The notes under the pieces: generated by a model
Told to the model about the DNA's origin: nothing
What the model saw: only the letters and a program-made list of their open reading frames with translations
Databases searched by the model: none
Shown here: one piece after another, positions 1-64,000 of the stretch
How positions within the stretch are numbered: position 1 is the first letter of the stretch
How the letters are laid out: each line of letters starts with the position of its first letter
DNA from: Mycolicibacterium mucogenicum DSM 44124
GTDB taxonomy: Bacteria > Actinomycetota > Actinomycetes > Mycobacteriales > Mycobacteriaceae
Length of the DNA stretch: 64,000 bases
NCBI RefSeq assembly: GCF_005670685.2
Contig: NZ_CP062008.1
Coordinates: 3,906,001-3,970,000 of the forward strand
Direction: 5' to 3'
Program-made: the position numbers and the translations under genes

Positions 1-1
1 C

Positions 2-313
2 ATCGGAGACCTGCCGCTCGGCGCGCATTTCCACAACACACGCGGCTCCGGCCTGGCCAGCGCCTACGCCGCCGTGCAGGCCGGTGTGACGCGGCTCGAC
101 GCATCGGTGGGTGGCCTGGGTGGCTGCCCGTTCGCACCCGGCGCGACCGGCAACATCGCGACCGAAGACCTGGTCTATCTGTTGCGGGACAGCGACATCG
201 ACACCGGCATCGACCTGGACCTGGCGATCGACGCGGCCATGGTGGCGCAGCGCGTCGTCGGTCACGAGCTGCCCAGCGCCCTGCTGCGCGCCGGCGACCG
301 GCTGCTGGGCTGA
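2..313 (+). CDS. Hydroxymethylglutaryl-CoA lyase-like protein, C-terminal part
   Basis: The gene enters from the left edge, so only the last 103 codons are visible. The family cleaves HMG-CoA (or a related 3-hydroxy-3-methyl-acyl-CoA) to acetyl-CoA and a keto acid. The segment GGLGGCPFAPGATGN, followed by ATEDLVYLL, is the hallmark glycine/cysteine loop of HMG-CoA lyases and carries the catalytic cysteine. HFHNTRGSGLA just upstream fits the metal-binding HxH strand of the TIM barrel. The stop lies 2 bp before the TetR gene, so the two are probably co-transcribed. Substrate cannot be read from this fragment. Confidence 0.85.
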   Translation: MGDLPLGAHFHNTRGSGLASAYAAVQAGVTRLDASVGGLGGCPFAPGATGNIATEDLVYLLRDSDIDTGIDLDLAIDAAMVAQRVVGHELPSALLRAGDRLLG

Positions 314-315
314 GC

Positions 316-945
316 ATGCCGGCCGAGACGCTGACCGCCAAGGGCCGACAGACCCGCGAGGCCATCGAACTGGCGGCACGGAAGCTGTTCGCCGAGCGGG
401 GCTTTCATGGCACCACACTGGCGGACATCACGTCGGCGGCCGGCAAGTCGTCGGCGGTGTTCTACCGCTACTTCGACGACAAGGAAGACCTCCTCGCCGG
501 CCTGGCCGAGTCGTTCCTGCACGACATCGTCACCCCTTCGGGGATGGGCGTGCCGCTGCCCGAGTCCCCCGAGGACACCGAGTACTTCACCACCGTGGTG
601 ACGGGGTACTGGAACCTTTTCAAGCAGAACATCGGCATCATGATCGCGGTCGCCCAACTGGGCGCCACGCAGCCGCGATTCGCCAAGGTGCAGAACGAGT
701 TCCGTCGCTTCGGGATGGACCTGGTCGCCGACTCGGTCCGCCACGCCCAGGAACAGGGGTATGCCCAGGGCATCCATCCGGGGCAACGCCTCGACCCCGA
801 ACACATCGCCGCGGCGATTTCGCTGCTGTTCGAGAACTTCACCGTCGTGGTGGTCGGCAGCCCGGGCTCCGGGCTGCAGATCAGCGACGAGGACGCCATC
901 ACGACCCTGTCGACCATCTGGAAGAAAACCCTGTACGGCTTCTGA
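316..945 (+). CDS. TetR/AcrR family transcriptional regulator
   Basis: This 209-aa protein has a typical TetR layout: an N-terminal helix-turn-helix (about residues 12-60, containing ARKLFAERGFHGTTLADI and the recognition helix region SSAVFYRYFDDKEDLL) and a divergent C-terminal ligand domain. It starts at ATG 316, two bases after the lyase stop, and is followed 18 bp later by an acyl-CoA dehydrogenase gene. The family usually represses adjacent genes until a ligand such as an acyl-CoA binds. The position suggests control of the downstream acyl-CoA dehydrogenase/kinase group, but that is inference; I see no convincing operator here. Confidence 0.88.
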   Translation: MPAETLTAKGRQTREAIELAARKLFAERGFHGTTLADITSAAGKSSAVFYRYFDDKEDLLAGLAESFLHDIVTPSGMGVPLPESPEDTEYFTTVVTGYWNLFKQNIGIMIAVAQLGATQPRFAKVQNEFRRFGMDLVADSVRHAQEQGYAQGIHPGQRLDPEHIAAAISLLFENFTVVVVGSPGSGLQISDEDAITTLSTIWKKTLYGF

Positions 946-963
946 CCGAAGAAAGAGATCAAC

Positions 964-2202
964 GTGGATTTCGCTCTACCGGAACACCTTCCGGGCCTGC
1001 TGGCCGACATGGACGCCTTCATCGAGGCGGAGATCAAACCGCTGGAACGGGAGAACCTGCAGTACTTCGACCGGCGCCGGGAGTTCGCCCGTACGGACCT
1101 CGAGAACGGCGGTGTGCCCACCCGGGAATGGGAGGATCTGCTCGACGAGATGCGCCGACGCGCCGACGCGGCCGGCTGGCTGCGGTATGGCCTGCCGAGC
1201 GAGTTCGGTGGCCGTGACGGCACCAATCTGGACATGGCCGTCATCCGGGAACACCTGGCGCACAAGGGCCTCGGCCTGCACAACGACCTGCAGGACGAGT
1301 CGTCGATCGTCGGCAACTTCCCCCAGGTCATCATGATGAGCCGGTTCGGCACCCCGGCGCAGCAAGCCGAATGGGTCGAGGCCATGATCACCGGTGAGCG
1401 GTCGATGGCGTTCGGGCTCACCGAACCCGACCACGGCAGCGACGCCACCTGGCTGGAGACCACCGCGGTCCGGGACGGTGACGGGTGGATCATCAACGGC
1501 CGCAAGCGCTGGAACACCGGCGTGCACCGCGCCACCCACGACCTGATCTTCGCCCGCACGTCGGGGGATCCCGGGCAAGCGGTCGGCATCACCGCGTTCC
1601 TGGTCCCCACCGACACCCCGGGATTCACCGTGCCGTACTACTGGTGGACGTTCAACATGCCGAGCGATCACGGCGAGGTGGAACTGAAAGATGTTCGGGT
1701 GCCGGACGATGCGGTGCTCGGCGAGGTGGACCACGGCTTGGAGGTCGGCCAGACGTTCCTGCACGAGAACCGCATCCGTCAGGCCGCCAGCAGTCTGGGC
1801 GCCGCGCAGTACTGCATCGACCGGGCCGCGCAGTACGCCGGCGAGCGCGTGGTGTTCGGTAAACCCCTGGCGGTGAACCAGGCCGTGCAGTGGCCGCTGG
1901 CCGAGCTGCAGACCGAGGCGCAGATGGTCCGGCTGCTGGTGTATTACGCCGCGTGGCACCTCGATCGCGATCACCACATGGAGGTCTCCGACAAGGTCTC
2001 GATGGCCAACTACCGCGCCAACAGACTGGTGTGTGAGGCTGCCGACCGCGCCATGCAGATTCACGGCGGCATCGGCTACAGCCGGCACGAGCCGTTCGAG
2101 CACATCTACCGGCACCATCGCCGCTACCGGATCACCGAAGGGGCGGAAGAGATTCAGATTCGCCGGGTGGCGCAGCGGATGCTGAAGTTCGGGCGCAAGT
2201 GA
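964..2202 (+). CDS. Acyl-CoA dehydrogenase (FadE-type, ACAD10/11 or LvaC-like)
   Basis: A 412-aa FAD-dependent acyl-CoA dehydrogenase starting at GTG 964, with AAAGAG about 7 nt upstream. Visible family signatures are MAFGLTEPDHGSDATWLETTA (FAD and substrate contacts), the INGRKRWNTG strand, QIHGGIGYSRHEPFEHIYRHHR and the C-terminal EGAEEIQIRR, which carries the usual glutamate position. Its stop overlaps the GTG of an APH-fold kinase gene (GTGA), which is in turn coupled to a DUF6285 gene. That trio matches LvaC-LvaA-LvaB of levulinate catabolism, where the dehydrogenase-like enzyme works after phosphorylation of a 4-hydroxyacyl-CoA. Function here is inferred from context. Confidence 0.88.
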   Translation: MDFALPEHLPGLLADMDAFIEAEIKPLERENLQYFDRRREFARTDLENGGVPTREWEDLLDEMRRRADAAGWLRYGLPSEFGGRDGTNLDMAVIREHLAHKGLGLHNDLQDESSIVGNFPQVIMMSRFGTPAQQAEWVEAMITGERSMAFGLTEPDHGSDATWLETTAVRDGDGWIINGRKRWNTGVHRATHDLIFARTSGDPGQAVGITAFLVPTDTPGFTVPYYWWTFNMPSDHGEVELKDVRVPDDAVLGEVDHGLEVGQTFLHENRIRQAASSLGAAQYCIDRAAQYAGERVVFGKPLAVNQAVQWPLAELQTEAQMVRLLVYYAAWHLDRDHHMEVSDKVSMANYRANRLVCEAADRAMQIHGGIGYSRHEPFEHIYRHHRRYRITEGAEEIQIRRVAQRMLKFGRK

Positions 2203-3170
2203 TCGACGCTCCGGAATTGGCCCGAGCCCTCGCCGCGACGCTCGAACCCGGGCTCGGCGATGTCAGCGTCGAGAACCTGCGGGAGCTGACCGGCGGCGCC
2301 AGCCGTGCGACATGGGCTTTCGACGCGCGCACCGCCACCGGGGCCCGCGCGTTGATCCTGCGGGTCGGACCGCCCGACGAAATCCACGCCGGCATGGAAC
2401 TCGAGGCCGCCGCACTGTCCCGGGCGGCGGCCGCGGGCGCGCCGGTTCCCCGCGTGCTGGCAGCGAGCAACTCGCCAGAGGCCCTGGGTAATCCGTTCCT
2501 GGTGTGCGACTTCGTGCCCGGCGAGACCATCGTCCGCAAGATCCAGCGAACACTCGATGACGATGGCCGGGCCACCCTTCTCGGGCAGTGCGCCGAAGCA
2601 CTGGCGGCCATCCATCGCGCCGACCCCACCGGTATCGGGCTGTCGCGCGAGGACCAGCTGAGTTCATGGCGACGCGAACTCGATGAGATCGGCGACACCA
2701 CAGCCACTTTCGAGTGGGCCTTCCGCTGGTTGGCGCGCAACCAGCCGTCGGACGCCGGCGATGCGGTGCTGGTTCACGGCGACTTCCGGATGGGCAACCT
2801 CATCGTCGACGGCAACCGGCTGGCGGCGGTGCTGGATTGGGAGCTCACCCACCTGGGCTCGCGTGCCGAGGACCTGGCCTGGTTCTGCATTCGGGCCTGG
2901 CGCTTCGGAGCGCCGCGAGCGCTCGACGCCGGCGGCCTGGGCAGCATCGAGAACTTCCTGACCGCCTACGAGGGTGCCAGCGGAATCACTCTGGACCGCA
3001 GAACCTTTCACTGGTGGCTGGTGTCCGCCACCTTGCGCTGGGGCATCATCTGCCGGTATCAGGCGCAGCGCCACCTGTCCGGGCAGACCCGGTCGGTCGA
3101 GTTGGCCACCATCGGCCGGCGGGTGTGCGAAACCGAATGGGACCTTCTCGAACTCTTGGAGGACCGGTGA
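2199..3170 (+). CDS. APH-fold phosphotransferase (LvaA-like 4-hydroxyacyl-CoA kinase candidate)
   Basis: This 323-aa protein has an aminoglycoside-phosphotransferase/choline-kinase fold. The catalytic loop reads VHGDFRMGNLIVD (HGDxxxxN) and the metal-binding motif reads VLDWELTHLG. It starts at GTG 2199 inside the stop of the preceding dehydrogenase and its own stop overlaps the GTG of the next gene, so all three are translationally coupled. Acyl-CoA dehydrogenase neighbours and a DUF6285 partner make antibiotic resistance unlikely. The established parallels are mammalian ACAD10/11 kinase domains and LvaA, which phosphorylate 4-hydroxyacyl-CoAs before elimination. Confidence 0.85.
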   Translation: MIDAPELARALAATLEPGLGDVSVENLRELTGGASRATWAFDARTATGARALILRVGPPDEIHAGMELEAAALSRAAAAGAPVPRVLAASNSPEALGNPFLVCDFVPGETIVRKIQRTLDDDGRATLLGQCAEALAAIHRADPTGIGLSREDQLSSWRRELDEIGDTTATFEWAFRWLARNQPSDAGDAVLVHGDFRMGNLIVDGNRLAAVLDWELTHLGSRAEDLAWFCIRAWRFGAPRALDAGGLGSIENFLTAYEGASGITLDRRTFHWWLVSATLRWGIICRYQAQRHLSGQTRSVELATIGRRVCETEWDLLELLEDR

Positions 3171-3484
3171 GCCACTACCGTCCGACAGCCACCGAACTGG
3201 TCGCCGCGGTGGCCGAGTTCCTGGAGACCGAGGTACGCGCGGCGACCGATGGCGCGGTGAACTTCCACGCCCGCGTCGCCGCGAACGCGCTGCGGATCGT
3301 CGAACGCGAGCTGTCGCAGCACGGCGCGGAGCCCGGCCTGCCGGGATTCGACGACGAGCAGGCCCTGGCGCGCGCGATACGCGACGGGGATTTCGACGAC
3401 CGCGGTCCGGAACTCGAGCCCGTGCTGCGGGCACTCGTGCGGCATCGGCTGGACGCTGCCCACCCGGGTTATGCGGACGAGTAA
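3167..3484 (+). CDS. DUF6285 small protein (LvaB-like kinase partner)
   Basis: A 105-aa protein that starts at GTG 3167, overlapping the kinase stop by 4 bp. The sequence is acidic and helical (VAAVAEFLETEV, FHARVAANALRIVERE, VLRALVRHRLDAAHP) and resembles the DUF6285 family, whose members sit next to APH-fold kinases. LvaB of Pseudomonas is a protein of this kind that is needed for LvaA activity. There are no catalytic motifs, so a structural or accessory role is most likely. The end is well defined by TAA at 3482. Confidence 0.75.
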   Translation: MSHYRPTATELVAAVAEFLETEVRAATDGAVNFHARVAANALRIVERELSQHGAEPGLPGFDDEQALARAIRDGDFDDRGPELEPVLRALVRHRLDAAHPGYADE

Positions 3485-3517
3485 CCGAACCCGACCTACC
3501 TGATCACCGGACTGTCG

Positions 3518-3523
3518 TAGCCT
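3518..3523 (+). promoter_or_regulatory. Leaderless -10 element TAGCCT before the receiver-like gene
   Basis: TAGCCT fits the mycobacterial -10 pattern TAnnnT and ends 6 nt before GTG 3530. That spacing puts the transcript start at or next to the start codon. No Shine-Dalgarno sequence is visible, which agrees with a leaderless mRNA. Confidence 0.5.
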
Positions 3524-3529
3524 GAGCAC

Positions 3530-3922
3530 GTGGCCGACTCCGCGCTCAAGATCCTGGTGTACAGCGACAACCCGAACACCCGTGACCAGGTGCGCACGGC
3601 GCTGGGACGGCGCATCCACCCGGACCTGCCCGACCTGACGTATCTCGACGTGGCGACAGCGCCCGTCGTGGTGAGTTCCGTCGACGCCGGCGGGATCGAC
3701 TTGGCGATCCTCGACGGCGAGGCCACGCCCGCCGGTGGGATGGGGCTCGCCAAGCAGCTCAAGGACGAGGTCGCGAACTGCCCGCCGATCGTGGTGCTCA
3801 CGGGCCGTGCGGATGACGCCTGGCTGGCGTCCTGGTCACGCGCGGAGGCCGCGGTGCCCCACCCGATCGACCCGATCCGGCTCGGTGAGGCCGTGGTGGC
3901 GGTGCTGTCTCCCCAGCGGTGA
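3530..3922 (+). CDS. Response-regulator receiver-like protein with degenerate active site
   Basis: A 130-aa stand-alone receiver-fold protein with no output domain, in the position of M. tuberculosis Rv3143 upstream of nuo. Strand ends read KILVYSDN (D13), DLAILDGE (D62, candidate phospho-acceptor), PIVVLTGR (T91) and AAVPHPIDP. The usual paired acidic residues are reduced to one Asp, and the conserved Lys of the K-P motif is replaced by His111. It may be a pseudo-receiver that binds a partner instead of undergoing normal phosphotransfer. GTG 3530 is the chosen start because a -10 hexamer lies 6 nt upstream. Confidence 0.75.
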   Translation: MADSALKILVYSDNPNTRDQVRTALGRRIHPDLPDLTYLDVATAPVVVSSVDAGGIDLAILDGEATPAGGMGLAKQLKDEVANCPPIVVLTGRADDAWLASWSRAEAAVPHPIDPIRLGEAVVAVLSPQR

Positions 3923-4114
3923 AACCGTGCGTTAACCAGCACGAAATGGCCTGTGGCCGTTCACTCTTCGCGCCGGCGGCGGTGTGTCGTTAATAGCGTA
4001 GGCAACGTCAGAAACTGATCATGATCCTAGCCAAAATGCGGCGGCCGTTCCGTTAACCGAGCTAAGCTGTGGGCCAGCTCACATCGACAGCTCGACGAGG
4101 GAGCCTCACAGGGC

Positions 4115-4129
4115 ATGACGAACGCATGA
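4115..4129 (+). promoter_or_regulatory. Possible 4-codon leader ORF overlapping the nuoA start
   Basis: ATG ACG AAC GCA TGA (4115-4129) encodes M-T-N-A, and its stop shares the ATGA with the nuoA ATG at 4126. The only good ribosome-binding sequence nearby, AGGGAG at 4098-4103, is 11 nt from this ATG and 22 nt from nuoA. Ribosomes may therefore load at the mini-ORF and reach nuoA by termination-reinitiation. A possible -10 (TAAGCT) lies at 4063-4068, and GTTAAC/GTTAAT repeats occur at 3931, 3989 and 4052. Confidence 0.45.
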
Positions 4130-4500
4130 ACGTCTACATCCCCATCCTGGTACTGGGCGCGATCGCCGCGGCGTTCGCGGTGGGTTCGGTCGGAATTGCG
4201 CTGGTCATCGGGCCGCGCCGGTACAACCGGGCCAAGCTCGAGGCCTACGAGTGCGGCATCGAACCGATGGCGCCCGGCTCCGCGGGCCATGAGACCACCG
4301 GGCAGCGGTTCCCGGTGAAGTACTACCTGACCGCGATGCTGTTCATCGTCTTCGACATCGAGATCGTCTTCCTGTATCCGTGGGCCGTTTCCTTCGCATC
4401 ACTCGGGGTATTCGCGGTGGTGGAGATGTTGCTGTTCATGCTGACGGTGTTCGTCGCCTACGCATACATCTGGCGCCGCGGCGGACTGAGCTGGGACTGA
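4126..4500 (+). CDS. nuoA: NADH-quinone oxidoreductase subunit A
   Basis: A 124-aa inner-membrane subunit of complex I with three predicted transmembrane helices (about 5-28, 65-88, 95-118). The conserved loop contains YECGIEP and the second helix contains [16 protein letters not shown], both diagnostic of NuoA/ND3; the cysteine in the loop is the family's conformationally sensitive residue. I chose ATG 4126 because it gives the normal family length and N-terminus (MNVYIPI), although an in-frame GTG exists at 4069. It is the first gene of the 14-gene operon and lies 10 bp before nuoB. Confidence 0.96.
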
Positions 4501-4510
4501 GGACAGACCC

Positions 4511-5064
<554 letters not shown>

Positions 5065-5068
<4 letters not shown>

Positions 5069-5739
5069 CGGACGCGCCGGACCAGACGGGACCCGAGGTG
5101 ATCGGGACGCGGCGCGGCATGTTCGGTGTGCGCGGCAGCGGCGACACGTCGGGCTACGGCCGGTTGGTCCGGGAGGTGGCCCTGCCCGGCAGCTCACCCC
5201 GGCCCTACGGCGGCTACTTCGACGACGTCGTCGACACCTTGGCGGCGGCCCTCGGTCCCGACGACTTCGGCGCCGCGATCGAGCGCGTCGTGGTGTTCCG
5301 CGACGAACTGACCCTCGAGGTGCACCGCGACCACCTTGTCGCCGTGGCTCAGGCGCTACGGGACGAACTGCGATTCGAACTGTGCCTGGGAGTGTCCGGG
5401 GTGCACTACCCAGACGACACCGGTCGCGAGTTGCACGCCGTCTACCCGCTGATGTCCATCACCCACAACCGCCGGATTCGTGTCGAGGCGTGCGCTCCCG
5501 ATGCCGATCCGCATGTGCCGTCGCTGTATTCGGTGTATCCGACGACCGACTGGCACGAGCGGGAGACCTACGACTTCTTCGGCATCATCTTCGACGGCCA
5601 CCCTGCCCTGACCCGGATCGAGATGCCCGACGACTGGGTGGGCCATCCGCAGCGCAAGGACTACCCGCTCGGCGGAATCCCGGTCGAGTACCACGGTGCG
5701 AAAATCCCGCCCCCGGACGAACGGCGGGCCTACAACTGA
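5065..5739 (+). CDS. nuoC: NADH-quinone oxidoreductase subunit C
   Basis: A 224-aa complex I subunit (30-kDa family) of the peripheral arm, packed against NuoD and NuoB near the quinone site. The signature [23 protein letters not shown] and the end segment [16 protein letters not shown] are clear. ATG 5065 overlaps the nuoB stop by 4 bp and its own stop overlaps the nuoD ATG by 1 bp. The first 40 residues form a variable mycobacterial extension ([20 protein letters not shown]). NuoC and NuoD are separate genes here, unlike the fused E. coli form. Confidence 0.96.
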
Positions 5740-7064
5740 TGACTCAGGACAACGAACCCGATGGCCGCGAACGCGTGGTCACCGTCGGCGGTCAAGACTG
5801 GGCCGACGTCGTGGCAGCGGCACGCGAGAGCGCGGTGGCCGGCGAGCGCATCGTGGTCAACATGGGCCCGCAGCATCCGTCCACCCACGGAGTGCTGCGC
5901 CTGATCCTCGAGATCGACGGCGAGACCATCACCGAGGCCCGGTGCGGAATCGGCTATCTGCACACCGGAATCGAGAAGAACCTCGAATACCGCACCTGGA
6001 CGCAGGGCGTCACCTTCGTGACCCGCATGGACTATCTGTCGCCCTTCTTCAACGAGACGGCGTACTGCCTCGGCGTCGAGAAGCTGCTGGGCGTCACCGA
6101 CGATATCCCCGAGCGCGCCAGCATCATCCGGGTGATGTTGATGGAACTCAACCGCATCTCGTCGCACCTGGTCGCGCTGGCGACCGGCGGTATGGAGCTG
6201 GGTTCCATGTCGGCCATGTTCTTCGGCTTCCGGGAACGCGAACTGGTGCTGTCGATATTCGAGACCATCACCGGGCTCCGGATGAACCACGCCTACATCC
6301 GCCCCGGCGGCCTGGCTGCCGACCTGCCCGACGAGGCACTGCCGCAACTTCGGGAGCTGCTCAAGCTGCTGCCCAAGCGGTTGCGCGACATGGAGAATCT
6401 GCTCAACGAGAACTACATCTGGAAGGCCCGCACGCAGGGGGTCGGATACCTGGACCTGACCGGGTGCATGGCACTAGGTATCACCGGACCGGTGCTGCGT
6501 TCGACGGGGCTGCCGCACGACCTGCGGAAGTCGCAGCCGTACTGCGGATACGAGTCGTACGACTTCGACGTCATCACCGACGACCAGTGTGATGCCTACG
6601 GCCGCTACATCATTCGGGTCCGTGAGATGCACGAGTCCATCAAGATCGTCGAGCAGTGTGTCGAGAGGCTCGGCAAGGTCGCCGGGCCGGTGATGATCAC
6701 CGACAAGAAGCTGGCCTGGCCCGCGGATCTGAAGGTCGGCCCCGACGGCCTGGGCAACTCGAAGGAGCACATCGCCAAGATCATGGGCTCGTCGATGGAG
6801 GCCCTGATCCACCACTTCAAGATCGTGACCGAAGGTATCCGGGTGCCCGCCGGGCAGGTGTACGTCGCCGTCGAATCGCCGCGCGGCGAGCTGGGCGTGC
6901 ACATGGTCTCCGACGGCGGCACCCGGCCCTACCGGGTGCATTACCGCGACCCGTCGTTCACGAATCTGCAAGCGGTGTCGGTGATGTGCGAGGGCTCCAT
7001 GGTTGCCGACGCCATCGCCGCGGTGGCATCGATCGATCCGGTGATGGGAGGCGTCGACAGGTGA
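5739..7064 (+). CDS. nuoD: NADH-quinone oxidoreductase subunit D
   Basis: A 441-aa 49-kDa-type subunit that forms most of the quinone-binding pocket with NuoB. The motif [14 protein letters not shown] near residue 45 contains the conserved His of the quinone site, and [20 protein letters not shown] and [12 protein letters not shown] follow. The C-terminal DPVMGGVDR is the classic family ending. It starts at ATG 5739 on the nuoC stop and its stop overlaps nuoE GTG 7061, so it is fully embedded in the operon. Confidence 0.97.
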
Positions 7065-7779
7065 CCGCTATCGAACTGCGTCTCGGGCCGCGTCCGGACG
7101 AGCCCGGCCCACCGATCGGTCAAGGGCCGCAGTCCTATTCGCCTGAGGTGACCGAGCGCCTGGCCGCCGACGCCGCGGTGATCATCGCCCGCTACCCCAG
7201 TGCCCGCTCGGCGCTGCTGCCGCTGCTGCATCTCGCCCAATCCGAGGACGGGTACCTCACCCCTGCCGGAATCTCTTTCTGCGCTGCGCAACTGGACCTC
7301 AGCACCGCCGAGGTCACCGCGGTCGCGACGTTCTACTCGATGTACCGCCGCACCCCGACAGGCGAGTACCTCGTCGGGGTGTGCACCAACACGCTGTGCG
7401 CCATCATGGGCGGCGACGCCATCCTCGAATCACTGGAGGACCACCTGGGTCTCGGCGCCGGCGAGACCACCGCCGACGGCCGGGTCACGCTGGAGCACAT
7501 CGAATGCAACGCCGCCTGCGATTACGCGCCGGTGGTCATGGTGAACTGGGAGTTCTTCGACAACCAAACCCCCAGTTCCGCACGTGATCTCGTCGACTCG
7601 CTGCGCGCCGGTGAGCCGGTCACCCCGACGCGGGGCGCGCCCCTGTGCACCTTCAAGGACACCGCACGCATCCTCGCCGGCTTCCCCGATGAACGCCCCG
7701 GCAGCAACGACTCCGAACCAGGCGCGGCCACCCTCGCCGGGTTGCGCGTCGCGCAGGAGCGCGGGATGGAGGCGCCGCA

Positions 7780-7783
<4 letters not shown>
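7061..7783 (+). CDS. nuoE: NADH-quinone oxidoreductase subunit E
   Basis: A 240-aa thioredoxin-like subunit that carries the off-pathway [2Fe-2S] cluster N1a next to NuoF. The four ligands fall at C108 and C113 (VCTNTLCA) and C149 and C153 ([16 protein letters not shown]). It is longer than the E. coli protein because of an extra C-terminal tail after the cluster domain (from about residue 185), as is usual in mycobacteria. The start is GTG 7061 overlapping the nuoD stop; the end overlaps nuoF by 4 bp. Confidence 0.96.
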
Positions 7784-9077
<1,294 letters not shown>

Positions 9078-9081
<4 letters not shown>

Positions 9082-11450
9082 CGGTCACCGAGCCGGCGAA
9101 AGACGCGGCCGCGGTCGAGATGGTCTCGTTGACCATCGACGACCAGCAGATCAGTGTGCCCAAGGGCACGTTGGTGATTCGCGCGGCCGAACTCATCGGC
9201 GTCCAGATTCCCCGGTTCTGCGACCACCCCCTGCTCGACCCGGTGGGCGCCTGCCGGCAGTGCCTCGTCGAGGTGGAGGGTCAGCGGAAACCGTTGGCGT
9301 CGTGCACCACCACGGTCACACCCGACATGGTCGTGCATACCCAGGTGACGTCAGAGGCCGCCGACAAGGCACAGCACGGTGTGATGGAACTGCTGCTGAT
9401 CAACCATCCGCTGGACTGCCCCGTCTGCGACAAGGGCGGCGAATGCCCGCTGCAGAACCAGGCGATGTCCAACGGCCGCAGTGATTCTCGCTTCGAGGAC
9501 GTCAAGCGCACCTACCCCAAGCCCATCAATCTGTCGGCGCAGGTCCTGCTCGACCGGGAACGCTGCGTGCTGTGTGCGCGCTGTACCCGGTTCTCGAATC
9601 AGGTCGCCGGTGACCCGTTCATCGAGCTGCTGGAACGTGGCGCGCTGCAGCAGGTCGGCATCGGCGGCGATGATCCGTTCGACTCGTACTTCTCCGGCAA
9701 CACCGTGCAGATCTGTCCCGTCGGCGCACTGACCGGGACCGCGTACCGGTTCCGGGCCCGGCCTTTCGACCTGGTCTCCTCCCCCAGCGTCTGCGAACAC
9801 TGCGCCTCGGGCTGTGCGCAGCGCACCGACCATCGCCGCGGAACGGTATTGCGCCGCTTGGCCGGTGACGATCCCGAGGTCAACGAAGAGTGGAACTGCG
9901 ACAAGGGCCGCTGGGCCTTCACCTACGCCACGCAGGGTGATCGGATCACCACGCCGTTGATCCGCGAGGCCGACGGCGCCCAGCGCCCGGCATCGTGGCC
10001 GGAAGCGGTCGCTGTCGCGGTGCGCGGCCTGTCGGCGGCCGGCGCCCGGACCGGTGTGCTGGTCGGCGGACGACTCACCACCGAAGACGCCTACGCGTAT
10101 GCGAAGTACGCGCGGATTGTGCTGGGCACCAACGACATCGACTTCCGCAACCGGGTGCACAGCGACGAGGAAGCCCAGTTCCTGGCGACCTCCGTCGCCG
10201 GTCAGCCGATGCGGGTGACGTACGCCGACCTGGAGCAGGCGCCCGTCGTGCTGCTCGTCGCGTTCGAGCCGGAAGATGAATCGCCGATCGTCTACCTGCG
10301 GCTGCGCAAGGCCTTCCGCAAGCACGGCCTGAAAGTTGTTGCGGTGGCGCCGTTCGCGAGCCGCGGCCTGGAGAAGATGGGCGGCACCCTCATCTCCGCC
10401 GCACCCGGCCGCGAACCCCGCGCACTCGACGCCGTCGAAGTGTTGCCGCCCGGTTCGGTCATTCTCACCGGTGAGCGGCTGGCGGGCGTGCCCGGCGGCT
10501 TCTCCGCCGTGGCCCGCCTGGCGGAGCGTACGGGCGCGGCCGTCGGCTGGGTGCCGCGGCGGGCCGGCGAGCGCGGTGCGCTGGAAGCCGGTGCGGCCCC
10601 AAATCTGTTGCCCGGCGGCCGTTCGGTGACCGATGTGCCGTCACGCACCGAAGTTGCCGTCGCCTGGCACGTCGACGAACTGCCCGACGCCCCGGGCCGC
10701 GACACCACCGCGATCCTCGCCGCCGCAGCCGTCGGCGACCTCGAGGCCGTCCTGGTCGCCGGGGTCGAACTGGCCGACCTGCCCGACCCGGAACTCGCGC
10801 AGCAGTCGCTCGGTGCCGCGAAGTTCGTGGTGAGCATGGAGGTACGCCGCAGCGCCGTCACCGACCTCGCGCACGTCGTGTTCCCGGTGGCACCTGTCGT
10901 CGAGAAGGCCGGCAGCTTCGTGAACTGGGAAGGGCGACACCGTGCATTCGGCGCGGCGCTGCCGCCCGCCACGCGCGCGGACATGGGGGTGCTGGCCGCG
11001 CTCGCCGACGAACACTGCATCGATCTGGGTCTGCGCGACGTCGCGGCGGTGCGCAACGAGATGAACCGCCTGGGGTGCTGGACCGGACCCCGGCCCGCCG
11101 CACCGGAGTTCACCGCGCCCCCGAACCCGGTGCCCGGTGCGGGACAGGCGGTCCTCGCCGGCTGGCGGATGCTGTTGGATGCCGGGCGCCTGCAGGACGG
11201 CGAACCTCATCTGGCCGCCACGGCGCGTCCGGCGGTCGCCCGGTTGTCGCCTGACACGGCCGCGAGCGTCGGCGCGTCCGAAACCCTCACGGTCAGCACC
11301 GATCGCGGCAGTCTCACCCTGCCCCTCGAGATCACCGACATGCCGACCGGCGTGGTGTGGCTGCCGCTGAACTCGCCGGGGTCGACGGTCCACGCGACGC
11401 TCGGCGTCGCCCCCGGTGCGGTCGTCTCGATCAGCGGAGCGGCGACATGA
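9078..11450 (+). CDS. nuoG: NADH-quinone oxidoreductase subunit G
   Basis: A 790-aa iron-sulfur protein of the peripheral arm. It has an N-terminal ferredoxin-like [2Fe-2S] domain ([15 protein letters not shown]), then [17 protein letters not shown] and [10 protein letters not shown] for [4Fe-4S] clusters, followed by CEHCASGC and a molybdopterin-oxidoreductase-like region that no longer binds cofactor. The second half is relaxed and Ala/Val-rich, as in other actinobacterial NuoG. It begins at ATG 9078 over the nuoF stop and ends over the nuoH start. I saw no frameshift. Confidence 0.95.
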
Positions 11451-12676
11451 ACTATCCCGACCTGTCGTCTTTCGGCCTCGACCCGTGGTGGCTGGTCCTC
11501 GCCAAAGCCCTTGGCGTTTTTGTATTCCTGGTGCTGACGGTGCTCGTCGCCATCCTCCTCGAACGCCGGGTGTTGAGCTGGATGCAGATGCGCATCGGGC
11601 CGAACCGGGTGGGGCCGTTCGGGTTGCTGCAGAGCCTGGCCGACGGCATCAAGCTCGCGCTGAAGGAAGGGCTGGTCCCGGCCGGGGTGGACAAGCCGAT
11701 CTACCTTCTGGCACCGATCATCTCGGTGATCCCGGCGATCATGGCGTTCGCCGTCATCCCGATGGGACCACTGGTCCACGTCTTCGGGCACGAGACGCCG
11801 CTGCAATTGACCGACCTGCCGGTCGCGGTGTTGTACGTCCTCGCGGTCACCTCGATCGGGGTGTACGGAATCGTGTTGGCGGGCTGGGCTTCCGGCTCGA
11901 CCTATCCCCTGCTCGGCGGGCTGCGGTCCAGCGCGCAGGTCATCTCGTACGAAATCGCGATGGCACTGTCGTTCGCCGCGGTGTTCCTGTACGCGGGCAC
12001 CATGTCGACGTCGCAGATCGTCGCGTCGCAACAGGGCCGCTGGTACGTCTTCCTGCTGCTGCCGTCGTTTCTGATCTATGTCATCTCGATGGTCGGCGAA
12101 ACGAACCGGGCGCCTTTCGATCTGCCCGAAGCCGAGGGCGAGCTGGTCGGTGGTTTCCACACCGAGTACTCGTCGCTGAAGTTCGCGATGTTCATGCTCG
12201 CGGAGTACGTCAACATGACGACGGTCTCGGCGCTGGCCACCACCCTGTTCCTCGGTGGTTGGCAGGCGCCCTGGCCGCTGAGCCTCATTCCCGGAGCCAA
12301 CACCGGCTGGTGGCCGCTGCTGTGGTTCATCGGCAAGGTGTGGGCGTTCCTGTTCATGTTCATGTGGCTCCGGGCCACGCTTCCGCGCCTGCGGTACGAC
12401 CAGTTCATGGCGTTGGGCTGGAAGGTGCTCATCCCGATCTCGCTGGCGTGGATCATGATCGTCAGCATCGTGCGGACGCTGCGACTGCAGGGTCACGACA
12501 GCTGGCCCGTCGTTCTGGCCTTCGCCGGCGCCATCGCGGTGGTCGCCATCGGCGGTGCGCTGTGGAATACGGCGCGGCGCAAATCGGCTCGCATGCGTGC
12601 CCCGGCCGTCGAGCCACCGCCCGGCGCGTTCCCGGTGCCGCCCATCCCGGCCAAGGAGGTTCACCATGCCCGGTAG
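11447..12676 (+). CDS. nuoH: NADH-quinone oxidoreductase subunit H
   Basis: A 409-aa membrane subunit (ND1) with about eight transmembrane helices that forms the roof of the quinone tunnel. [23 protein letters not shown] and [32 protein letters not shown] are family signatures. Compared with E. coli it has a hydrophilic, proline-rich C-terminal tail of roughly 60 residues ([16 protein letters not shown]), which is usual for mycobacteria. The end overlaps nuoI by 11 bp, the longest overlap in the operon. Confidence 0.96.
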
Positions 12677-13211
12677 GCCCAAATTCATCGACGCCATCGC
12701 GGGCTTCGGCGTCACCTTCGGCACGATGTTCAAGAAACCGGTCACCGAGCAGTATCCCGAGGAGCCCGGTCCGGTCGCGCCCCGCTATCACGGCCGCCAT
12801 CAGCTCAACCGCTACGACGACGGCCTCGAGAAGTGCATCGGGTGCGAACTGTGCGCGTGGGCCTGCCCCGCCGACGCGATCTTCGTCGAAGGCGCGGACA
12901 ACACTGCGGAACAACGGTTTTCCCCCGGCGAGCGGTACGGCCGGGTGTACCAGATCAACTATCTGCGGTGCATCGGCTGCGGGCTCTGCATCGAGGCCTG
13001 CCCGACGCGGGCGCTGACCATGACCAACGACTACGAGATGGCCGACGACAACCGGTCCGATCTGATCTACGGCAAGGACAAGCTCCTGGCGCCGCTGAAA
13101 CCCGACATGACCGCGCCGCCGCACGCCATGGCCGAGGGCAGCACCGACGAGGACTACTACCGCGGCAACATCACCGCGGACGGCCTGACGCGGCGCGAGG
13201 CGGCCAAGTGA
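12666..13211 (+). CDS. nuoI: NADH-quinone oxidoreductase subunit I
   Basis: A 181-aa ferredoxin-like subunit that carries clusters N6a and N6b between NuoG and NuoB. The two motifs are [12 protein letters not shown] and [12 protein letters not shown], each with the fourth cysteine serving the partner cluster. ATG 12666 lies within the last codons of nuoH and is preceded by AAGGAGG in the nuoH coding sequence, which supports this start. Its stop overlaps GTG 13208 of nuoJ. Confidence 0.96.
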
Positions 13212-13918
13212 CCGGAGAGGCCGTGACGTTCTGGGTGCTCGGCACCGTGTCGGTGCTCGGTGCCATCGCCATGGTGGCCGCTCCCAAAGCGGTGTACTCG
13301 GCAATGTTCCTGGCCAGCACCATGATCAGCCTCGCGGTGCTCTACATCGCCCAGGACGCGGTGTTCCTCGGCGTCGTGCAGGTGGTGGTCTACACCGGTG
13401 CGGTCATGATGTTGTTCCTGTTCGTCCTCATGCTCATCGGTGTCGATTCGGCGGACTCGCTCATCGAAACCATTCGGGGACAACGCGTTGCCGCCGTCGT
13501 TGCCGGCATCGGGTTCGGCATCGCGGTGATCGCCGGCATCGGCAGCCTCGGTACCAACGTCGTCGGTCTCGAACACGCGAACCGGGCCGGCAACGTCCAG
13601 GGCCTGGCGGTACTGATCTTCACGCGCTACCTGTGGGCCTTCGAGACGACCAGCGCCCTGCTCATCACCGCGGCGCTGGGCGCCATGGTACTGACCCACC
13701 GCGAACGGTTCGAACACCGAAAGACCCAGCGCGAGCTGGCAATCGAACGGTTCGCCCCGGGCGGGCATCCGACGCCGCGACCGAACCCCGGTGTGTACGC
13801 GCGGCACAACGCCGTCGACATCCTGGCCCGGTTGCCCGACGGATCGGACGCCGACATGTCCGTCAGCGCCGTCCTGCCCCGGCGCAGTGTGTCCACCGAC
13901 GATGGGAACGCCTCATGA
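13208..13918 (+). CDS. nuoJ: NADH-quinone oxidoreductase subunit J
   Basis: A 236-aa membrane subunit (ND6) with five hydrophobic helices. The third helix region, [27 protein letters not shown], has the flexible pi-bulge segment typical of the family. A hydrophilic C-terminal extension of about 70 residues after the last helix is normal in actinobacteria. GTG 13208 overlaps nuoI; a second in-frame GTG at 13223 is possible. The end overlaps nuoK ATG by 4 bp. Confidence 0.94.
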
Positions 13919-14214
13919 ATCCCACCACCTATCTGTATCTCTCGGCGCTGCTGTTCACCATCGGCGCGGCCGGTGTGCTGCTGCGCCGCAACGCCATCGT
14001 CATGTTCATGTGCGTCGAATTGATGCTCAATGCCGCCAATCTGGCGTTCGTCACGTTCTCCCGGATGCTCGGCGAACTCGACGGTCAGGTGGTGGCGTTC
14101 TTCACCATGGTGGTGGCTGCCTGTGAGGTGGTGGTGGGACTGGCGATCATCATGACCATCTTCCGTTCCCGACGGTCGGCGTCAGTGGACGCCGCGAGCC
14201 TGCTGAAGCAGTGA
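13915..14214 (+). CDS. nuoK: NADH-quinone oxidoreductase subunit K
   Basis: A 99-aa membrane subunit (ND4L) with three helices. The buried glutamate positions of the family are present in [15 protein letters not shown] and [13 protein letters not shown]. Its size is exactly that expected. It overlaps nuoJ upstream and nuoL downstream by 4 bp each. Confidence 0.96.
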
Positions 14215-16100
14215 CCGTGACGACATCCGTGTGGTTGCTGATCGCGCTGCCGCTGGCCGGTGCGGCGATACTGCTGCTCGGTGGGAAGGCCACCGACGCG
14301 TGGGGTCATCTGCTCGGCTGCGCCACGGTGGTCGGCGCCTTCCTCGTCGGCGCGACGCAGTTCGTGGCAATGTCCGGTCGCGACAATGACTTCCGGTTGG
14401 TGCACGAGACGTTGTTCTCCTGGGTACCCGTCGCGCAGCTCCAGGTCGATTTCGGCTTGCGTCTGGACCAGCTGTCGGTGTGCTTCGTCCTGCTCATCAC
14501 CGGCGTCGGGGCGCTGATCCACATCTATTCGATCGGGTACATGGCGCACGATCCGGCGCGGCGCCGATTTTTCGCCTACCTCAACCTGTTCGTCGCCGCC
14601 ATGCTGCTGCTGGTCCTGGCCGACAATTACCTGGGCCTGTACGTCGGATGGGAAGGCGTCGGCCTGGCGTCGTACCTGCTGATCGGGTTCTGGTCGCACA
14701 AGCCCTCTGCCGCGACGGCCGCGAAGAAGGCGTTCGTCGTCAACCGCGTCGGCGACATCGGGCTGGCGCTGGCCCTGGCGGCGATGTTCGCCCACACCGG
14801 AACCCTCTCGTACACGGGTGTTTTCGCACAGGCGCCACATCTCGCCGCGACCACCGTCACCCTCATCGGTCTGCTGTTGCTGCTGGCGGCGTGCGGCAAG
14901 TCCGCTCAGGTACCGCTGCAGTCCTGGCTCGGTGACGCGATGGAGGGCCCGACACCCGTGTCGGCGCTCATTCACGCGGCCACCATGGTCACGGCCGGCG
15001 TGTACCTGGTGGTGCGGTCGGCTCCGATCTTCAACCAATCCGCCGACGCCCGGTTGGCGGTCGCCGTCGTCGGGGCCGTCACGCTGTTGTTCGGCGCGGT
15101 GATCGGCTGTGCGAAGGACGACATCAAGAAGGCCCTCGCGGCGTCGACCATGAGCCAGATCGGCTACATGATGCTGGCCGCCGGTCTGGGTCCCGCCGGT
15201 TACGCCCTCGCGATCCTGCATCTGCTGGCGCACGGCTTCTTCAAGGCCGGCCTGTTCCTCGGCGCCGGTTCGGTGATGCACGCCATGGACGACGAGACCG
15301 ACATGCGCCGCTACGGCGGACTGCGCGCCGCCATGCCCGTCACATTCGCCACGTTCGGCATGGGTTACCTCGCGATCATCGGTATCCCGCCGCTGTCCGG
15401 TTTCTTCTCGAAAGACCCCATCATCGAGACCGCGTTCGCGGCCGGTGGCGCCAAAGGGCTGCTGTTCGGTGGCGCCGCCCTGCTGGGTGCGGGCATCACC
15501 GCGTTCTACATGACTCGCGTCATGCTGATGACGTTCTTCGGGGAAAAGCGTTGGCGTGCCGAGGCGCATCCCCACGAATCGCCGTCGGTCATGGGCTGGC
15601 CGATGGTGGTGCTCGCCGCTGGGTCCATCGGTGCGGGTGCGCTGCTCACTGTCGGTGGGAAGTTGGAGCACTGGCTCGAACCCATCGTCGGCTACCACGA
15701 GCCCGAGCACGCCGTGCCCGCTTGGCTGCTCACCGTCGTCACGCTCGCGGTGGTCGGTGTGGGCGTCGCGATCGCGTACCGGATGTACGCGCGCCAACCC
15801 GTCCCGATCAGCGCGCCGGTGAACGTCTCCGGGCTGACGGTCGCCGCCCGCAATGATTTGTACGGCGACGCGTTCAACGAGCGGGCCCTGATGGTCCCGG
15901 GCCGGCGGTTCACCGAAGACCTCGTCGACTTCGACGACGTCGCGGTCGACGGCGTCACCCGCGAACTGGCTTCCCTGGTGCGAAGCGGGTCGCAGGATCT
16001 TCGACGCTGGCAGAACGGGTTCGCTCGGTCGTATGCGCTGTCCATGTTGGCCGGAGCGGCATTGATTGCGGCCGCCATTCTCACGGTGAGGGTGTGGTGA
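14211..16100 (+). CDS. nuoL: NADH-quinone oxidoreductase subunit L (antiporter-like)
   Basis: A 629-aa distal membrane subunit (ND5) of about 16 helices, homologous to Mrp antiporters and thought to move protons. Diagnostic segments include [18 protein letters not shown], the key lysine-containing [31 protein letters not shown] and [19 protein letters not shown]. The C-terminal lateral helix region follows after residue 500. It starts at GTG 14211 overlapping nuoK. No truncation is seen. Confidence 0.96.
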
Positions 16101-17638
16101 CCGGAATGTGGTGGCTGACGGCATTGTGGGCCGTCCCGATGGCCGGCGGTGCGGCAGTGATCCTGTTGCCCGCCAGCGCCCGGGCTTTCGCCCGCTGGGC
16201 CGCCCTCGCGGTCTCGCTGGTGGTGCTCGTCATCGCGCTGGTACTGGCGCTGCGGTTCGACCCGGCCGGGGCGCGCTACCAGTTCGTCGAGAACCACCCG
16301 TGGATACCGTCGTTCGGCACCGGATACATTCTCGGGGTCGACGGTGTGGCCCTGGTACTGGTCGCGCTGACCGCTGTCCTGGTACCGCTCCTGATCATCG
16401 CGGGCTGGAATGACACGAATGATGCCGGCGCGCAGGCCAAATCGACGCACGCCTACTTCGCGTTGATCCTCGCCGTCGAATCGATGGTGCTGATCTCCCT
16501 GGTGTCACTGGACATCCTGCTGTTCTACGTCTTCTTCGAAGCCATGCTGATCCCGATGTACTTCCTCATCGGCGGTTTCGGCGCGGACCGGCCAGCCGCG
16601 TCCAAGGCGGCGGTGAAGTTCCTGTTGTACAACCTGTTCGGCGGCCTCATCATGCTGGCCGCGGTCATCGGGCTGTACGTGGCGACCGCCAACAGTCCTG
16701 CTTTCACCCACGGCTCCTTCGATTTCCGTGCCGTCGCGGACGCCGTGCGCTACGGCAACCTCAATATCAGCCCGGCATTGGCCAACGCACTGTTCGGCGG
16801 GTTCATGTTCGCGTTCGCGGTCAAGGCGCCCCTGTGGCCGCTGCACCGCTGGTTGCCCGACGCGGCAGTGCACGCCACGCCGGCCACCGCCGTCCTGATG
16901 ATGGCCGTCGTCGACAAGGTGGGCACGTTCGGCATGCTCCGGTACTGCCTGCAACTCTTCCCCTCGTCCGCAGCGACGTTCCGGCCGTTGATCATTGCGC
17001 TGGCCGTCATCGGCATCGTCTACGGGGCCATCGTCGCCATCGGACAGACGGACGTCATGCGCCTGATCTCGTACACCTCGATCTCGCACTTCGGCTTCAT
17101 CATTCTGGGCATCTTCGCGATGACCGAGCAGGCGCAGTCCGGCGCCGCGCTGTACATGGTGAACCACGGCATCTCGACCGCCGCGCTGTTCCTGATCGCC
17201 GGATTCCTGGTGTCCCGCCGGGGATCTCGCGCCATCGCCGACTACGGCGGTGTGCAGACCGTCGCGCCGATCTTGGCCGGTACGTTCCTGATCGCCGGAC
17301 TCGCGACGCTGTCCCTGCCCGGCCTGGCACCGTTCATCAGTGAATTCCTGGTTCTGGTCGGCACATTCATCCACTACCCCGCCGTCACCGCCGTCGCGGC
17401 CACGGCCCTGGTGCTCTCCGCGCTCTACATCCTGTGGATGTACCAGCGGATGATGACGGGCCCCGTCGCCACCGGCAACGACAAGCTGCGCGACCTGGTA
17501 CCACGTGAGCTGACTGTGGTCGTGCCGCTGGTTGCCCTGCTGCTGGTGCTCGGCGTCTACCCCAAGCCCGCGCTGGACATCATCAATCCGGCTGTCGGAC
17601 ATACCTCGTCGAGCACCGCCCAGGGGGTCGCCCGGTGA
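16097..17638 (+). CDS. nuoM: NADH-quinone oxidoreductase subunit M (antiporter-like)
   Basis: A 513-aa membrane subunit (ND4) with about 14 helices. Signatures are [20 protein letters not shown] and [28 protein letters not shown], with the conserved glutamate and lysine of the proton channel. Three starts are in frame (GTG 16094, GTG 16097, ATG 16106). I chose 16097 because it overlaps the nuoL stop in the same GTGA pattern as several other junctions. The stop overlaps nuoN. Confidence 0.94.
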
Positions 17639-19176
17639 CACCCATCCCCGCGCCGTCCGTCGAGTACGGCCTGCTCTCGCCGATGCTGATCGTGTTCGGC
17701 ATCGCACTGGCAGGCGTGCTCGTGGAGGCCTTCGCACCGCGCTCGGCGCGATACCGCGCGCAGGTCGCGTTGAGCATCGGCGGCCAGGCGGTGGCCCTCG
17801 TGGCCGTGGTTTCCCAAGCGCTGCACCTGGGTTCAGCGATCGGCCGGCCGGCAGTTCTCGGGGCGATCGCCATCGACCGCCCAGCACTCTTCCTGCAGGG
17901 CACCCTGCTGGGGGTCAGCCTGTTGGCAACCTTGCTGATGGCGCAACGGGTTTCGGACGGCAGCGGGCTGGCCGCGTTCACCCCACAGGCCGCGACCGTG
18001 CCCGGTAGCGCCGCCGAACAGATCGCCCTCAAAACCGGAGTCACCCAGACCGAGGTGTTCCCGCTGGCGATGTTCGCACTCGGCGGCATGATGCTGTTCG
18101 GCGCGTCCGACGATCTGCTGACGATGTTCGTCGCACTCGAGGTACTGTCGCTGCCGCTGTACCTGATGTGCGGCCTGGCCCGGCGGAATCGGCTGCTGTC
18201 GCAGGAAGCGTCGCTCAAGTACTTTCTGCTGGGGGCGTTTTCGTCGGCTTTCTTCCTCTTCGGTGTTGCGATGCTCTACGGCTACTCGGGCAGCCTGAGC
18301 CTTTCGGGCGTCGCCGCCGGCCGCGGACCGGCATCCCTCGGGCTCATCGGTATCGCACTGCTGTGCGTTGGCCTGTTGTTCAAAGTCGGTGCGGTGCCAT
18401 TCCATTCGTGGGTGCCCGATGTCTATCAAGGGGCGCCCACGCCGGTGACGGCCTTCATGGCGTCGGCCACCAAGATCGCCGCATTCGGTGCGCTGCTGCG
18501 GGTCTGCTACGTGGCACTGCCGGCGCTGGCCAACGACTGGCGGCCGGTGCTGTCGATCATCGCGGTGCTGTCCATGGCGGTGGGCACGGTGATCGCCATC
18601 GCACAGAACGACGTCAAGCGCATGCTGGCGTACTCTTCGGTGGCACATACGGGTTTCATCCTCACCGGCGTGATCGCGCTCAACGACAACGGACTGTCGG
18701 CGTCGTTGTTCTATCTGTTCGCCTACGGGTTCAGCACGCTCGGTGCCTTCGCGGTCGTGAGTGTGGTGCGCCGCGCCGACGGTGACGAGGAAGGCGACCT
18801 CCGCCGGTGGGCCGGACTCGGACGCCGGCATCCGTTCTTCGGTGTGGTGTTCGCGTTGTTCCTCCTGGCATTCGCCGGCATTCCGTTGACCAGTGGATTC
18901 GTCAGCAAGTTCGCCGTATTCAAAGCCGCGGCCGAAGGTGGCGCTTCATCCCTGGTTGTCATCGGTGTGATCGTCAGTGCCGTCGCCGCGTACTTCTACG
19001 TCCGCGTGATCGTCCTGATGTTCTTCACCGACCCGGTCGAGGACGGTCCAGAAGTGCAGTCGGGCAGCCTGAGCACCGCGATGATCGGGCTCACCGCCTT
19101 TGTGACGCTGGCGCTGGGTGCCGTCCCGCAACCGGTGCTGGACCTGGCCAACCACGCGGGCCAGTTCCTGCGGTGA
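17635..19176 (+). CDS. nuoN: NADH-quinone oxidoreductase subunit N (antiporter-like)
   Basis: A 513-aa membrane subunit (ND2) that ends the operon. FVALEVLSLPLYLMCGLARR, LLFKVGAVPFHSWVPDVYQGAPTPVTAFMAS and AYSSVAHTGFILTGV are typical antiporter-like motifs with the channel lysine. It starts at GTG 17635 inside the nuoM stop. A weak hairpin follows 15 bp after the stop, and the next gene lies on the opposite strand. Confidence 0.96.
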   Translation: MTPIPAPSVEYGLLSPMLIVFGIALAGVLVEAFAPRSARYRAQVALSIGGQAVALVAVVSQALHLGSAIGRPAVLGAIAIDRPALFLQGTLLGVSLLATLLMAQRVSDGSGLAAFTPQAATVPGSAAEQIALKTGVTQTEVFPLAMFALGGMMLFGASDDLLTMFVALEVLSLPLYLMCGLARRNRLLSQEASLKYFLLGAFSSAFFLFGVAMLYGYSGSLSLSGVAAGRGPASLGLIGIALLCVGLLFKVGAVPFHSWVPDVYQGAPTPVTAFMASATKIAAFGALLRVCYVALPALANDWRPVLSIIAVLSMAVGTVIAIAQNDVKRMLAYSSVAHTGFILTGVIALNDNGLSASLFYLFAYGFSTLGAFAVVSVVRRADGDEEGDLRRWAGLGRRHPFFGVVFALFLLAFAGIPLTSGFVSKFAVFKAAAEGGASSLVVIGVIVSAVAAYFYVRVIVLMFFTDPVEDGPEVQSGSLSTAMIGLTAFVTLALGAVPQPVLDLANHAGQFLR

Positions 19177-19190
19177 GCAGCTGACCGACC

Positions 19191-19212
19191 GCCGGTCTGC
19201 TGCGCGACCGGC
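19191..19212. terminator. Weak hairpin between nuoN and the DUF222 gene
   Basis: GCCGGTC (19191-19197) pairs with GACCGGC (19206-19212) around an 8-nt loop. It sits between two convergent genes but has no U-tract and only a 7-bp stem, so a terminator role is tentative. Confidence 0.3.
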
Positions 19213-19270
19213 AACGGTCCGACACCCAGCCCCGGAAACACTGTTGAGTTGTCAAGGTGCAGATCAGGTT

Positions 19271-20512
19271 TCAGGCGGCCGGGTTGTCGAGTCGCATGGT
19301 GCGGCGGTTGTGGGCGGGGATGGGTTTTCGGCGTGGGTCGACGGTGGCCGGTGGGATGAGCCAGGGGTGTTTGTCCATTCCCATGACGACGTCCCAGCCG
19401 TCGTGGTGGATGTTGGCGTGACACGCCGGGCACAGCAGACACCCATTGCCCAGGCTGGTTTCGCCGCCGTGGGTCCAGTGCACGATGTGATGCGCATGGG
19501 TGCGCCCCGGCGGGGCGCCGCACTTGATGCAGCACTGATCCCGCAGATACAGCGCTTTGCGCAGATGCGGCGGGAACAGCCGCTTCTCCCGACCCATATC
19601 CAGCGGGACCTGTTCGCCGTCGACGATCATCGTGGTGACGGCGGTGTCACAGGAGAGCCGATCCAGGGTCATGGTGCTGATCGACCCGATGAACTCCAGC
19701 GTGGCCAAATCGGGGGTATCGGCAAGGACCGTCAGCAGCAGTTGGGTACGCGGCGCGCAGGCGACGTCCCCGCCGCGGGCCGCAACATCTAACACCGCTT
19801 CCAGGGCGTCGGCGCGTCGACGCCCCGCCGAGCGCACATCGGGGCTGCCGTCGGGTTCGGGCCGCGGCGCCGACCCTTGTTCCATCGCCGCGATGTATTT
19901 GGCGCCGACTTCGGCGTCCAGGTCTGCGCGGATCTGCACCCGCCCGTCGCTGGTGACGCGGTGGTCGGCGGTGTTGATCGACCGGTCCTCGGCGGCCGGC
20001 AGGCCACCTTCAGCGGCGGCGACCCGGTTCCCCAGCCGGCGGGCCCGGGCCCCGATGTCGGCGGGGGTGGCGCCGGAGAAGAACTGCCCCAACAGATCGG
20101 TCACCTGCTGGTATCGGGCGTCGTCGTCGACTGGGCCGGGTGCGCGGGCGCGAATGTGGTTGATGCCCTTCACGATCGCATCGACATGCTCACCGGAGAT
20201 CGCCCCGTCGGCGGCATGCGCCGCCAGGGTCGGTAGCGCCGGCAGGGCGCCGCCGACCCGGACCAGCCGCTGCGCCACCGACGGCGCACACCCCAACACC
20301 ATCAACAGCTCCCGCGGCGTCCGGCCCTGCGCGGCCGCGGCCCCGCAGCGGTCGAGCACTCCGGTCAGCATCGCCGCCAGATGATCGACCACATTGCGCA
20401 GCTTCACCACGCACGTCATCGCCTCCACCGCGTCGCCCGCAGACATCTCGTCGGGGACCTGCACACCGCGCAGGTGATTGAGAAGTGGGTTGAGATCCGG
20501 GGCGATTCCCAT
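19271..20512 (-). CDS. DUF222/HNH endonuclease-domain protein (13E12-type), promoter displaced by an IS
   Basis: A 413-aa protein with an N-terminal DUF222 region (about 1-300, for example KLRNVVDHLAAMLTGVLDRCG) and a C-terminal HNH nuclease motif: CCIKCGAPPGRTHAHHIVHW and CLLCPACHANIHHDGW, with the zinc-binding CxxC pairs. These 13E12-type genes are repeated in mycobacterial genomes and some are DNA-damage inducible. The ATG (20512) lies inside a 17-bp direct repeat next to an IS481-type insertion. An SOS box and -10 that would have preceded it now lie on the far side of the IS. The reading frame is intact, but the native promoter is cut off. Confidence 0.88.
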   Translation of the reverse strand: MGIAPDLNPLLNHLRGVQVPDEMSAGDAVEAMTCVVKLRNVVDHLAAMLTGVLDRCGAAAAQGRTPRELLMVLGCAPSVAQRLVRVGGALPALPTLAAHAADGAISGEHVDAIVKGINHIRARAPGPVDDDARYQQVTDLLGQFFSGATPADIGARARRLGNRVAAAEGGLPAAEDRSINTADHRVTSDGRVQIRADLDAEVGAKYIAAMEQGSAPRPEPDGSPDVRSAGRRRADALEAVLDVAARGGDVACAPRTQLLLTVLADTPDLATLEFIGSISTMTLDRLSCDTAVTTMIVDGEQVPLDMGREKRLFPPHLRKALYLRDQCCIKCGAPPGRTHAHHIVHWTHGGETSLGNGCLLCPACHANIHHDGWDVVMGMDKHPWLIPPATVDPRRKPIPAHNRRTMRLDNPAA

Positions 20513-20513
20513 G
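20497..20513. repeat. Target-site duplication, left copy
   Basis: The 17-bp CCGGGGCGATTCCCATG is identical to 21938-21954 and differs in the flanking base on both sides. It flanks the IS481-type element exactly. On the minus strand it contains the ATG and first codons of the DUF222 gene, so duplication kept the start codon. Confidence 0.88.
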
Positions 20514-20590
20514 TGATGTATCGGGACATCGGTGACAGTTCTGCATCAGCACATCGGTGACAGTTGGTGTATCAGGACATCGGTAACGTT
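20514..20590. repeat. IS left end with three iterated ACATCGGTGACAGTT units
   Basis: Units start at 20526, 20551 and 20577; the third is ACATCGGTAACGTT. The spacing of 25-26 bp is about 2.5 helical turns. They probably serve as transposase binding sites. The right end has the inverted equivalents at 21884-21898 and 21909-21923. Confidence 0.7.
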
Positions 20591-21840
20591 TCCTCTGGTT
20601 TGGGGTGTGAGCCGCGGGGCTTTCCGTTGCCGACGTAGGTCACTCCTGGTGCGGCCCGGGTGTGCTCGATGAGGATCTCGCCGTCGAGGTCGGCGACGAT
20701 GATTTTGTCGCCGTCGGTAGCGACCAAGACCTCTTGGAGGCCGTATCGGCCCCCGACTTTGTAGATGACCCCGGCGAGCATGAATGTGCCGGCGGTGGTC
20801 AGCGTGCGGATGCTGGTGCTGGCCGGTAGCGCTGGTACGGGCTGAAGCTGCTTGATTGTGGCCGCGATGAGCAACGGCGCGTCGGGCTGCGGGCGGGGCG
20901 GGGCGGCCTTGGCGGTCGCTTCCCACGCGGTCTGCGGGGTGACGCGGCCGGGGAGACCTTGGTGGGGTCGTTCGGTGTTGTAGATGTGGTCGAATTTGTC
21001 GACCTGGGCTTGTAGTTCGGCGAGGCTCTCGGCGAGGGGCTGTTGGTCGAGGTAGCGGAACAGGGTTTGGTGGAATCGTTCGTTTTTGCCCTGGGTGGTC
21101 GGCTTGTAGGGCTTGCCGGTGATCGCTTCGGTTCCCAGCGCCGCAACGTGTTTGACGAGTTTGCCGACCAATCCACGGCGCGAAAGGTTCAGCGCCGCCC
21201 CGTTGTCAGTGAGTAGTCGTTGGGGTACCCCGTGAGCGGCCACGGCCTTGTCGAAGACGGCGATCGCGGCTTCGGCGGTCTCGCTCCGGGCAACGTGCGA
21301 GGCCACGGCATAGCGGGAGTGATCATCAATGAGCTGGAAGATCACGCACGTACGTCCACCGACCAGGACGTACTCGGTGGCATCGAGTTGCCAGCAGGCG
21401 TTGGGGGCGGGATAGACGAACCGTCGCCACGCCGAGCGGGGTTTCTTCTTCGGCTCCTTACGGGCCACTCCAGCTTGGCGGAAGACGCGGGCCAGGGCTG
21501 CTGTGGAGGGGACCTGGTCCAGGCCCATCGCGCGCATCTTGTCGTGCACACTGATCGGCCCGCAGTCCAAACCGGAGGATTCCAGAGCCTTACGCACCGC
21601 GATGGCCTGCTCCTTGACCTCATCACCAAGTGTCGACGGACTCGACTTCGGTCGCCGGGTCCTCGGTTCAAGCACCGCAGCCTGACCATCTGTCACGGCC
21701 CGTTTACGTAACGCGTAGAACGACTTTCGAGAAATTCCATGCTCGACGCAGAACGTCGAGACCGCCCCACGAGGCGCGTCATCGGGCCACTGCGCGATCG
21801 CCAGACGGACACGAGGATCGATGGGTTCATTGACAGCCAC
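20572..21840 (-). CDS. IS481-family DDE transposase
   Basis: A 422-aa transposase with an N-terminal helix-turn-helix region (about 20-70) and an rve-type integrase core. Candidate catalytic residues are D153 in WQLDATEY, D212 in LLTDNGAAL and E254 in GKNERFHQT. The motif TERPHQGL follows, typical of the family. The protein extends almost to the left end of the element. No frameshift is present, so it is likely functional. Confidence 0.92.
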   Translation of the reverse strand: MAVNEPIDPRVRLAIAQWPDDAPRGAVSTFCVEHGISRKSFYALRKRAVTDGQAAVLEPRTRRPKSSPSTLGDEVKEQAIAVRKALESSGLDCGPISVHDKMRAMGLDQVPSTAALARVFRQAGVARKEPKKKPRSAWRRFVYPAPNACWQLDATEYVLVGGRTCVIFQLIDDHSRYAVASHVARSETAEAAIAVFDKAVAAHGVPQRLLTDNGAALNLSRRGLVGKLVKHVAALGTEAITGKPYKPTTQGKNERFHQTLFRYLDQQPLAESLAELQAQVDKFDHIYNTERPHQGLPGRVTPQTAWEATAKAAPPRPQPDAPLLIAATIKQLQPVPALPASTSIRTLTTAGTFMLAGVIYKVGGRYGLQEVLVATDGDKIIVADLDGEILIEHTRAAPGVTYVGNGKPRGSHPKPEETLPMS

Positions 21841-21937
21841 CGCCCGAGCCTGGTGGCAGAAGTGTCACCACCAAGACCACCGGAACTGTCACCGATGTCC
21901 TGATGCAGAACTGTCACCGATGTCCTGAGACATAACA

Positions 21938-21954
21938 CCGGGGCGATTCCCATG
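21938..21954. repeat. Target-site duplication, right copy
   Basis: Identical 17-bp copy of 20497-20513. Reading left on the minus strand it still carries an ATG, directly after a -10 and SOS box, and so marks the original start of the interrupted DUF222 locus. Seventeen base pairs is long for IS481 elements. Confidence 0.85.
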
Positions 21955-21958
21955 CCCA

Positions 21959-21980
21959 ATTGTATCGAACATCTGTTCGA
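21959..21980 (-). promoter_or_regulatory. SOS box (LexA site) and -10 of the original DUF222 promoter
   Basis: TCGAAC-ATCT-GTTCGA at 21965-21980 is an exact match to the mycobacterial SOS consensus TCGAACnnnnGTTCGA. On the minus strand it is followed directly by TACAAT (21964-21959), a near-consensus -10, then TGGGC and the pre-insertion ATG at 21953. The original gene was therefore probably a leaderless, LexA-repressed transcript. The IS now separates this promoter from the coding region. Confidence 0.8.
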
Positions 21981-22129
21981 CTCGCAAGGAATTTTCCGAC
22001 CCCACACGACGGTCACGTCCGCCTCATCGGCCACACGCTCGTCGAACTCGCCCCCGGAGCGCGGTACCCACCCGAGTGGTACCCGGTTCCGCCACGAAAC
22101 TGGCCCCTGACAAGCGGCCAATGAGTACC

Positions 22130-22135
22130 TAGCCT
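22130..22135 (+). promoter_or_regulatory. Leaderless -10 element TAGCCT
   Basis: TAGCCT ends 7 nt before ATG 22143, and no Shine-Dalgarno sequence is visible. The same hexamer precedes the starts at 3530 and 50298 with 6-nt spacing. Confidence 0.5.
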
Positions 22136-22142
22136 CGTAATC

Positions 22143-22625
22143 ATGGCGACGGAGTTGGCAGTTGGGCATGCGCGCCAGGTGAGTCTGGCAGGCGTCACTC
22201 TGCCGCCGCGCCTCCAGCAGGCTGACTACCTCGACGTCTTCGATGTCACCGTCGCCGAATCCGACGCGCGTACGCCCGAAACGCTGGCGCGGCAGGCGCT
22301 CGAGCGGTCGGGGCCACCTATCCGCGAGGGAATCCGGTTCGCACACAAGGCGTTTCTGCGGTTTCGGCTCGGACCGGCGGACTCACTACAGCATGTCCTC
22401 GGGTGGCGCATCGCGGAATCGACACCCGATGCAGTTCGCCTGGAGGCCGAATCGCCGCTGATGGAAGGAACTCTGATCCTCCGGCGAGTCAATGCCTCCA
22501 CAGGCCGACTCATCACCGCACTGCACTACAAACATCGGTGGGCTGCGGCGGCAGTCTGGCGAGCCATCGGTCCCATCCACCGCACGGCCGCCCCGTATCT
22601 GATGAACAAGGTGGCCACCCGATGA
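22143..22625 (+). CDS. Uncharacterised SRPBCC/DUF2867-like protein
   Basis: A 160-aa soluble protein with no signal peptide. The pattern of alternating strands (LGWRIAESTPDAVRLEAESPLMEGTLILRRVNASTGRLITALHYKHR) followed by a C-terminal helix (AAAVWRAIGPIHRTAAPYLMNKVA) suggests a START/SRPBCC-like lipid or small-molecule binding fold. No catalytic motif can be recognised. It starts at ATG 22143, supported by a -10 element at leaderless spacing, and its stop overlaps the next SRPBCC-type gene by 4 bp. Confidence 0.65.
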   Translation: MATELAVGHARQVSLAGVTLPPRLQQADYLDVFDVTVAESDARTPETLARQALERSGPPIREGIRFAHKAFLRFRLGPADSLQHVLGWRIAESTPDAVRLEAESPLMEGTLILRRVNASTGRLITALHYKHRWAAAAVWRAIGPIHRTAAPYLMNKVATR

Positions 22626-23116
22626 TCGGTGACCGCTGGGGCGTCACCGACGCTGAGACCCTGGCACGCTACGGCTGCGACGTCTATGTCGCGACGCCTT
22701 CGCTCGAAGCGTGGCGCGGAGTGACGGTAAACACCACCCCAGATCGGCTGTGGCCGTGGGTTGTTCAAGTACGCCTGGCACCGTACTCCTATGACTGGAT
22801 CGACAACCTGGGCCGGCAATCGCCCCACGAGTTGCAGAACCTCAGCGATCCTCGGCCCGGTGATCCGTTCACTGCCAGTGCCGGCCGGCCATTGGGAAAG
22901 GTGCTCGCGGTGGACCACCAGATGCAGTTGACGGCGCAGATCATCGGCGCCCACATGTCGTATCAGCTCACCCCGATCGACGACCACAGAACTCGGTTGG
23001 TGCTGAAAGTTGCTGCGCCACAGTCGTGGCGGCTCGCAGCTCCCCTGCTCAGCGTGAGCGATCTCGTGATGGCGCGGCGGCAGCTACTGAATCTCAAGCA
23101 TCTCGCCGAGATGTAG
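22622..23116 (+). CDS. SRPBCC family protein
   Basis: A 164-aa protein with the helix-grip pattern of SRPBCC/polyketide-cyclase-like proteins: VTVNTTPDRLWPWVVQVR near residue 35, YSYDWIDNLGRQSPHELQ, and a C-terminal helix after SWRLAAPLLSVSDLVMARRQLLNLKHLAEM. DRLWPWV and YSYDWIDN are common in this subfamily. The ATG at 22622 overlaps the preceding stop, so the two SRPBCC-like proteins are co-translated and may act together. Ligand unknown. Confidence 0.75.
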   Translation: MIGDRWGVTDAETLARYGCDVYVATPSLEAWRGVTVNTTPDRLWPWVVQVRLAPYSYDWIDNLGRQSPHELQNLSDPRPGDPFTASAGRPLGKVLAVDHQMQLTAQIIGAHMSYQLTPIDDHRTRLVLKVAAPQSWRLAAPLLSVSDLVMARRQLLNLKHLAEM

Positions 23117-23201
23117 CGCGGACGTCCGGCTCCGACTTTCGCCGCGAAGGCGGCACGCCGCACTGGTTGTGAAACAAGGCGTTTGCGCCCATCATGCTGG
23201 T

Positions 23202-23771
23202 GTGACCGAGTGTGAGAATGCCACGGCCGACGGAGTGCATCCACTTTTGGCGGAGCGGTTCAGCCCACTGTCGTTCAGCCGGGAGGCGACCTTGAGTGAC
23301 GCTCAGGTCGACGTTCTACTCGAGGCCGCCCGGCTGACACCGTCGGCGGGTAACTCCCAGCCCTGGATGTTCATCGTGGGTCGTCGGGACGACCCGGTCC
23401 ACTCACGGATCGCGAGTCACCTGGAACCCAGCTCAGCGCGCTGGGCCGTCGATGCCGCGCTGCTGGTCGTGAATCTGGCTCACATCCTCGTCGAAGACAC
23501 CGACTGGGAGTTCTCCGAATTCGCGCGATACGACCTCGGCCAAGCGGTCGCCCACATGACAATTCAGGGACTTGTCATGGGACTCGGTGCGCATCAGTTC
23601 CGCGCGTTCGATCGTGACGCCGTCGCCCGCGAGTTCGACGTCCCGGCCGCATGGGAGGTGACGTCGATGACGGCTTTGGGACCGATTGGGCGCCCGTCGA
23701 GCGAAAAGACGGATTCCGCCCCGAGCCGCGCGCGATTGTCACGACGCGAAATCACTTGGGCCAGAGCGTAA
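23202..23771 (+). CDS. Nitroreductase-family (FMN) protein
   Basis: About 189 aa. Nitroreductase signatures are FSPLSFSREATLSDAQVDVLLEAARLTPSAGNSQPWMFIVG near the N-terminus (FMN phosphate contacts RF and the S-x-x-N-x-QPW loop) and GQAVAHMTIQGLVMGLGAHQ in the centre. The family reduces quinones, nitro groups or flavins with NAD(P)H. GTG 23202 is chosen over GTG 23169 because the extra 11 residues look non-conserved. The C-terminal tail after GPIGRP is short and Ser/Arg-rich and may be shortened relative to other members. Confidence 0.78.
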   Translation: MTECENATADGVHPLLAERFSPLSFSREATLSDAQVDVLLEAARLTPSAGNSQPWMFIVGRRDDPVHSRIASHLEPSSARWAVDAALLVVNLAHILVEDTDWEFSEFARYDLGQAVAHMTIQGLVMGLGAHQFRAFDRDAVAREFDVPAAWEVTSMTALGPIGRPSSEKTDSAPSRARLSRREITWARA

Positions 23772-23784
23772 CGAACTGAGTCCA

Positions 23785-23976
23785 ATGCTGCTGGCCGCAG
23801 CTCAGCGGTCACCCGTGGAGGTAGCGTTGGGCGGCTTCATCGCGTTCGAAGCGCTCCATGTCGTGTCGCACGTGATCGACCGGGGCCTCGGTGGCCGGCC
23901 GGCCTTCGACATCACGGCCCTCACGATCCTCACGTTTGCCGGAGTCGCCGCGTTGGTCGTCGATCGACGTAACTAG
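23785..23976 (+). CDS. Small predicted membrane protein
   Basis: A 63-aa hydrophobic ORF starting at ATG 23785 (MLLAAAQRSPVEV) with two likely transmembrane segments: ALGGFIAFEALHVVSHVID and ITALTILTFAGVAALVVD. Function is unknown. It ends on CTAG at 23973-23976, which supplies the TAG stop for this gene and, on the other strand, for the enoyl-CoA hydratase. It could be a minor gene or a chance ORF; hydrophobic pattern and placement favour a real gene. Confidence 0.45.
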   Translation: MLLAAAQRSPVEVALGGFIAFEALHVVSHVIDRGLGGRPAFDITALTILTFAGVAALVVDRRN

Positions 23977-24827
23977 CGCTGCACTCGCTGTCTCGCAATC
24001 GATTTGACGTCGACTCCACCGAGGGAGTCGCCACCTATTTCAGCGTTGTGCGCATGGGCGAAGTGGTGCAGCCCGAACACCGCATCCATGCCTGCCCGCA
24101 AGCCCATCTGATCTTCACACTGATTCACCGCGCGTTTCGCCAATGCCAAACCGAACGGCGGCATGGCCGCGATCTGCCGGGCGATGTCGAGAGTGGCCTG
24201 TTCGAGTTCGTGCTTGGGCACCACCCGGTTGACCATCCCAACCTCGTATGCTCGCTCGGCGCTGAACCGGCCCCCGGTGAAGAGGACTTCCTTCGCAAAC
24301 CGAGGGCCGAGGATCCACGGATGAGCAAAGTACTCGACGCCGGGGATTCCCATGCCCACCACGGGATCTGAAAAGAAGGCGTCGCTCGACGCGACGATCA
24401 CGTCACATACCCAGGCCAGCATGAGCCCGCCGGCGATGCATGCTCCTTGCACCATCGCAATGGTCGGCTTCGGGATCTCACGCCAGCGGCGGCACATCCC
24501 GAGGTACACCTCCATTTCGCGTGCGTACCGCTGGTCACCACCTTCCTTATCGACATGATCCCACCAGAGCACCGCCCTGTTGTCGTAAGAGATGTGGTGA
24601 TCGCGGTCGGGCGTACCGATGTCATGACCGGCACTGAAATGATTTCCGCTCCCGGCCAATACGATGACCCGCACGCCCTCGTCAACGACGGCCCGTTCGA
24701 ATGCCGCATCCAGCGCATAGGTCATGCGGGAGTTCTGGGCATTGCGATACTCGGGCCTGTTCATGGTGACCACCGCGACGCCCGCCCTCACTTCATACGT
24801 CACAACATCATCGGCAGCGTTCGTCAT
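23973..24827 (-). CDS. Enoyl-CoA hydratase/isomerase family protein
   Basis: A 284-aa crotonase-fold enzyme that would hydrate or isomerise an acyl-CoA. The oxyanion-hole segments are FSAGHDIGTPD and QGACIAGGLMLAWVCDVIVAS. A bulky insertion (HISYDNRAVLWWDHVDKEGGDQRYAREMEVY) follows the first, as in some mycobacterial EchA paralogues. The start at 24827 is supported by GAAGGAG 6 nt upstream; the longer open frame upstream has no such support. It is divergent from the mce operon and shares a promoter region containing one island motif. It probably belongs to the same regulon. Confidence 0.88.
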   Translation of the reverse strand: MTNAADDVVTYEVRAGVAVVTMNRPEYRNAQNSRMTYALDAAFERAVVDEGVRVIVLAGSGNHFSAGHDIGTPDRDHHISYDNRAVLWWDHVDKEGGDQRYAREMEVYLGMCRRWREIPKPTIAMVQGACIAGGLMLAWVCDVIVASSDAFFSDPVVGMGIPGVEYFAHPWILGPRFAKEVLFTGGRFSAERAYEVGMVNRVVPKHELEQATLDIARQIAAMPPFGLALAKRAVNQCEDQMGLRAGMDAVFGLHHFAHAHNAEIGGDSLGGVDVKSIARQRVQR

Positions 24828-24896
24828 CTCGACTCCTTCGTCACGGCCCCGGTCACTCCCAATGTGCCCGGCCCCGTTGTGGCGTACCGACGGCCG

Positions 24897-24913
24897 CATC
24901 CGCTGAGCGGGAA
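24897..24913 (+). promoter_or_regulatory. Island operator-like motif, site A (mce / enoyl-CoA hydratase)
   Basis: CATCCGCTGAGCGGGAA, centred at 24905, belongs to the ten-site motif family. It is extended to a 25-bp imperfect dyad by outer CCGCAT and ATGCGG arms. It lies 78 bp from the hydratase ATG and 203 bp from yrbEA, in the 280-bp divergent region. ATTCCC (24981) and GGGAAT (25002) form a second inverted repeat further into the mce leader. Confidence 0.65.
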
Positions 24914-25107
24914 TGCGGCAGCTCACACCGCTGACCTCTCGGCTGAGGAAGGCGTAGATCCACTCCGAACGAAGCGGCCCATTCCCGAAATCCCGGTAGG
25001 AGGGAATCGCGATGGCGGGCCCCGAAGCGCGGCTGCCAATCTTCGTCGGTGGGACGTGTCCCGGGTCACATCGACCCGCAGGTCCCGGTAGAGAAACGGA
25101 GTACGTC

Positions 25108-25878
25108 ATGCCGCAGCGATCGTTCGCCGGTCCGTTGCAAGCGGTCGGAGGGCTGTTCGCCATGACGGCCGACGCAGCGAAATTTGCGTTCCGGCGGCCC
25201 GTGCAATGGCGCGAATTCCTTGATCAGTCTTGGTTTGTCGCGCGGGTGTCGCTGGCACCCACACTTCTTGTCGCGATCCCGTTCACCGTATTGGTGTCGT
25301 TCACTCTGAACATCTTGCTCCGCGAACTGGGTGCCGCCGATCTCTCGGGAGCGGGCGCCGCGTTCGGCGCTGTCACACAGGTCGGTCCCATGGTGACGGT
25401 GCTGATCGTGGCCGGCGCCGGCGCGACCGCTATGTGCGCCGATCTCGGATCGCGCACCATCCGGGAAGAGATCGACGCCATGGAGGTGCTCGGCATCAAT
25501 CCCGTGCAGCGGCTGGTGACCCCGCGCATGCTGGCCTCGGGACTCGTCGCACTGCTCCTCAACAGCCTTGTGGTCATCATCGGCATCCTCGGCGGATACC
25601 TGTTCTCGGTATTCGTGCAGGACGTCAATCCCGGCGCGTTCGCCGCCGGCATCACTCTGCTCACCGGTGTTCCCGAGGTCGTCATCTCTTGCGTCAAGGC
25701 GACGCTGTTCGGCCTCATCGCCGGTGTGGTGGCCTGCTACCGCGGACTCACCATCTCCGGTGGCGGCGCCAAAGCGGTCGGCAACGCCGTCAACGAGACC
25801 GTCGTGTACGCGTTCATGTCGCTGTTCGTCGTCAATGTGGTGGTCACCGCCATCGGCATCCAGATGACCACGCGATGA
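25108..25878 (+). CDS. yrbEA: Mce-associated permease YrbEA (YrbE4A-like)
   Basis: A 256-aa MlaE-type permease subunit with about five transmembrane helices, first gene of the mce operon. It would pair with YrbEB and an ATPase encoded elsewhere to power lipid or sterol import. Segments RRPVQWREFLDQSWFVARVSL and IREEIDAMEVLGINPVQRLVTPR (the EExDALxxMG-type coupling region) are very close to what I recall of YrbE4A from the cholesterol importer. ATG 25108 gives the family length and has GGAG 7 nt upstream. An in-frame ATG at 25012 with a strong AGGAGGG would add 32 residues. Confidence 0.92.
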   Translation: MPQRSFAGPLQAVGGLFAMTADAAKFAFRRPVQWREFLDQSWFVARVSLAPTLLVAIPFTVLVSFTLNILLRELGAADLSGAGAAFGAVTQVGPMVTVLIVAGAGATAMCADLGSRTIREEIDAMEVLGINPVQRLVTPRMLASGLVALLLNSLVVIIGILGGYLFSVFVQDVNPGAFAAGITLLTGVPEVVISCVKATLFGLIAGVVACYRGLTISGGGAKAVGNAVNETVVYAFMSLFVVNVVVTAIGIQMTTR

Positions 25879-26735
25879 CCCGCAGCACAGCGCCGCTTCG
25901 GTCCACGTACCCGCGGCTGACACGCGCCGTCCACACACCCGCGAAGATCACCGCCGACATCGGCGATCACATCTTGTTCTACGGTCGGGCGATTGCCGCG
26001 GTGCCCTATGCCGCCGCGCACTACCGACGCGAAGTGATCCGGCTCATTGCTGAAATCAGCATGGGCGCAGGCACGTTGGCGATGATCGGCGGCACCGTGG
26101 TCATCGTCGGATTTCTCACCCTCGCCACGGGCGGCGTCCTGGCGATCCAGGGGTACAGCTCGCTGGGCAACATCGGCATCGAAGCGCTTACCGGATTCCT
26201 GGCCGCATTCATCAACGTCCGAATCTCCGCACCGATTGTCGCCGGCATCGGCCTGGCGGCCACCTTCGGCGCAGGCGTCACCGCCCAGTTGGGCGCGATG
26301 CGGATCAACGAAGAGATCGATGCACTCGAGTCCATGGGCATCCGATCTGTCGAGTACCTTGTCAGCACCCGTATCGCGGCGGGAATGCTTGCGATCACGC
26401 CGCTGTACGCCATCGCGGTGATCCTCTCCTTCGTCGCAAGCCAATTCACCACCGTGGTGCTACTCGGACAGTCCGGCGGCCTGTACAACCACTATTTCGA
26501 CACGTTCCTCAACCCCATCGACCTGCTCTGGTCATTCCTGGAAGCAGTACTGATGGCCTTGGCAATCCTGCTGTTGCACACCTACTACGGCTTCTTCGCC
26601 AGCGGAGGCCCGGCCGGGGTAGGCGTGGCAGTCGGCAATGCCGTCCGCACCTCGCTGATCGTCGTCGTATCCATCACGCTGCTCATCTCGCTGGCCATCT
26701 ACGGGTCCAACGGCAACTTCAATCTCTCTGGCTAA
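25875..26735 (+). CDS. yrbEB: Mce-associated permease YrbEB (YrbE4B-like)
   Basis: A 286-aa second MlaE-type permease subunit, overlapping yrbEA by 4 bp. It has a hydrophilic N-terminus and five hydrophobic helices. GGVLAIQGYSSLGNIGIEALTGFLAAFINVRI and RINEEIDALESMGIRSVEYLVSTR are family signatures, and the C-terminal GNFNLSG is the same as in YrbE4B as I recall it. The similarity places this operon in the mce4 clade. The gap to mceA is 11 bp. Confidence 0.92.
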   Translation: MTRSTAPLRSTYPRLTRAVHTPAKITADIGDHILFYGRAIAAVPYAAAHYRREVIRLIAEISMGAGTLAMIGGTVVIVGFLTLATGGVLAIQGYSSLGNIGIEALTGFLAAFINVRISAPIVAGIGLAATFGAGVTAQLGAMRINEEIDALESMGIRSVEYLVSTRIAAGMLAITPLYAIAVILSFVASQFTTVVLLGQSGGLYNHYFDTFLNPIDLLWSFLEAVLMALAILLLHTYYGFFASGGPAGVGVAVGNAVRTSLIVVVSITLLISLAIYGSNGNFNLSG

Positions 26736-26746
26736 GCAGGCATCGA

Positions 26747-27934
26747 ATGTCACGTGACTCAGTACGTTTGCTCACCGGCTCTGCTGCGCTGGGCCTGGCC
26801 GCCGCGCTCGTCGTCGGAGCCGTTGTGTTGTTCCGAGGTGGCGCGACATCCACGGCATCCGTGACGGTGCTGTCCCCACGGGTGGGCCTGATCATGAACC
26901 CCGACGCCAAGGTGAAACTGCATGGCGCGCAGGTGGGCAAGGTAGCCGCCATCGACGATCTGCCAGACGGAAGCGCTGCCATCCGTCTGGCGATGAATCC
27001 TGACTACCTGCAACTGATTCCGGCGAACACCCGGGTGCAGATCGTGTCGAGCACGGTGTTCGGCGCAAAGTATGTCGACCTCCTCCCACCGGCGGAGCCA
27101 TCTGCTCAGCCGCTGCACGCGGGGCAGGTTCTCGACGCCGGCCACGTCACCGTCGAAATCAACACGGTCTTCGAGCATCTGGTGGACGTGCTGTCCCAGG
27201 TCCAGCCCGAGAAACTCAACGAAACGCTCGGCGCCATGGCGCAGGCGCTGGGCGGTCGCGGCGACAAGCTGGGGCTGACAATGGTCGATTTCGACGCCAT
27301 GCTCACCAAGATCGATCCCAGTCTTCCCAACATGAGCCAGGAAATCGCCACGGCTCCAAAGGTTCTCACCGCATACGCGGACGCCGGCCCCGATCTGATG
27401 AGCGCCGCACGCAGTGCGTCCCAGCTCAGCGACACCATCGTCGAGCGCCAGCAGGACCTCGACACGGTACTGCTGAGCGCCATCGGATTGGCAGACATCG
27501 GCAATGACGTTGTCGGCACCAACAGCAACGCGATCGTCGACACAATGCACGTGTTGGTGCCCACCACCAATCTGACCAATCAATACAACCAAGCGCTCAC
27601 CTGCGCCCTCAAGGGCATGGAGCCACTTGCCATGGGACCGCCGCAACCGCTGCCCGGAATCATGCTGCTGGACTCGTTCCTGCTGGGCACAGAACGCTAC
27701 CGCTACCCCGGCAATCTGCCGAAGGTCGCCGCGTCAGGCGGCCCCCAGTGCATGGGCCTGCCCAACGTGGGATTCGGGCAGCGGCCGCCGTTCGTGGTCA
27801 CCGACATCAACGCCAACCCGGCACAGTACGGAAATCAAGGGATCCTGTTGAACTCCGACGCACTCAAGCAAGCCCTGTTCGGCCCGCTCGACGGGCCGCC
27901 GCGTAACACCGCCCAGACAGGGCAACCAGGATGA
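26747..27934 (+). CDS. mceA: Mce family protein MceA
   Basis: A 395-aa envelope protein with an N-terminal signal anchor (about 9-30), an MlaD/Mce domain (about 35-120, ending AKYVDLLPP) and a helical second half. Six such proteins assemble a hydrophobic shuttle across the periplasm. The domain carries KVKLHGAQVGKVAAIDD and NTRVQIVSSTVFGAKYVDL. It is shorter than Mce4A because it lacks the long proline-rich tail. The end overlaps mceB by 4 bp. Confidence 0.92.
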   Translation: MSRDSVRLLTGSAALGLAAALVVGAVVLFRGGATSTASVTVLSPRVGLIMNPDAKVKLHGAQVGKVAAIDDLPDGSAAIRLAMNPDYLQLIPANTRVQIVSSTVFGAKYVDLLPPAEPSAQPLHAGQVLDAGHVTVEINTVFEHLVDVLSQVQPEKLNETLGAMAQALGGRGDKLGLTMVDFDAMLTKIDPSLPNMSQEIATAPKVLTAYADAGPDLMSAARSASQLSDTIVERQQDLDTVLLSAIGLADIGNDVVGTNSNAIVDTMHVLVPTTNLTNQYNQALTCALKGMEPLAMGPPQPLPGIMLLDSFLLGTERYRYPGNLPKVAASGGPQCMGLPNVGFGQRPPFVVTDINANPAQYGNQGILLNSDALKQALFGPLDGPPRNTAQTGQPG

Positions 27935-28962
27935 CGCGTCACAACCGGACCGCCGTGAAATTCGGTGCCTTCGGCGTCACGATGCTGCTGGTGACCGCAG
28001 CCCTTTTCGCGATCCTCGGTCAGTACCGAACCGGCTCGACAAACACCTACTCGGCCATTTTCACCGACGCATCCAGCCTCAAAGTCGGTGATTCCGTACG
28101 CGTCGCAGGTATCCGGGTCGGAACGGTCAATAACATCGCACTACGCCCTGACAACACGGTGGTTGTAGGTTTCGACGCCGACCGCGACGTCGTCCTGACG
28201 ACCGGAACCAAAGTCGTTGTGCGATACCTCGATCTGGTCGGCAACCGATACCTCGAGCTGGCAGACGGCCCGGGGTCGACAAAAATCCAACAGGCCGGCA
28301 CGCAGATTCCGGCCGAGCGCACGGAACCCGCGTTGGACCTCGACCTGCTACTGGGCGGCCTCAAGCCCGTCATCCAAGGGCTCAATGCCCAGAACGTCAA
28401 CGCGCTGACCAACTCCCTGATTCACATTCTGCAGGGTCAGGGCGGAACAGTGGAATCGCTGATGACTCAAACGACTTCGTTCACGACAGCCCTGGCCGAC
28501 AACGGACAGACCGTTCAGCAGTTGATCGACAACCTGAACACCGTCGTAGCGACAGTCGCCAAGGACGGCGACAAGTTCTCCGGCGCCGTCACGCGCCTGC
28601 AACAGCTGATCACCGGCCTGTCCCAGCAACGTGATCCGATCGGGGAGGCAATCACAGCCCTGGACAACGGAACTGGTTCCCTGTCGGAACTGATGACGCA
28701 GGCCCGCCCACCTCTCGCAGGAACGGTGAACCAGCTCAATCGGATCGCCACACTGCTGGACAACGACAAAGACAAGGCCCGAATGGATCTCGCGCTGCAG
28801 AAGGCGCCCGCCAACTACCGGAAGCTGGTCCGCCTCGGTGCGTACGGCAGCTTCATCAACCAGTATCTGTGCGGCATGAACGTCCGCGTGACAGACCTGC
28901 AGGGCCGTACCGCGTACTTCCCCTGGATCATGCAGAACACCGGCCGCTGCGGGGAACCCTGA
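27931..28962 (+). CDS. mceB: Mce family protein MceB
   Basis: A 343-aa Mce protein with an uncleaved N-terminal hydrophobic helix (about 9-28), then an Mce domain (GDSVRVAGIRVGTVNNIAL, LVGNRYLELADGPG) and a helical coiled-coil-rich region to about 300. The C-terminal CGMNVRVTDLQGRTAYFP followed by a terminal GRCGEP is typical of MceB. It overlaps both neighbours and must be co-translated with mceA and mceC. Confidence 0.92.
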   Translation: MTRHNRTAVKFGAFGVTMLLVTAALFAILGQYRTGSTNTYSAIFTDASSLKVGDSVRVAGIRVGTVNNIALRPDNTVVVGFDADRDVVLTTGTKVVVRYLDLVGNRYLELADGPGSTKIQQAGTQIPAERTEPALDLDLLLGGLKPVIQGLNAQNVNALTNSLIHILQGQGGTVESLMTQTTSFTTALADNGQTVQQLIDNLNTVVATVAKDGDKFSGAVTRLQQLITGLSQQRDPIGEAITALDNGTGSLSELMTQARPPLAGTVNQLNRIATLLDNDKDKARMDLALQKAPANYRKLVRLGAYGSFINQYLCGMNVRVTDLQGRTAYFPWIMQNTGRCGEP

Positions 28963-30041
28963 TGCTGAAATACCGCGGATCGCAACTGATGCGCACCGGA
29001 CTCATCGGTTTGGTGCTGATAGTCCTCATCATCGCCGTCGGCCTTCAACCACAGAAACTCTGGTCGTGGGCCACGTCGATCAGGTACCACGCGGTGTTCG
29101 CCGACGCCGGCGGACTCTCCCCGGGAAACGACGTCAAGGTCTCTGGCGTGACCAAGGGCACCATCAGCTCAGTCACCCTCAGCCACGGCAAAGCCTTGGT
29201 GACGTTCACCCTCGACGGCACCGTCGCTCTGGGCACACAGACCACCGCCCACATCAGAACCGGCACCGTCCTTGGCGCCCGGATGATGACCCTCGAGCCC
29301 GCAGGGAACGGAAACTTGCGCCCCGCCGACACCATTCCCCTCGCCCGCACCGGGTCTCCGTACTCACTGACCGACGCCGTCAGCGACTTCACCAACAACA
29401 CCGCCGGCACCGACACCGCCGCACTCACCCATTCGCTCGACACGCTCTCGGACACCATCGACCGCATGGCCCCACAGCTGGGACCGACATTCGATGGGCT
29501 CACCCGCCTCTCCCGAACACTGAACAGCCGCAATGAGTCCCTGACGTCGCTACTCAAGAACGCGGCCGACGTAACCGGGATTCTGGCGCAACGCAGCAAC
29601 CAGGTGAACACGCTGCTGCTCGATGCCAACGCCCTGACCGCAGTACTCGACCAACGGCGCCACGCGATCGTCGATCTCCTGGCGAACACGTCGGCGCTTT
29701 CTCGGCAACTCTCCGGGCTCGTACACGACAACGAAAAGGTCCTCGCCCCGACCCTGCAGAAGGTCAACTCCGTCACCTCGATTCTGGAGAAGAACCGTGA
29801 CAACATCGCCAAGGCCCTCGCCGGCCTGGCCAAATATCAAGTCACACAGGGTGAGTCGGTGAACAACGGCTGGTATTACAACGCCTTCGTCGGCAATCTC
29901 ATCCCCTCACAGACCATCCAACCGTTCCTCGACTACGCCTTCGGATTCCGTCGCGGCACCAATGCCGGCCAGCCCGCTGACAACGCCGGCCCGCGCGCCG
30001 AATTCCCCTGGCCCCACAACGGTATTCCGGGAGGCCACTGA
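28962..30041 (+). CDS. mceC: Mce family protein MceC
   Basis: A 359-aa Mce protein with a signal anchor at about 10-28 (TGLIGLVLIVLIIAVGL). The Mce domain shows [29 protein letters not shown], and a long helical segment ends near NNGWYYNAFVGNLIPSQTIQPFLDYAFGFRR, a common MceC ending. It begins on the last base of the mceB stop. The 1-bp overlap with mceD is similar. Confidence 0.92.
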   Translation: MLKYRGSQLMRTGLIGLVLIVLIIAVGLQPQKLWSWATSIRYHAVFADAGGLSPGNDVKVSGVTKGTISSVTLSHGKALVTFTLDGTVALGTQTTAHIRTGTVLGARMMTLEPAGNGNLRPADTIPLARTGSPYSLTDAVSDFTNNTAGTDTAALTHSLDTLSDTIDRMAPQLGPTFDGLTRLSRTLNSRNESLTSLLKNAADVTGILAQRSNQVNTLLLDANALTAVLDQRRHAIVDLLANTSALSRQLSGLVHDNEKVLAPTLQKVNSVTSILEKNRDNIAKALAGLAKYQVTQGESVNNGWYYNAFVGNLIPSQTIQPFLDYAFGFRRGTNAGQPADNAGPRAEFPWPHNGIPGGH

Positions 30042-31501
30042 TGATCACCCGCCATCACAAACCCTTGACCCGCATCGCGGCGGCCCTGCTGGTGGTCCTC
30101 GCACTCGCCGGAGGCGTGCTGTTGGTGCGGCAGACCGTCTTCCGCCCGACCGCCATCACTGCGTACTTCACTTCCGCCACAGCGATTTATCCCGGCGACG
30201 AAGTCCGCGTCGCCGGCGTCAAAGTGGGAACGATCACCAGCATCGAACCTGCCGGCAGCCAAGCACGGCTGACCCTTGCGATCGATCACGGAGTACCGAT
30301 CCGAGCAGACGCCAAAGCGATCATCATGGCGCAGAACTTGGTGGCCGCACGATACGTGCAGTTGGCGCCCGCGTACGACGATGCCGGCCCGACAATGTCC
30401 GATGGTGCGCAGATCGGCATCGACCGGACAGCGGTGCCTGTGGAATGGGATCAAGTCAAAGACCAGCTCATGCGGTTGGCCACGGACCTAGGGCCGGTCA
30501 GCGGCTCCTCTGCGACGTCGCTGAGTCGTTTCATCGACAGCGCCGCGACCGCGATGGACAGCAACGGCGACAAGCTGCACCAAGCGATCAGCCAGCTCTC
30601 GGGAATCGGGCGAATCTTGGCGCATGGCAGCGGCAACGTCGTCGACATCATCAAGAATCTGCAGATTTTCGTCTCCGCCCTGCGTGAGAGCAACACCCAA
30701 ATCGTCGAGTTTCAACAGCATCTCGCGAGCGTCACCAGCGTCGTCAACGGCGCACGAACCGATCTCGATGCCGCCCTGACCAACCTGGCCTCGGCCGTTG
30801 GCGAGGTGCGGCGCTTCGTCGCGGGAACGCGCGATCAGACAGTCGAACAGCTGCAGCGGTTGACGAACGTCACGCAGAACCTCGTCGACAACAAACTCAA
30901 ATTGGAGAATGTGCTGCATGTGGCACCCAACGCCATCGCCAACGGCTACAACATCTACAACCCTGATAGCGGTACGGCGGTCGGCGCGTTCGCGATGTCC
31001 AACTTCGCCGACCCGGTATCCGTCGTGTGCTCCGCGATCGCAGCGGTGAAGAATGCCACGGCAGCGGAATCGTCGAAGTTGTGCGCGCAGTATCTCGGCC
31101 CGGCGCTGTCTCTGATCAACTTCAATTACCTGCCGTTGCCGACGAATGTCTATCTCCGAAAGGCACCGAGCCCGGAGAATCTGGTCTACACCGATCCCAA
31201 ACTCGCCCCCGGCGGAAGCGGTTCCCGCACCGAGTCCCCAACCGAGCCCCCGGCGGTGTCGGCCTACACCGGTACCAACGACGTCACCCCTCCCGCCGGG
31301 TGGGGCGCGCCGCCGGGCCCCCCAGGGGCTTACGCGCCCAACGGATTACCGGCTGACCCCGCGCCCGCGTTGTTCCCCGGCGCGCCGATCCCACAACCAC
31401 CCGCCGCGTCCGCACCACAGGCGATCACTGTTCGGGATCTGCTCCTTCCCGCAGAAGCCGCACCGGCTTCCACGGCCACGACACCGGGAGGGACACCATG
31501 A
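30041..31501 (+). CDS. mceD: Mce family protein MceD
   Basis: A 486-aa Mce protein with an N-terminal hydrophobic anchor (about 12-30), an Mce domain (IYPGDEVRVAGVKVGTITSIEP, AARYVQLAPAY), a helical stretch and a proline-rich tail from about residue 395 (TEPPAVSAYTG, APPGPPGAYAP, PQPPAASAP). Proline-rich tails on MceD and MceF are usual and may reach towards the outer layers. It overlaps mceE by 4 bp. Confidence 0.92.
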   Translation: MITRHHKPLTRIAAALLVVLALAGGVLLVRQTVFRPTAITAYFTSATAIYPGDEVRVAGVKVGTITSIEPAGSQARLTLAIDHGVPIRADAKAIIMAQNLVAARYVQLAPAYDDAGPTMSDGAQIGIDRTAVPVEWDQVKDQLMRLATDLGPVSGSSATSLSRFIDSAATAMDSNGDKLHQAISQLSGIGRILAHGSGNVVDIIKNLQIFVSALRESNTQIVEFQQHLASVTSVVNGARTDLDAALTNLASAVGEVRRFVAGTRDQTVEQLQRLTNVTQNLVDNKLKLENVLHVAPNAIANGYNIYNPDSGTAVGAFAMSNFADPVSVVCSAIAAVKNATAAESSKLCAQYLGPALSLINFNYLPLPTNVYLRKAPSPENLVYTDPKLAPGGSGSRTESPTEPPAVSAYTGTNDVTPPAGWGAPPGPPGAYAPNGLPADPAPALFPGAPIPQPPAASAPQAITVRDLLLPAEAAPASTATTPGGTP

Positions 31502-32682
31502 TCATGCATCGGGCCTTGACCCGCCTCACGGCGCTATCGGCCTGTTCCCTGCTATCGGTCACCGGTTGCGCGTTCCACGGGCTGAACTCGCTGCCGCTGC
31601 CGGGCACGGTGGGACGTGGGTCCGACGCCACGATCTATCACGTCGAGCTCGCCAATGTCGGTACCTTGGAAGCTAATTCACCAGTCATGGTCGGCGACGT
31701 GATTGTCGGCAGCGTGTCCAAGATGACGGTGCGCAACATGCGTGCCGACGTCGAGGTGTCGGTCAAACCGGGCACCGTGGTCCCGGCGAATGCGGTTGCC
31801 ACAGTTGGGCAAACCAGTCTGCTCGGGTCCATGCACCTGGCCCTGGACCCACCGCCGGGCCGGCCGTCCGCCGGCCGACTGTCCCCCGGGTCCACCCTGG
31901 AGTTGGACCGGACTTCGACATACCCGTCGACGGAGCAGACGTTGTCGTCGCTATCGGTTCTCGTCAACGGAGGCGGGCTGGGCCGGATCGGTGAACTGGT
32001 CACCGAGTTCAACGCCGCGCTGAACGGCCGGCAAGACCAGATCCGCGACCTGCTCACCCGCCTCAACAATGTGGTCGGCATCTTCGCCGATCAGCGAGAC
32101 GACATCAATGCCTCGATTACGGCGCTCACCCGCCTGGCCGACACCCTGTCCGGCCAGAGCGACGTGATCGAACAAGCCCTGCAACGAATCCCGCCCGCAC
32201 TCGATGTCCTGATCAGAGAACAGCCCCGCATCACAACAGCCCTGGAGAAGTTCGGCGTGTTCAGCACCACTGCCACCACGCTGATCAGAGCCACCCAAGA
32301 CGACTTGGTCACCAACCTGCGCAACCTCGACCCGACCCTGCGTGCCCTGGCTGACGTCGGACCGAATCTCGGTACCGTCCTGGCGTTCGCGCCGACGTAT
32401 CCCTACCCGCAGAACTTCATCGACCGCGGTATTCGTGGCGACTACCTGAACGAATTCATCACCTTCGATTTCACGATTCCCCGGCTCAAGCGAGGACTGC
32501 TTCTGGGCACCCGCTGGGGACAGGAAGGAGCCCCCTTGGTACCCGCGCCGGGCGACCCCTGGTACGCCAACTACACAAAGGACCCGCTGGGCACATTGCT
32601 GACCGCTCCGCCGAAAGCTGTTGCCACCCTGCCGACTCCGGCACCCGCCGCCCCGACCAATCCGAACGGCGGCAGCAACTGA
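31498..32682 (+). CDS. mceE: Mce lipoprotein MceE (LprN-like)
   Basis: A 394-aa predicted lipoprotein. The N-terminus MIMHRALTRL is followed by a hydrophobic stretch and the lipobox LSVTGC with C24 as the acylated residue. This is the standard feature of the fifth Mce gene. The Mce domain spans about 45-120 (GDVIVGSVSKMTV, TSLLGSMHLALD), then a helical domain. ATG 31498 overlaps mceD; ATG 31504 is an alternative two codons later. It overlaps mceF by one base. Confidence 0.93.
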   Translation: MIMHRALTRLTALSACSLLSVTGCAFHGLNSLPLPGTVGRGSDATIYHVELANVGTLEANSPVMVGDVIVGSVSKMTVRNMRADVEVSVKPGTVVPANAVATVGQTSLLGSMHLALDPPPGRPSAGRLSPGSTLELDRTSTYPSTEQTLSSLSVLVNGGGLGRIGELVTEFNAALNGRQDQIRDLLTRLNNVVGIFADQRDDINASITALTRLADTLSGQSDVIEQALQRIPPALDVLIREQPRITTALEKFGVFSTTATTLIRATQDDLVTNLRNLDPTLRALADVGPNLGTVLAFAPTYPYPQNFIDRGIRGDYLNEFITFDFTIPRLKRGLLLGTRWGQEGAPLVPAPGDPWYANYTKDPLGTLLTAPPKAVATLPTPAPAAPTNPNGGSN

Positions 32683-34241
32683 TGCTCACCCGCTTGGTAC
32701 GCATTCAGCTCGGCCTCTTCGCGGCCGCCTCGATCATCGGTATGGCGGTGATGCTGGTCGTCTACCTGCAGGCACCCACCCTGTTGGGACTCGGGCGCAT
32801 GACGGTCAGTCTGCAGCTGCCGGCCACCGGAGGGCTGTACCGGTTCTCCAACGTCACCTACCGCGGTGTGCAGATCGGCAAGGTCACCGATGTCCGGCCC
32901 ACCCGTGACGGTGCCGTCGCCACCCTGTCGCTCGACGATGCGTCGAAGATCCCCGCGGACCTGCACGCAGCAGTCCTGAGTGTGTCCGCCGTCGGTGAGC
33001 AATATGTCGACCTGCAACCCCGTGATGAAGCAGGCCCCTACCTGCACGACGGGTCGGTCATTCCAGCGGCGAACACGTCCATCCCCCAAGCCGTCGGACC
33101 GATGCTCGATCAAGCCAGCGCGCTCATCAACAGCATCCCGAAGGACAAGATCGGTCCACTGCTCGACGAGACATTCAAGGCGTTCAACGGCTCTGGTTAC
33201 GACGCCGGGTCCCTGTTGGATTCCTCGTCGAAGTTGATCGCCGACGCCAACAGCGTCAGCGAACAGTCTCGAGCACTCATCGATGACGGCAGGCCCTTGC
33301 TCGACGGCCAAGCCCAATCCGTCGATGCCATCCGGACCTGGGCCCACAGCGTCGCGGGACTCAGCCGGCAACTGGTCCAGAACGACCCCCAGGTCAGGAT
33401 GCTCCTCAAAGAGGGCCCGGGCGCAGCGGACGAGGGCTCCCGCCTGTTCAACCAAGTAATGCCCACTCTGCCGATGCTCTTGGCCAACCTGACAAGCCTC
33501 GGCCAGGTGGCCGTGACCTATCACCCGTCGCTCGAACAGTTGTTGGTGCTCCTGCCACCTGTGGTGTCGTCCACCCAGTCCTACGGTGCACCCAAGAACA
33601 ATCCGACGGGCATGGCATTGGGCGATTTCACCCTGAACATCAGCGATCCGCCGGCCTGCACCGTCGGTTTCCTCCCGCCGTCGTCCTGGCGCTCACCGGA
33701 AGACACCAGTGACGTCGACACCCCCGACGGGCTGTACTGCAAGCTGCCGCAGGACTCGCCCATCGGTGTCCGTGGCGCACGAAACTATCCATGTATGGGA
33801 AATCCGGGAAAGCGTGCTCCCACCGTCGAAATCTGCGACAGCGACAAGCCTTACGAGCCCCTGGCTATGCGCCAGCACGCTCTCGGTCCGTATCCGATCG
33901 ACCCGAACCTGCTCGCTCAGGGGATTCCGCCGGATTCTCGGGTCGATCACGACAGCACGATCTACGGACCACTCGACGGAACGCCGAGGCCGGCGACGGG
34001 TCAACCGCCGGCCGGCGAGGGCGCACCGGACACTCCGCCGCCGCCCTCGGATGGTGCCGCACCAACGCCGGTGGCTCCGAGCGCTTTCATCCCCGAGACT
34101 CCGACGGGGCCGTCGGTCGCCGTCGCAACGTATGACCCCGCCACCGGCCGCTACGCCACCCCGGATGGAAAGGTCTACCGCCAGAAGGATCTGGCTCCGC
34201 AGAGCGGAGAACGGACCTGGCGGGACCTGTTCACGGCCTGA
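32682..34241 (+). CDS. mceF: Mce family protein MceF
   Basis: A 519-aa last Mce subunit with a hydrophobic N-terminal anchor (about 8-30), an Mce domain (LYRFSNVTYRGVQIGKVTDVRP, VGEQYVDLQP), a helical region, a cysteine-containing segment (DPPACTVGFLPPSSWRSPED and GLYCKLPQ) and a proline-rich tail (GAPDTPPPPSDGAAPTP). It is followed 13 bp later by a strong terminator hairpin. The six Mce genes are intact and in standard order. Confidence 0.93.
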   Translation: MLTRLVRIQLGLFAAASIIGMAVMLVVYLQAPTLLGLGRMTVSLQLPATGGLYRFSNVTYRGVQIGKVTDVRPTRDGAVATLSLDDASKIPADLHAAVLSVSAVGEQYVDLQPRDEAGPYLHDGSVIPAANTSIPQAVGPMLDQASALINSIPKDKIGPLLDETFKAFNGSGYDAGSLLDSSSKLIADANSVSEQSRALIDDGRPLLDGQAQSVDAIRTWAHSVAGLSRQLVQNDPQVRMLLKEGPGAADEGSRLFNQVMPTLPMLLANLTSLGQVAVTYHPSLEQLLVLLPPVVSSTQSYGAPKNNPTGMALGDFTLNISDPPACTVGFLPPSSWRSPEDTSDVDTPDGLYCKLPQDSPIGVRGARNYPCMGNPGKRAPTVEICDSDKPYEPLAMRQHALGPYPIDPNLLAQGIPPDSRVDHDSTIYGPLDGTPRPATGQPPAGEGAPDTPPPPSDGAAPTPVAPSAFIPETPTGPSVAVATYDPATGRYATPDGKVYRQKDLAPQSGERTWRDLFTA

Positions 34242-34254
34242 CATGAACGACGTT

Positions 34255-34285
34255 GGGGCCGGCACGATCAGGACGTGCCGGCCCC
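34255..34285. terminator. Intrinsic hairpin terminator after mceF
   Basis: GGGGCCGGCACG (34255-34266) and CGTGCCGGCCCC (34274-34285) form a perfect 12-bp stem with a 7-nt loop. It lies between the convergent mceF and 34304 genes and can serve both. There is no long U-tract, as is normal in mycobacteria. Confidence 0.75.
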
Positions 34286-34303
34286 ATACAGTAAGTACCT
34301 GGG

Positions 34304-34816
34304 TCAGGCGGCCTTGACCAGCTTGAAGGGCATCGTGATGAAGAGAACCCTGCTACTTCCGCACGAGCCGCTGACTCCGGTGGTGGAGTCCTCGCCCATC
34401 AGTGTCGACGATGTCAGATCCGCGCCGGCCCCATCAGAGGTAGCCGGGTAGAACCTGAAAACCTGTAGTCCCGGCCCCGAAGTGCCATCTGCGCATGGCT
34501 GCCAGTTGTCGACCGTTTTCTTGACGTACCAGACGCCGCTTTTCATGTAGATCGGCGCATTCCATCCCCAGTCGGTGGCGACGGTGCCTGCGCATTCGGT
34601 CGGATAACTGCACTCGGTCTTGATCGTCCATTTGCTGCGAATACTCGCCTCGTCGTGATAGATGTCGTTGGTCTTGGCCCACTCACCATTGGACGTTGCG
34701 ACATAGGTGCCATTGAGACCCCAGTCGTTCGAGGCATCGGCGATGCCACAATCCCACCCCGTCAACAGCCCGACGATCACCGCCGTCGCAGCGATCGATG
34801 TCGTTGATATCTGCAA
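34304..34816 (-). CDS. Exported protein of unknown function, mce-adjacent
   Basis: A 170-aa predicted secreted protein. I chose TTG 34816 because AAAGGAG lies 6 nt upstream; a GTG at 34834 is also in frame but lacks this. A hydrophobic signal segment (SIAATAVIVGLLTGWDCGIADA) is followed by NDWGLNGTYVATSNGEWAKTND, paired cysteines (ECSYPTECAG, QPCADG, SCGSSR) and TDWGWNAPIYMKSGVWYVKK. Tryptophan-rich beta strands suggest a small beta-barrel or sandwich. The two WG motifs recall a family of mycobacterial secreted proteins, but I cannot name it. Confidence 0.7.
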   Translation of the reverse strand: MQISTTSIAATAVIVGLLTGWDCGIADASNDWGLNGTYVATSNGEWAKTNDIYHDEASIRSKWTIKTECSYPTECAGTVATDWGWNAPIYMKSGVWYVKKTVDNWQPCADGTSGPGLQVFRFYPATSDGAGADLTSSTLMGEDSTTGVSGSCGSSRVLFITMPFKLVKAA

Positions 34817-35003
34817 GACCTGCTCCTTTTGCACCGAACCCGTTTAACGCCCGCTGGTAGACCCCAGACGGCGCGAGTCCGACCACTTCGGTTCATCGAA
34901 AGATGCTGCCGCACAATCGGTACAGCTACTACTGTCCAACTTTCCGCATGCGGCGACAGGCAAAATCCCGCCAGGCGGTCATCGCCCCCTGGTCAGTCGA
35001 GGG

Positions 35004-35531
35004 GTGTGCCAGGGTTGGGAAGTGCCGTCCGAACCGAACCGCCTGCACCCGCTCGCCGCCATCAGGCGGCGCGCCACCGTTCGAGGCGCAACAACACGTT
35101 CAATCGCGCTGGCGAGGTGGACTCGGACAGCAGCCGCGGTACTGGTGATCGGGTTCGGCACAGCAACAGCGCAGCTCGCGCGCGCAGACAGCGACTCGAC
35201 GTCGCACCGCGTGACGTACACCGTCACCGCCGATCTGGCTACCAACGCGGGCATCTACTACCGCGATGTCCAACCGCCCACCTGGGCCGAATACAGCCAC
35301 AACCCTTATGAATTCAGCCCGAGAGACGACGTACACCTCGAACCCGGAAAACCCTGGGTTCACGAAGCCACCCTGGACGACCCCGACCAGTGGGCGATGG
35401 TCACGGTCACCACAGCCGGTCAGCCATCACAGCCCGGCCAGACGCTGCGCTGCACACTCACCGTCGATGGGCAGGTCGTCAACCGATCGAACGGCGCCAG
35501 CGGTGCGCTGTGCTCACTACGAAATTGGTAA
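35004..35531 (+). CDS. Membrane-anchored or secreted MmpS-like protein
   Basis: A 175-aa protein with a basic N-terminus, a hydrophobic segment (TAAAVLVIGFGTATAQLARA, about 43-62) and a beta-rich exported domain: HRVTYTVTADLATNAGIYYRD, GKPWVHEATLDDPDQWAMVTV and RCTLTVDGQVV. The order of strands and the CxxxVDGxVV segment resemble the MmpS domain, accessory to MmpL lipid transporters, though it is divergent and no MmpL is present here. GTG 35004 is the first start; GTG 35022 is an alternative. It lies between the mce operon and the Mce-associated genes. Confidence 0.65.
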   Translation: MCQGWEVPSEPNRLHPLAAIRRRATVRGATTRSIALARWTRTAAAVLVIGFGTATAQLARADSDSTSHRVTYTVTADLATNAGIYYRDVQPPTWAEYSHNPYEFSPRDDVHLEPGKPWVHEATLDDPDQWAMVTVTTAGQPSQPGQTLRCTLTVDGQVVNRSNGASGALCSLRNW

Positions 35532-35554
35532 CTCATCGAGCACCGGTCGGCCGT

Positions 35555-35571
35555 CAACCGCTGGGCGGGAA
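35555..35571 (+). promoter_or_regulatory. Island operator-like motif, site C (Mce-associated genes)
   Basis: CAACCGCTGGGCGGGAA, centred at 35563, is 121 bp before the Mce-associated gene at 35684 and just after the preceding gene. It matches sites A and B at 13-14 of 17 positions. Confidence 0.55.
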
Positions 35572-35683
35572 TCCTTCACCATCCGGACCTCGACCGGATT
35601 AGCGTCGAAAACATCATGGCCAGAACGGGAATGGCACCAACGGGCATCAGTACCCACAACCAGCACGGAACCGGAGGTGGATC

Positions 35684-36433
35684 ATGCGGTCACTCAGCCG
35701 CGCTGATACCGCGACACAGGCGAACGACCCAGCCACCGCCGCGGAAGACGGCCGGGCACAGCCTGTCGACCCGCGGCTGATCAACCAGGCGGAGGCCGAA
35801 GCACTCGCCGCCGAAGAACTTGCCGCAGCAGCGCGCGCACGAGCCGATGGACTTCGCGCGCGGGTAGCCGACTCTGCATCGGATCCCGCTGATGCCGAAG
35901 CCGGTACACCGCAGGAGCCGTCGACGGGGCGATGGCGGCGGTTGTGCCGCCCAAAGTTGAAGACGGTATTGGCCACAGTCGCCGTCCTGGCTAGCGTCGC
36001 AGCACTTGTGGCAACCGGCTACATGCTCCACTACCACCGTCAGTTCGACAGCGAGGTGCAGCGGAAGGCGGAATTCACTTCCGCCGCCTCGCAGGCGGTC
36101 GTCACGCTGATGTCGATCGACGGCACCAAGGCCGAGGACAACGTCCAGCAGATCCTCGCCAATTCCACCGGACCGTTTCGTGATGATTTCCAGGCCGATG
36201 CCAAGGATTTCGTCCAGGTCGCCCGCGAGTCCAAAGCGGCGACAAAGGCCACGGTGCGCAGCGCGGCCGTGGAATCGATGACGCCAGATTCTGCTGTGGT
36301 CCTCGTGACCGCCGCGACAACGGTGAGCAACACGGCGGGGACCAACCAACAACCACGCAACTGGCGCCTCAGTGTCACCATGATCAGAGACGGAGCGCAG
36401 CTCAAGATGTCGAAAGTCGAGTTCGTGCCATGA
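35684..36433 (+). CDS. Mce-associated membrane protein (Mas type)
   Basis: A 249-aa protein with a long charged cytoplasmic N-terminus including an Ala/Glu/Arg helix (INQAEAEALAAEELAAAARARADGLRA), one transmembrane helix (about 88-110, VLATVAVLASVAALVATGYML) and an external alpha+beta domain ending WRLSVTMIRDGAQLKMSKVEFVP. This is the standard Mce-associated protein architecture; such proteins stabilise Mce complexes. ATG 35684 has GGAGGT 6 nt upstream. It overlaps the second Mas gene by 4 bp. Confidence 0.88.
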   Translation: MRSLSRADTATQANDPATAAEDGRAQPVDPRLINQAEAEALAAEELAAAARARADGLRARVADSASDPADAEAGTPQEPSTGRWRRLCRPKLKTVLATVAVLASVAALVATGYMLHYHRQFDSEVQRKAEFTSAASQAVVTLMSIDGTKAEDNVQQILANSTGPFRDDFQADAKDFVQVARESKAATKATVRSAAVESMTPDSAVVLVTAATTVSNTAGTNQQPRNWRLSVTMIRDGAQLKMSKVEFVP

Positions 36434-37077
36434 CCACAGGAGCGGCAGCACTCACCGCCGACGACACCACTCCCGAGGACGTCGAAAGTGATCAGCCCGA
36501 CGAAGCATCCTCGGTCGCTGACGAGCAACACGTCGACGTATCGCGGGACCAAACCGCGTCAAACCCGCGCCGTTCGAAGCCACTGACCCGGCGGCTTACA
36601 GACCGGTGGCGGCCCATCGCCGTCACGAGCCTCGTGCTGGCGTGCGCCGGCACCGCAGGAGCGATGTACTTCACCACCTATCGCAGTGACCGCGCCAGCG
36701 CCGAGGCCGAAACCCAGGTTGCCAAAGCCGCATCCGAAGGTGCCGTGGCGTTACTGTCCTATGCGCCGGCAAGTTTGGATCACGACCTGGCCGACGCGCG
36801 CTCGCACCTCACCGGCGGGTTCCTGACGTACTACAGCCAGTTCGCCGACCAGTTCGTTGCGCCTGCCGCCAAACAGAAAGATATTCATGCCGTCGCATCG
36901 GTCGTCCGTGCCGCCACGATCGACGCCCACGCAGACAGCGCGCACGTCCTGATCTTCCTGAACCAAACCACCACCAGTCGTGAAAACCCCGAGCCGACAC
37001 AGTCGGCCAGCAGCGTGAACGTCGGGCTCACGAAGATTGGTGGCGTATGGCGGATTTCGTCATTTGATCCGATCTAG
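36430..37077 (+). CDS. Mce-associated membrane protein (Mas type), second copy
   Basis: A 215-aa paralogue of the preceding protein: acidic cytoplasmic N-terminus, one transmembrane helix (about 57-78, IAVTSLVLACAGTAGAMYFTTY) and an exported NTF2-like domain ending VNVGLTKIGGVWRISSFDPI. It is co-translated with the upstream gene (ATGA overlap). Pairs of Mas proteins normally accompany mce operons, which links this unit functionally to yrbE-mceF although three genes or terminator elements intervene. Confidence 0.88.
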   Translation: MTTGAAALTADDTTPEDVESDQPDEASSVADEQHVDVSRDQTASNPRRSKPLTRRLTDRWRPIAVTSLVLACAGTAGAMYFTTYRSDRASAEAETQVAKAASEGAVALLSYAPASLDHDLADARSHLTGGFLTYYSQFADQFVAPAAKQKDIHAVASVVRAATIDAHADSAHVLIFLNQTTTSRENPEPTQSASSVNVGLTKIGGVWRISSFDPI

Positions 37078-37117
37078 TCGTCATCGGTATGCGGGATAGC
37101 CGTTCAGAATGTGTACA

Positions 37118-37152
37118 GAACCGGGCGCACTGATCGAGAGTGCGCCCGGTTC
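37118..37152. terminator. Intrinsic hairpin between Mas genes and esterase
   Basis: GAACCGGGCGCACT (37118-37131) pairs perfectly with AGTGCGCCCGGTTC (37139-37152) around GATCGAG. The 14-bp stem between convergent genes should terminate transcription from both sides. Confidence 0.78.
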
Positions 37153-37167
37153 AGTATCCAAACGTCG

Positions 37168-38091
37168 CTAGCGACGTAGCAACTCGCCCAGCGCGCGGCT
37201 TGCCTGCCGACGGGCGGCATGCGCGATATCGAACATGGGCATCGTCATGAAACCATGTATGCCGCCCGCGAAGAACAACTGCTGAACGGTAGCGCCGGCA
37301 TCCCGCAGTGCATCGGCATACGACAGGCCCTCATCTTTGAGCGGATCGCAACCGGCGACCACCACGACGGCCGGAGGCAATCCTTCGAGACGACCGCACA
37401 GCGGGGATGCGTACGGGTGGCTGCGATCACTTTGCTCGGGAACGTATTGATCCCAATACCATTGCAGCGCTTCACGTGGGTTGTAGTAGCCCGCTCCGAA
37501 CCGACGGTAGGAGTCGGTGTCGAACTCCGCGGCGATCACCGGGTACAGCAGCATCTGCGCGGCGATGGACAGCTCGCCGCGATCACGCGCCATCAGTGCG
37601 ACCACGGCAGCGAGATTTCCGCCCGCGCTGTCGCCTCCTATCGCCACTCGTTGGACATCGGCGCCGAGGTCACCCGCGTGTTCGGACACCCAGCGGGTCA
37701 CCGCATACACGTCCTCGGCAGCCGTAGGCCACCGGTGCTCTGGAGCCAATCGGTATGCGACCGAAACGATCACCGCCGGAATGAGATTCGCCAGATTCCT
37801 GCACAGTCCGTCGTGGCTGTCCAGATCGCAGAAGACGAAGCCGCCACCGTGCGCGTACACCAGAACCGGCAGCGGTCCGGACGCTTCCGGCCGGTAGATC
37901 CGGACATCCACATGACCACCGTCGACCGACACCCGGTCATCCCAGACGACGGCGACCGATTCGGGCTGCGGGTTCGGCACGAACCGCGCGCGAATCGCGG
38001 CCCTGGCCTCGGCGCCGGTCATCGTGGATACCTTGGGAAATCCCCCATCGAGAGCCTCGATCAGGTCCGCCACTTGTGGATCGAGGCTCAT
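37168..38091 (-). CDS. Alpha/beta hydrolase, HSL/LipF-type esterase
   Basis: A 307-aa hormone-sensitive-lipase-family esterase. The oxyanion motif HGGGFVF, nucleophile motif GDSAGG, catalytic Asp region GCDPLKDEG and His in GGIHGF are all present in order. It starts at ATG 38091, overlapping the stop of the iclR gene by 4 bp, so both form one operon. In an import/catabolic setting it may release an ester-linked acyl group from the imported compound. A second HSL-type gene lies at 62762. Confidence 0.9.
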   Translation of the reverse strand: MSLDPQVADLIEALDGGFPKVSTMTGAEARAAIRARFVPNPQPESVAVVWDDRVSVDGGHVDVRIYRPEASGPLPVLVYAHGGGFVFCDLDSHDGLCRNLANLIPAVIVSVAYRLAPEHRWPTAAEDVYAVTRWVSEHAGDLGADVQRVAIGGDSAGGNLAAVVALMARDRGELSIAAQMLLYPVIAAEFDTDSYRRFGAGYYNPREALQWYWDQYVPEQSDRSHPYASPLCGRLEGLPPAVVVVAGCDPLKDEGLSYADALRDAGATVQQLFFAGGIHGFMTMPMFDIAHAARRQASRALGELLRR

Positions 38092-38927
38092 GCGGGCCGC
38101 ATCGCAGACGCGCGCAGCTCCGCGTTGTGCGCGGTAAGACCGCCCCGCAGAGGACGCACGAGCGTGGGCGTGGCATGCTCGCGGACGCTTTCGGCGTTGC
38201 GCCATACCGCCGTGGCGGTCATCCGCACGGGCGTCACCAACCGCCGGTCGAACGTCATCTTTGACATGGGGCCACACACGGATACCGCGGCCACGGCTTC
38301 GCCCACGGGTCCGATCGGTGCTGCGACGCAGCCGAACCCGCGAAGAGACTCTTCCCTCTCAGTGGCCACACCGTGGGCGCGGACCCTGTCCAGTTCGGCA
38401 GCGAGCTGGGCACTCGTGGCGACCGAGTACCGGGTTCGTCGTTTCGCAAGGTCGACGTCAGCAGTGTCCTGATAGGCCAGGATCGCCTTGCCGACAGCGG
38501 TGCACTGAGCCGGTTGACGCCCGCCTACGCGAGTCGGGATTGCGGCCATCACCTCATCGCCGATCTTCTCCAGGTATACGACGTCAGAGCCGTCCAATAT
38601 GGCGAGATGCACCACCAACCCGGTGGCCCGGTGCAGATCACGCAGGAGCGGAATGGCAGCCCGGTGGATTCGGTCCTGTTGCAGCGCAAGGTTTCCCAAC
38701 TCCACGAGGCGCACGCCGAGCTCGTAATCGAACCCGTCACGGCTCAACCAGCGCAGGTTCACCAGGCGCTCGAGCATGCGATGCGCGGACGAGCGGGGCA
38801 GGCCGGTGCGACGAACGATCTGCGCCAAGGTGAGACTTCCCGACCCATCGAACGCGTCCAACACCAGGGAAACCCGATCAATCACGTTGCTAGGCGTCTC
38901 GGCAGCCACATCGACAGTCAGCGTCAT
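38088..38927 (-). CDS. IclR family transcriptional regulator, copy 1
   Basis: A 279-aa regulator with an N-terminal winged helix (about 15-75: VLDAFDGSGSLTLAQIVRRTGLPRSSAHRMLERLVNLRWL) and a GAF-like effector domain (GLVVHLAILDGSDVVYLEKIGDE, QPAQCTAVGKAILA). It is very close to the second IclR at 48208: for example RTGLPRSS.HRMLERLV and YELG.RLVELG are shared. IclR proteins often activate or repress aromatic and steroid-like catabolism. It shares a promoter/operator block with the paralogue and has island motif J upstream. Confidence 0.93.
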   Translation of the reverse strand: MTLTVDVAAETPSNVIDRVSLVLDAFDGSGSLTLAQIVRRTGLPRSSAHRMLERLVNLRWLSRDGFDYELGVRLVELGNLALQQDRIHRAAIPLLRDLHRATGLVVHLAILDGSDVVYLEKIGDEVMAAIPTRVGGRQPAQCTAVGKAILAYQDTADVDLAKRRTRYSVATSAQLAAELDRVRAHGVATEREESLRGFGCVAAPIGPVGEAVAAVSVCGPMSKMTFDRRLVTPVRMTATAVWRNAESVREHATPTLVRPLRGGLTAHNAELRASAMRPA

Positions 38928-38953
38928 CGAAACCCTCCAGGCCCGTCACTCGA

Positions 38954-39006
38954 ATAGTCAAAATAGGAATAGTGAGTTTTTTACCATATGCTGTGGTCGC
39001 TGTCAC
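38954..39006 (-). promoter_or_regulatory. Promoter/operator block shared by the two iclR genes, copy 1
   Basis: On the minus strand: GTGACA (39006-39001) as -35, a 17-bp spacer, TAAAAA (38983-38978) as -10. The 34-bp element 38954-38987 begins ATGGTAAAAA and ends TTTTGACTAT, arms that are 8/10 inverted-complementary. The same elements with identical spacing occur before the second iclR gene (48136-48188). This suggests autoregulation or cross-regulation by the two proteins. Confidence 0.65.
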
Positions 39007-39047
39007 ATACCGATCTGTGGCCGCCGGCGACCTCGCCGCCGCGGCTG

Positions 39048-39064
39048 GTTCCGCTCACCGGTCG
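39048..39064 (-). promoter_or_regulatory. Island operator-like motif, site J
   Basis: Minus strand CGACCGGTGAGCGGAAC, centred at 39056. Its core CCGGTGAGCGGAA is identical to site F. It is 82 bp before the exported-protein ATG at 39138 and 129 bp from the iclR start. Confidence 0.6.
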
Positions 39065-39137
39065 GCCACGTATCGCCGGGTTCCCTGAACTCGGTAGAGC
39101 TGAATCGGAAGAACACATCAACGACCTCGGGAGCCCA

Positions 39138-39518
39138 ATGCGCAAGCAACTGCTGCTGGCCATCGCCGCCGGCGCGCTCACCCTTGGCCCGCCGCCCGTG
39201 GCGACCGCTGACACCCCTGCCTCGTGCGAGGACGCCTACTGCACGCCCGGCATCTCCCCTGGGGTGGTGTTGGGAGCCCCCTGTGGCGACACGTCGCATT
39301 TCGTTTTCGGCACCACGCCATGGGGCCGACTCGTGTTCTGCGGCTCTCCGCGGCGATATGAACCGCGCTATTTTCGCTCGCCACCGATGCGGGGTATCAA
39401 GGTCGAGGGCTCACCCTGCCCTCAATTCGTTAACGACGTCGCCCAGGCACCGGACGGGTTGTTCTTGAGCTGCGTTGCTGTCGACGGGGCCACCCGCTGG
39501 GTGCAGGGCGATCTTTGA
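39138..39518 (+). CDS. Small exported cysteine-containing protein
   Basis: A 126-aa protein starting at ATG 39138, with GGGAG upstream. MRKQLLLAIAAGALTLGPPPVATAD is a clear signal peptide with cleavage after ATA. The mature part has six cysteines (ASCEDAYCTPG, GAPCGDTSHF, VFCGSPRRY, SPCPQFVND, LSCVAVDG), probably forming disulfides. I do not recognise the family. Its promoter carries the island motif, which links it to the catabolic regulon. It could be a cell-envelope binding protein. Confidence 0.72.
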   Translation: MRKQLLLAIAAGALTLGPPPVATADTPASCEDAYCTPGISPGVVLGAPCGDTSHFVFGTTPWGRLVFCGSPRRYEPRYFRSPPMRGIKVEGSPCPQFVNDVAQAPDGLFLSCVAVDGATRWVQGDL

Positions 39519-39558
39519 CCCGCGCAGGGCGACGCAACCTCCCGGCACCGGAGCCGGT

Positions 39559-40074
39559 CTACCCCCGTTCGTGCGTCGGTGGCGACACGCCGTCCAGACC
39601 GGCTCCGAGCAGTGTGCGAACAAATAGGTCACCATCGAGGAGCCTGCTCGTCCGTGCGGTGATCTGCCACTTGCCCGCAATTCTGTTGAGTACGAAATGA
39701 TTTGCGGTGGCACGCCAGACTCGGTAATGGTCGTCGCCGCTGGAGTCTGAACCGCTCTGGCGCAGCAGTACCAGCGATTCGCAGACGGCCACTGCGGCGT
39801 CGCCGTCCAAGGCGATCACAGCAGGTCCCAGGAAGTGACAACACCCCTGAGCGACGAGGTCCTGGTGTGATGGGGAGCTGACCATGTCATGTACCCCCTG
39901 ACGGCCCGTCATCTGCCAGCCCTCTACGTCGTAGGTTCCGCCGACAGCCCACAGCCGCGCGGCTCGGTCGGCGTCGCCCGAATCGACTGAAGGACCGTAC
40001 GTGGCAATGATTTTCGCGATGGCTTGCTGATCCTCGAGTCGCCTTAGACGTGACAAGACCTCGGCCTCGGTCAT
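39559..40074 (-). CDS. SnoaL-like / NTF2-fold protein
   Basis: A 171-aa protein of the SnoaL_4 type: LSRLRRLEDQQAIAKIIATYGPSVDSGDADRAARLWAVGG followed by YDVEGWQMTGRQGVHDMVSS and a beta sheet ending NHFVLNRIAGKWQITARTSRLLDG. The fold acts in cyclases, isomerases and hydratases, including ring-steroid isomerases. It is the last gene of a four-gene minus-strand unit and its ATG overlaps the stop of the F420-type gene by 4 bp. Confidence 0.78.
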   Translation of the reverse strand: MTEAEVLSRLRRLEDQQAIAKIIATYGPSVDSGDADRAARLWAVGGTYDVEGWQMTGRQGVHDMVSSPSHQDLVAQGCCHFLGPAVIALDGDAAVAVCESLVLLRQSGSDSSGDDHYRVWRATANHFVLNRIAGKWQITARTSRLLDGDLFVRTLLGAGLDGVSPPTHERG

Positions 40075-40937
40075 ACTTCCTTCTCCAATTCATGCAAACG
40101 GACCAACTGATCGCAATAGTGCGACGCACTGTTTGCCCGGACCACGCAGCTGATGGCCGTGGCCCCGGCGTCGCGCAGGACTTCCAATTGGGCGCGCGTG
40201 CCGGCCGGATCACCCGCTGGGTCAACCACAGTGGACAGCACCACCTCAAAACCCGGCTGCCGTTCGACGATGGCCAACATGTCAGATACGTCATGCGGAT
40301 CAAGTCCGAAAGGCATCCATCCGTCCGCATGACGTACTGCCCGTCGCAGTGACGCCGCACCGCGTCCGCCGACCCACAGTGGGACCTGCCGCTGTTCAGC
40401 GTGCGGCAGCACAGTCATGCCCTGAAAGTCATAAAACCGTCCATGGTATTGCGGTATCGCACTGGACAGCGATGCTCGAAGAGCGCAAATCGCGTCATCC
40501 GCGCGTGCGGCCCGCTGCGCCCACGACGCATCCAACAGCGCGAATTCCTCTTCCAGGGAGCCGATTCCGACTCCGAGTATCAGTCGCCCCGCGCTCACCC
40601 GATCGAGGGTGCCGTAGCGTTTCACGATCTCCAACGGATGGTGGTATCCGAGGACCAGCACCGCCGTCGCCATCCTGATTCGGCTGGTATGCGCGGCAAG
40701 ATAACCGAAGGTGGCCAGCGGATCCCAATACACCGCACCACGGTTGGCGACATCCGCAGACGGAACGGCAACGTGTTCCGAGCACGTCAGATACTCGAAA
40801 CCCAATTCGTCAGCAGCGGAAGCAATCTGAACCAGATCCTCGATGCCGGCGGTGGATTCCCAGTCGCTGGCGATTCCGGGCTGCTGCACCACGACCGGCG
40901 TGGACAAACCCAACCGCACGTCAATGTGCCCCGGCAA
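40071..40937 (-). CDS. LLM-class (F420-dependent) oxidoreductase
   Basis: A 288-aa luciferase-like TIM-barrel enzyme. FEYLTCSEHVAVP, RIRMATAVLVLGYHHPLEIVKRYGTLDRVSAGRLILGVGIGSLEEEF and VPLWVGGRGAASLRRAVRHADGW are typical of mycobacterial F420-dependent members. It would reduce or oxidise a carbonyl or C=C with F420. The start at ATG 40937 lies 17 bp inside the upstream SDR gene, and its stop overlaps the SnoaL-like gene. Confidence 0.86.
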   Translation of the reverse strand: MPGHIDVRLGLSTPVVVQQPGIASDWESTAGIEDLVQIASAADELGFEYLTCSEHVAVPSADVANRGAVYWDPLATFGYLAAHTSRIRMATAVLVLGYHHPLEIVKRYGTLDRVSAGRLILGVGIGSLEEEFALLDASWAQRAARADDAICALRASLSSAIPQYHGRFYDFQGMTVLPHAEQRQVPLWVGGRGAASLRRAVRHADGWMPFGLDPHDVSDMLAIVERQPGFEVVLSTVVDPAGDPAGTRAQLEVLRDAGATAISCVVRANSASHYCDQLVRLHELEKEV

Positions 40938-41715
40938 TCAGGGCTCTGATCGCCTCATGCGATTCCAGCACCACCCGCGATCTGTCCGGGGCACTGTTGG
41001 CTTCTGCGCGGCCCACGTTACCGCCCGCCACCCAGACCGGCCCATCGGCAAGGTGTGCGAGACCTTCTGCGGCGACGTCAGCGGGCTCGTTGACCAGGAT
41101 GCCGGGCGCATCGAAATTGAGGCCGATTCGCTCCATCGCCGGCGTCCGCGTGACACCGAGCACCAATTCCAATACATCCACATTGTGTTCGCGCAGTTCC
41201 AGCCAGAGGCTCTCGGCGAACATCCGGGAAAAAGCCTTGGCGCCAGCATAAATCGTGTGCCTCCACGCGCCCATGTAGCCGGCAAGCGATCCGACGAGCA
41301 TGATGCCTCCGCGGCCACGAGCCGCCATCGGACGGCCGTAGTACTGGACCAATTCGAGCATGCGCGTGACATTGAGGTCGGTAACCTTTTGAAACTCGCG
41401 GAGGTCGGTCTCCAAGAACAGCTCGTTGCACGTGCTCGCGCCTGCGTTATAGATCAACAATCCCACTTCGAGGTCGGCGGTGCCCTCGCAAATCCGGGCA
41501 ACCGATTGTGGATCGAGGAGGTCAGCGGACTCCACGCGAACCTCGACGCCGATTTCGCGGCAGCGTGCCGCGGTGTCCTCGAGCGGCCCCCGTTTGCGCG
41601 CGATCAGCACCAGGTTCAAACCCGCCCGCGCGAGCTGCACGGCGAATCCGGCTCCCACGCCCTCTGATCCACCGGCAATAACTGCCCACGGTCCGTACTT
41701 GGCAACATCGATCAT
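40921..41715 (-). CDS. Short-chain dehydrogenase/reductase
   Basis: A 264-aa SDR with the NAD(P) loop AGGSEGVGAGFA, the LLIYNAGAS strand (NNAG variant), the catalytic Ser in VGSLAGYMG and the YAGAK pair. The basic residues in VLIARKRGPLE suggest NADPH preference. It is the second gene in the minus-strand unit, 20 bp after the mycofactocin-type SDR. Reaction is unknown; an alcohol/ketone step on a cyclic substrate is plausible. Confidence 0.85.
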   Translation of the reverse strand: MIDVAKYGPWAVIAGGSEGVGAGFAVQLARAGLNLVLIARKRGPLEDTAARCREIGVEVRVESADLLDPQSVARICEGTADLEVGLLIYNAGASTCNELFLETDLREFQKVTDLNVTRMLELVQYYGRPMAARGRGGIMLVGSLAGYMGAWRHTIYAGAKAFSRMFAESLWLELREHNVDVLELVLGVTRTPAMERIGLNFDAPGILVNEPADVAAEGLAHLADGPVWVAGGNVGRAEANSAPDRSRVVLESHEAIRALIAGAH

Positions 41716-41735
41716 CGCGAATCCTTTTGTCGGAG

Positions 41736-42572
41736 TTATCTTTGCGTGGCGCCCGCGTCAACGGGCAACGTGATCGCGGTGACGTAGCGAGCCTCGTCGG
41801 AGGCCAGGAACAGTGCCGCATTTGCGACGTCGATCGCTTCAACCCACGGGATGGACAGGAGGTTCATCCGTCGCGCGGCTTCGGCGAACTCGTCCCGCGT
41901 GGGAGGTCGGTCCAGGTCCGGACGGAAAGCAGTCCGGACGACGTCGTTCTGGATGAGCGGGGTATCGACGTTGGTGGGCAGAATGCAATTCACGCGGACG
42001 GCGTGCGGCGCCAGGTCGTGCGCGAAGCTGCGCATCAGTCCGATCACCCCGTGCTTGGCGGCGGTGTAGTGGCCTACCCCGACAAGGCCGCGCACGCCGG
42101 CGATTGAGCTCGTCAGCACCATGGCGCCGCCACCGCGTGCAATCAGGTGTTCGGCGCTGGCCCTGCAGGTGTGCCACACTCCGGTCAGATTGACGTCGAG
42201 CATGGTGCGCCAGGCGTTTTCACCGAGATCGACGGTCATCGCACGGGACGTGATTCCGGCCGTCGCGCAGACGATGTCGAGTCCACCGAACACATCGGCG
42301 CCCCGGTCGGTCGCGGCCTGCATCCCCTTGAGGTCGCGGACGTCGACGATCTCGGTGTGGATCCGGCCGCCGGCCTGTGCGACCAGCCTGGCCGTCTCCT
42401 CGAGGTCGGCCGGAGTGCTGAAGGGAACCGAGACGGTCTCGACAGGCCCGCACAGGTCGAGCCCGATGATGTCGGCGCCCTCCTGGGCGAACCGCACCGC
42501 TTGGGCGCGGCCGATTCCGCGCGCAGCACCCGTGATGACTGCGACTTTGCCTGCGAGCCGCAGCGCACTCAT
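41736..42572 (-). CDS. Mycofactocin-coupled SDR family oxidoreductase
   Basis: A 278-aa SDR with TGAARGIGRAQAVRFAQEGADIIGLDLC, followed by the extra segment VPFSTPADLEETARLVAQAGGRIHTEIVDVRDL. That insertion between the second strand and the ADVRD motif is the mark of SDRs with non-exchangeable NAD that rely on mycofactocin. Catalytic YTAAK and SS of LTSSIAG are present. ATG 42572 has GGGGAGAAG upstream. It leads the four-gene unit and is divergent from the KshB-like gene, with two island motifs between. Confidence 0.88.
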   Translation of the reverse strand: MSALRLAGKVAVITGAARGIGRAQAVRFAQEGADIIGLDLCGPVETVSVPFSTPADLEETARLVAQAGGRIHTEIVDVRDLKGMQAATDRGADVFGGLDIVCATAGITSRAMTVDLGENAWRTMLDVNLTGVWHTCRASAEHLIARGGGAMVLTSSIAGVRGLVGVGHYTAAKHGVIGLMRSFAHDLAPHAVRVNCILPTNVDTPLIQNDVVRTAFRPDLDRPPTRDEFAEAARRMNLLSIPWVEAIDVANAALFLASDEARYVTAITLPVDAGATQR

Positions 42573-42688
42573 GCGCTTCTCCCCGTCACACTGCGTGCCC
42601 ACCGGTCTCGGCGTCGTTTGAACCAGGCTTCGATCTCCTGCTCACACCTGCAACGGTAGGTACCGCCTCCAAGCCGAATCTTCGGCGA

Positions 42689-42705
42689 TTCCCGGTGATC
42701 GGAAA
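42689..42705 (+). promoter_or_regulatory. Island operator-like motif, site G
   Basis: TTCCCGGTGATCGGAAA, centred at 42697; it differs from site F at a single base. It lies in the 204-bp divergent region between the mycofactocin-type SDR and the KshB-like gene, 28 bp from site E. Confidence 0.65.
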
Positions 42706-42716
42706 CCAATGCAGGG

Positions 42717-42733
42717 ATCCCGCTCATCGGAGA
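42717..42733 (-). promoter_or_regulatory. Island operator-like motif, site E
   Basis: Minus strand TCTCCGATGAGCGGGAT, centred at 42725. It is 52 bp before ATG 42777 of the KshB-like gene. The same 50-52 bp spacing is seen at four other leaderless-looking starts in the island, which supports ATG 42777 as the start. Confidence 0.6.
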
Positions 42734-42776
42734 GACCGGTTGGGTGCGTGCCTTTGTCGTCCCAGACTTTCAGCAC

Positions 42777-43856
42777 ATGAACGATGTCGAAGCCGGCACC
42801 GAAATCGTCAGCGCAGGCCGAGGTGTATTGCTAGCGGTGACCGATGTCGTTGAAGAGAGTCCCGACGCTCGGTCATTGGTGTTCACGGTCCCTGAACAGC
42901 TGCGCGACCGCTTCACCTACCGTCCAGGGCAGTTTCTGACGCTGCGCATCCCGAGCGATCAGACCGGCTCGGTGGCCCGGTGCTACTCGTTGGCGAGTTC
43001 CCCGCACACCGATTCCGAACTGAAGGTCACGATCAAGCGGACTGTGGGCGGATACGGGTCGAACTGGTTGTGCGACAACGTTTCTGCTGGCGAAACCATC
43101 GAAGTGCTACCGCCGGCCGGAGTCTTCACACCGTCCTCGCTCGACACCGACTTTCTGTTGTGGGCCGCCGGAAGCGGTATCACCCCTGTCATGTCGATCC
43201 TCAAATCAGCGATGGCATCCGGTTCCGGACGAGTGGTGCTGTGCTACGCCAACCGTGACGAGCGTTCGGTGATCTTCGCGGCTGAGCTCCGCGAACTGGC
43301 TGCGCGTTACGCCGGTCGCTTGACGGTATTGCACTGGTTGGAATCGGTGCAGGGGTTGCCGACTCGCGCGCAGCTGACCGGATTTGCGCGCACCGTCTTT
43401 TCCGGGTCCGCGACCTTCGAATCGTTCATCTGCGGTCCTGCCGCGTTCATGTCGGTCGTCAAGGAGGCCCTGAGCGAAGCCGGGCTGCCACGTGAGCGCA
43501 TCCATCTCGAGGTGTTCCAGTCCCTCTCGAGCGACCCGTTTGCCAATGAGATGAGTTGCGCAGCAGATCATTCCGATGGCGGAGACGCTGCAACGGTACG
43601 GATCGACCTTGACGGCGCGAGCCACCGATTGCGATGGCCGCGTCGCGCAACACTGGTCGACACGATGATCGCGGCAGACCTCGACGTGCCCTACTCGTGC
43701 CGGGAAGGCCAGTGCGGATCGTGCGCGGCGACCGTGCTCGGTGGCCAAGTCAACATGGCAGCCTCCGAAGTACTGCAAGCAGAGGACCTCGCCGACGGTC
43801 TGATCTTGGCCTGCCAGGCAACACCAGTATCAGACGAACTGCACATCAAGTTTTAA
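42777..43856 (+). CDS. KshB-like ferredoxin reductase with C-terminal [2Fe-2S] domain
   Basis: A 359-aa protein with the KshB layout: FAD domain (RPGQFLTLRIPSDQTGSVARCYSLASSP), NAD domain (AAGSGITPVMSILKSAM, CYANRDERSVIF, FICGPAAFMS) and a C-terminal plant-type ferredoxin (PYSCREGQCGSCAATVLGG, ILACQ). It strongly resembles the reductase of 3-ketosteroid 9alpha-hydroxylase. No Rieske oxygenase (KshA) is in the window, so its electron acceptor is unknown. ATG 42777 is preferred; GTG 42744 with GGAGAG upstream would add 11 residues. Confidence 0.9.
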   Translation: MNDVEAGTEIVSAGRGVLLAVTDVVEESPDARSLVFTVPEQLRDRFTYRPGQFLTLRIPSDQTGSVARCYSLASSPHTDSELKVTIKRTVGGYGSNWLCDNVSAGETIEVLPPAGVFTPSSLDTDFLLWAAGSGITPVMSILKSAMASGSGRVVLCYANRDERSVIFAAELRELAARYAGRLTVLHWLESVQGLPTRAQLTGFARTVFSGSATFESFICGPAAFMSVVKEALSEAGLPRERIHLEVFQSLSSDPFANEMSCAADHSDGGDAATVRIDLDGASHRLRWPRRATLVDTMIAADLDVPYSCREGQCGSCAATVLGGQVNMAASEVLQAEDLADGLILACQATPVSDELHIKF

Positions 43857-43878
43857 AAGAACCGCTGCTCCACAACAT

Positions 43879-43895
43879 TTTCCGCTCACCGGGAA
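43879..43895 (-). promoter_or_regulatory. Island operator-like motif, site F
   Basis: Minus strand TTCCCGGTGAGCGGAAA, centred at 43887 in the 108-bp gap before the HsaA-like gene (78 bp from its ATG). It is one of the closest matches to the consensus. Confidence 0.65.
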
Positions 43896-43964
43896 CGGTT
43901 CTCACCAACGGAAAGTCCACCGACGGACCATCAGTGGCAGCCATTGAAACGATAGGACGACAAG

Positions 43965-45146
43965 ATGACCGACCGGGTAATCGACCGGGTGCGCGAGATC
44001 GCCGACCAACTGCGCGCCCAGGGCCCCGAGGCAGAACGGGCCGGGCAGCTCACCGACGAGACGGTCAAATTGATGAAGTTGGCGGGCAACATTCGACTGC
44101 TGCAACCGAAGGCCCACGGCGGACTGCAAGTCCACCCGCGTGAATTCGCCGAGACCGTGATGGCCACCGCCGCGCTGGATCCGTCCGCGGGCTGGATCAA
44201 CGGCGTCGTCGGCGTCCATCCGTATCAGCTCGCTTACGCAGACCCACGAGTCGCGTCCGAAATCTGGGCCGACGATGTCGACACCTGGGTCGCCTCCCCT
44301 TACGCGCCGCAGGGCGTGGCCCGGCCCGTCGATGGTGGCTACATCTTCAACGGCCGCTGGCAGTTCAGCTCGGGCACCGACCATTGCGAGTGGATCTTCC
44401 TGGGCGCGATGGTGGGTGACGCCGAGGGCAAGCCACTGATGCCGCCGCAGATGCTGCACATGATCCTGCCCCGCAGCGACTACGAGATCGTCCAGGACTC
44501 CTGGAACGTGGTGGGCCTGCGCGGTACAGGCTCCAAGGACGTCATCGTCAAGGACGCCTTCGTCCCCACTTACCGCACCATGGACGCGATGAAGGTCATG
44601 GACGGCACCGCCCAACGCGAGGCCGGGATGACCGAGACGCTGTACCTGATGCCGTGGTCGACCATGTTCCCGCTGGGCATCTCGTCGGCCGTCATCGGCA
44701 TCGCCGAGGGCGCCCTGGCCGCCGCACTCGATTACCAACGCGAGCGCGTCAACTCCAGTGGCGTGGCCATCAAGGACGACCCGTACGTCATGTACGCCAT
44801 CGGTGAGGCCGCCGCCGACATCAACGCCGCCCGGCAAGAGCTGCTGGCCAATGTCGACCGGATCTTCGACATGGTCGCCGCCGGCACGGAAGTGTCGTTC
44901 GAGGACCGCGCGGCCGGCAGGCGCACCCAGGTGCGAGCCGTATGGCGCGCCGTCTCGGCGGTCGATGAAGTATTCGCGCGATGCGGGGGCAACGCCGCGC
45001 GGATGGACAAGCCGCTGCAACGGTATTGGCGGGATGTGCACGTCGGCCAGGCGCACGCCATCCACGTACCCGGCACGGTCTACCACGCCTCGGCCCTGAG
45101 TTCCCTCGGCGTGGACCCGCAGGGCCCGCTGCGAGGCATGATCTGA
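43965..45146 (+). CDS. HsaA-like flavin-dependent monooxygenase (acyl-CoA dehydrogenase fold)
   Basis: A 393-aa two-component flavoprotein oxygenase, similar in length and sequence to HsaA, which hydroxylates 3-HSA in steroid ring degradation. Shared features include SAGWINGVVGVHPYQLA, FNGRWQFSSGTDHCEWIFLGA, NVVGLRGTGSKDVIVKDAFVP, LYLMPWSTMFPLGISSAVIG and QRYWRDVHVGQAHA. An FMNH2-supplying reductase (HsaB type) is not seen in the window. ATG 43965 has AGGACGA upstream. It is followed by the extradiol dioxygenase, as expected for phenol-to-catechol-to-ring-cleavage order. Confidence 0.9.
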   Translation: MTDRVIDRVREIADQLRAQGPEAERAGQLTDETVKLMKLAGNIRLLQPKAHGGLQVHPREFAETVMATAALDPSAGWINGVVGVHPYQLAYADPRVASEIWADDVDTWVASPYAPQGVARPVDGGYIFNGRWQFSSGTDHCEWIFLGAMVGDAEGKPLMPPQMLHMILPRSDYEIVQDSWNVVGLRGTGSKDVIVKDAFVPTYRTMDAMKVMDGTAQREAGMTETLYLMPWSTMFPLGISSAVIGIAEGALAAALDYQRERVNSSGVAIKDDPYVMYAIGEAAADINAARQELLANVDRIFDMVAAGTEVSFEDRAAGRRTQVRAVWRAVSAVDEVFARCGGNAARMDKPLQRYWRDVHVGQAHAIHVPGTVYHASALSSLGVDPQGPLRGMI

Positions 45147-45159
45147 CAGGAGAACACCC

Positions 45160-46068
45160 GTGGGATTGATCAAGAGCCTCGGCTACGTCACAGTCGCCGC
45201 CTCAGACATCGATCGCTGGCGGCACTTCGCCTTCAACGTCCTCGGCTTCGCGACCGGTAGCGGACCCGACGAGTCCGCGCTGTATCTGCGGATGGACGAG
45301 CGTGCCGCGCGCATCGTCGTCGTGCCCGGCGAATCCGACAAGATCATGACCATCGGTTGGGAGGTGCGCGACCACGCCGACCTCCAGCAGGTCAAGGGTG
45401 CGCTCGAGGCCGCCGGAGTGCCGTTCAAGCAGCTAGGGTTCGCGGAAGCCGATGCCCGATGCGTCGAAGAGGTCATCGCTTTCGAGGATCCCGCCGGTAC
45501 CGCACTCGAGGTGTTTCACGGCCCCGTCCTCGACCACTCCCCCGTCATCACGCCGCACGGAGCGAAGTTCGTCACTGGCAACCAGGGCCTGGGACACGTC
45601 GTGCTCCCCGCGCTCGACGTCGACAGCTTGTTCGAGTTCTACACCGAAGTCCTGGGATTCAAGTCCCGCGGCGCATTCCGTGTCCCGGTGCCACCGGAAT
45701 TCGGACCCGTCCGGGTGCGGTTCATGGGCGTGAACCAGCGTCATCACAGCCTGGCGATCTGCCCCGCGCAGAACCTGCGCGATCCCGGCCTCATTCACCT
45801 CATGGTCGAGGTCGAAACCCTCGACGCCGTTGGCCAGGCCCTCGACCGGGTCAATGCCGAAGGCTTCCAGCTCTCGTCCACCTTGGGCCGACACACCAAC
45901 GACAAGATGGTGTCCTTCTACGTGCGCGCTCCCGGCGGCTGGGATATCGAGTTCGGCACCGAGGGCATGAGAGTCGACGAAACCTATTACACGGCAGAGG
46001 AAATCACTGCGGACAGCTACTGGGGTCACCAGTGGGTCACCGATCTACCGAAGGCGATGCAACCATGA
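45160..46068 (+). CDS. HsaC-like extradiol ring-cleavage dioxygenase
   Basis: A 302-aa two-domain VOC dioxygenase close to HsaC/BphC type I enzymes. The Fe(II) ligands are in place: H146 (GLGHVVL), H213 (LIHLMVEV) and E264 (WDIEFG). HHSLAI and TLGRHTNDKMVSFYVRAPGG carry the second-sphere His and Tyr. The first domain lacks metal ligands, as is normal. It would meta-cleave a catechol made by the HsaA-like enzyme 13 bp upstream. Its stop overlaps the FAD-dehydrogenase ATG by 4 bp. Confidence 0.92.
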   Translation: MGLIKSLGYVTVAASDIDRWRHFAFNVLGFATGSGPDESALYLRMDERAARIVVVPGESDKIMTIGWEVRDHADLQQVKGALEAAGVPFKQLGFAEADARCVEEVIAFEDPAGTALEVFHGPVLDHSPVITPHGAKFVTGNQGLGHVVLPALDVDSLFEFYTEVLGFKSRGAFRVPVPPEFGPVRVRFMGVNQRHHSLAICPAQNLRDPGLIHLMVEVETLDAVGQALDRVNAEGFQLSSTLGRHTNDKMVSFYVRAPGGWDIEFGTEGMRVDETYYTAEEITADSYWGHQWVTDLPKAMQP

Positions 46069-47531
46069 AGCCAACTGAAAGCATCCGCCCGATCCCGGCC
46101 GGCGAGATCACCGACTGGGCCGACGAGGCCGATGTCGTGATCGCCGGGTATGGCGTAGCCGGCGCGGCAGCCGCGGTCGAGGCGGCCCGCGCCGGGGCTG
46201 ACGTACTGGTGCTGGAACGCACCGGGTCCTGGGGCGGTGCCGCCTCGATGGCGGGCGGTTTCATCTACCTGGGCGGCGGCACCGACATCCAAAAGGCCTG
46301 TGGCTTCGAAGATTCGGTCGACAACATGGCTGCGTTTCTGAATGCGGCCATGGGTCCAGGCGCAGACGCCACGCGCATCGCCGATTACTGCACGGGCAGC
46401 GTCGCGCACTTCGATTGGCTCGTGGGCTGCGGGGTGCCGTTCAAGGCCGAGTTCTTCGGCGAGCCCGGCTGGGAGCCGATGGGCGATCAGGGGCTCATGT
46501 ACAGCGGCGGCGAGAACTCCTATCCGTTCAACACCATCGCCACACCGGCGCCGCGCGGGCATGTGCCGCAGATGCAGAACAAGAAGCAGGGCGAATCCAG
46601 CGCGGGCTTCATGCTGATGAAAGGCCTCGTCGACACCGCGACCGGGGCCGGTGCCCGTTCGCTGTACGACGTCCGGGTGCAGTCGCTGATCACCGAGTCC
46701 GACGGCCGCGTGGTCGGCATCCGGACCCGGCGTTACGGCACGACGATGGACATCCGGGCGCGCCGTGGAGTGGTCCTGGCCACCGGCAGTTTCGCCTACA
46801 ACGACGCCATGGTCGCCCAGTACGCGCCCCGCATCGCCGGACGGCCGGCTGCCTCGATCGAGCAGCACGACGGACAGGCCATCCGGATGGCGCAGGCTGT
46901 CGGCGCCGACCTGGCCCACATGGACGCCACCGAGGTCGCCCTGTTCATCGACCCCCAGCAGTTGGTGCGGGGAATTCTGGTGAACGAACGGGGTCAGCGT
47001 TATGTCGCCGAGGACACCTATCCCGGCCGGGCCGGCCAGCTGACGCTGTACCACCAGAACAACACCGCTTATCTGATCATCGACGGCGACGCCCAAGAGG
47101 AGGCGATGGCTTCGGTGACGCCACAGCTGATGATGCGGCCGCCCACATGGGTCGCCGACACCGTCGCCGATCTGGAGGCCGAGATCGGGCTACCGCCGAA
47201 CTCCTTGCAGGCCACCGTCGATGCCTATAACGAGGGGGCGGCCCGCGGCGAAGATCCGCTCTTGCACAAGAAGGCGCAGTGGCTCAAGCCGATCAAGTCC
47301 CCGGTGGGCGCCATCGACCTTCGCGACAGCACCGGCGGATTCACGCTCGGCGGCCTGCACACCACGCTCGACGCCGAGGTACTCCATGTCAGCGGCGAAC
47401 CCATTCCGGGCCTGTTCGCGGCCGGACGCTGCACCGCGGGCCTCGCCGCATGGGGCTATGCCAGCGGGGTGTCTCTCGGCGACGGCAGCTTCTACGGTCG
47501 CCGCGCCGGCCGCGCCGCAGCCCGCGGGTAG
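46065..47531 (+). CDS. FAD-dependent dehydrogenase, KstD/fumarate-reductase family
   Basis: A 488-aa flavoprotein with the N-terminal FAD motif VVIAGYGVAGAAAAVEAARAGADVLVLER, GGAASMAGGFIYLGGG and C-terminal FAAGRCTAGLAAWGYASGVSLGDGSFYGRRAG. The family includes 3-ketosteroid-delta1-dehydrogenases and related flavin ene-dehydrogenases. The active-site tyrosines of true KstD cannot be confirmed by eye. Co-translation with the HsaC-like gene argues for a role in ring dehydrogenation or aromatisation of the same substrate. Confidence 0.85.
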   Translation: MKPTESIRPIPAGEITDWADEADVVIAGYGVAGAAAAVEAARAGADVLVLERTGSWGGAASMAGGFIYLGGGTDIQKACGFEDSVDNMAAFLNAAMGPGADATRIADYCTGSVAHFDWLVGCGVPFKAEFFGEPGWEPMGDQGLMYSGGENSYPFNTIATPAPRGHVPQMQNKKQGESSAGFMLMKGLVDTATGAGARSLYDVRVQSLITESDGRVVGIRTRRYGTTMDIRARRGVVLATGSFAYNDAMVAQYAPRIAGRPAASIEQHDGQAIRMAQAVGADLAHMDATEVALFIDPQQLVRGILVNERGQRYVAEDTYPGRAGQLTLYHQNNTAYLIIDGDAQEEAMASVTPQLMMRPPTWVADTVADLEAEIGLPPNSLQATVDAYNEGAARGEDPLLHKKAQWLKPIKSPVGAIDLRDSTGGFTLGGLHTTLDAEVLHVSGEPIPGLFAAGRCTAGLAAWGYASGVSLGDGSFYGRRAGRAAARG

Positions 47532-47542
47532 CAGCTTCCGAA

Positions 47543-47977
47543 CTACATCTGCACGAGGTCGAACGGATAGGTCAATGTGCCCGCGGGCGCTCCGTCGCAG
47601 CCGGTGGCGAACGATGATGACAGTGTGCCGGACATGGTGGTCGCATCCCACGAATAGGTATCCCGGGTCGGTATCACCGGGCCGTAATAGACATCGCCGC
47701 AACGCAATCCATCCGGCACATCAATGGTGAGCGTCAGCCGTCCGTCGTGAAGATGCGCGTCGCCCTGGTAGGGAAAGGCCCTCGCCACCGGTTGTGGAAT
47801 CGCCTGAACGTGAACGCAGTCGCCCTGACAACTCGACAGCGCCCATAGCCAGGTGTGAAAGTCATGCCGGCCGGAGATTCTGACTTCGAAGTTCCCGTGG
47901 CGGATATCCGCGTGCGCCAGCGGCATCGCCGTCCATGCGGCGGCGACCAACGCCATGGCCGAGATGGTTGATTTCAT
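47543..47977 (-). CDS. Small exported protein of unknown function
   Basis: A 144-aa protein with signal peptide MKSTISAMALVAAAWTAMPLAHAD. The mature part has four cysteines (SSCQGDCVHV, LRCGDVYYG, TGCDGAP) and predicted beta strands (NFEVRISGRHDFHTWLWALSSC, GRLTLTIDVPDG, YSWDATTMSGTLSSSF). ATG 47977 is preferred, with GGCAGGT upstream, over a longer frame. It resembles other mycobacterial exported proteins with DxWxW-type strands, but I cannot name the family. It is divergent from the second iclR gene and shares motif B. Confidence 0.7.
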   Translation of the reverse strand: MKSTISAMALVAAAWTAMPLAHADIRHGNFEVRISGRHDFHTWLWALSSCQGDCVHVQAIPQPVARAFPYQGDAHLHDGRLTLTIDVPDGLRCGDVYYGPVIPTRDTYSWDATTMSGTLSSSFATGCDGAPAGTLTYPFDLVQM

Positions 47978-48094
47978 ACCTGCCCTTGCCGACGCGCCTG
48001 CCGGATCAGACGCCACCGGCAGCACCGGCCAGACGTGGCTGTGATCCCTTTACCAGCAAGAAGTTACGGGGCACCGGTCCCGGGATGGGACGAA

Positions 48095-48111
48095 TATCCG
48101 CTGAGCGGGCA
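48095..48111 (+). promoter_or_regulatory. Island operator-like motif, site B
   Basis: TATCCGCTGAGCGGGCA, centred at 48103, between the divergent exported-protein gene and iclR copy 2. It shares TCCGCTGAGCGGG with site A. It lies about 33 bp before the predicted -35 of iclR copy 2. Confidence 0.62.
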
Positions 48112-48135
48112 TCCTTCGAACTCAAACCACAGTGT

Positions 48136-48188
48136 GTGACAGCGCGCACACTGTATGGTAAAAATAGTCATAGTCCTTTTTTGACTAT
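48136..48188 (+). promoter_or_regulatory. Promoter/operator block shared by the two iclR genes, copy 2
   Basis: GTGACA (48136-48141), 17-bp spacer, TAAAAA (48159-48164), then the 34-bp element 48155-48188 from ATGGTAAAAA to TTTTGACTAT. An inner perfect repeat ATAGTC (48170-48175) and GACTAT (48183-48188) lies over the predicted transcript start, a position fitting repression. Copy 1 is at 38954-39006. Confidence 0.65.
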
Positions 48189-48207
48189 CGACCTCTGGGA
48201 GCGCCTC

Positions 48208-49026
48208 ATGACAACGACCGTCGTGAACCGCGGCGAAACGCCGATCGCCGCCATTGACCGGATGTCCCTGGTGCTGGATGCCTTCGACGGCAAGACACCG
48301 CTGACGATGGTGCAGATCGTGCACCGCACCGGTCTTCCGCGTTCATCTGTGCACCGCATGCTCGAGCGACTTGTGCACCTGCGCTGGCTCCGGCGGGAAG
48401 GTTTCGACTACGAACTCGGGACCCGCTTGGTCGAGCTGGGGTCGTTGGCCCTGCATCAGGGCCGCATTCACCAGGCCGCGCTGCCCCTCCTGCGCAGTCT
48501 GCAGCGGGCCACGGGCTTGGTAGTACATCTGGCTGTCCTCGACGGCTCCGATGTCATCTGTCTTGAGAGAATCGGCGATCACCTGACTGATCTCGTCCAC
48601 ACCTCGGTCGGCAATCGCGTACCGGCGCACTGTACTGCGCTGGGAAAGGCCATCCTTGCCGAAAGCGACTGCACGGAAGTCGATTTCAGCAGGCGCCAAA
48701 CTCGTTTCTCCATTACCGGCGCCCAGCAATTGGCGGTCGAACTGGCGAAGACTCGCGAACGTGGCGTGGCGTTCGACCGCGAGGAATCACTACTGGGGAT
48801 CGGCTGCGTGGCGGCAGCCATCGGACTGCCCGGTCAGCCGCTCGCGGCGGTATCCGTGTGCGGGCCGATCGACCGGATCACGCTGGATCAGCGGCTGGCC
48901 GCGCCGGTGCGGATCACCGCGTCCCGCATCTGGCGCAACATGGAATTCGGCCCGCACCAAGGTGGTTCGCGGTCGCTGCAGGCAGTTCACCGCCGGTCGT
49001 CGGTGAGCCGCTGGGCGACTCCGTAG
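48208..49026 (+). CDS. IclR family transcriptional regulator, copy 2
   Basis: A 272-aa paralogue of the regulator at 38088. The winged helix reads MSLVLDAFDGKTPLTMVQIVHRTGLPRSSVHRMLERLVHLRWL and the effector domain GLVVHLAVLDGSDVICLERIGDHL and VPAHCTALGKAILAE. ATG 48208 is the first start after the predicted promoter. Long near-identical stretches and a shared promoter block suggest a duplication within the island. The 3' end overlaps the convergent OYE-type gene by 40 bp. One of the two regulators is the best candidate for recognising the island motif, but this is inference. Confidence 0.93.
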   Translation: MTTTVVNRGETPIAAIDRMSLVLDAFDGKTPLTMVQIVHRTGLPRSSVHRMLERLVHLRWLRREGFDYELGTRLVELGSLALHQGRIHQAALPLLRSLQRATGLVVHLAVLDGSDVICLERIGDHLTDLVHTSVGNRVPAHCTALGKAILAESDCTEVDFSRRQTRFSITGAQQLAVELAKTRERGVAFDREESLLGIGCVAAAIGLPGQPLAAVSVCGPIDRITLDQRLAAPVRITASRIWRNMEFGPHQGGSRSLQAVHRRSSVSRWATP

Positions 49027-50198
49027 CGTTGGTCGGGGTCGAGGACGCAATGGGTGCGCCCGAACACGGTCACCATGCACTTGTTGTTGTGGGTGCAACG
49101 GCTGCGTGAATCCGGCTCCGTGATCATGGTGTTCACCCGGTCGGGTTCACGAAGCAGCGCCCGCCCCATGGCGAAGAAATCGAACCCTTCCCGCATGCCG
49201 GTCTCGATGTGTTCACGGTCGGTAATGCCGCCCAACAGAACGAGTTTGGTGTTCTTCATCAGCGGGACGAATTGCCGAGCGGCGTCGAGCATGTACAAGT
49301 CCCGGTAGGCGTACCTGCCCATCGCTTGCTTGCCGAACAGCCGGATGGCGGGGCGCAGCGCGGTGGGCATCACTTTCGAAAACTCTCTGGCCGGCACATC
49401 GCCACGGAACAGATACATCGGTTTGTAGACCGAGGAACCTTGGGTCAGCTCGATGGCATCAAGCGTGGCGTCGGCATCGAGGAGTTGTGCCGTGCGCAGT
49501 GCTTCGTCGATCCAGATGCTGCCGGGTAAACCGTCATCCATGTCCAGCTTGGCGATCACCGCGATCTGGCCGCCGACAACTGTCCGGACGTGTTGAGCGA
49601 TCTCACGAACCAGTCGAGACCGGTTGTCGATCGACCCACCGTACCCATCTGTACGGCGGTTGATGAGCGGACTCAGGAACGAGCTGGGCAGGTACAGGTG
49701 GCCGAAATGAAGCTCGACCGCGTCGAAGCCGGCATCCACCGCGATGCGGGCGGCTGCCCCGAACTGCCGGATGACGGTCTGGATTTCCGCGACGCTGATC
49801 GCGCGGCAGTACGCGAAAGACGTCGGGTTGATGAACCTGCTCGGTGCCATGGCGGTCACACCGGTGAGCTTTTTCGGCGCCACAACTCCGGCATGGCCAA
49901 GTTGCGCCGAGATCGCTGCGCCTGCTTCGTGAACTGCGTCTGTCAGCCGACGCAGGCCGGGCAGGTTTGCCGCACTCATGACGATCTGCCCCGGGGCACT
50001 AGCAGCTTGCGGCGAAACGCAGCAGTAGGCGACGGTGGTCATGCCCACCCCGCCGGCGGCGAAGGCGCGGTGAAAGGCGATCAGTTCGTCCGTGACCGCG
50101 CCGTCGGGCGAGCGCCCCTCCGAGGTCGCCGCTTTGATGATTCGATTCCGCAGCACCACCGGTCCGAGCTGCGCAGGTTCAAAGGGGTTGTCGCCCAT
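48987..50198 (-). CDS. NADH:flavin oxidoreductase (old yellow enzyme family)
   Basis: A 403-aa FMN-dependent TIM-barrel reductase. Visible signatures are FEPAQLGPVVLRNRIIKAATSEG, FDAVELHFGHLYLPSSFLSPLINRRTDGYGGSIDNRSRLVREI and the FMN end loop DFFAMGRALLREPD. The CTHNNKCMVTVFGRTHC segment recalls the 4Fe-4S cysteine region of larger relatives. ATG 50198 is preferred over ATG 50222 because motif H then sits exactly 50 bp upstream, mirrored with the divergent gene at 50298. The enzyme may reduce an activated C=C in the ring system. Confidence 0.86.
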   Translation of the reverse strand: MGDNPFEPAQLGPVVLRNRIIKAATSEGRSPDGAVTDELIAFHRAFAAGGVGMTTVAYCCVSPQAASAPGQIVMSAANLPGLRRLTDAVHEAGAAISAQLGHAGVVAPKKLTGVTAMAPSRFINPTSFAYCRAISVAEIQTVIRQFGAAARIAVDAGFDAVELHFGHLYLPSSFLSPLINRRTDGYGGSIDNRSRLVREIAQHVRTVVGGQIAVIAKLDMDDGLPGSIWIDEALRTAQLLDADATLDAIELTQGSSVYKPMYLFRGDVPAREFSKVMPTALRPAIRLFGKQAMGRYAYRDLYMLDAARQFVPLMKNTKLVLLGGITDREHIETGMREGFDFFAMGRALLREPDRVNTMITEPDSRSRCTHNNKCMVTVFGRTHCVLDPDQRYGVAQRLTDDRR

Positions 50199-50239
50199 GG
50201 GATCACCATTGCCGCCCATCACCGGGGAGCAAAGATCCG

Positions 50240-50256
50240 TTCCCGGTAACCGGGAA
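50240..50256. promoter_or_regulatory. Island operator-like motif, site H (perfect palindrome)
   Basis: TTCCCGGTAACCGGGAA is a perfect odd palindrome centred at 50248. It is exactly midway between the divergent starts: 50 bp from ATG 50298 and 50 bp from ATG 50198. It is the most symmetrical site of the family. Confidence 0.72.
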
Positions 50257-50285
50257 GAGGCGGACCGCGCAACGCCCTCTGCGCC

Positions 50286-50291
50286 TAGCCT
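50286..50291 (+). promoter_or_regulatory. Leaderless -10 element TAGCCT
   Basis: TAGCCT ends 6 nt before ATG 50298, matching the hexamers at 3518 and 22130. It places motif H at about -42 to -58 from the predicted transcript start. Confidence 0.55.
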
Positions 50292-50297
50292 CTACCC

Positions 50298-51287
50298 ATG
50301 GACGAAGTGTTCGTCATCGACCGGGTGGTCACCGCGCCCGGGTGCGCCCAGAAGTTCATCGACGCCTATCTGGCCGGCTACGCCCCCGGCGCCATCGAAC
50401 GGGGCATGACGATGTGGGACATCCTGGTCAGTCCACCGATCTGGTTCGACGACCGAACCAACGTCGTCACCATCACCTGGTCCCTGCCCAGCCCGCAGGC
50501 GTGGTGGCAGATGACATGGCAGGGTCGCGGCGATCCAGCACTGGCACAGTGGTGGGACAGCGTGGCCGGCCTCATTGTCGAACGCAACCGCAGCGTGGCC
50601 GCGTCTCCTGAAAATGTGGCGCCCGCAGGTGATGTCGTGGCACTGCAACCACAGGCGCCCGCGGCGGGCGGTACCGTCGGCGTGACGCGCCTGATCGACG
50701 CCGACGAATCCGGTCGGGTACGAATCCTGGAGAACTTGCGCGCGGCAGCCCGCGACAGCGGCGCACTCGCGTACGTGGTTGAACCGACGCTACCGGGCTC
50801 ACGCAATGGTGGCGACATCCTGGTCCATCTGCGTTTCGCAGACCAGACTTCTTGGCAACAAAGCTCTTTCGACAGCGCTCTGGCCGATCCGGCGATCACC
50901 CACGTCAACGGCGCGACTTATCGTGGCACCCCGACACGCACCGGCAGCGGCGCCGTGTACCGAGCGCTACTGCTGCGCGTCGATCCAGACGTCGACGAAA
51001 ACACCGTTGCCGACTTCGAACGCGAATTGGCTTCGATGCCCCGATATGTGTCGACCATCGCGGCGTGGCAGCTCAGTCGCGTCGACACCGCCATCGGTAC
51101 CAGCCCGTGGACGCACGTGTTCGAGCAGGAATTCACCGACGTCGACGGGCTGATGGGGCCGTACCTGATGCACCCTATTCATTGGGCGGTCGTCGACCGC
51201 TGGTTCGACCCGGAAACCACCGACGTGATCATCCGAGATCGCTTGTGCCACAGCTTCTGTGAGCTGACCACGCCGGTGCTGCGCTGA
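50298..51287 (+). CDS. Dimeric alpha/beta barrel (Dabb-like) protein of unknown function
   Basis: A 329-aa protein that appears to hold two or three ferredoxin-like alpha+beta repeats. The N-terminal part is VFVIDRVVTAPGCAQKFIDAYL and VTITWSLPSPQAWWQMTWQ; the C-terminal part is TIAAWQLSRVDTAIGTSPWTHVFEQEFTDVDGLMGPYLMHPIHWAVVDRWFDPE, which has the Dabb stress-responsive pattern. No catalytic residues can be assigned. Dabb-fold proteins in catabolic clusters can be cyclases, isomerases or decarboxylases. It is divergent from the OYE homologue and shares motif H. Confidence 0.72.
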   Translation: MDEVFVIDRVVTAPGCAQKFIDAYLAGYAPGAIERGMTMWDILVSPPIWFDDRTNVVTITWSLPSPQAWWQMTWQGRGDPALAQWWDSVAGLIVERNRSVAASPENVAPAGDVVALQPQAPAAGGTVGVTRLIDADESGRVRILENLRAAARDSGALAYVVEPTLPGSRNGGDILVHLRFADQTSWQQSSFDSALADPAITHVNGATYRGTPTRTGSGAVYRALLLRVDPDVDENTVADFERELASMPRYVSTIAAWQLSRVDTAIGTSPWTHVFEQEFTDVDGLMGPYLMHPIHWAVVDRWFDPETTDVIIRDRLCHSFCELTTPVLR

Positions 51288-51295
51288 CGGGGCCG

Positions 51296-52183
51296 CTAAA
51301 CCCCGGCGGGCAGGATGTTCGGATTGGCCGATGCCGGCGGTTGCAGCGGCGGCAGAACGGACCTGCCATCCAGCGAGTGCACCGGCAATTGTTGGGACCA
51401 TGGGTAGTGCAAGCTGAACGCCACCAGGCCCGTCCGCTCCGCGGCGGGCGCGTGGCACATGGCCAGCACCGTCTCTGCCAGATATTCGACCGGCTCGGTG
51501 GGAAACGATTCGGGAATGAGCGCAGCGGCGCCCGGGGTACGCACCGCAGTGGACGGACCCACACAGTTGACGGCGATGTTCGTGTCGACCAACTCGGCTG
51601 CCACCCCTTGGGTGAACCGGTGCAGAGCCGCCTTGCACGATGCGTAGATGACATCGCCGGCGGTCTTGTTGTAGTCCCGATACGGCCGCGCCGGGGCCAC
51701 CCCGGTAACCGAGCCGATGTTGACGATCCAGCCCGCACCCTGGCTTCTCATACACGGTACAACGGCTTTCGTCAGGGCGAACGGGATGCGCAGGTAGTGG
51801 TCGATTGTCCGGTCGAAGGTTGCCATCGGCATGTCCTCGATCACGGCATAGTCGGCGAAACCGGCGTTGTTGACCAAGATGTCGATGCGCCCCGTCTGTT
51901 CCAGGACCGCCTCGACAAGGCCGTCACGAGCGTCGGGGTCTTCGAGATCCGCCGGCACGCCGAAGGCCGAACCGCCGGCGTGTTCGATGAGCCGTACGGT
52001 TTCCTGGATGCTGCCCGGGATCAGCTCACTCACGCCGGCGCGCACCGACGCTGACGGACCATGGCCGCGCGCGGTGACCGCGACTGTGGCGCCTTCGGCC
52101 GCCAGCCGCTGCGCGATTGCCCGTCCGATCCCCCGGCTACTACCCGTCACGAGTGCGGTCTTACCGGCCAAGAGCCTTGTCAT
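51296..52183 (-). CDS. Short-chain dehydrogenase/reductase
   Basis: A 295-aa SDR with TGSSRGIGRAIAQRLAAEGATVAVTARG (NADP-type Arg), ILVNNAGFADY, IGSVTGV and the catalytic YASCK. The C-terminal extension after VAFSLHYPW is longer than average and proline-rich. Its ATG overlaps the BVMO stop by 4 bp, so the two are co-translated. A ketone-alcohol conversion next to a Baeyer-Villiger step is chemically sensible. Confidence 0.85.
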   Translation of the reverse strand: MTRLLAGKTALVTGSSRGIGRAIAQRLAAEGATVAVTARGHGPSASVRAGVSELIPGSIQETVRLIEHAGGSAFGVPADLEDPDARDGLVEAVLEQTGRIDILVNNAGFADYAVIEDMPMATFDRTIDHYLRIPFALTKAVVPCMRSQGAGWIVNIGSVTGVAPARPYRDYNKTAGDVIYASCKAALHRFTQGVAAELVDTNIAVNCVGPSTAVRTPGAAALIPESFPTEPVEYLAETVLAMCHAPAAERTGLVAFSLHYPWSQQLPVHSLDGRSVLPPLQPPASANPNILPAGV

Positions 52184-54102
52184 TGCAGGATGAAGTCTTC
52201 CTCGATGGGTGCCCGGTGCTGACGCCACAGGTCGACCAGTCGATACGGTGTGGCCACCACGACGCGCCCTGAATCGGACCGGTAGTAGGTGTGGGCGTTG
52301 GGCGTATGGCACCACACGGTGCCGCGCATCGTCTCGTCGATGCCCTCGACGTACTCGTCGTACGCGGTGCGCGTGACCTCCATGGTCTGCACGCCCCGCA
52401 GCGCCATCAGCTGCAGACACTCGATGATGTAGTGCGCCATCACCTCCATCGAGAAGTTGGCGCCCGCGCCGTGGCCGGGGCTGTAATTCGGTGCTGACGT
52501 GATGAACAGGTTGGGGAAGCCCGGGACCGTGCCACCTCGGTAGGCACGCGGGCTGTCGCCCCATTCATCGGACAGCGCCCGGCCGTCGCGACCGCGGATG
52601 TCGATCGTCGACAGGAAGTCCAGGTGGTAGCCGGTGGCGTAGATGATGACGTCGAGGTCGATTTGTCGGCCGTCGTGCGTGACAATCCCATCAGCGTTCA
52701 CCGCGGCCGGCTCACTGGCTTCGACGTCGACGTGATCACGGGTCAACGCGGCGTAGTAGCCGCCGGGGTCGCGGATGATCCGCTTGCCGTACGGGGCGAA
52801 ATCGGGCGTGACTTTGCGGGCCAATTCTGTTCCGGCGCCGAACATCTGGTTGATGTAGTCCGTGCACATCTGCAACAGCACGTCGTTGGCGGGCGAGATC
52901 GACAAATGGTTCTTGGACCACTCCGGGTCCTGCAGGATGACCGGGTAGTTGTTGTCCGCGGTGGCCCAGTACGACTTGACCCGGTTCCACATGGCGTAGA
53001 ACGGCAGCACCCGCCCCAGGGAGCGGCGATGTTCGGGGACGTCGTCGGACAACCGCTTGCGGGGAGCGACCCAATGAGGCTGCCGCTGGAACACGGTGAG
53101 GTGTTCGACCTGGTCGACGCAGGCATCGACAATCTGCACCGCGGTGCAGCCGGCACCGATGATCGCCACCTTCTTGCCCGTCAGGTCTAGTGCGGGATCC
53201 CACTGCGCCGAGTGAATACTGATGCCGCCGAAGCTCTCCCGGCCCGTCAGATCGGGAAAGCGGGGACGATTCAGGTAGCCGGCCGCGGTTACGACGACGC
53301 CGGCATGGTCAACCGTCGTGCTTCCGTCGGCGCCGCGCGAATGAATCTGCCACTGCTGACGACCTTCATCCCACCGCAACGCCTCCACCTCGGTGCCGAA
53401 CCGGATGTGCTTGCGCAGCTCGTGCTTGTCCGCGAGCGCGACGAGATAAGCCTGGTACTCGGCGCCCTGCGGGTAGTAGCTGGACCATTCCGGGTTCACT
53501 TCACGCGACAGCGAGTAGTAGGCCGACGGGGTGTCAACGCCGATGCCCGGGTACGTGGTGGTCAGCCACGTACCCCCGACTTCGCTGTTGCGGTCGAAAA
53601 TCTGAAACTGGACGCCCTCCTCGGCAGCCGCCAGTGCTACCGCGATGCCGGCCAACCCGGCCCCGATGATGGCCATGGAAGTGGTCTGGGGAATCGGCAC
53701 CGTGCGCGGCAGCGTGGGTTGCGACGGGCGGAAACCACCCTGCTCGATCAGCAGGTCGACGAATTCGTCATCTACCGGACCGCCCACCGCCAGCGGCAGC
53801 ACCCGGGTGAACAGGTCGCGGTCTGCGCCGGCCGCGTCCTCGGGCCGGAAGTCGACAAGCGCAGTGCTGATCTCGCCGACCAGCGCGTGCATGGTTTCGG
53901 GATCGGTGGTCCCCGCCCGCTCAGGCGGGTCCGGCACGTGATCGATCTTGGGGGCGTACCGATCGACGACCGATGCATCACCGGTCATCTGTGCGAGCAC
54001 AGCGACGAGGACACCGGGATCTGCCTGCATCAGGTGTGCACGCAGGGCGTCAGGGTCAGCAGCGCTGGCTACAGGTGAGGACGATTCGGTCGCGGCGGTC
54101 AT
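52180..54102 (-). CDS. Flavin-containing Baeyer-Villiger monooxygenase
   Basis: A 640-aa class B flavoprotein monooxygenase. FAD motif IIGAGLAG lies at about 146-152, the BVMO fingerprint FGGISIHSAQW at 291-301 (FxGxxxHxxxW), and the NADPH motif IIGAGCTA at about 315-321. An N-terminal extension of some 140 residues precedes the FAD domain, as in large BVMOs acting on bulky cyclic ketones. It would turn a cyclic ketone into a lactone. A -10 GATACT at 54115-54110 ends 7 nt before the ATG, so the mRNA may be leaderless. Confidence 0.92.
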   Translation of the reverse strand: MTAATESSSPVASAADPDALRAHLMQADPGVLVAVLAQMTGDASVVDRYAPKIDHVPDPPERAGTTDPETMHALVGEISTALVDFRPEDAAGADRDLFTRVLPLAVGGPVDDEFVDLLIEQGGFRPSQPTLPRTVPIPQTTSMAIIGAGLAGIAVALAAAEEGVQFQIFDRNSEVGGTWLTTTYPGIGVDTPSAYYSLSREVNPEWSSYYPQGAEYQAYLVALADKHELRKHIRFGTEVEALRWDEGRQQWQIHSRGADGSTTVDHAGVVVTAAGYLNRPRFPDLTGRESFGGISIHSAQWDPALDLTGKKVAIIGAGCTAVQIVDACVDQVEHLTVFQRQPHWVAPRKRLSDDVPEHRRSLGRVLPFYAMWNRVKSYWATADNNYPVILQDPEWSKNHLSISPANDVLLQMCTDYINQMFGAGTELARKVTPDFAPYGKRIIRDPGGYYAALTRDHVDVEASEPAAVNADGIVTHDGRQIDLDVIIYATGYHLDFLSTIDIRGRDGRALSDEWGDSPRAYRGGTVPGFPNLFITSAPNYSPGHGAGANFSMEVMAHYIIECLQLMALRGVQTMEVTRTAYDEYVEGIDETMRGTVWCHTPNAHTYYRSDSGRVVVATPYRLVDLWRQHRAPIEEDFILQ

Positions 54103-54145
54103 GCAATCGAGTATCGAAGGGACCGCCCTTTCGCCGCCGCTGCTT

Positions 54146-54162
54146 TGACCTCTGAGCGGGAT
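54146..54162 (+). promoter_or_regulatory. Island operator-like motif, site D
   Basis: TGACCTCTGAGCGGGAT, centred at 54154. It is exactly 52 bp from both divergent start codons (54102 and 54206). TACGTT (54193-54198) and GATACT (54115-54110, minus) are the -10 candidates, each 7 nt from its start codon. Confidence 0.6.
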
Positions 54163-54205
54163 ACGATCCTGCGAGCAACTCGGTGCGCTACATACGTTTC
54201 ACCGC

Positions 54206-55792
54206 ATGGATTCTGATGACCTGGACACCGTCATCGCCCGGGCCCGCAGCCACAGCCTCGCCGACATTCCACGCCGGGCGGCGCGCAGACAGCCGAACAA
54301 GACAGCGATCGTCGACGGCGAGGTGTCGCTGAGTTTCGCCGAGTTCGACCACCTGGTCGACCGCGCCGCTGCGGCGTTGCGCGACAACGGTCTTCGGGTC
54401 GGAGACCGGCTTGCGTTGTTGTCACGGAACTGCTGGCAGTACGCGGTACTGACATTCGCCTCGGCCCGTGCCGGCGTGGTTCTGGTCCCGATCAATTTCA
54501 TGCTCACCGCCGAAGAGATCACCTACATCCTGGCGCACAGCAATGCTGCCGGGCTCATCGCCGAAGCGGACCTGGCGCCGGTGGCGGCGGACGCGCTGCG
54601 CCTCGGCACCGCAGTGCACGTCACCGCAGCACTGGTTCCGGCCGGGCAGCAGTGTCCCTCTGGATGGCCAGATTTCGCCGATTGGCTCGCCGCCACGAGC
54701 ACCGCCCCGGACCATCTTCTCGGCGACGAACAGCTCGTCCGGGTGATGTACACGAGTGGCACCGAGTCACGGCCCAAGGGGGTGATGCACAGCAGCCGCA
54801 GCTTGATGTGGCAGTACATCAGCACCATCGTCGCCGGCTCGATGTCCGGCGACGACGTCGTCATCCATTCCCTGCCGCTGTACCACTGCGCACAGCTGGA
54901 CAACTTCCTGGCCACCGCAATCTATCTCGGCGCGACAAGCATCATCCTGCCCCGCCCCGAACCCGAACTGGTACTCCGCGCCATCGAGCGCCACCACGCC
55001 ACCAGTTACTTTGCGCCGCCCACTGTGTGGATCAGCCTGCTGCGCAGCTCCGTCTTCGACCAGGTCGACCTGTCCAGCCTGTGCAAGGGGTACTACGGCG
55101 CATCACCGATGCCCACCGAAATCCTGCACGAGTTGCGTCGCCGGTTGCCGGGTCTGCGCTTGTGGAATTTCTACGGCCAGACCGAGATGGCGCCTCTGGC
55201 CTCGGCGCTCGGACCGGAGGAACAGGACGCCCACGCCGGATCGGCAGGCCGACCGGTGGTCAATGTCGAAACCACCATCCTCGATGAGACGAACACCCCC
55301 GTATCGTCGGGAACCGTCGGCGAGATCGCGCACCGCAGTGCACATTTGATGCTGGGCTACCTCGACGACGCGGACAAGACCGCGGAGGCGTTCGCCGGTG
55401 GCTGGTTCCATTCCGGTGATCTCGGCTTCTACGACGAGCACGGCCTCTTGCACGTGGTGGACCGCAAGAAGGACATGATCAAGACCGGCGGGGAGAATGT
55501 CGCCAGCCGCGAAGTGGAAGAAATCCTGTACCTGCACAACGGTATCGAGGAAGCCGCCGTCTTCGGGTTGGCGCACCCGCTGTGGGTCGAAGCTGTCGTC
55601 GCCGCCGTGGTCCCCCGCGCCGGGATGACGCTGACCGAAGACGAAGTCCTCACCCACTGCCGTGGTCATCTCGCAGGCTTCAAAACTCCCAAACGGGTTT
55701 TCTTCGTCGATTCCCTCCCGAAGAACCCCAGCGGCAAATTGCTCAAACTCCGACTGCGTGAAGAATTCAGCCCCCAATTCGCGCAAAACTGA
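54206..55792 (+). CDS. Acyl-CoA synthetase (FadD/AMP-binding family)
   Basis: A 528-aa ANL-superfamily ligase. The P-loop motif MYTSGTESRPKGVMHS, aromatic-ATP motif NFYGQTEMAPLAS, hinge GWFHSGDLGFYDEHGLLHVVDRKKDMIKTGGENV and the catalytic lysine region LPKNPSGKLLK are complete. It would activate a carboxylic acid (ring-opening product or side chain) as CoA thioester for the beta-oxidation enzymes encoded downstream. It is the first gene of a six-gene unit running to 61338. Confidence 0.92.
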   Translation: MDSDDLDTVIARARSHSLADIPRRAARRQPNKTAIVDGEVSLSFAEFDHLVDRAAAALRDNGLRVGDRLALLSRNCWQYAVLTFASARAGVVLVPINFMLTAEEITYILAHSNAAGLIAEADLAPVAADALRLGTAVHVTAALVPAGQQCPSGWPDFADWLAATSTAPDHLLGDEQLVRVMYTSGTESRPKGVMHSSRSLMWQYISTIVAGSMSGDDVVIHSLPLYHCAQLDNFLATAIYLGATSIILPRPEPELVLRAIERHHATSYFAPPTVWISLLRSSVFDQVDLSSLCKGYYGASPMPTEILHELRRRLPGLRLWNFYGQTEMAPLASALGPEEQDAHAGSAGRPVVNVETTILDETNTPVSSGTVGEIAHRSAHLMLGYLDDADKTAEAFAGGWFHSGDLGFYDEHGLLHVVDRKKDMIKTGGENVASREVEEILYLHNGIEEAAVFGLAHPLWVEAVVAAVVPRAGMTLTEDEVLTHCRGHLAGFKTPKRVFFVDSLPKNPSGKLLKLRLREEFSPQFAQN

Positions 55793-55805
55793 AGGAACAC
55801 AACAC

Positions 55806-56912
55806 ATGTACAAAGGCCGCATCGCTCGATTCGATGAGCCCGGCAAGCCATTTCAGATCGAGACCGTCACGCTGCCAGAGGTCGGACCGGGTGAAATCCT
55901 GGTCCGCGTGACCCGCGCCAAAATCTGCGGGTCGGACGTACACGCCTGGCACGGCACGTTCGCAACCCGAGGTCTCGGCGGGCAACTGCCAACGGTGCTC
56001 GGGCACGAAATGGTCGGGGCTGTCGAGGCGCTGGGTGACGGTGTCGCAGCCGATTCCAACGGCAAGCCGTTGCAGACCGGCACCCGAGTGGTGTTCCCCT
56101 ACTTCTATAGCTGCCACAGCTGCCGGAATTGCCTTGCCGGGCGACGAAACGGCTGCCTGAAGCTGAAGATGGCCATGCTGGGCCGGGCCGACGAGCCACC
56201 ATATTTCGTCGGCGGCTACGGCGATTACTACCTGCTGCCGGCCGGCGCCGTCGTCTACACAGTCCCGGACAGTGTCGGCGACGACATCGCGGCAGGCGCC
56301 AACTGTGCTCTGTCCCAGGTGATGTACGGGTTCGAACGCGTCGACCTGCAACTCGGTGAACACGTCGTCGTGCAAGGGGCCGGAGCTCTGGGCCTCTATG
56401 CGATCGCGGTCGCCAAAGCGCGCGGTGCCACGAACGTGATCGCGATCGACGGCATCACCGAACGGCTGGAGTTGGCGGCTGCCTTCGGTGCCGACACCGT
56501 GCTGGATCTGAACCAGGTCGCGACGCCCAGGGATCGAGCCAAAGCCGTTCGTGCGCTGACCGACGGACACGGTGCCGACGTCGTCGTCGAAGTCGTCGGG
56601 CACCCCTCGGCGATCGAAGAGGGCCTGCAGATGCTGGGACAGTTCGGCCGCTACGTCGAGATCGGCAACATCAACGCCGGCCAGACGTTCGCCTTCGACC
56701 CGTCGCGATTCGTCTTCGGCAACAAGACCATGGTCGGCGTTTCGCTGTACGACCCGGCAGTGCTGTCTCGCGCCCTGATCTTCCTGGACCGTCACCAACA
56801 TGAACTGCCCTTCGACCGGCTCGCCGCAACGACGTACTCGCTCGACGACATCAATGACGCCTTCGCCGCGGCGGACGGCAAGCGCGACATCCGTGCCAGC
56901 ATCACCCCGTAG
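55806..56912 (+). CDS. Zinc-binding alcohol dehydrogenase
   Basis: A 368-aa medium-chain dehydrogenase. Catalytic zinc region KICGSDVHAWHG and GHEMVGAVEALG, structural zinc cysteines in CHSCRNCLAGRRNGC, and the NAD loop VVQGAGALGLYAIAVAKARGA are clear. GAAGGA sits 9 nt before ATG 55806, 13 bp after the ligase stop. With the following ALDH it would oxidise an alcohol to an acid. Confidence 0.9.
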   Translation: MYKGRIARFDEPGKPFQIETVTLPEVGPGEILVRVTRAKICGSDVHAWHGTFATRGLGGQLPTVLGHEMVGAVEALGDGVAADSNGKPLQTGTRVVFPYFYSCHSCRNCLAGRRNGCLKLKMAMLGRADEPPYFVGGYGDYYLLPAGAVVYTVPDSVGDDIAAGANCALSQVMYGFERVDLQLGEHVVVQGAGALGLYAIAVAKARGATNVIAIDGITERLELAAAFGADTVLDLNQVATPRDRAKAVRALTDGHGADVVVEVVGHPSAIEEGLQMLGQFGRYVEIGNINAGQTFAFDPSRFVFGNKTMVGVSLYDPAVLSRALIFLDRHQHELPFDRLAATTYSLDDINDAFAAADGKRDIRASITP

Positions 56913-56928
56913 TTCGCAAAGGACGAAT

Positions 56929-58353
56929 ATGCACACTCACCAACGTTCCGAGCTTTTCATCGACGGCCGCTGGGTGGCCCCGTCGGGCAGCGGTGTCATC
57001 GACGTCGTCGACCCGGCCACCGAAGTGGTGATCGGCCATGTCCCGGCCGGCGACGAAGCCGATGTCGACGCGGCGGTCGCCGCAGCACGCCGCGCCTTCG
57101 ATCCGGCGATCACCGTCCCAGAGCGGCGGCAGCGGCTGCGCCGGGTGATCGATGCGATGGAGAAGCGCCTGCCGGACATCGCCAACCTCATCACCGCAGA
57201 AATGGGCGCCCCGGTACGAATCGCGCAGACGGTGCAAACGCAGGTACCGCTCGCTGTTGCCAACGGTTTCGCCGACGTCTTGGACACGTTCGATTTCGAA
57301 GAGCGCGTGGGCAATTCGATGGTGCTGCGCGAGCCCTACGGCGTCGTCGGCGCCATCACCCCGTGGAACTATCCGCTGTACCAGGTGGTCGCCAAGGTTC
57401 TTCCGGCCATCGCCGCGGGCTGCACCGTCGTGCTCAAACCGAGCAACGAGGCACCGCTGTCGGTGTTCGCGTTCATCGAAGCCTGCGAGGAAGCGGGCCT
57501 GCCACCCGGGGTGGTCAACATCGTCTCCGGCCCCGGACGGGTGATCGGCGAGCGCCTCGCCAGTCACCCAGACGTCGACTTCGTGTCCTTCACCGGGTCC
57601 ACCGGGGTGGGGTCCCGTGTCGGCGAGTTGGCAGGCCAGTCAGTCAAGAAGGTGGCCCTCGAGCTCGGCGGAAAATCGGCAAACGTCATCCTCGATGGCG
57701 CCGACCTGGCCACCGCGGTCAAAGTCGGCGTCGGCAACGCGTTCCTCAACGGCGGCCAGACCTGCATGGCGTGGACGAGAATGCTTGTTCCGCAGACGCA
57801 TTACCACGAGGCACTGGACCTGATCGAATCTGCGGTGAATCGCTACACCGTCGGCGATCCCTGGGACCCGGCCACCCGGATCGGCCCGTCCGCCTCACAA
57901 TCCCAGTTCGACACGGTGCGCGGATTCATCGACCGCGCGCAGCGTGATGGCGCGCGTCTGCTCACCGGGGGCTCCGAGCGGATCCGTGACATCGGGTTCT
58001 TCCTGGCACCAACGGTATTCGCCGATGTCGACCCGGAATCTGAACTCGGACAGGAAGAAGTGTTCGGACCCGTACTTGCCGTCATCCCCTATACCGACGA
58101 CGACGATGCCCTGCGCATCGCCAACGGCACACCCTACGGCCTGTCGGGGGCGGTGTGGGCCGCCGACGACGACACCGCGATCGCGTTCGCACGTCAGATT
58201 CAGACCGGACAGCTGGACATCAACGGCGGTCCCTACAACCCCACCGCGCCGTTCGGCGGCTACAAGAAATCGGGAATCGGCCGGGAGCTCGGGCGATTCG
58301 GCTTCGAGGAGTATCTGCAAACGAAGTCCCTTCAACTCAGGGCACGGCCGTGA
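56929..58353 (+). CDS. NAD(P)-dependent aldehyde dehydrogenase
   Basis: A 474-aa ALDH with ITPWNYPL (cofactor/substrate), FTGSTGVG, catalytic Glu in LELGGKSANVI, catalytic Cys in GGQTCMAWTR and EEVFGPVLAVIPY. Length is normal. The start is ATG 56929 with AAAGGA upstream; the end overlaps the GTG of the hydratase gene by 4 bp. It is likely paired with the alcohol dehydrogenase just upstream. Confidence 0.92.
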   Translation: MHTHQRSELFIDGRWVAPSGSGVIDVVDPATEVVIGHVPAGDEADVDAAVAAARRAFDPAITVPERRQRLRRVIDAMEKRLPDIANLITAEMGAPVRIAQTVQTQVPLAVANGFADVLDTFDFEERVGNSMVLREPYGVVGAITPWNYPLYQVVAKVLPAIAAGCTVVLKPSNEAPLSVFAFIEACEEAGLPPGVVNIVSGPGRVIGERLASHPDVDFVSFTGSTGVGSRVGELAGQSVKKVALELGGKSANVILDGADLATAVKVGVGNAFLNGGQTCMAWTRMLVPQTHYHEALDLIESAVNRYTVGDPWDPATRIGPSASQSQFDTVRGFIDRAQRDGARLLTGGSERIRDIGFFLAPTVFADVDPESELGQEEVFGPVLAVIPYTDDDDALRIANGTPYGLSGAVWAADDDTAIAFARQIQTGQLDINGGPYNPTAPFGGYKKSGIGRELGRFGFEEYLQTKSLQLRARP

Positions 58354-59126
58354 ACGCACCCGTCGATGTCAGCACCAGCGGCTCGATCCAGCTCTGGACG
58401 ATCGATCTCCCAGAGGCAGGCAACGCCATATCTTCCCCGGATGTGATCGCCGCGATCGAGGCCAACATCGATGCAGCCAACCGCGACAACGCAGTTCGGG
58501 CGATCATCCTCACGGGTCGCGGGAAGATCTTTTCGGCCGGCGGCAACGTCAAGGAGATGGCCGACCACCGCGGCATGTTCGGCCTCGCCCCCATCGACCA
58601 ACGTCGTGCGTACATCGATGGCATCCAACGCATCCCACGTGCGATGAGCCGGCTCGAAGTCCCCATCGTCGCCGCGGTCAACGGCGCCGCGATCGGCGCC
58701 GGCTGCGATCTGGCGATGATGTGTGACATCCGCATCGCCTCGGAGCGCGCGTCATTCGCCGAGAGCTTCGTGCAGCTCGGCTTGATTCCCGGCGACGGCG
58801 GATCCTGGTTTCTGCCGCGGGCCATCGGATACTCCCGCGCCGCCGAGCTCACCTTCACCGGTGACCGCATCGATGCCGCAACGGCGCTCGACTGGGGTTT
58901 GGTGAGCAGCGTTGTGGCCCACGAGGATCTGCTTGCGGAAGCGCACACCCTGGCCGAGCGCATCGCCGCCAATCCCCCGCACGCGCTGCGGATGGCCAAA
59001 CGACTGCTTCAGGAATCCATCACCGGCACAATGGAATCGACCCTCAGCATGGCCGCAGCCATGCAACCGCTGGCCCACCATGACACGGCGCACCACGAGC
59101 GCATCGCGAAGTGGAAGACCTCATGA
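58350..59126 (+). CDS. Enoyl-CoA hydratase/isomerase family protein
   Basis: A 258-aa crotonase-fold protein. Oxyanion-hole segments are FSAGGNVKEM and NGAAIGAGCDLAMMCDIRIAS, and FVQLGLIPGDGGSWFLPRAIG contains the second active-site region, with Asp where many hydratases have Glu. It starts at GTG 58350 within the ALDH stop and overlaps the dehydrogenase gene. It probably hydrates the enoyl-CoA made by the neighbouring dehydrogenases. Confidence 0.88.
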   Translation: MNAPVDVSTSGSIQLWTIDLPEAGNAISSPDVIAAIEANIDAANRDNAVRAIILTGRGKIFSAGGNVKEMADHRGMFGLAPIDQRRAYIDGIQRIPRAMSRLEVPIVAAVNGAAIGAGCDLAMMCDIRIASERASFAESFVQLGLIPGDGGSWFLPRAIGYSRAAELTFTGDRIDAATALDWGLVSSVVAHEDLLAEAHTLAERIAANPPHALRMAKRLLQESITGTMESTLSMAAAMQPLAHHDTAHHERIAKWKTS

Positions 59127-60280
59127 CGCCGACCCTGAGACGTCTGGTGCCGCCGGCGAGCAGCTCGAACCCAGCTGCTGACGCGTTGCGCGGCCAGGTC
59201 CGGGCGTTCCTCGCCGAACAACTGGCTGTGGGCGCCTTCACGCCGTCGGTCGACGCCTGGTTGTCCGGCTGGGACGAGACCTTCACCCGTTCGCTGGCAC
59301 GACAAGGCTGGTTGGGTATGACAGTTCCCGAACACTATGGCGGGCACGGCCGTTCGTTTCACGACCGCTTCGTCGTCACCGAGGAACTACTGGCCGCCGG
59401 GGCACCGGTGGCCGCCCATTGGATCGCCGACCGCCAGATCGTGCCGTCGCTCCTCAAGTACGGCACCGAAGAACAGAAGCACGAGTACCTGCCCCGCATC
59501 GTCCGTGGTGAGTGCTTCTTCGGCATCGGAATGAGCGAGCCCGACTCAGGATCGGATCTCGCGAGCGTGCGCACGCGAGCAGTCCGTGCCGACGGAGGCT
59601 GGGCGATCACCGGGACCAAGGTATGGACCTCGGGGGCGCACCGCGCCCACGCGTTCATCGTCTTGGCCCGCACCGCACCGGTGGACTCGGCACATCGGCA
59701 CGCGGGGCTCAGCCAGTTCATCGTCGACTTCGCCGCCGAGGGCGTGGACGTTCGGCCCATCATCTCCATGAACGGTGGGCACCACTTCAATGAGGTGATT
59801 CTCGATGGGGTGTTCGTGCCCGACTCCCGGGTCTTCGGAGAAATCGGGCAGGGTTGGAGCCAGGTGACCTCCGAGTTGAGCTTCGAGAGAAGTGGCCCTG
59901 AACGGTTCCTCTCGACGTTTCCACTCCTGGGCTTCGCACTCGAACAGGCTGCCCCACAAGATGTTTCGTGTGATGTCGAGATGGGCCGATTGGTGGCACG
60001 TATCGCCGGGCTGCATCACACATCGATGGCGGTGGCAGACGCCCTGCAACGCGGCGAGGCCGCCGATGTCTCCGCAGCCGTGGTCAAGGTCCTCGGCACC
60101 ACCGTCGAGGGCGATATCGCCGACTACGCCGATCTGCGCACCCGTGATGAGAGCAGGGTCGACTCGTCGTGGGCCGATCTGGTGTCCCACGCGGTCGACC
60201 AGCGTCCCGGATTCACCCTGCGCGGCGGAACCAACGAGGTACTGCGCGGCGTCATTGCGCGGGGATTGGGATTGCGATGA
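59123..60280 (+). CDS. Acyl-CoA dehydrogenase, large chain of a probable alpha2beta2 pair
   Basis: A 385-aa acyl-CoA dehydrogenase: GMTVPEHYGGHGRS, FFGIGMSEPDSGSDLASVRTRA, INGxK-like ITGTKVWTSGAH, and the C-terminal RGGTNEVLRGVIARGLGLR with the usual Glu. I chose ATG 59123, which overlaps the hydratase stop, over ATG 59111. It is followed immediately by a shorter dehydrogenase gene. Adjacent large and small FadE genes form obligate heterotetramers in steroid side-chain oxidation (ChsE1-ChsE2 type), suggesting the same here. Confidence 0.88.
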   Translation: MTPTLRRLVPPASSSNPAADALRGQVRAFLAEQLAVGAFTPSVDAWLSGWDETFTRSLARQGWLGMTVPEHYGGHGRSFHDRFVVTEELLAAGAPVAAHWIADRQIVPSLLKYGTEEQKHEYLPRIVRGECFFGIGMSEPDSGSDLASVRTRAVRADGGWAITGTKVWTSGAHRAHAFIVLARTAPVDSAHRHAGLSQFIVDFAAEGVDVRPIISMNGGHHFNEVILDGVFVPDSRVFGEIGQGWSQVTSELSFERSGPERFLSTFPLLGFALEQAAPQDVSCDVEMGRLVARIAGLHHTSMAVADALQRGEAADVSAAVVKVLGTTVEGDIADYADLRTRDESRVDSSWADLVSHAVDQRPGFTLRGGTNEVLRGVIARGLGLR

Positions 60281-61338
60281 ACGCAACAGGATCGATGACA
60301 AGCGCGCCGACAGTCGATCGCGATCTGGTCGACATGATGGACGCCGTCTTCGCCGACCACCGACTGTCCCACGATCCTGGGCCGGCCGAGGCACGAATCG
60401 ACTGTGACCGCGCATTGTGGCAACGGCTCGATGAGCTCGGGCTGGTGCGGCTGACCGGTTCGGAACAATCCGGCGGCAGCGGCGCGAGCTGGCGCGAATC
60501 GGCTGAATTGCTCACCGCCGCAGTGCGGCACGGAGTACGGCTGCCGTTGGCCGAGCATGATCTCTTGGCATGCTGGCTGCTGGAGGCCGTCGGCCACGAG
60601 GTCGATGACGCGCTCCGCACGATCCACGTGATGCCGCAACCCGATGCACCTCGGGCGCCGACGCCCTGGGCCGGCTCCGCCGACCGGATCGTCACCGTGT
60701 GGCGGACCGGCGACGGCTATCGTGTCGCCGATGTCGACGCCACGGAAATCACGATCGCCCCTGGACGCAACCTGATCGGCGAACCGCGCGACACCGTGAG
60801 AGTCGATGCGGCCGGGTGGCCCGGACAGGCGGTAGCGCCCGAGTTGGTCACCGAACTCGAGCGCAAGGCTGCCCTGGTTCGAGCCATTCAGGTTTGTGCC
60901 GCACTGGATTGCGCGATCGCGGCCTCGGTAGAGCACGTGATGTCGCGCATCCAGTTCGGCCGTCCCCTCGCCAAGTTCCAGGCGATCCAGAACCTGATCG
61001 CGGATGCCGCCGCCGAGGCGGCGGTTGCGCGCTCGGCTACCGAAGCGGCACTGAACACCGCACTCGAAACAGGATGGCTGACAGACCATCTCGACTTCCG
61101 GATCGCAGTCGCACGGTCCTGCGCTGGGCATGCGGCGTCGGCCGTGACACGTAATGCCCACCAGGTGCACGGTGCGATCGGTACGACACGCGAACACCGC
61201 CTGCACGAATGGACCCGCGCAGCCCTGGCGTGGCGCTCGGAGAACGGTTCTGTGCACTTCTGGGACCGGAAGGTCGCCGCCGCAGCGGCTGCAGCAGGCC
61301 GCACCGGCGTGTGGGCGTTGATCACTGGCACCGGGTAG
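60277..61338 (+). CDS. Acyl-CoA dehydrogenase, small chain of a probable alpha2beta2 pair
   Basis: A 353-aa acyl-CoA dehydrogenase-like subunit. The N-terminal half is reduced (VRLTGSEQSGGSGASWRESAELLTAAVRHG) and lacks a clear FAD-binding TEP segment. The C-terminal helical domain is well kept: IQFGRPLAKFQAIQNLIADAAAEAAVARSATEAAL and HQVHGAIGTTREHRLHEWTRAALAW. This asymmetry is what one partner of a heterotetramer shows. ATG 60277 overlaps the stop of the large chain by 4 bp. It is the last gene of the ligase-led unit. Confidence 0.86.
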   Translation: MNATGSMTSAPTVDRDLVDMMDAVFADHRLSHDPGPAEARIDCDRALWQRLDELGLVRLTGSEQSGGSGASWRESAELLTAAVRHGVRLPLAEHDLLACWLLEAVGHEVDDALRTIHVMPQPDAPRAPTPWAGSADRIVTVWRTGDGYRVADVDATEITIAPGRNLIGEPRDTVRVDAAGWPGQAVAPELVTELERKAALVRAIQVCAALDCAIAASVEHVMSRIQFGRPLAKFQAIQNLIADAAAEAAVARSATEAALNTALETGWLTDHLDFRIAVARSCAGHAASAVTRNAHQVHGAIGTTREHRLHEWTRAALAWRSENGSVHFWDRKVAAAAAAAGRTGVWALITGTG

Positions 61339-61349
61339 CTTTCGGGATT

Positions 61350-61366
61350 ATTCCGGTGACCGGTCA
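61350..61366 (+). promoter_or_regulatory. Island operator-like motif, site I (weakest)
   Basis: ATTCCGGTGACCGGTCA, centred at 61358, is 51 bp before ATG 61409. It keeps the CCGGTGACCGG core but has weaker outer arms. Its spacing from the start codon equals that of sites D, E and H, which supports it. Confidence 0.5.
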
Positions 61367-61408
61367 CGGGCGCTGTGACGAGCAACTCCGGCGAGTTGAC
61401 TGACCGGT

Positions 61409-61900
61409 ATGAGCAACTCGATCAGCTTGCCTGAGGCCCAAGAATTCATCGCCGAATTCTGGTTTCACTACGACCAGGGAAACTTCGCCGAAGTGGCGGC
61501 TCGGATCGGCGACGAGATGGAGTATCTGAGCCGTTCGGATTCCGGAAACTGCCCATTCGAGCATCTGCTGGCGGCTGAATTGCACGGCGGCGCAGAGACT
61601 CTCGCGTGGCTCACAGAGCACCGCAACGAGAACCCGTACCCGTGCCGCCACCACGCGACCAACGTCTTCCGGACCGGAACCGAGGGTGAGGTCACGACGG
61701 TGCGGTTCTATCTGTACGTCAACCAGATCACCAACAACGTCCCGTTCGGGGTGTCCAGTGGCGTGGTCGACGTCGGCATTCGGCGCGCAGGTGCTGCGTT
61801 GGTGTTCACCTCGATGACGGTGGTGCTGGACGCCGAGAACTCGATCCCGTTCGCCGAGCACGCCGCGAAGGCCGCGGCCGCCAACGGGCAACCCGCGTGA
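61409..61900 (+). CDS. SnoaL-like / NTF2-fold protein
   Basis: A 163-aa protein with the NTF2-like arrangement: EAQEFIAEFWFHYDQGNFAEVAARIGDEMEYLSRSD at the N-terminus and VTTVRFYLYVNQITNNVPFGVSSGVVDVGIRRAGAALVFTSMTVVL in the sheet. Catalytic residues are unassigned; hydratase or isomerase activity is possible. It starts a new unit, with motif I upstream, and its stop overlaps the GTG of an SDR gene. Confidence 0.72.
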   Translation: MSNSISLPEAQEFIAEFWFHYDQGNFAEVAARIGDEMEYLSRSDSGNCPFEHLLAAELHGGAETLAWLTEHRNENPYPCRHHATNVFRTGTEGEVTTVRFYLYVNQITNNVPFGVSSGVVDVGIRRAGAALVFTSMTVVLDAENSIPFAEHAAKAAAANGQPA

Positions 61901-62760
61901 CCGCTGACGCGATCTTCGGCGGTGGCGTGGCCGTCATCACCGGCGCCGGTGCCGGCATCGGCGCCGGCCTGGCGCGTCACGCCAGTCAGCTCGGTATGAC
62001 GGTGGTGTTGGCCGACATCGACGCCGCCGCCATTGCGGCTCTGCGTGACGAAATCCGCGTGGCCGGAGGTAACGCAGTCGACGCCGTCTGCGACGTTCGT
62101 GATGCCGCGGCGGTACAGCGGCTGGCGGACAGGGTATTCGACGAATTCGGTGCCGTGCGACTGCTGGTCAACAACGCGGGTGTCGAACAGTTCGGCTACC
62201 TGTGGGATACCCCATTGGCCAACTGGCAGCGGATCGTCGACGTCAACATCAACGGCGTATTCCATGGCATTCGCGCGTTTCTGCCGCGAATGATGTCCAC
62301 CGATGCGCCCGCGTGGGTGTGGAATCTGTCTTCGATCGGCGGGGTCGCCGTGGTTCCCCTGCAGGCGCCCTACATCATGAGCAAGCATGCTGTGCTGGCA
62401 CTGACCGAATGCCTGAATCTCGAGGTGCAGTCCGCAGGCCACGCTCATCACATTCACGTCCAGGCTGTCCTGCCGGGAGCCGTCGTCTCCAACATCTTCG
62501 AATCCGCGGGCGGAGTCGACACCGGGAACACCGATGCCGCCGAGGGGCAGCGCGCGGCCATGCTCGATATCAAGGCAGCCGCAATGGACCCCCTCGCCGC
62601 CGCACAGGTGGTCTTCGATCAAGCCGCCGAAGGACGCTTCTATCTCATCACCCAACCGGACTACGTCGGTGCGGCGATGTCCGAACGTGCCCGCGTACTG
62701 ACCAGCCAGCAGGCGCCACAACTGCGCGAACATCGCCGGTTCGACCCCACCCACAACTGA
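61897..62760 (+). CDS. Short-chain dehydrogenase/reductase
   Basis: A 287-aa SDR with TGAGAGIGAGLARHASQLGMTVVLADID (NAD-type Asp), LLVNNAGVEQFG, LSSIGGV and the catalytic YIMSK. GTG 61897 overlaps the SnoaL-like gene, and the end lies 1 bp before the esterase ATG. It probably oxidises a hydroxyl on the catabolic intermediate. Confidence 0.87.
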   Translation: MTADAIFGGGVAVITGAGAGIGAGLARHASQLGMTVVLADIDAAAIAALRDEIRVAGGNAVDAVCDVRDAAAVQRLADRVFDEFGAVRLLVNNAGVEQFGYLWDTPLANWQRIVDVNINGVFHGIRAFLPRMMSTDAPAWVWNLSSIGGVAVVPLQAPYIMSKHAVLALTECLNLEVQSAGHAHHIHVQAVLPGAVVSNIFESAGGVDTGNTDAAEGQRAAMLDIKAAAMDPLAAAQVVFDQAAEGRFYLITQPDYVGAAMSERARVLTSQQAPQLREHRRFDPTHN

Positions 62761-62761
62761 G

Positions 62762-63799
62762 ATGCCCACACCACAACTCGATCACGATGCCGCCGTCCGG
62801 GTCGCATCTTTCGGAGACATCGCACCGATGCGGACCCGCGGCCTGCCGGCCGTCCGGGCCGGTATCGAATCCGCGCCGCTCCCTGACATGCCGACCATGG
62901 CCAGCACACAGAACCTCATCGCACCCGGCCCTGCCGGCCCGCTGGCGGTCCGCCTGTACCGGCCCAGCACGGATGAACGTCTCCCCGTCCTGGTCTACTT
63001 CCACGGCGGCGGCCTCGTCATGGGCTCCAACCACTCGTTCGAACCGTTGGCGAGAGAACTGGCCCACGCCACCGGAGCCGCCGTCGCAGCCGTCGAGTAC
63101 CGCCTGGCACCGGAGTCACCACCACCCGCGCAGTTCGACGACGCCTACGCAGCGACGGAATGGTTCGCCGCCAATGCATCCGAACTCGACATCGACGCCG
63201 GACGGCTGGGGGTGGTCGGCGACAGTGCCGGTGGATCACTGGCTGCCGCAGTGGCTTTGGCGGCGCGTGACCACGCCGGGCCGCAGATAACCCTGCAGGT
63301 CCTGCTCTACCCCGGCCTGGATCGCGACATGGGCGCACCATCGATCACCGCGATGCCCGACGCACCGATGCTGCGCCACGATGACATCGTCTACATGCAC
63401 GAACTGATCGACCGTAGTGGCGATTGGCCGCATTCGCACTATCAGGTGCCGGCCTACGCAACCGATCTGAGCGGCCTGCCCCAGGCGATCGTGGTCACCG
63501 GCGAGTGCGACCCCATCCGGGACTGGGGTGAGCGCTACGCCAATCGGTTACGGGAGGCGGGAGTGCAGACCACTCTCACGCGTTATCCCGGGATGTACCA
63601 CGGGTTCTTGATGCGATCAGACGCGACCGCCCGCGGCCGGCTGGCCATGGCCGAAGTCGGTGCGCTGGTGCGCGCAAAGTTCGCCCATCCCTGCGCCACC
63701 GGCCGAACCACCAACGGATCCCTCATGCAAAGCGCTTCTGCCCCAACGTCGACAGTCGACACACTCACCACCGAAGGAGAACACCATGCTGACCGATGA
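62762..63799 (+). CDS. Alpha/beta hydrolase, HSL-type esterase
   Basis: A 345-aa HSL-family hydrolase with HGGGLVMGS, the nucleophile motif GDSAGGSL, catalytic Asp in GECDPIRDWGE and His in GMYHGF. The C-terminal 50 residues after VRAKFAH are low-complexity (SASAPTSTVDTLTTEGEHH) and contain the next gene's ribosome-binding site. It could hydrolyse an ester or the lactone made by the BVMO. It is similar in type to the esterase at 37168. Confidence 0.9.
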   Translation: MPTPQLDHDAAVRVASFGDIAPMRTRGLPAVRAGIESAPLPDMPTMASTQNLIAPGPAGPLAVRLYRPSTDERLPVLVYFHGGGLVMGSNHSFEPLARELAHATGAAVAAVEYRLAPESPPPAQFDDAYAATEWFAANASELDIDAGRLGVVGDSAGGSLAAAVALAARDHAGPQITLQVLLYPGLDRDMGAPSITAMPDAPMLRHDDIVYMHELIDRSGDWPHSHYQVPAYATDLSGLPQAIVVTGECDPIRDWGERYANRLREAGVQTTLTRYPGMYHGFLMRSDATARGRLAMAEVGALVRAKFAHPCATGRTTNGSLMQSASAPTSTVDTLTTEGEHHADR

Positions 63800-64000
63800 G
63801 CGGCGACGCGAGCTGTCCGACGTCCTCCGTCCTGCCGCGCCACCGCGCGAGATCACCGATGTCTACACCCCCGACCAGCGGCGGCGACTGCTCGACGTTG
63901 TGCACGACCAGGGCCCGTGGAAGCTGATCATCGCGCAGCACTTCGCCTCCGCGGACGAGCTGATGGCGACCATGAGCGGTTCGTTCCCGGAGGGGTTCAC
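63786..64000 (+). CDS. Uncharacterised protein, N-terminal part
   Basis: An ORF of at least 71 codons that runs off the right edge. It starts at ATG 63786 with GAAGGAG 6 nt upstream and overlaps the esterase end by 14 bp. The visible part (MLTDERRRELSDVLRPAAPP, ITDVYTPDQRRRLLDVVHDQGPWKLIIAQHFASADELMATMSG) looks soluble and conserved in style. I do not recognise the family. Confidence 0.75.
   Translation, partial: MLTDERRRELSDVLRPAAPPREITDVYTPDQRRRLLDVVHDQGPWKLIIAQHFASADELMATMSGSFPEGF

Follow-up and report, generated by a model that had tools for sequence, protein, structure and literature searches.

The window analysed here, a stretch of 64,000 nucleotides, carries an mce operon among catabolic genes, and it raises the question of which regulator joins import to catabolism. 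A preliminary description had placed ten intergenic copies (A to J) of a 17-bp palindrome before nearly all promoters of this island and proposed a single regulon distinct from those of KstR and KstR2. Several enzymes of the cluster are related to those of ring-A/B steroid catabolism (PDB relatives 4at0, 2zi8, 2or0, 3afe, 2rfq), and on these relatives it can be classed as a steroid ring-degradation cluster.

The GC palindrome and its sites

All ten 17-mers are found exactly where they had been placed; the reverse complement of F differs from G by a single base, and H is a perfect palindrome, pairing at 8/8 positions. The consensus first given for them did not hold up. With up to three mismatches it yields 6 strand-matches in the window against 0.87 expected, a number attained in 0/100 shuffles, but it fits the set poorly because only F, G and H are recovered, and we rejected it as too narrow a definition of the motif. 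The set is better described by the odd palindrome [T/C][T/G][C/T]CCG[G/C]T[G/C]A[C/G]CGG[G/A][A/C]A. In-sample, a matrix of the ten sites gives them 10 of the top 11 places in the window, the remaining one being coding position 5662; when each site is left out in turn, F comes out at rank 1 and G at 2, with B at 5, A at 6 and both H and I at 7; E (11), D (12), C (13) and J (16) come lower. The core YCCGNTNANCGGR occurs at 49 places in the 6.1-Mb genome, against 19 for a backward-read control, and at 6 places in the 36.5-kb stretch that holds the ten sites, against 0.29 expected from genome density. A later matrix was trained on sites picked with the window matrix, its window scores being not fully independent, and neither matrix contains −10 information. 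The sites, with the genes that they face, are the following.

24897..24913, minus strand: site A, facing the enoyl-CoA hydratase gene 23973-24827; 16.7 bits; CACATT 30 bp beyond the site on the minus side, no phased hexamer toward mce
24990..25006, plus strand: degenerate GC palindrome missed by the preliminary description, facing the mce operon (yrbEA 25108); 9.9 bits; CAATCT at 30 bp
35555..35571, plus strand: site C, facing 35684-37077; weak, 9.2 bits; TAGCGT at 28
39048..39064, no strand assigned: site J, of doubtful function; 15.0 bits; phased −10 absent on both sides
42689..42705, minus strand: site G, facing the minus-strand genes starting at 42572; 23.3 bits; TACCGT at 30
42717..42733, plus strand: site E, facing the reductase gene 42777-43856 (KshB-like by domains); 14.5 bits; CAGACT at 29
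43879..43895, plus strand: site F, facing the operon of hsaA-like, hsaC-like and 4(5alpha)-dehydrogenase genes from 43965; 23.5 bits; GACCAT at 30
48095..48111, minus strand: site B, facing the minus-strand gene 47543-47977, not iclR2; 16.1 bits; TAACTT at 28 on the minus side, no phased hexamer toward iclR2
50240..50256, both directions: site H, perfect palindrome, facing 50298 (plus) and an old-yellow-type gene (minus); 22.0 bits; TAGCCT at 29 and AATGGT at 29
54146..54162, both directions: site D, facing 54206 (plus) and an FMO-type monooxygenase gene (minus); 11.7 bits; TACGTT at 30 and GATACT at 30
61350..61366, plus strand: site I, unproven; 18.1 bits; phased −10 absent on both sides

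The motif does stand upstream of the mce operon, as had been claimed, but through the weaker site at 24990 and not through A, which faces away; a site and a phased hexamer toward mce are present in 15/17 orthologous mce promoters. A site is also borne by 68/79 orthologous promoters for F, 37/39 for E and 1/1 for C, and in the case of H by 22/66 on the side of 50298 and 21/43 on that of the old-yellow-type gene. Orthologous promoters of A and G on their minus sides and of D seldom bear one (1/10 loci with relatives of the enoyl-CoA hydratase gene, 1/25 relatives of the SDR gene, and 1/27 and 1/34, respectively), which counts against our best explanation. Site J, found in 4/69 orthologous iclR promoters, falls in an ORF (38988-39518) that is a weak call, and since the relatives of this ORF measure 123-126 aa, J is probably intergenic. 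For I, no site was seen before the two orthologues in L321 and L324, and the 75 loci described below offered no orthologous promoter for comparison. A functional role thus appears doubtful for J and unproven for I, and C is weak.

Enrichment, phasing and conservation

The sites, their phasing, their conservation and their co-occurrence with both regulators are computed results. A scan of 75 related loci with a weight matrix of the ten sites gave intergenic matches 45 to 64 times denser than coding ones: at 14 bits, 118 matches in 117,603 intergenic positions against 30 in 1,337,960 coding positions. At 16 bits there are 73 intergenic matches, and 60 permuted matrices yield at most 21 (a separate count over the 75 loci omitted L092 and L126). 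We did not see equally good matches spread over unrelated intergenic DNA, since outside the clusters 33 of 40 core matches are coding; the 7 intergenic ones were rejected as regulon members, none being judged upstream of a steroid-type operon, and one of them precedes an SDR gene (flanking proteins judged by eye). The sites are also kept in orthologous loci. The hsaA-like gene bears one in 60/62 genomes with IclR versus 1/8 without (raw genome counts, kinship ignored), and on the tree that was drawn the IclR-less copies occupy five positions. This count takes the best copy for genomes with two and omits G016, G022, G069 and G078, whose closest HsaA-like protein reaches only about 59% identity. 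In G018 and G109 IclR is present, yet the hsaA-like gene tested has no 12-bit site.

A hexamer nANNNT lies 28-30 bp past the site in 129/176 promoter directions of the 75 loci, against a mean of 14.4 and a maximum of 48 for other 3-offset windows; for TANNNT the figures are 48/176 against a mean of 0.5 and a maximum of 4. Within the window, the phased hexamer accompanies 9/11 island sites and 1/17 coding matches. The low leave-one-out scores of C, D and J would suit a chance pattern of GC-rich DNA, but the intergenic enrichment, the core density, the tracking of IclR by the hsaA-like site and the −10 phasing refute this for the set as a whole and leave it a negligible probability. The GC palindrome is a real motif and, judged by its sequence conservation, a conserved operator.

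As for its binder, IclR, present in 69 of the 75 loci, is the one regulator to figure among their commonest gene families. This argues against a third, unlinked regulator that merely co-occurs with the cluster, as does the chiefly coding location of the core elsewhere; the retention of sites in G030, which has no IclR, would fit such a protein, which we nevertheless consider very improbable.

From the spacing of 28-30 bp it follows that the site is centred near −50, an activator position. Many IclR-family proteins are repressors, which would speak for repression by IclR at the GC sites. The proposal put forward in the available text of PMC8228715 likewise names a repressor for kshA1 and kshA2. 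However, the site keeps a single helical phase and lies ahead of the entire core promoter, which would be unusual for a repressor, and the response would be inverted if a PadR repressor (see below) acted on an IclR repressor, so we regard repression by IclR as unlikely.

The iclR genes, an AT-rich box and a PadR gene

The same motif had been thought to control both iclR genes, which we could not sustain: B points toward another gene, and J lacks a phased hexamer. The iclR promoters instead have another palindrome, AT-rich, that appears to go with a PadR gene, which is why we propose a two-tier system. The features concerned are the following.

38088..38927, minus strand: iclR1, IclR-family regulator (Pfam PF01614, PF09339)
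38953..38973, minus strand: AT-rich box, proposed PadR operator, directly upstream of iclR1; 16.5 bits, the best AT-matrix match of the window
48154..48189, plus strand: AT-rich box upstream of iclR2, two overlapping matches (48154 and 48169; 12.0 and 10.3 bits)
48208..49026, plus strand: iclR2, IclR-family regulator (Pfam domains)
3976943-3977596, own genome: padR, about 7 kb beyond the window
2268746-2269372, own genome: padR of a third cluster

The two IclR proteins share 65% identity over 246 residues, both with IclR_C and HTH_IclR domains, and iclR2 orthologues (at least 57%) occur in 63/118 genomes of the genus. The matches at 48154 and 48169 rank second and third among AT matches of the window, the best one outside both iclR promoters reaching 1.3 bits, and 16.5 bits is attained in 1/100 resamplings of the window (first-order Markov, not exact shuffles). 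The box occurs once per genome in 42/118 genomes, directly upstream of iclR in 42/42. In L325 it sits inside a called ORF, and in L326 its score is attained by 2/200 resamplings. PadR, whose query protein has a Pfam PadR match, is found in 62/63 genomes with a close IclR versus 2/55 others, and to this protein we ascribe, by inference, the binding of the AT-rich palindrome. The same design recurs in a second genus and on pRHL1, a plasmid of Rhodococcus jostii RHA1; it was seen in G336, G173 and G137.

IclR and the motif do not pair strictly one to one, G030 (two GC sites, no IclR) and G043 (a 23-bit GC site and PadR, IclRs distant only) being exceptions. The IclRs of R. opacus plasmids (52-53%) were rejected as further examples, having neither box at their own promoters. 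Among PadR relatives, the AT box is absent from the promoter in L349 and L352 and located after padR in L350.

The proteins could also be swapped, with PadR on the GC palindrome, IclR on the AT palindrome and both autoregulating. The AT box does stand before iclR; weak GC-type sites stand before padR, where 7/20 promoters attain 11 bits and those of G173 and G137 are stronger, as PadR autoregulation would predict; and G043 has PadR and a GC site without a close IclR. Against this, where IclR occurs without PadR (G087; the second IclR cluster of G109) GC sites are found, also at the iclR promoter, and no AT box, whereas PadR-like loci without a close IclR carry the AT box in the padR promoter (G030, G067, G090, G203), with no intergenic GC site of 14 bits at those of G030, G067 and G090. 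Moreover, in G076, with PadR and without IclR, the hsaA-like site is degraded, and the GC motif agrees at YCR-N5-YGR with the IclR consensus given in the available part of PMC8222616. The swapped assignment therefore seems to us decidedly unlikely.

A proposed two-tier circuit and its relation to known regulators

We think it probable that IclR is the activator at the GC operator near −50 and PadR the repressor of iclR at the AT operator. From the patterns above we infer which protein binds which site, as well as activation, repression and the ligand. The IclR-family proteins of the island would bind the 17-bp GC palindrome as a dimer, 28-30 bp upstream of the −10 hexamer, and activate the steroid-type catabolic operons and the mce importer and, through weaker sites, also padR. 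At the iclR promoters, the cluster's own PadR-family protein would bind the AT-rich palindrome over the predicted start point and repress iclR until a ligand, probably steroid-derived, arrives. Of the single regulon first proposed, the coupling of mce to catabolism stands, with IclR its likely binder, but the iclR genes themselves fall under another operator.

Steroid catabolic genes are likewise controlled in the KstR and KstR2 regulons, and KstR also controls an mce importer (mce4), but KstR and KstR2 are TetR-family repressors with other operators. Mce3R of M. tuberculosis is a TetR-type repressor too, and we know of no IclR and PadR pair for it. VanR of Corynebacterium glutamicum is a PadR-family repressor with an AT-rich inverted-repeat operator over the promoter; unlike with VanR-type repressors, the target here would be another regulator gene. 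The Mce3R system, as far as described in the accessible part of PMC2277422, is similar in placing a single regulator over an mce operon and neighbouring lipid-type genes. The KstR and KstR2 operators are quoted in PMC8228715 as TNNAACGTGTTNNA and AAGCAAGNNCTTGCTT, and by eye none of the ten 17-mers has TNNAACNNGTTNNA or AAGCAAGNNCTTGCTT, in agreement with the initial view that the motif does not resemble them.

The closest parallel is with IclR regulators, of which the available text of Suvorova and Gelfand 2021 (PMC8222616) gives the group-1 operator consensus as GKTYCRYW3-4RYGRAMC or WTTYCRYW3RYGRAAW, and the operator of GenR, an aromatic-catabolic regulator, as ATTCC-N7-GGAAT. By eye, the GC motif matches the group-1 consensus in YCR and YGR set 5 bp apart, in K at position 2 and in M at position 16, but has S at the centre, and Y/R is often violated at positions 7 and 11. 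Like the group-1 and aromatic systems in that text, ours has a 17-bp odd palindrome with a YCR-N5-YGR core and a local catabolic regulon with the IclR protein inside the cluster; unlike them, it has S and not W at the centre, targets steroid and mce genes, and would have iclR itself under another operator. We found no prior description in the literature searched, but a palindrome and a non-KstR regulator have already been noted for kshA1 and kshA2 of R. ruber (PMC8228715, in the part available).

Actinobacterial steroid catabolism is relevant to steroid-drug production and to mycobacterial biology, and its regulation has been described chiefly via KstR and KstR2. In the available text of PMC8228715, the R. 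ruber authors state that further regulators, besides the known ones, must act on kshA1 and kshA2. The present result supplies a specific operator with its promoter geometry, two proteins as candidates and a list of targets, and the regulator question is therefore open to gel shifts and two deletions. In the broadest reading, for which we judge the case evenly balanced, a conserved two-tier switch, with a PadR sensor-repressor over an IclR activator and promoters phased at −50 and often leaderless, would govern, in mycobacteria and rhodococci, a second regulon for steroid import and catabolism, independent of KstR and KstR2, and would be the missing regulator behind androstenedione-induced kshA2-type genes.

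Conservation of the GC palindrome in a steroid-type island

All ten 17-bp GC palindromes of the preliminary description (sites A to J) are present where it had placed them in the window (G000:C1:3906001-3970000; genome size 6.1 Mb). They are ten of the window's eleven best matches to the weight matrix built from them, which is an in-sample result, with leave-one-out ranks of 1 to 16. The core YCCGNTNANCGGR occurs at 49 places genome-wide versus 19 for the backward-read control: six in the stretch originally described, three at 2.277-2.287 Mb within a paralogous cluster whose products include another IclR, the third (72% identity with iclR1), and an HsaA-like protein (90% identical), and 40 elsewhere. 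The latter are coding in 33 cases and intergenic in seven, and the scan found no equal density in unrelated intergenic DNA.

The island genes were named from Pfam and PDB searches:

mce operon
HsaA-like monooxygenase (PDB 2or0 at 2.5e-164, 3afe at 1.4e-90)
HsaC/BphC-like dioxygenase (PDB 2zi8 at 1.2e-87)
relative of 3-ketosteroid-Delta4-5alpha-dehydrogenase (PDB 4at0 at 5.5e-219)
KshB-like reductase (from its domains)
FMO-type monooxygenase, old-yellow-type enzyme and acyl-CoA enzymes
two IclR proteins (iclR1, 38088-38927, minus strand; iclR2, 48208-49026, plus strand)

By predicted gene content, the island is steroid-type. It extends past the window, where there are two further GC sites (positions 3455 and 6133 of locus L316, TANNNT at 30 after each) and, at genome 3976943-3977596, a gene for PadR. 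At its left edge, a DUF222/HNH protein and an IS-type integrase (19271-21549) and a short nitroreductase piece (23202-23771) are possible insertion traces.

In 75 loci, the surroundings of HsaA-like relatives with named records, matches of at least 14 bits numbered 118 in 117,603 intergenic versus 30 in 1,337,960 coding positions, a 45-fold difference in density. Raising the threshold to 16 bits left 73 versus 13 (64-fold), and 18 bits left 32 versus 0. Sixty column-permuted matrices gave a mean of 0.7 intergenic matches at 16 bits (maximum 21). In a motif-free dyad count of the same intergenic DNA, CCG-N5-CGG ranks eighth of 1,088, and the nested dyads CCC-N7-GGG and TCC-N8-GGA seventh and ninth. 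On sequence evidence, the GC palindrome is a real, conserved putative operator with a regulon. A site lies within 140 bp upstream of the HsaA-like gene in 66 of 73 loci, starting at -81 to -86 (53 loci), -57 to -59 (12) or -120 (1).

Orthologous promoters with an upstream site of at least 12 bits (gene 61409 has no orthologous promoter that could be scored in the 75 loci)
HsaA-like gene: 68/79
reductase gene: 37/39
mce: 12/17
old-yellow-type gene: 21/43
Dabb gene: 22/66
hydratase 23973: 1/10
SDR 42572: 1/25
monooxygenase 54030: 1/34
ligase 54206: 1/27
iclR1-type gene: 4/69
iclR2-type gene: 1/2
gene 35684: 1/1
operon-internal hsaC-like gene: 0/77
operon-internal dehydrogenase gene: 7/69
operon-internal gene 51296: 2/47
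operon-internal gene 37168: 1/50
operon-internal gene 40921: 1/17

Promoter geometry and the genes that the sites face

Aligned on the GC site, the HsaA-like and Dabb promoters share a second conserved block, at equal distance in both. For the 136 sites of the 75 loci, read toward gene starts at most 130 bp away (176 distinct directions, 65 loci), the -10 candidate TANNNT falls 28-30 bp after the site in 48 directions (other three-offset windows: mean 0.5, maximum 4), and nANNNT in 129 (mean 14.4, maximum 48). Such a phased hexamer, read toward mce, accompanies a site of at least 9.5 bits in 15/17 mce promoters; it is found at 9/11 intergenic island sites of at least 6 bits (10/13 across the whole window) and at one of 17 coding matches in the window. 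With a start point placed about seven bases past the hexamer, the palindrome would be centred near -50, the seat of activators. At site H, transcription would then begin with the A of the start codon ATG.

The sites were therefore assigned anew to genes.

Genes faced by each site, from the phased hexamer
site A: hydratase gene
site 24990 (an additional site): mce
site G: minus-strand SDR run
site E: reductase gene
site F: HsaA-like operon
sites H and D: both neighbours each
site B: minus-strand gene 47543-47977
sites J and I: no phased hexamer found

The proposed site upstream of mce thus survives through 24990, with site A facing the hydratase gene instead. The placing of the GC motif at both iclR genes did not hold: B faces 47543-47977 and J is unphased. 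In plain ORF lists, start codons appear wrong at 38988-39518, whose relatives have 123-126 aa, and at 50198-50222, where 50198 may be the true, leaderless start of the old-yellow-type gene.

Two palindromes and two candidate regulators

An HsaA-like protein of at least 77% is encoded in 70 genus genomes. Among these, a site of at least 12 bits lies within 320 bp upstream of the HsaA-like gene in 60/62 genomes with IclR (E<=1e-40; exceptions G018 and G109) versus 1/8 without (Fisher 2.3e-7, kinship ignored). The protein tree as drawn, several of whose forks are weak, spreads the eight IclR-less copies over five places (G112; G098; G101; G011; G097 with G058, G030 and G076); the four changes counted by the tool refer to the other labelled rows only. 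A degraded site copy at -82 or -83 is retained in IclR-less G058, G076 and G097. Two genomes speak against the pairing of IclR and GC site: IclR-less G030 keeps two GC sites, its gene order suggesting that the dehydrogenase gene and iclR were lost, and G043 has a 23-bit GC site and PadR, with distant IclRs only. At its core, the GC motif matches the published IclR group-1 form (PMC8222616). Also on the contrary side, a variant half-operator, GCCCCGCTCATCGAGAC (5.6 bits, -86 to -88), precedes the second HsaA-like copies of G004, G024, G053 and G093, as well as the copy in G018, perhaps a paralogue under other regulation.

The strongest dyads in the motif-free count belong to another, AT-rich palindrome, ATATnnCTAnTAGnnATAT, directly before iclR. 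It occurs exactly once in 42 of 118 genus genomes and in none of the other 76 (control 0), and is never more than 90 bp away from the iclR match. In the window, the AT motif scores highest at the promoters of iclR1 (16.5 bits) and iclR2 (12.0 bits), against at most 1.3 in any other place, scores reached by 1/100 and 2/100 first-order Markov resamplings; these boxes are degenerate yet in place. The PadR gene, first met in a second genus, is found at E<=1e-60 in 62/63 genomes with an IclR of at least 57% and in 2/55 others (G043, G076), with an in-frame stop in four matches plus that of G043.

From several loci in which the two regulators are separated, we infer that the AT box would be bound by PadR and the GC box by IclR. 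GC sites without any AT box occur in G087, which has IclR but lacks PadR at E<=1e-10, and in the second IclR cluster of G109; the iclR promoter is among their locations. Conversely, in the PadR-like loci (43-45%) of G030, G067 and G090, genomes with no IclR above 38% at E<=1e-12, the best AT match of 20 kb is the padR promoter box (13.4, 12.6 and 13.4 bits; next-best 4.4, 3.2 and 4.7; reached in 0/200, 2/200 and 0/200 resamplings), whereas GC sites of 14 bits are absent from the intergenic DNA of these loci. G203, from another family, has an 18.3-bit AT box in its padR promoter. Against the assignment, the padR promoters of relatives L349 and L352 lack one, and in L350 it is located after padR. 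A weak GC-type site before padR (7/20 at >=11 bits, more by eye) would close a regulatory loop. The single-motif regulon proposed earlier is retained as regards a real, conserved operator and regulon, with two putative operators and two candidate regulators in place of one.

A third paralogous cluster of the same genome (G000:C1:2268746-2287200; L031, L032) has an IclR, a PadR and an AT box of its own, and each of its three GC sites is followed by a phased hexamer. By-eye alignments of window 48130-48165 with the iclR promoters of the 75 loci show conservation of TGTGACA-N4..6-CACA immediately ahead of the -10 region of iclR; we take this element to resemble a Crp-type site. In G317 (L294 13154-13215), the AT box is not confined to iclR, because it lies beside a GC site upstream of a ribBA-type gene, which joins DHBP synthase to GTP cyclohydrolase II.

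Other genera and published systems

In the second genus, G336, G173 and G137 have AT boxes at iclR. GC sites precede a kshA gene in G336, monooxygenase and FAD-enzyme genes in G336 and G173, and padR in G173 and G137; not all promoter types were found in each. On pRHL1 of R. jostii RHA1, IclR (54%) and PadR (48-50%) lie 3.6 kb apart, with a 17.8-bit AT box before iclR; six of eight GC matches of at least 12 bits are intergenic, all six with a phased hexamer on some side, facing a called gene in five. Against the proposal, neither box was found with the R. opacus IclRs of 52-53%.

In titles, abstract openings and excerpts from a mostly open-access literature, no account of this operator was found, in line with the preliminary description, and none of IclR acting together with PadR on steroid or mce genes. 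R. ruber kshA1 and kshA2 have no KstR motifs and a palindrome near the promoter, kshA2 is up 22,438-fold on androstenedione, and their regulator is left unknown (PMC8228715); a steroid panel legend names kstD, kshA, hyd, hsaC, iclR and padR (PMC6498646); and kstD2 is preceded by quasi-palindromes (PMC5348764). These three systems may be the same as that of the island.
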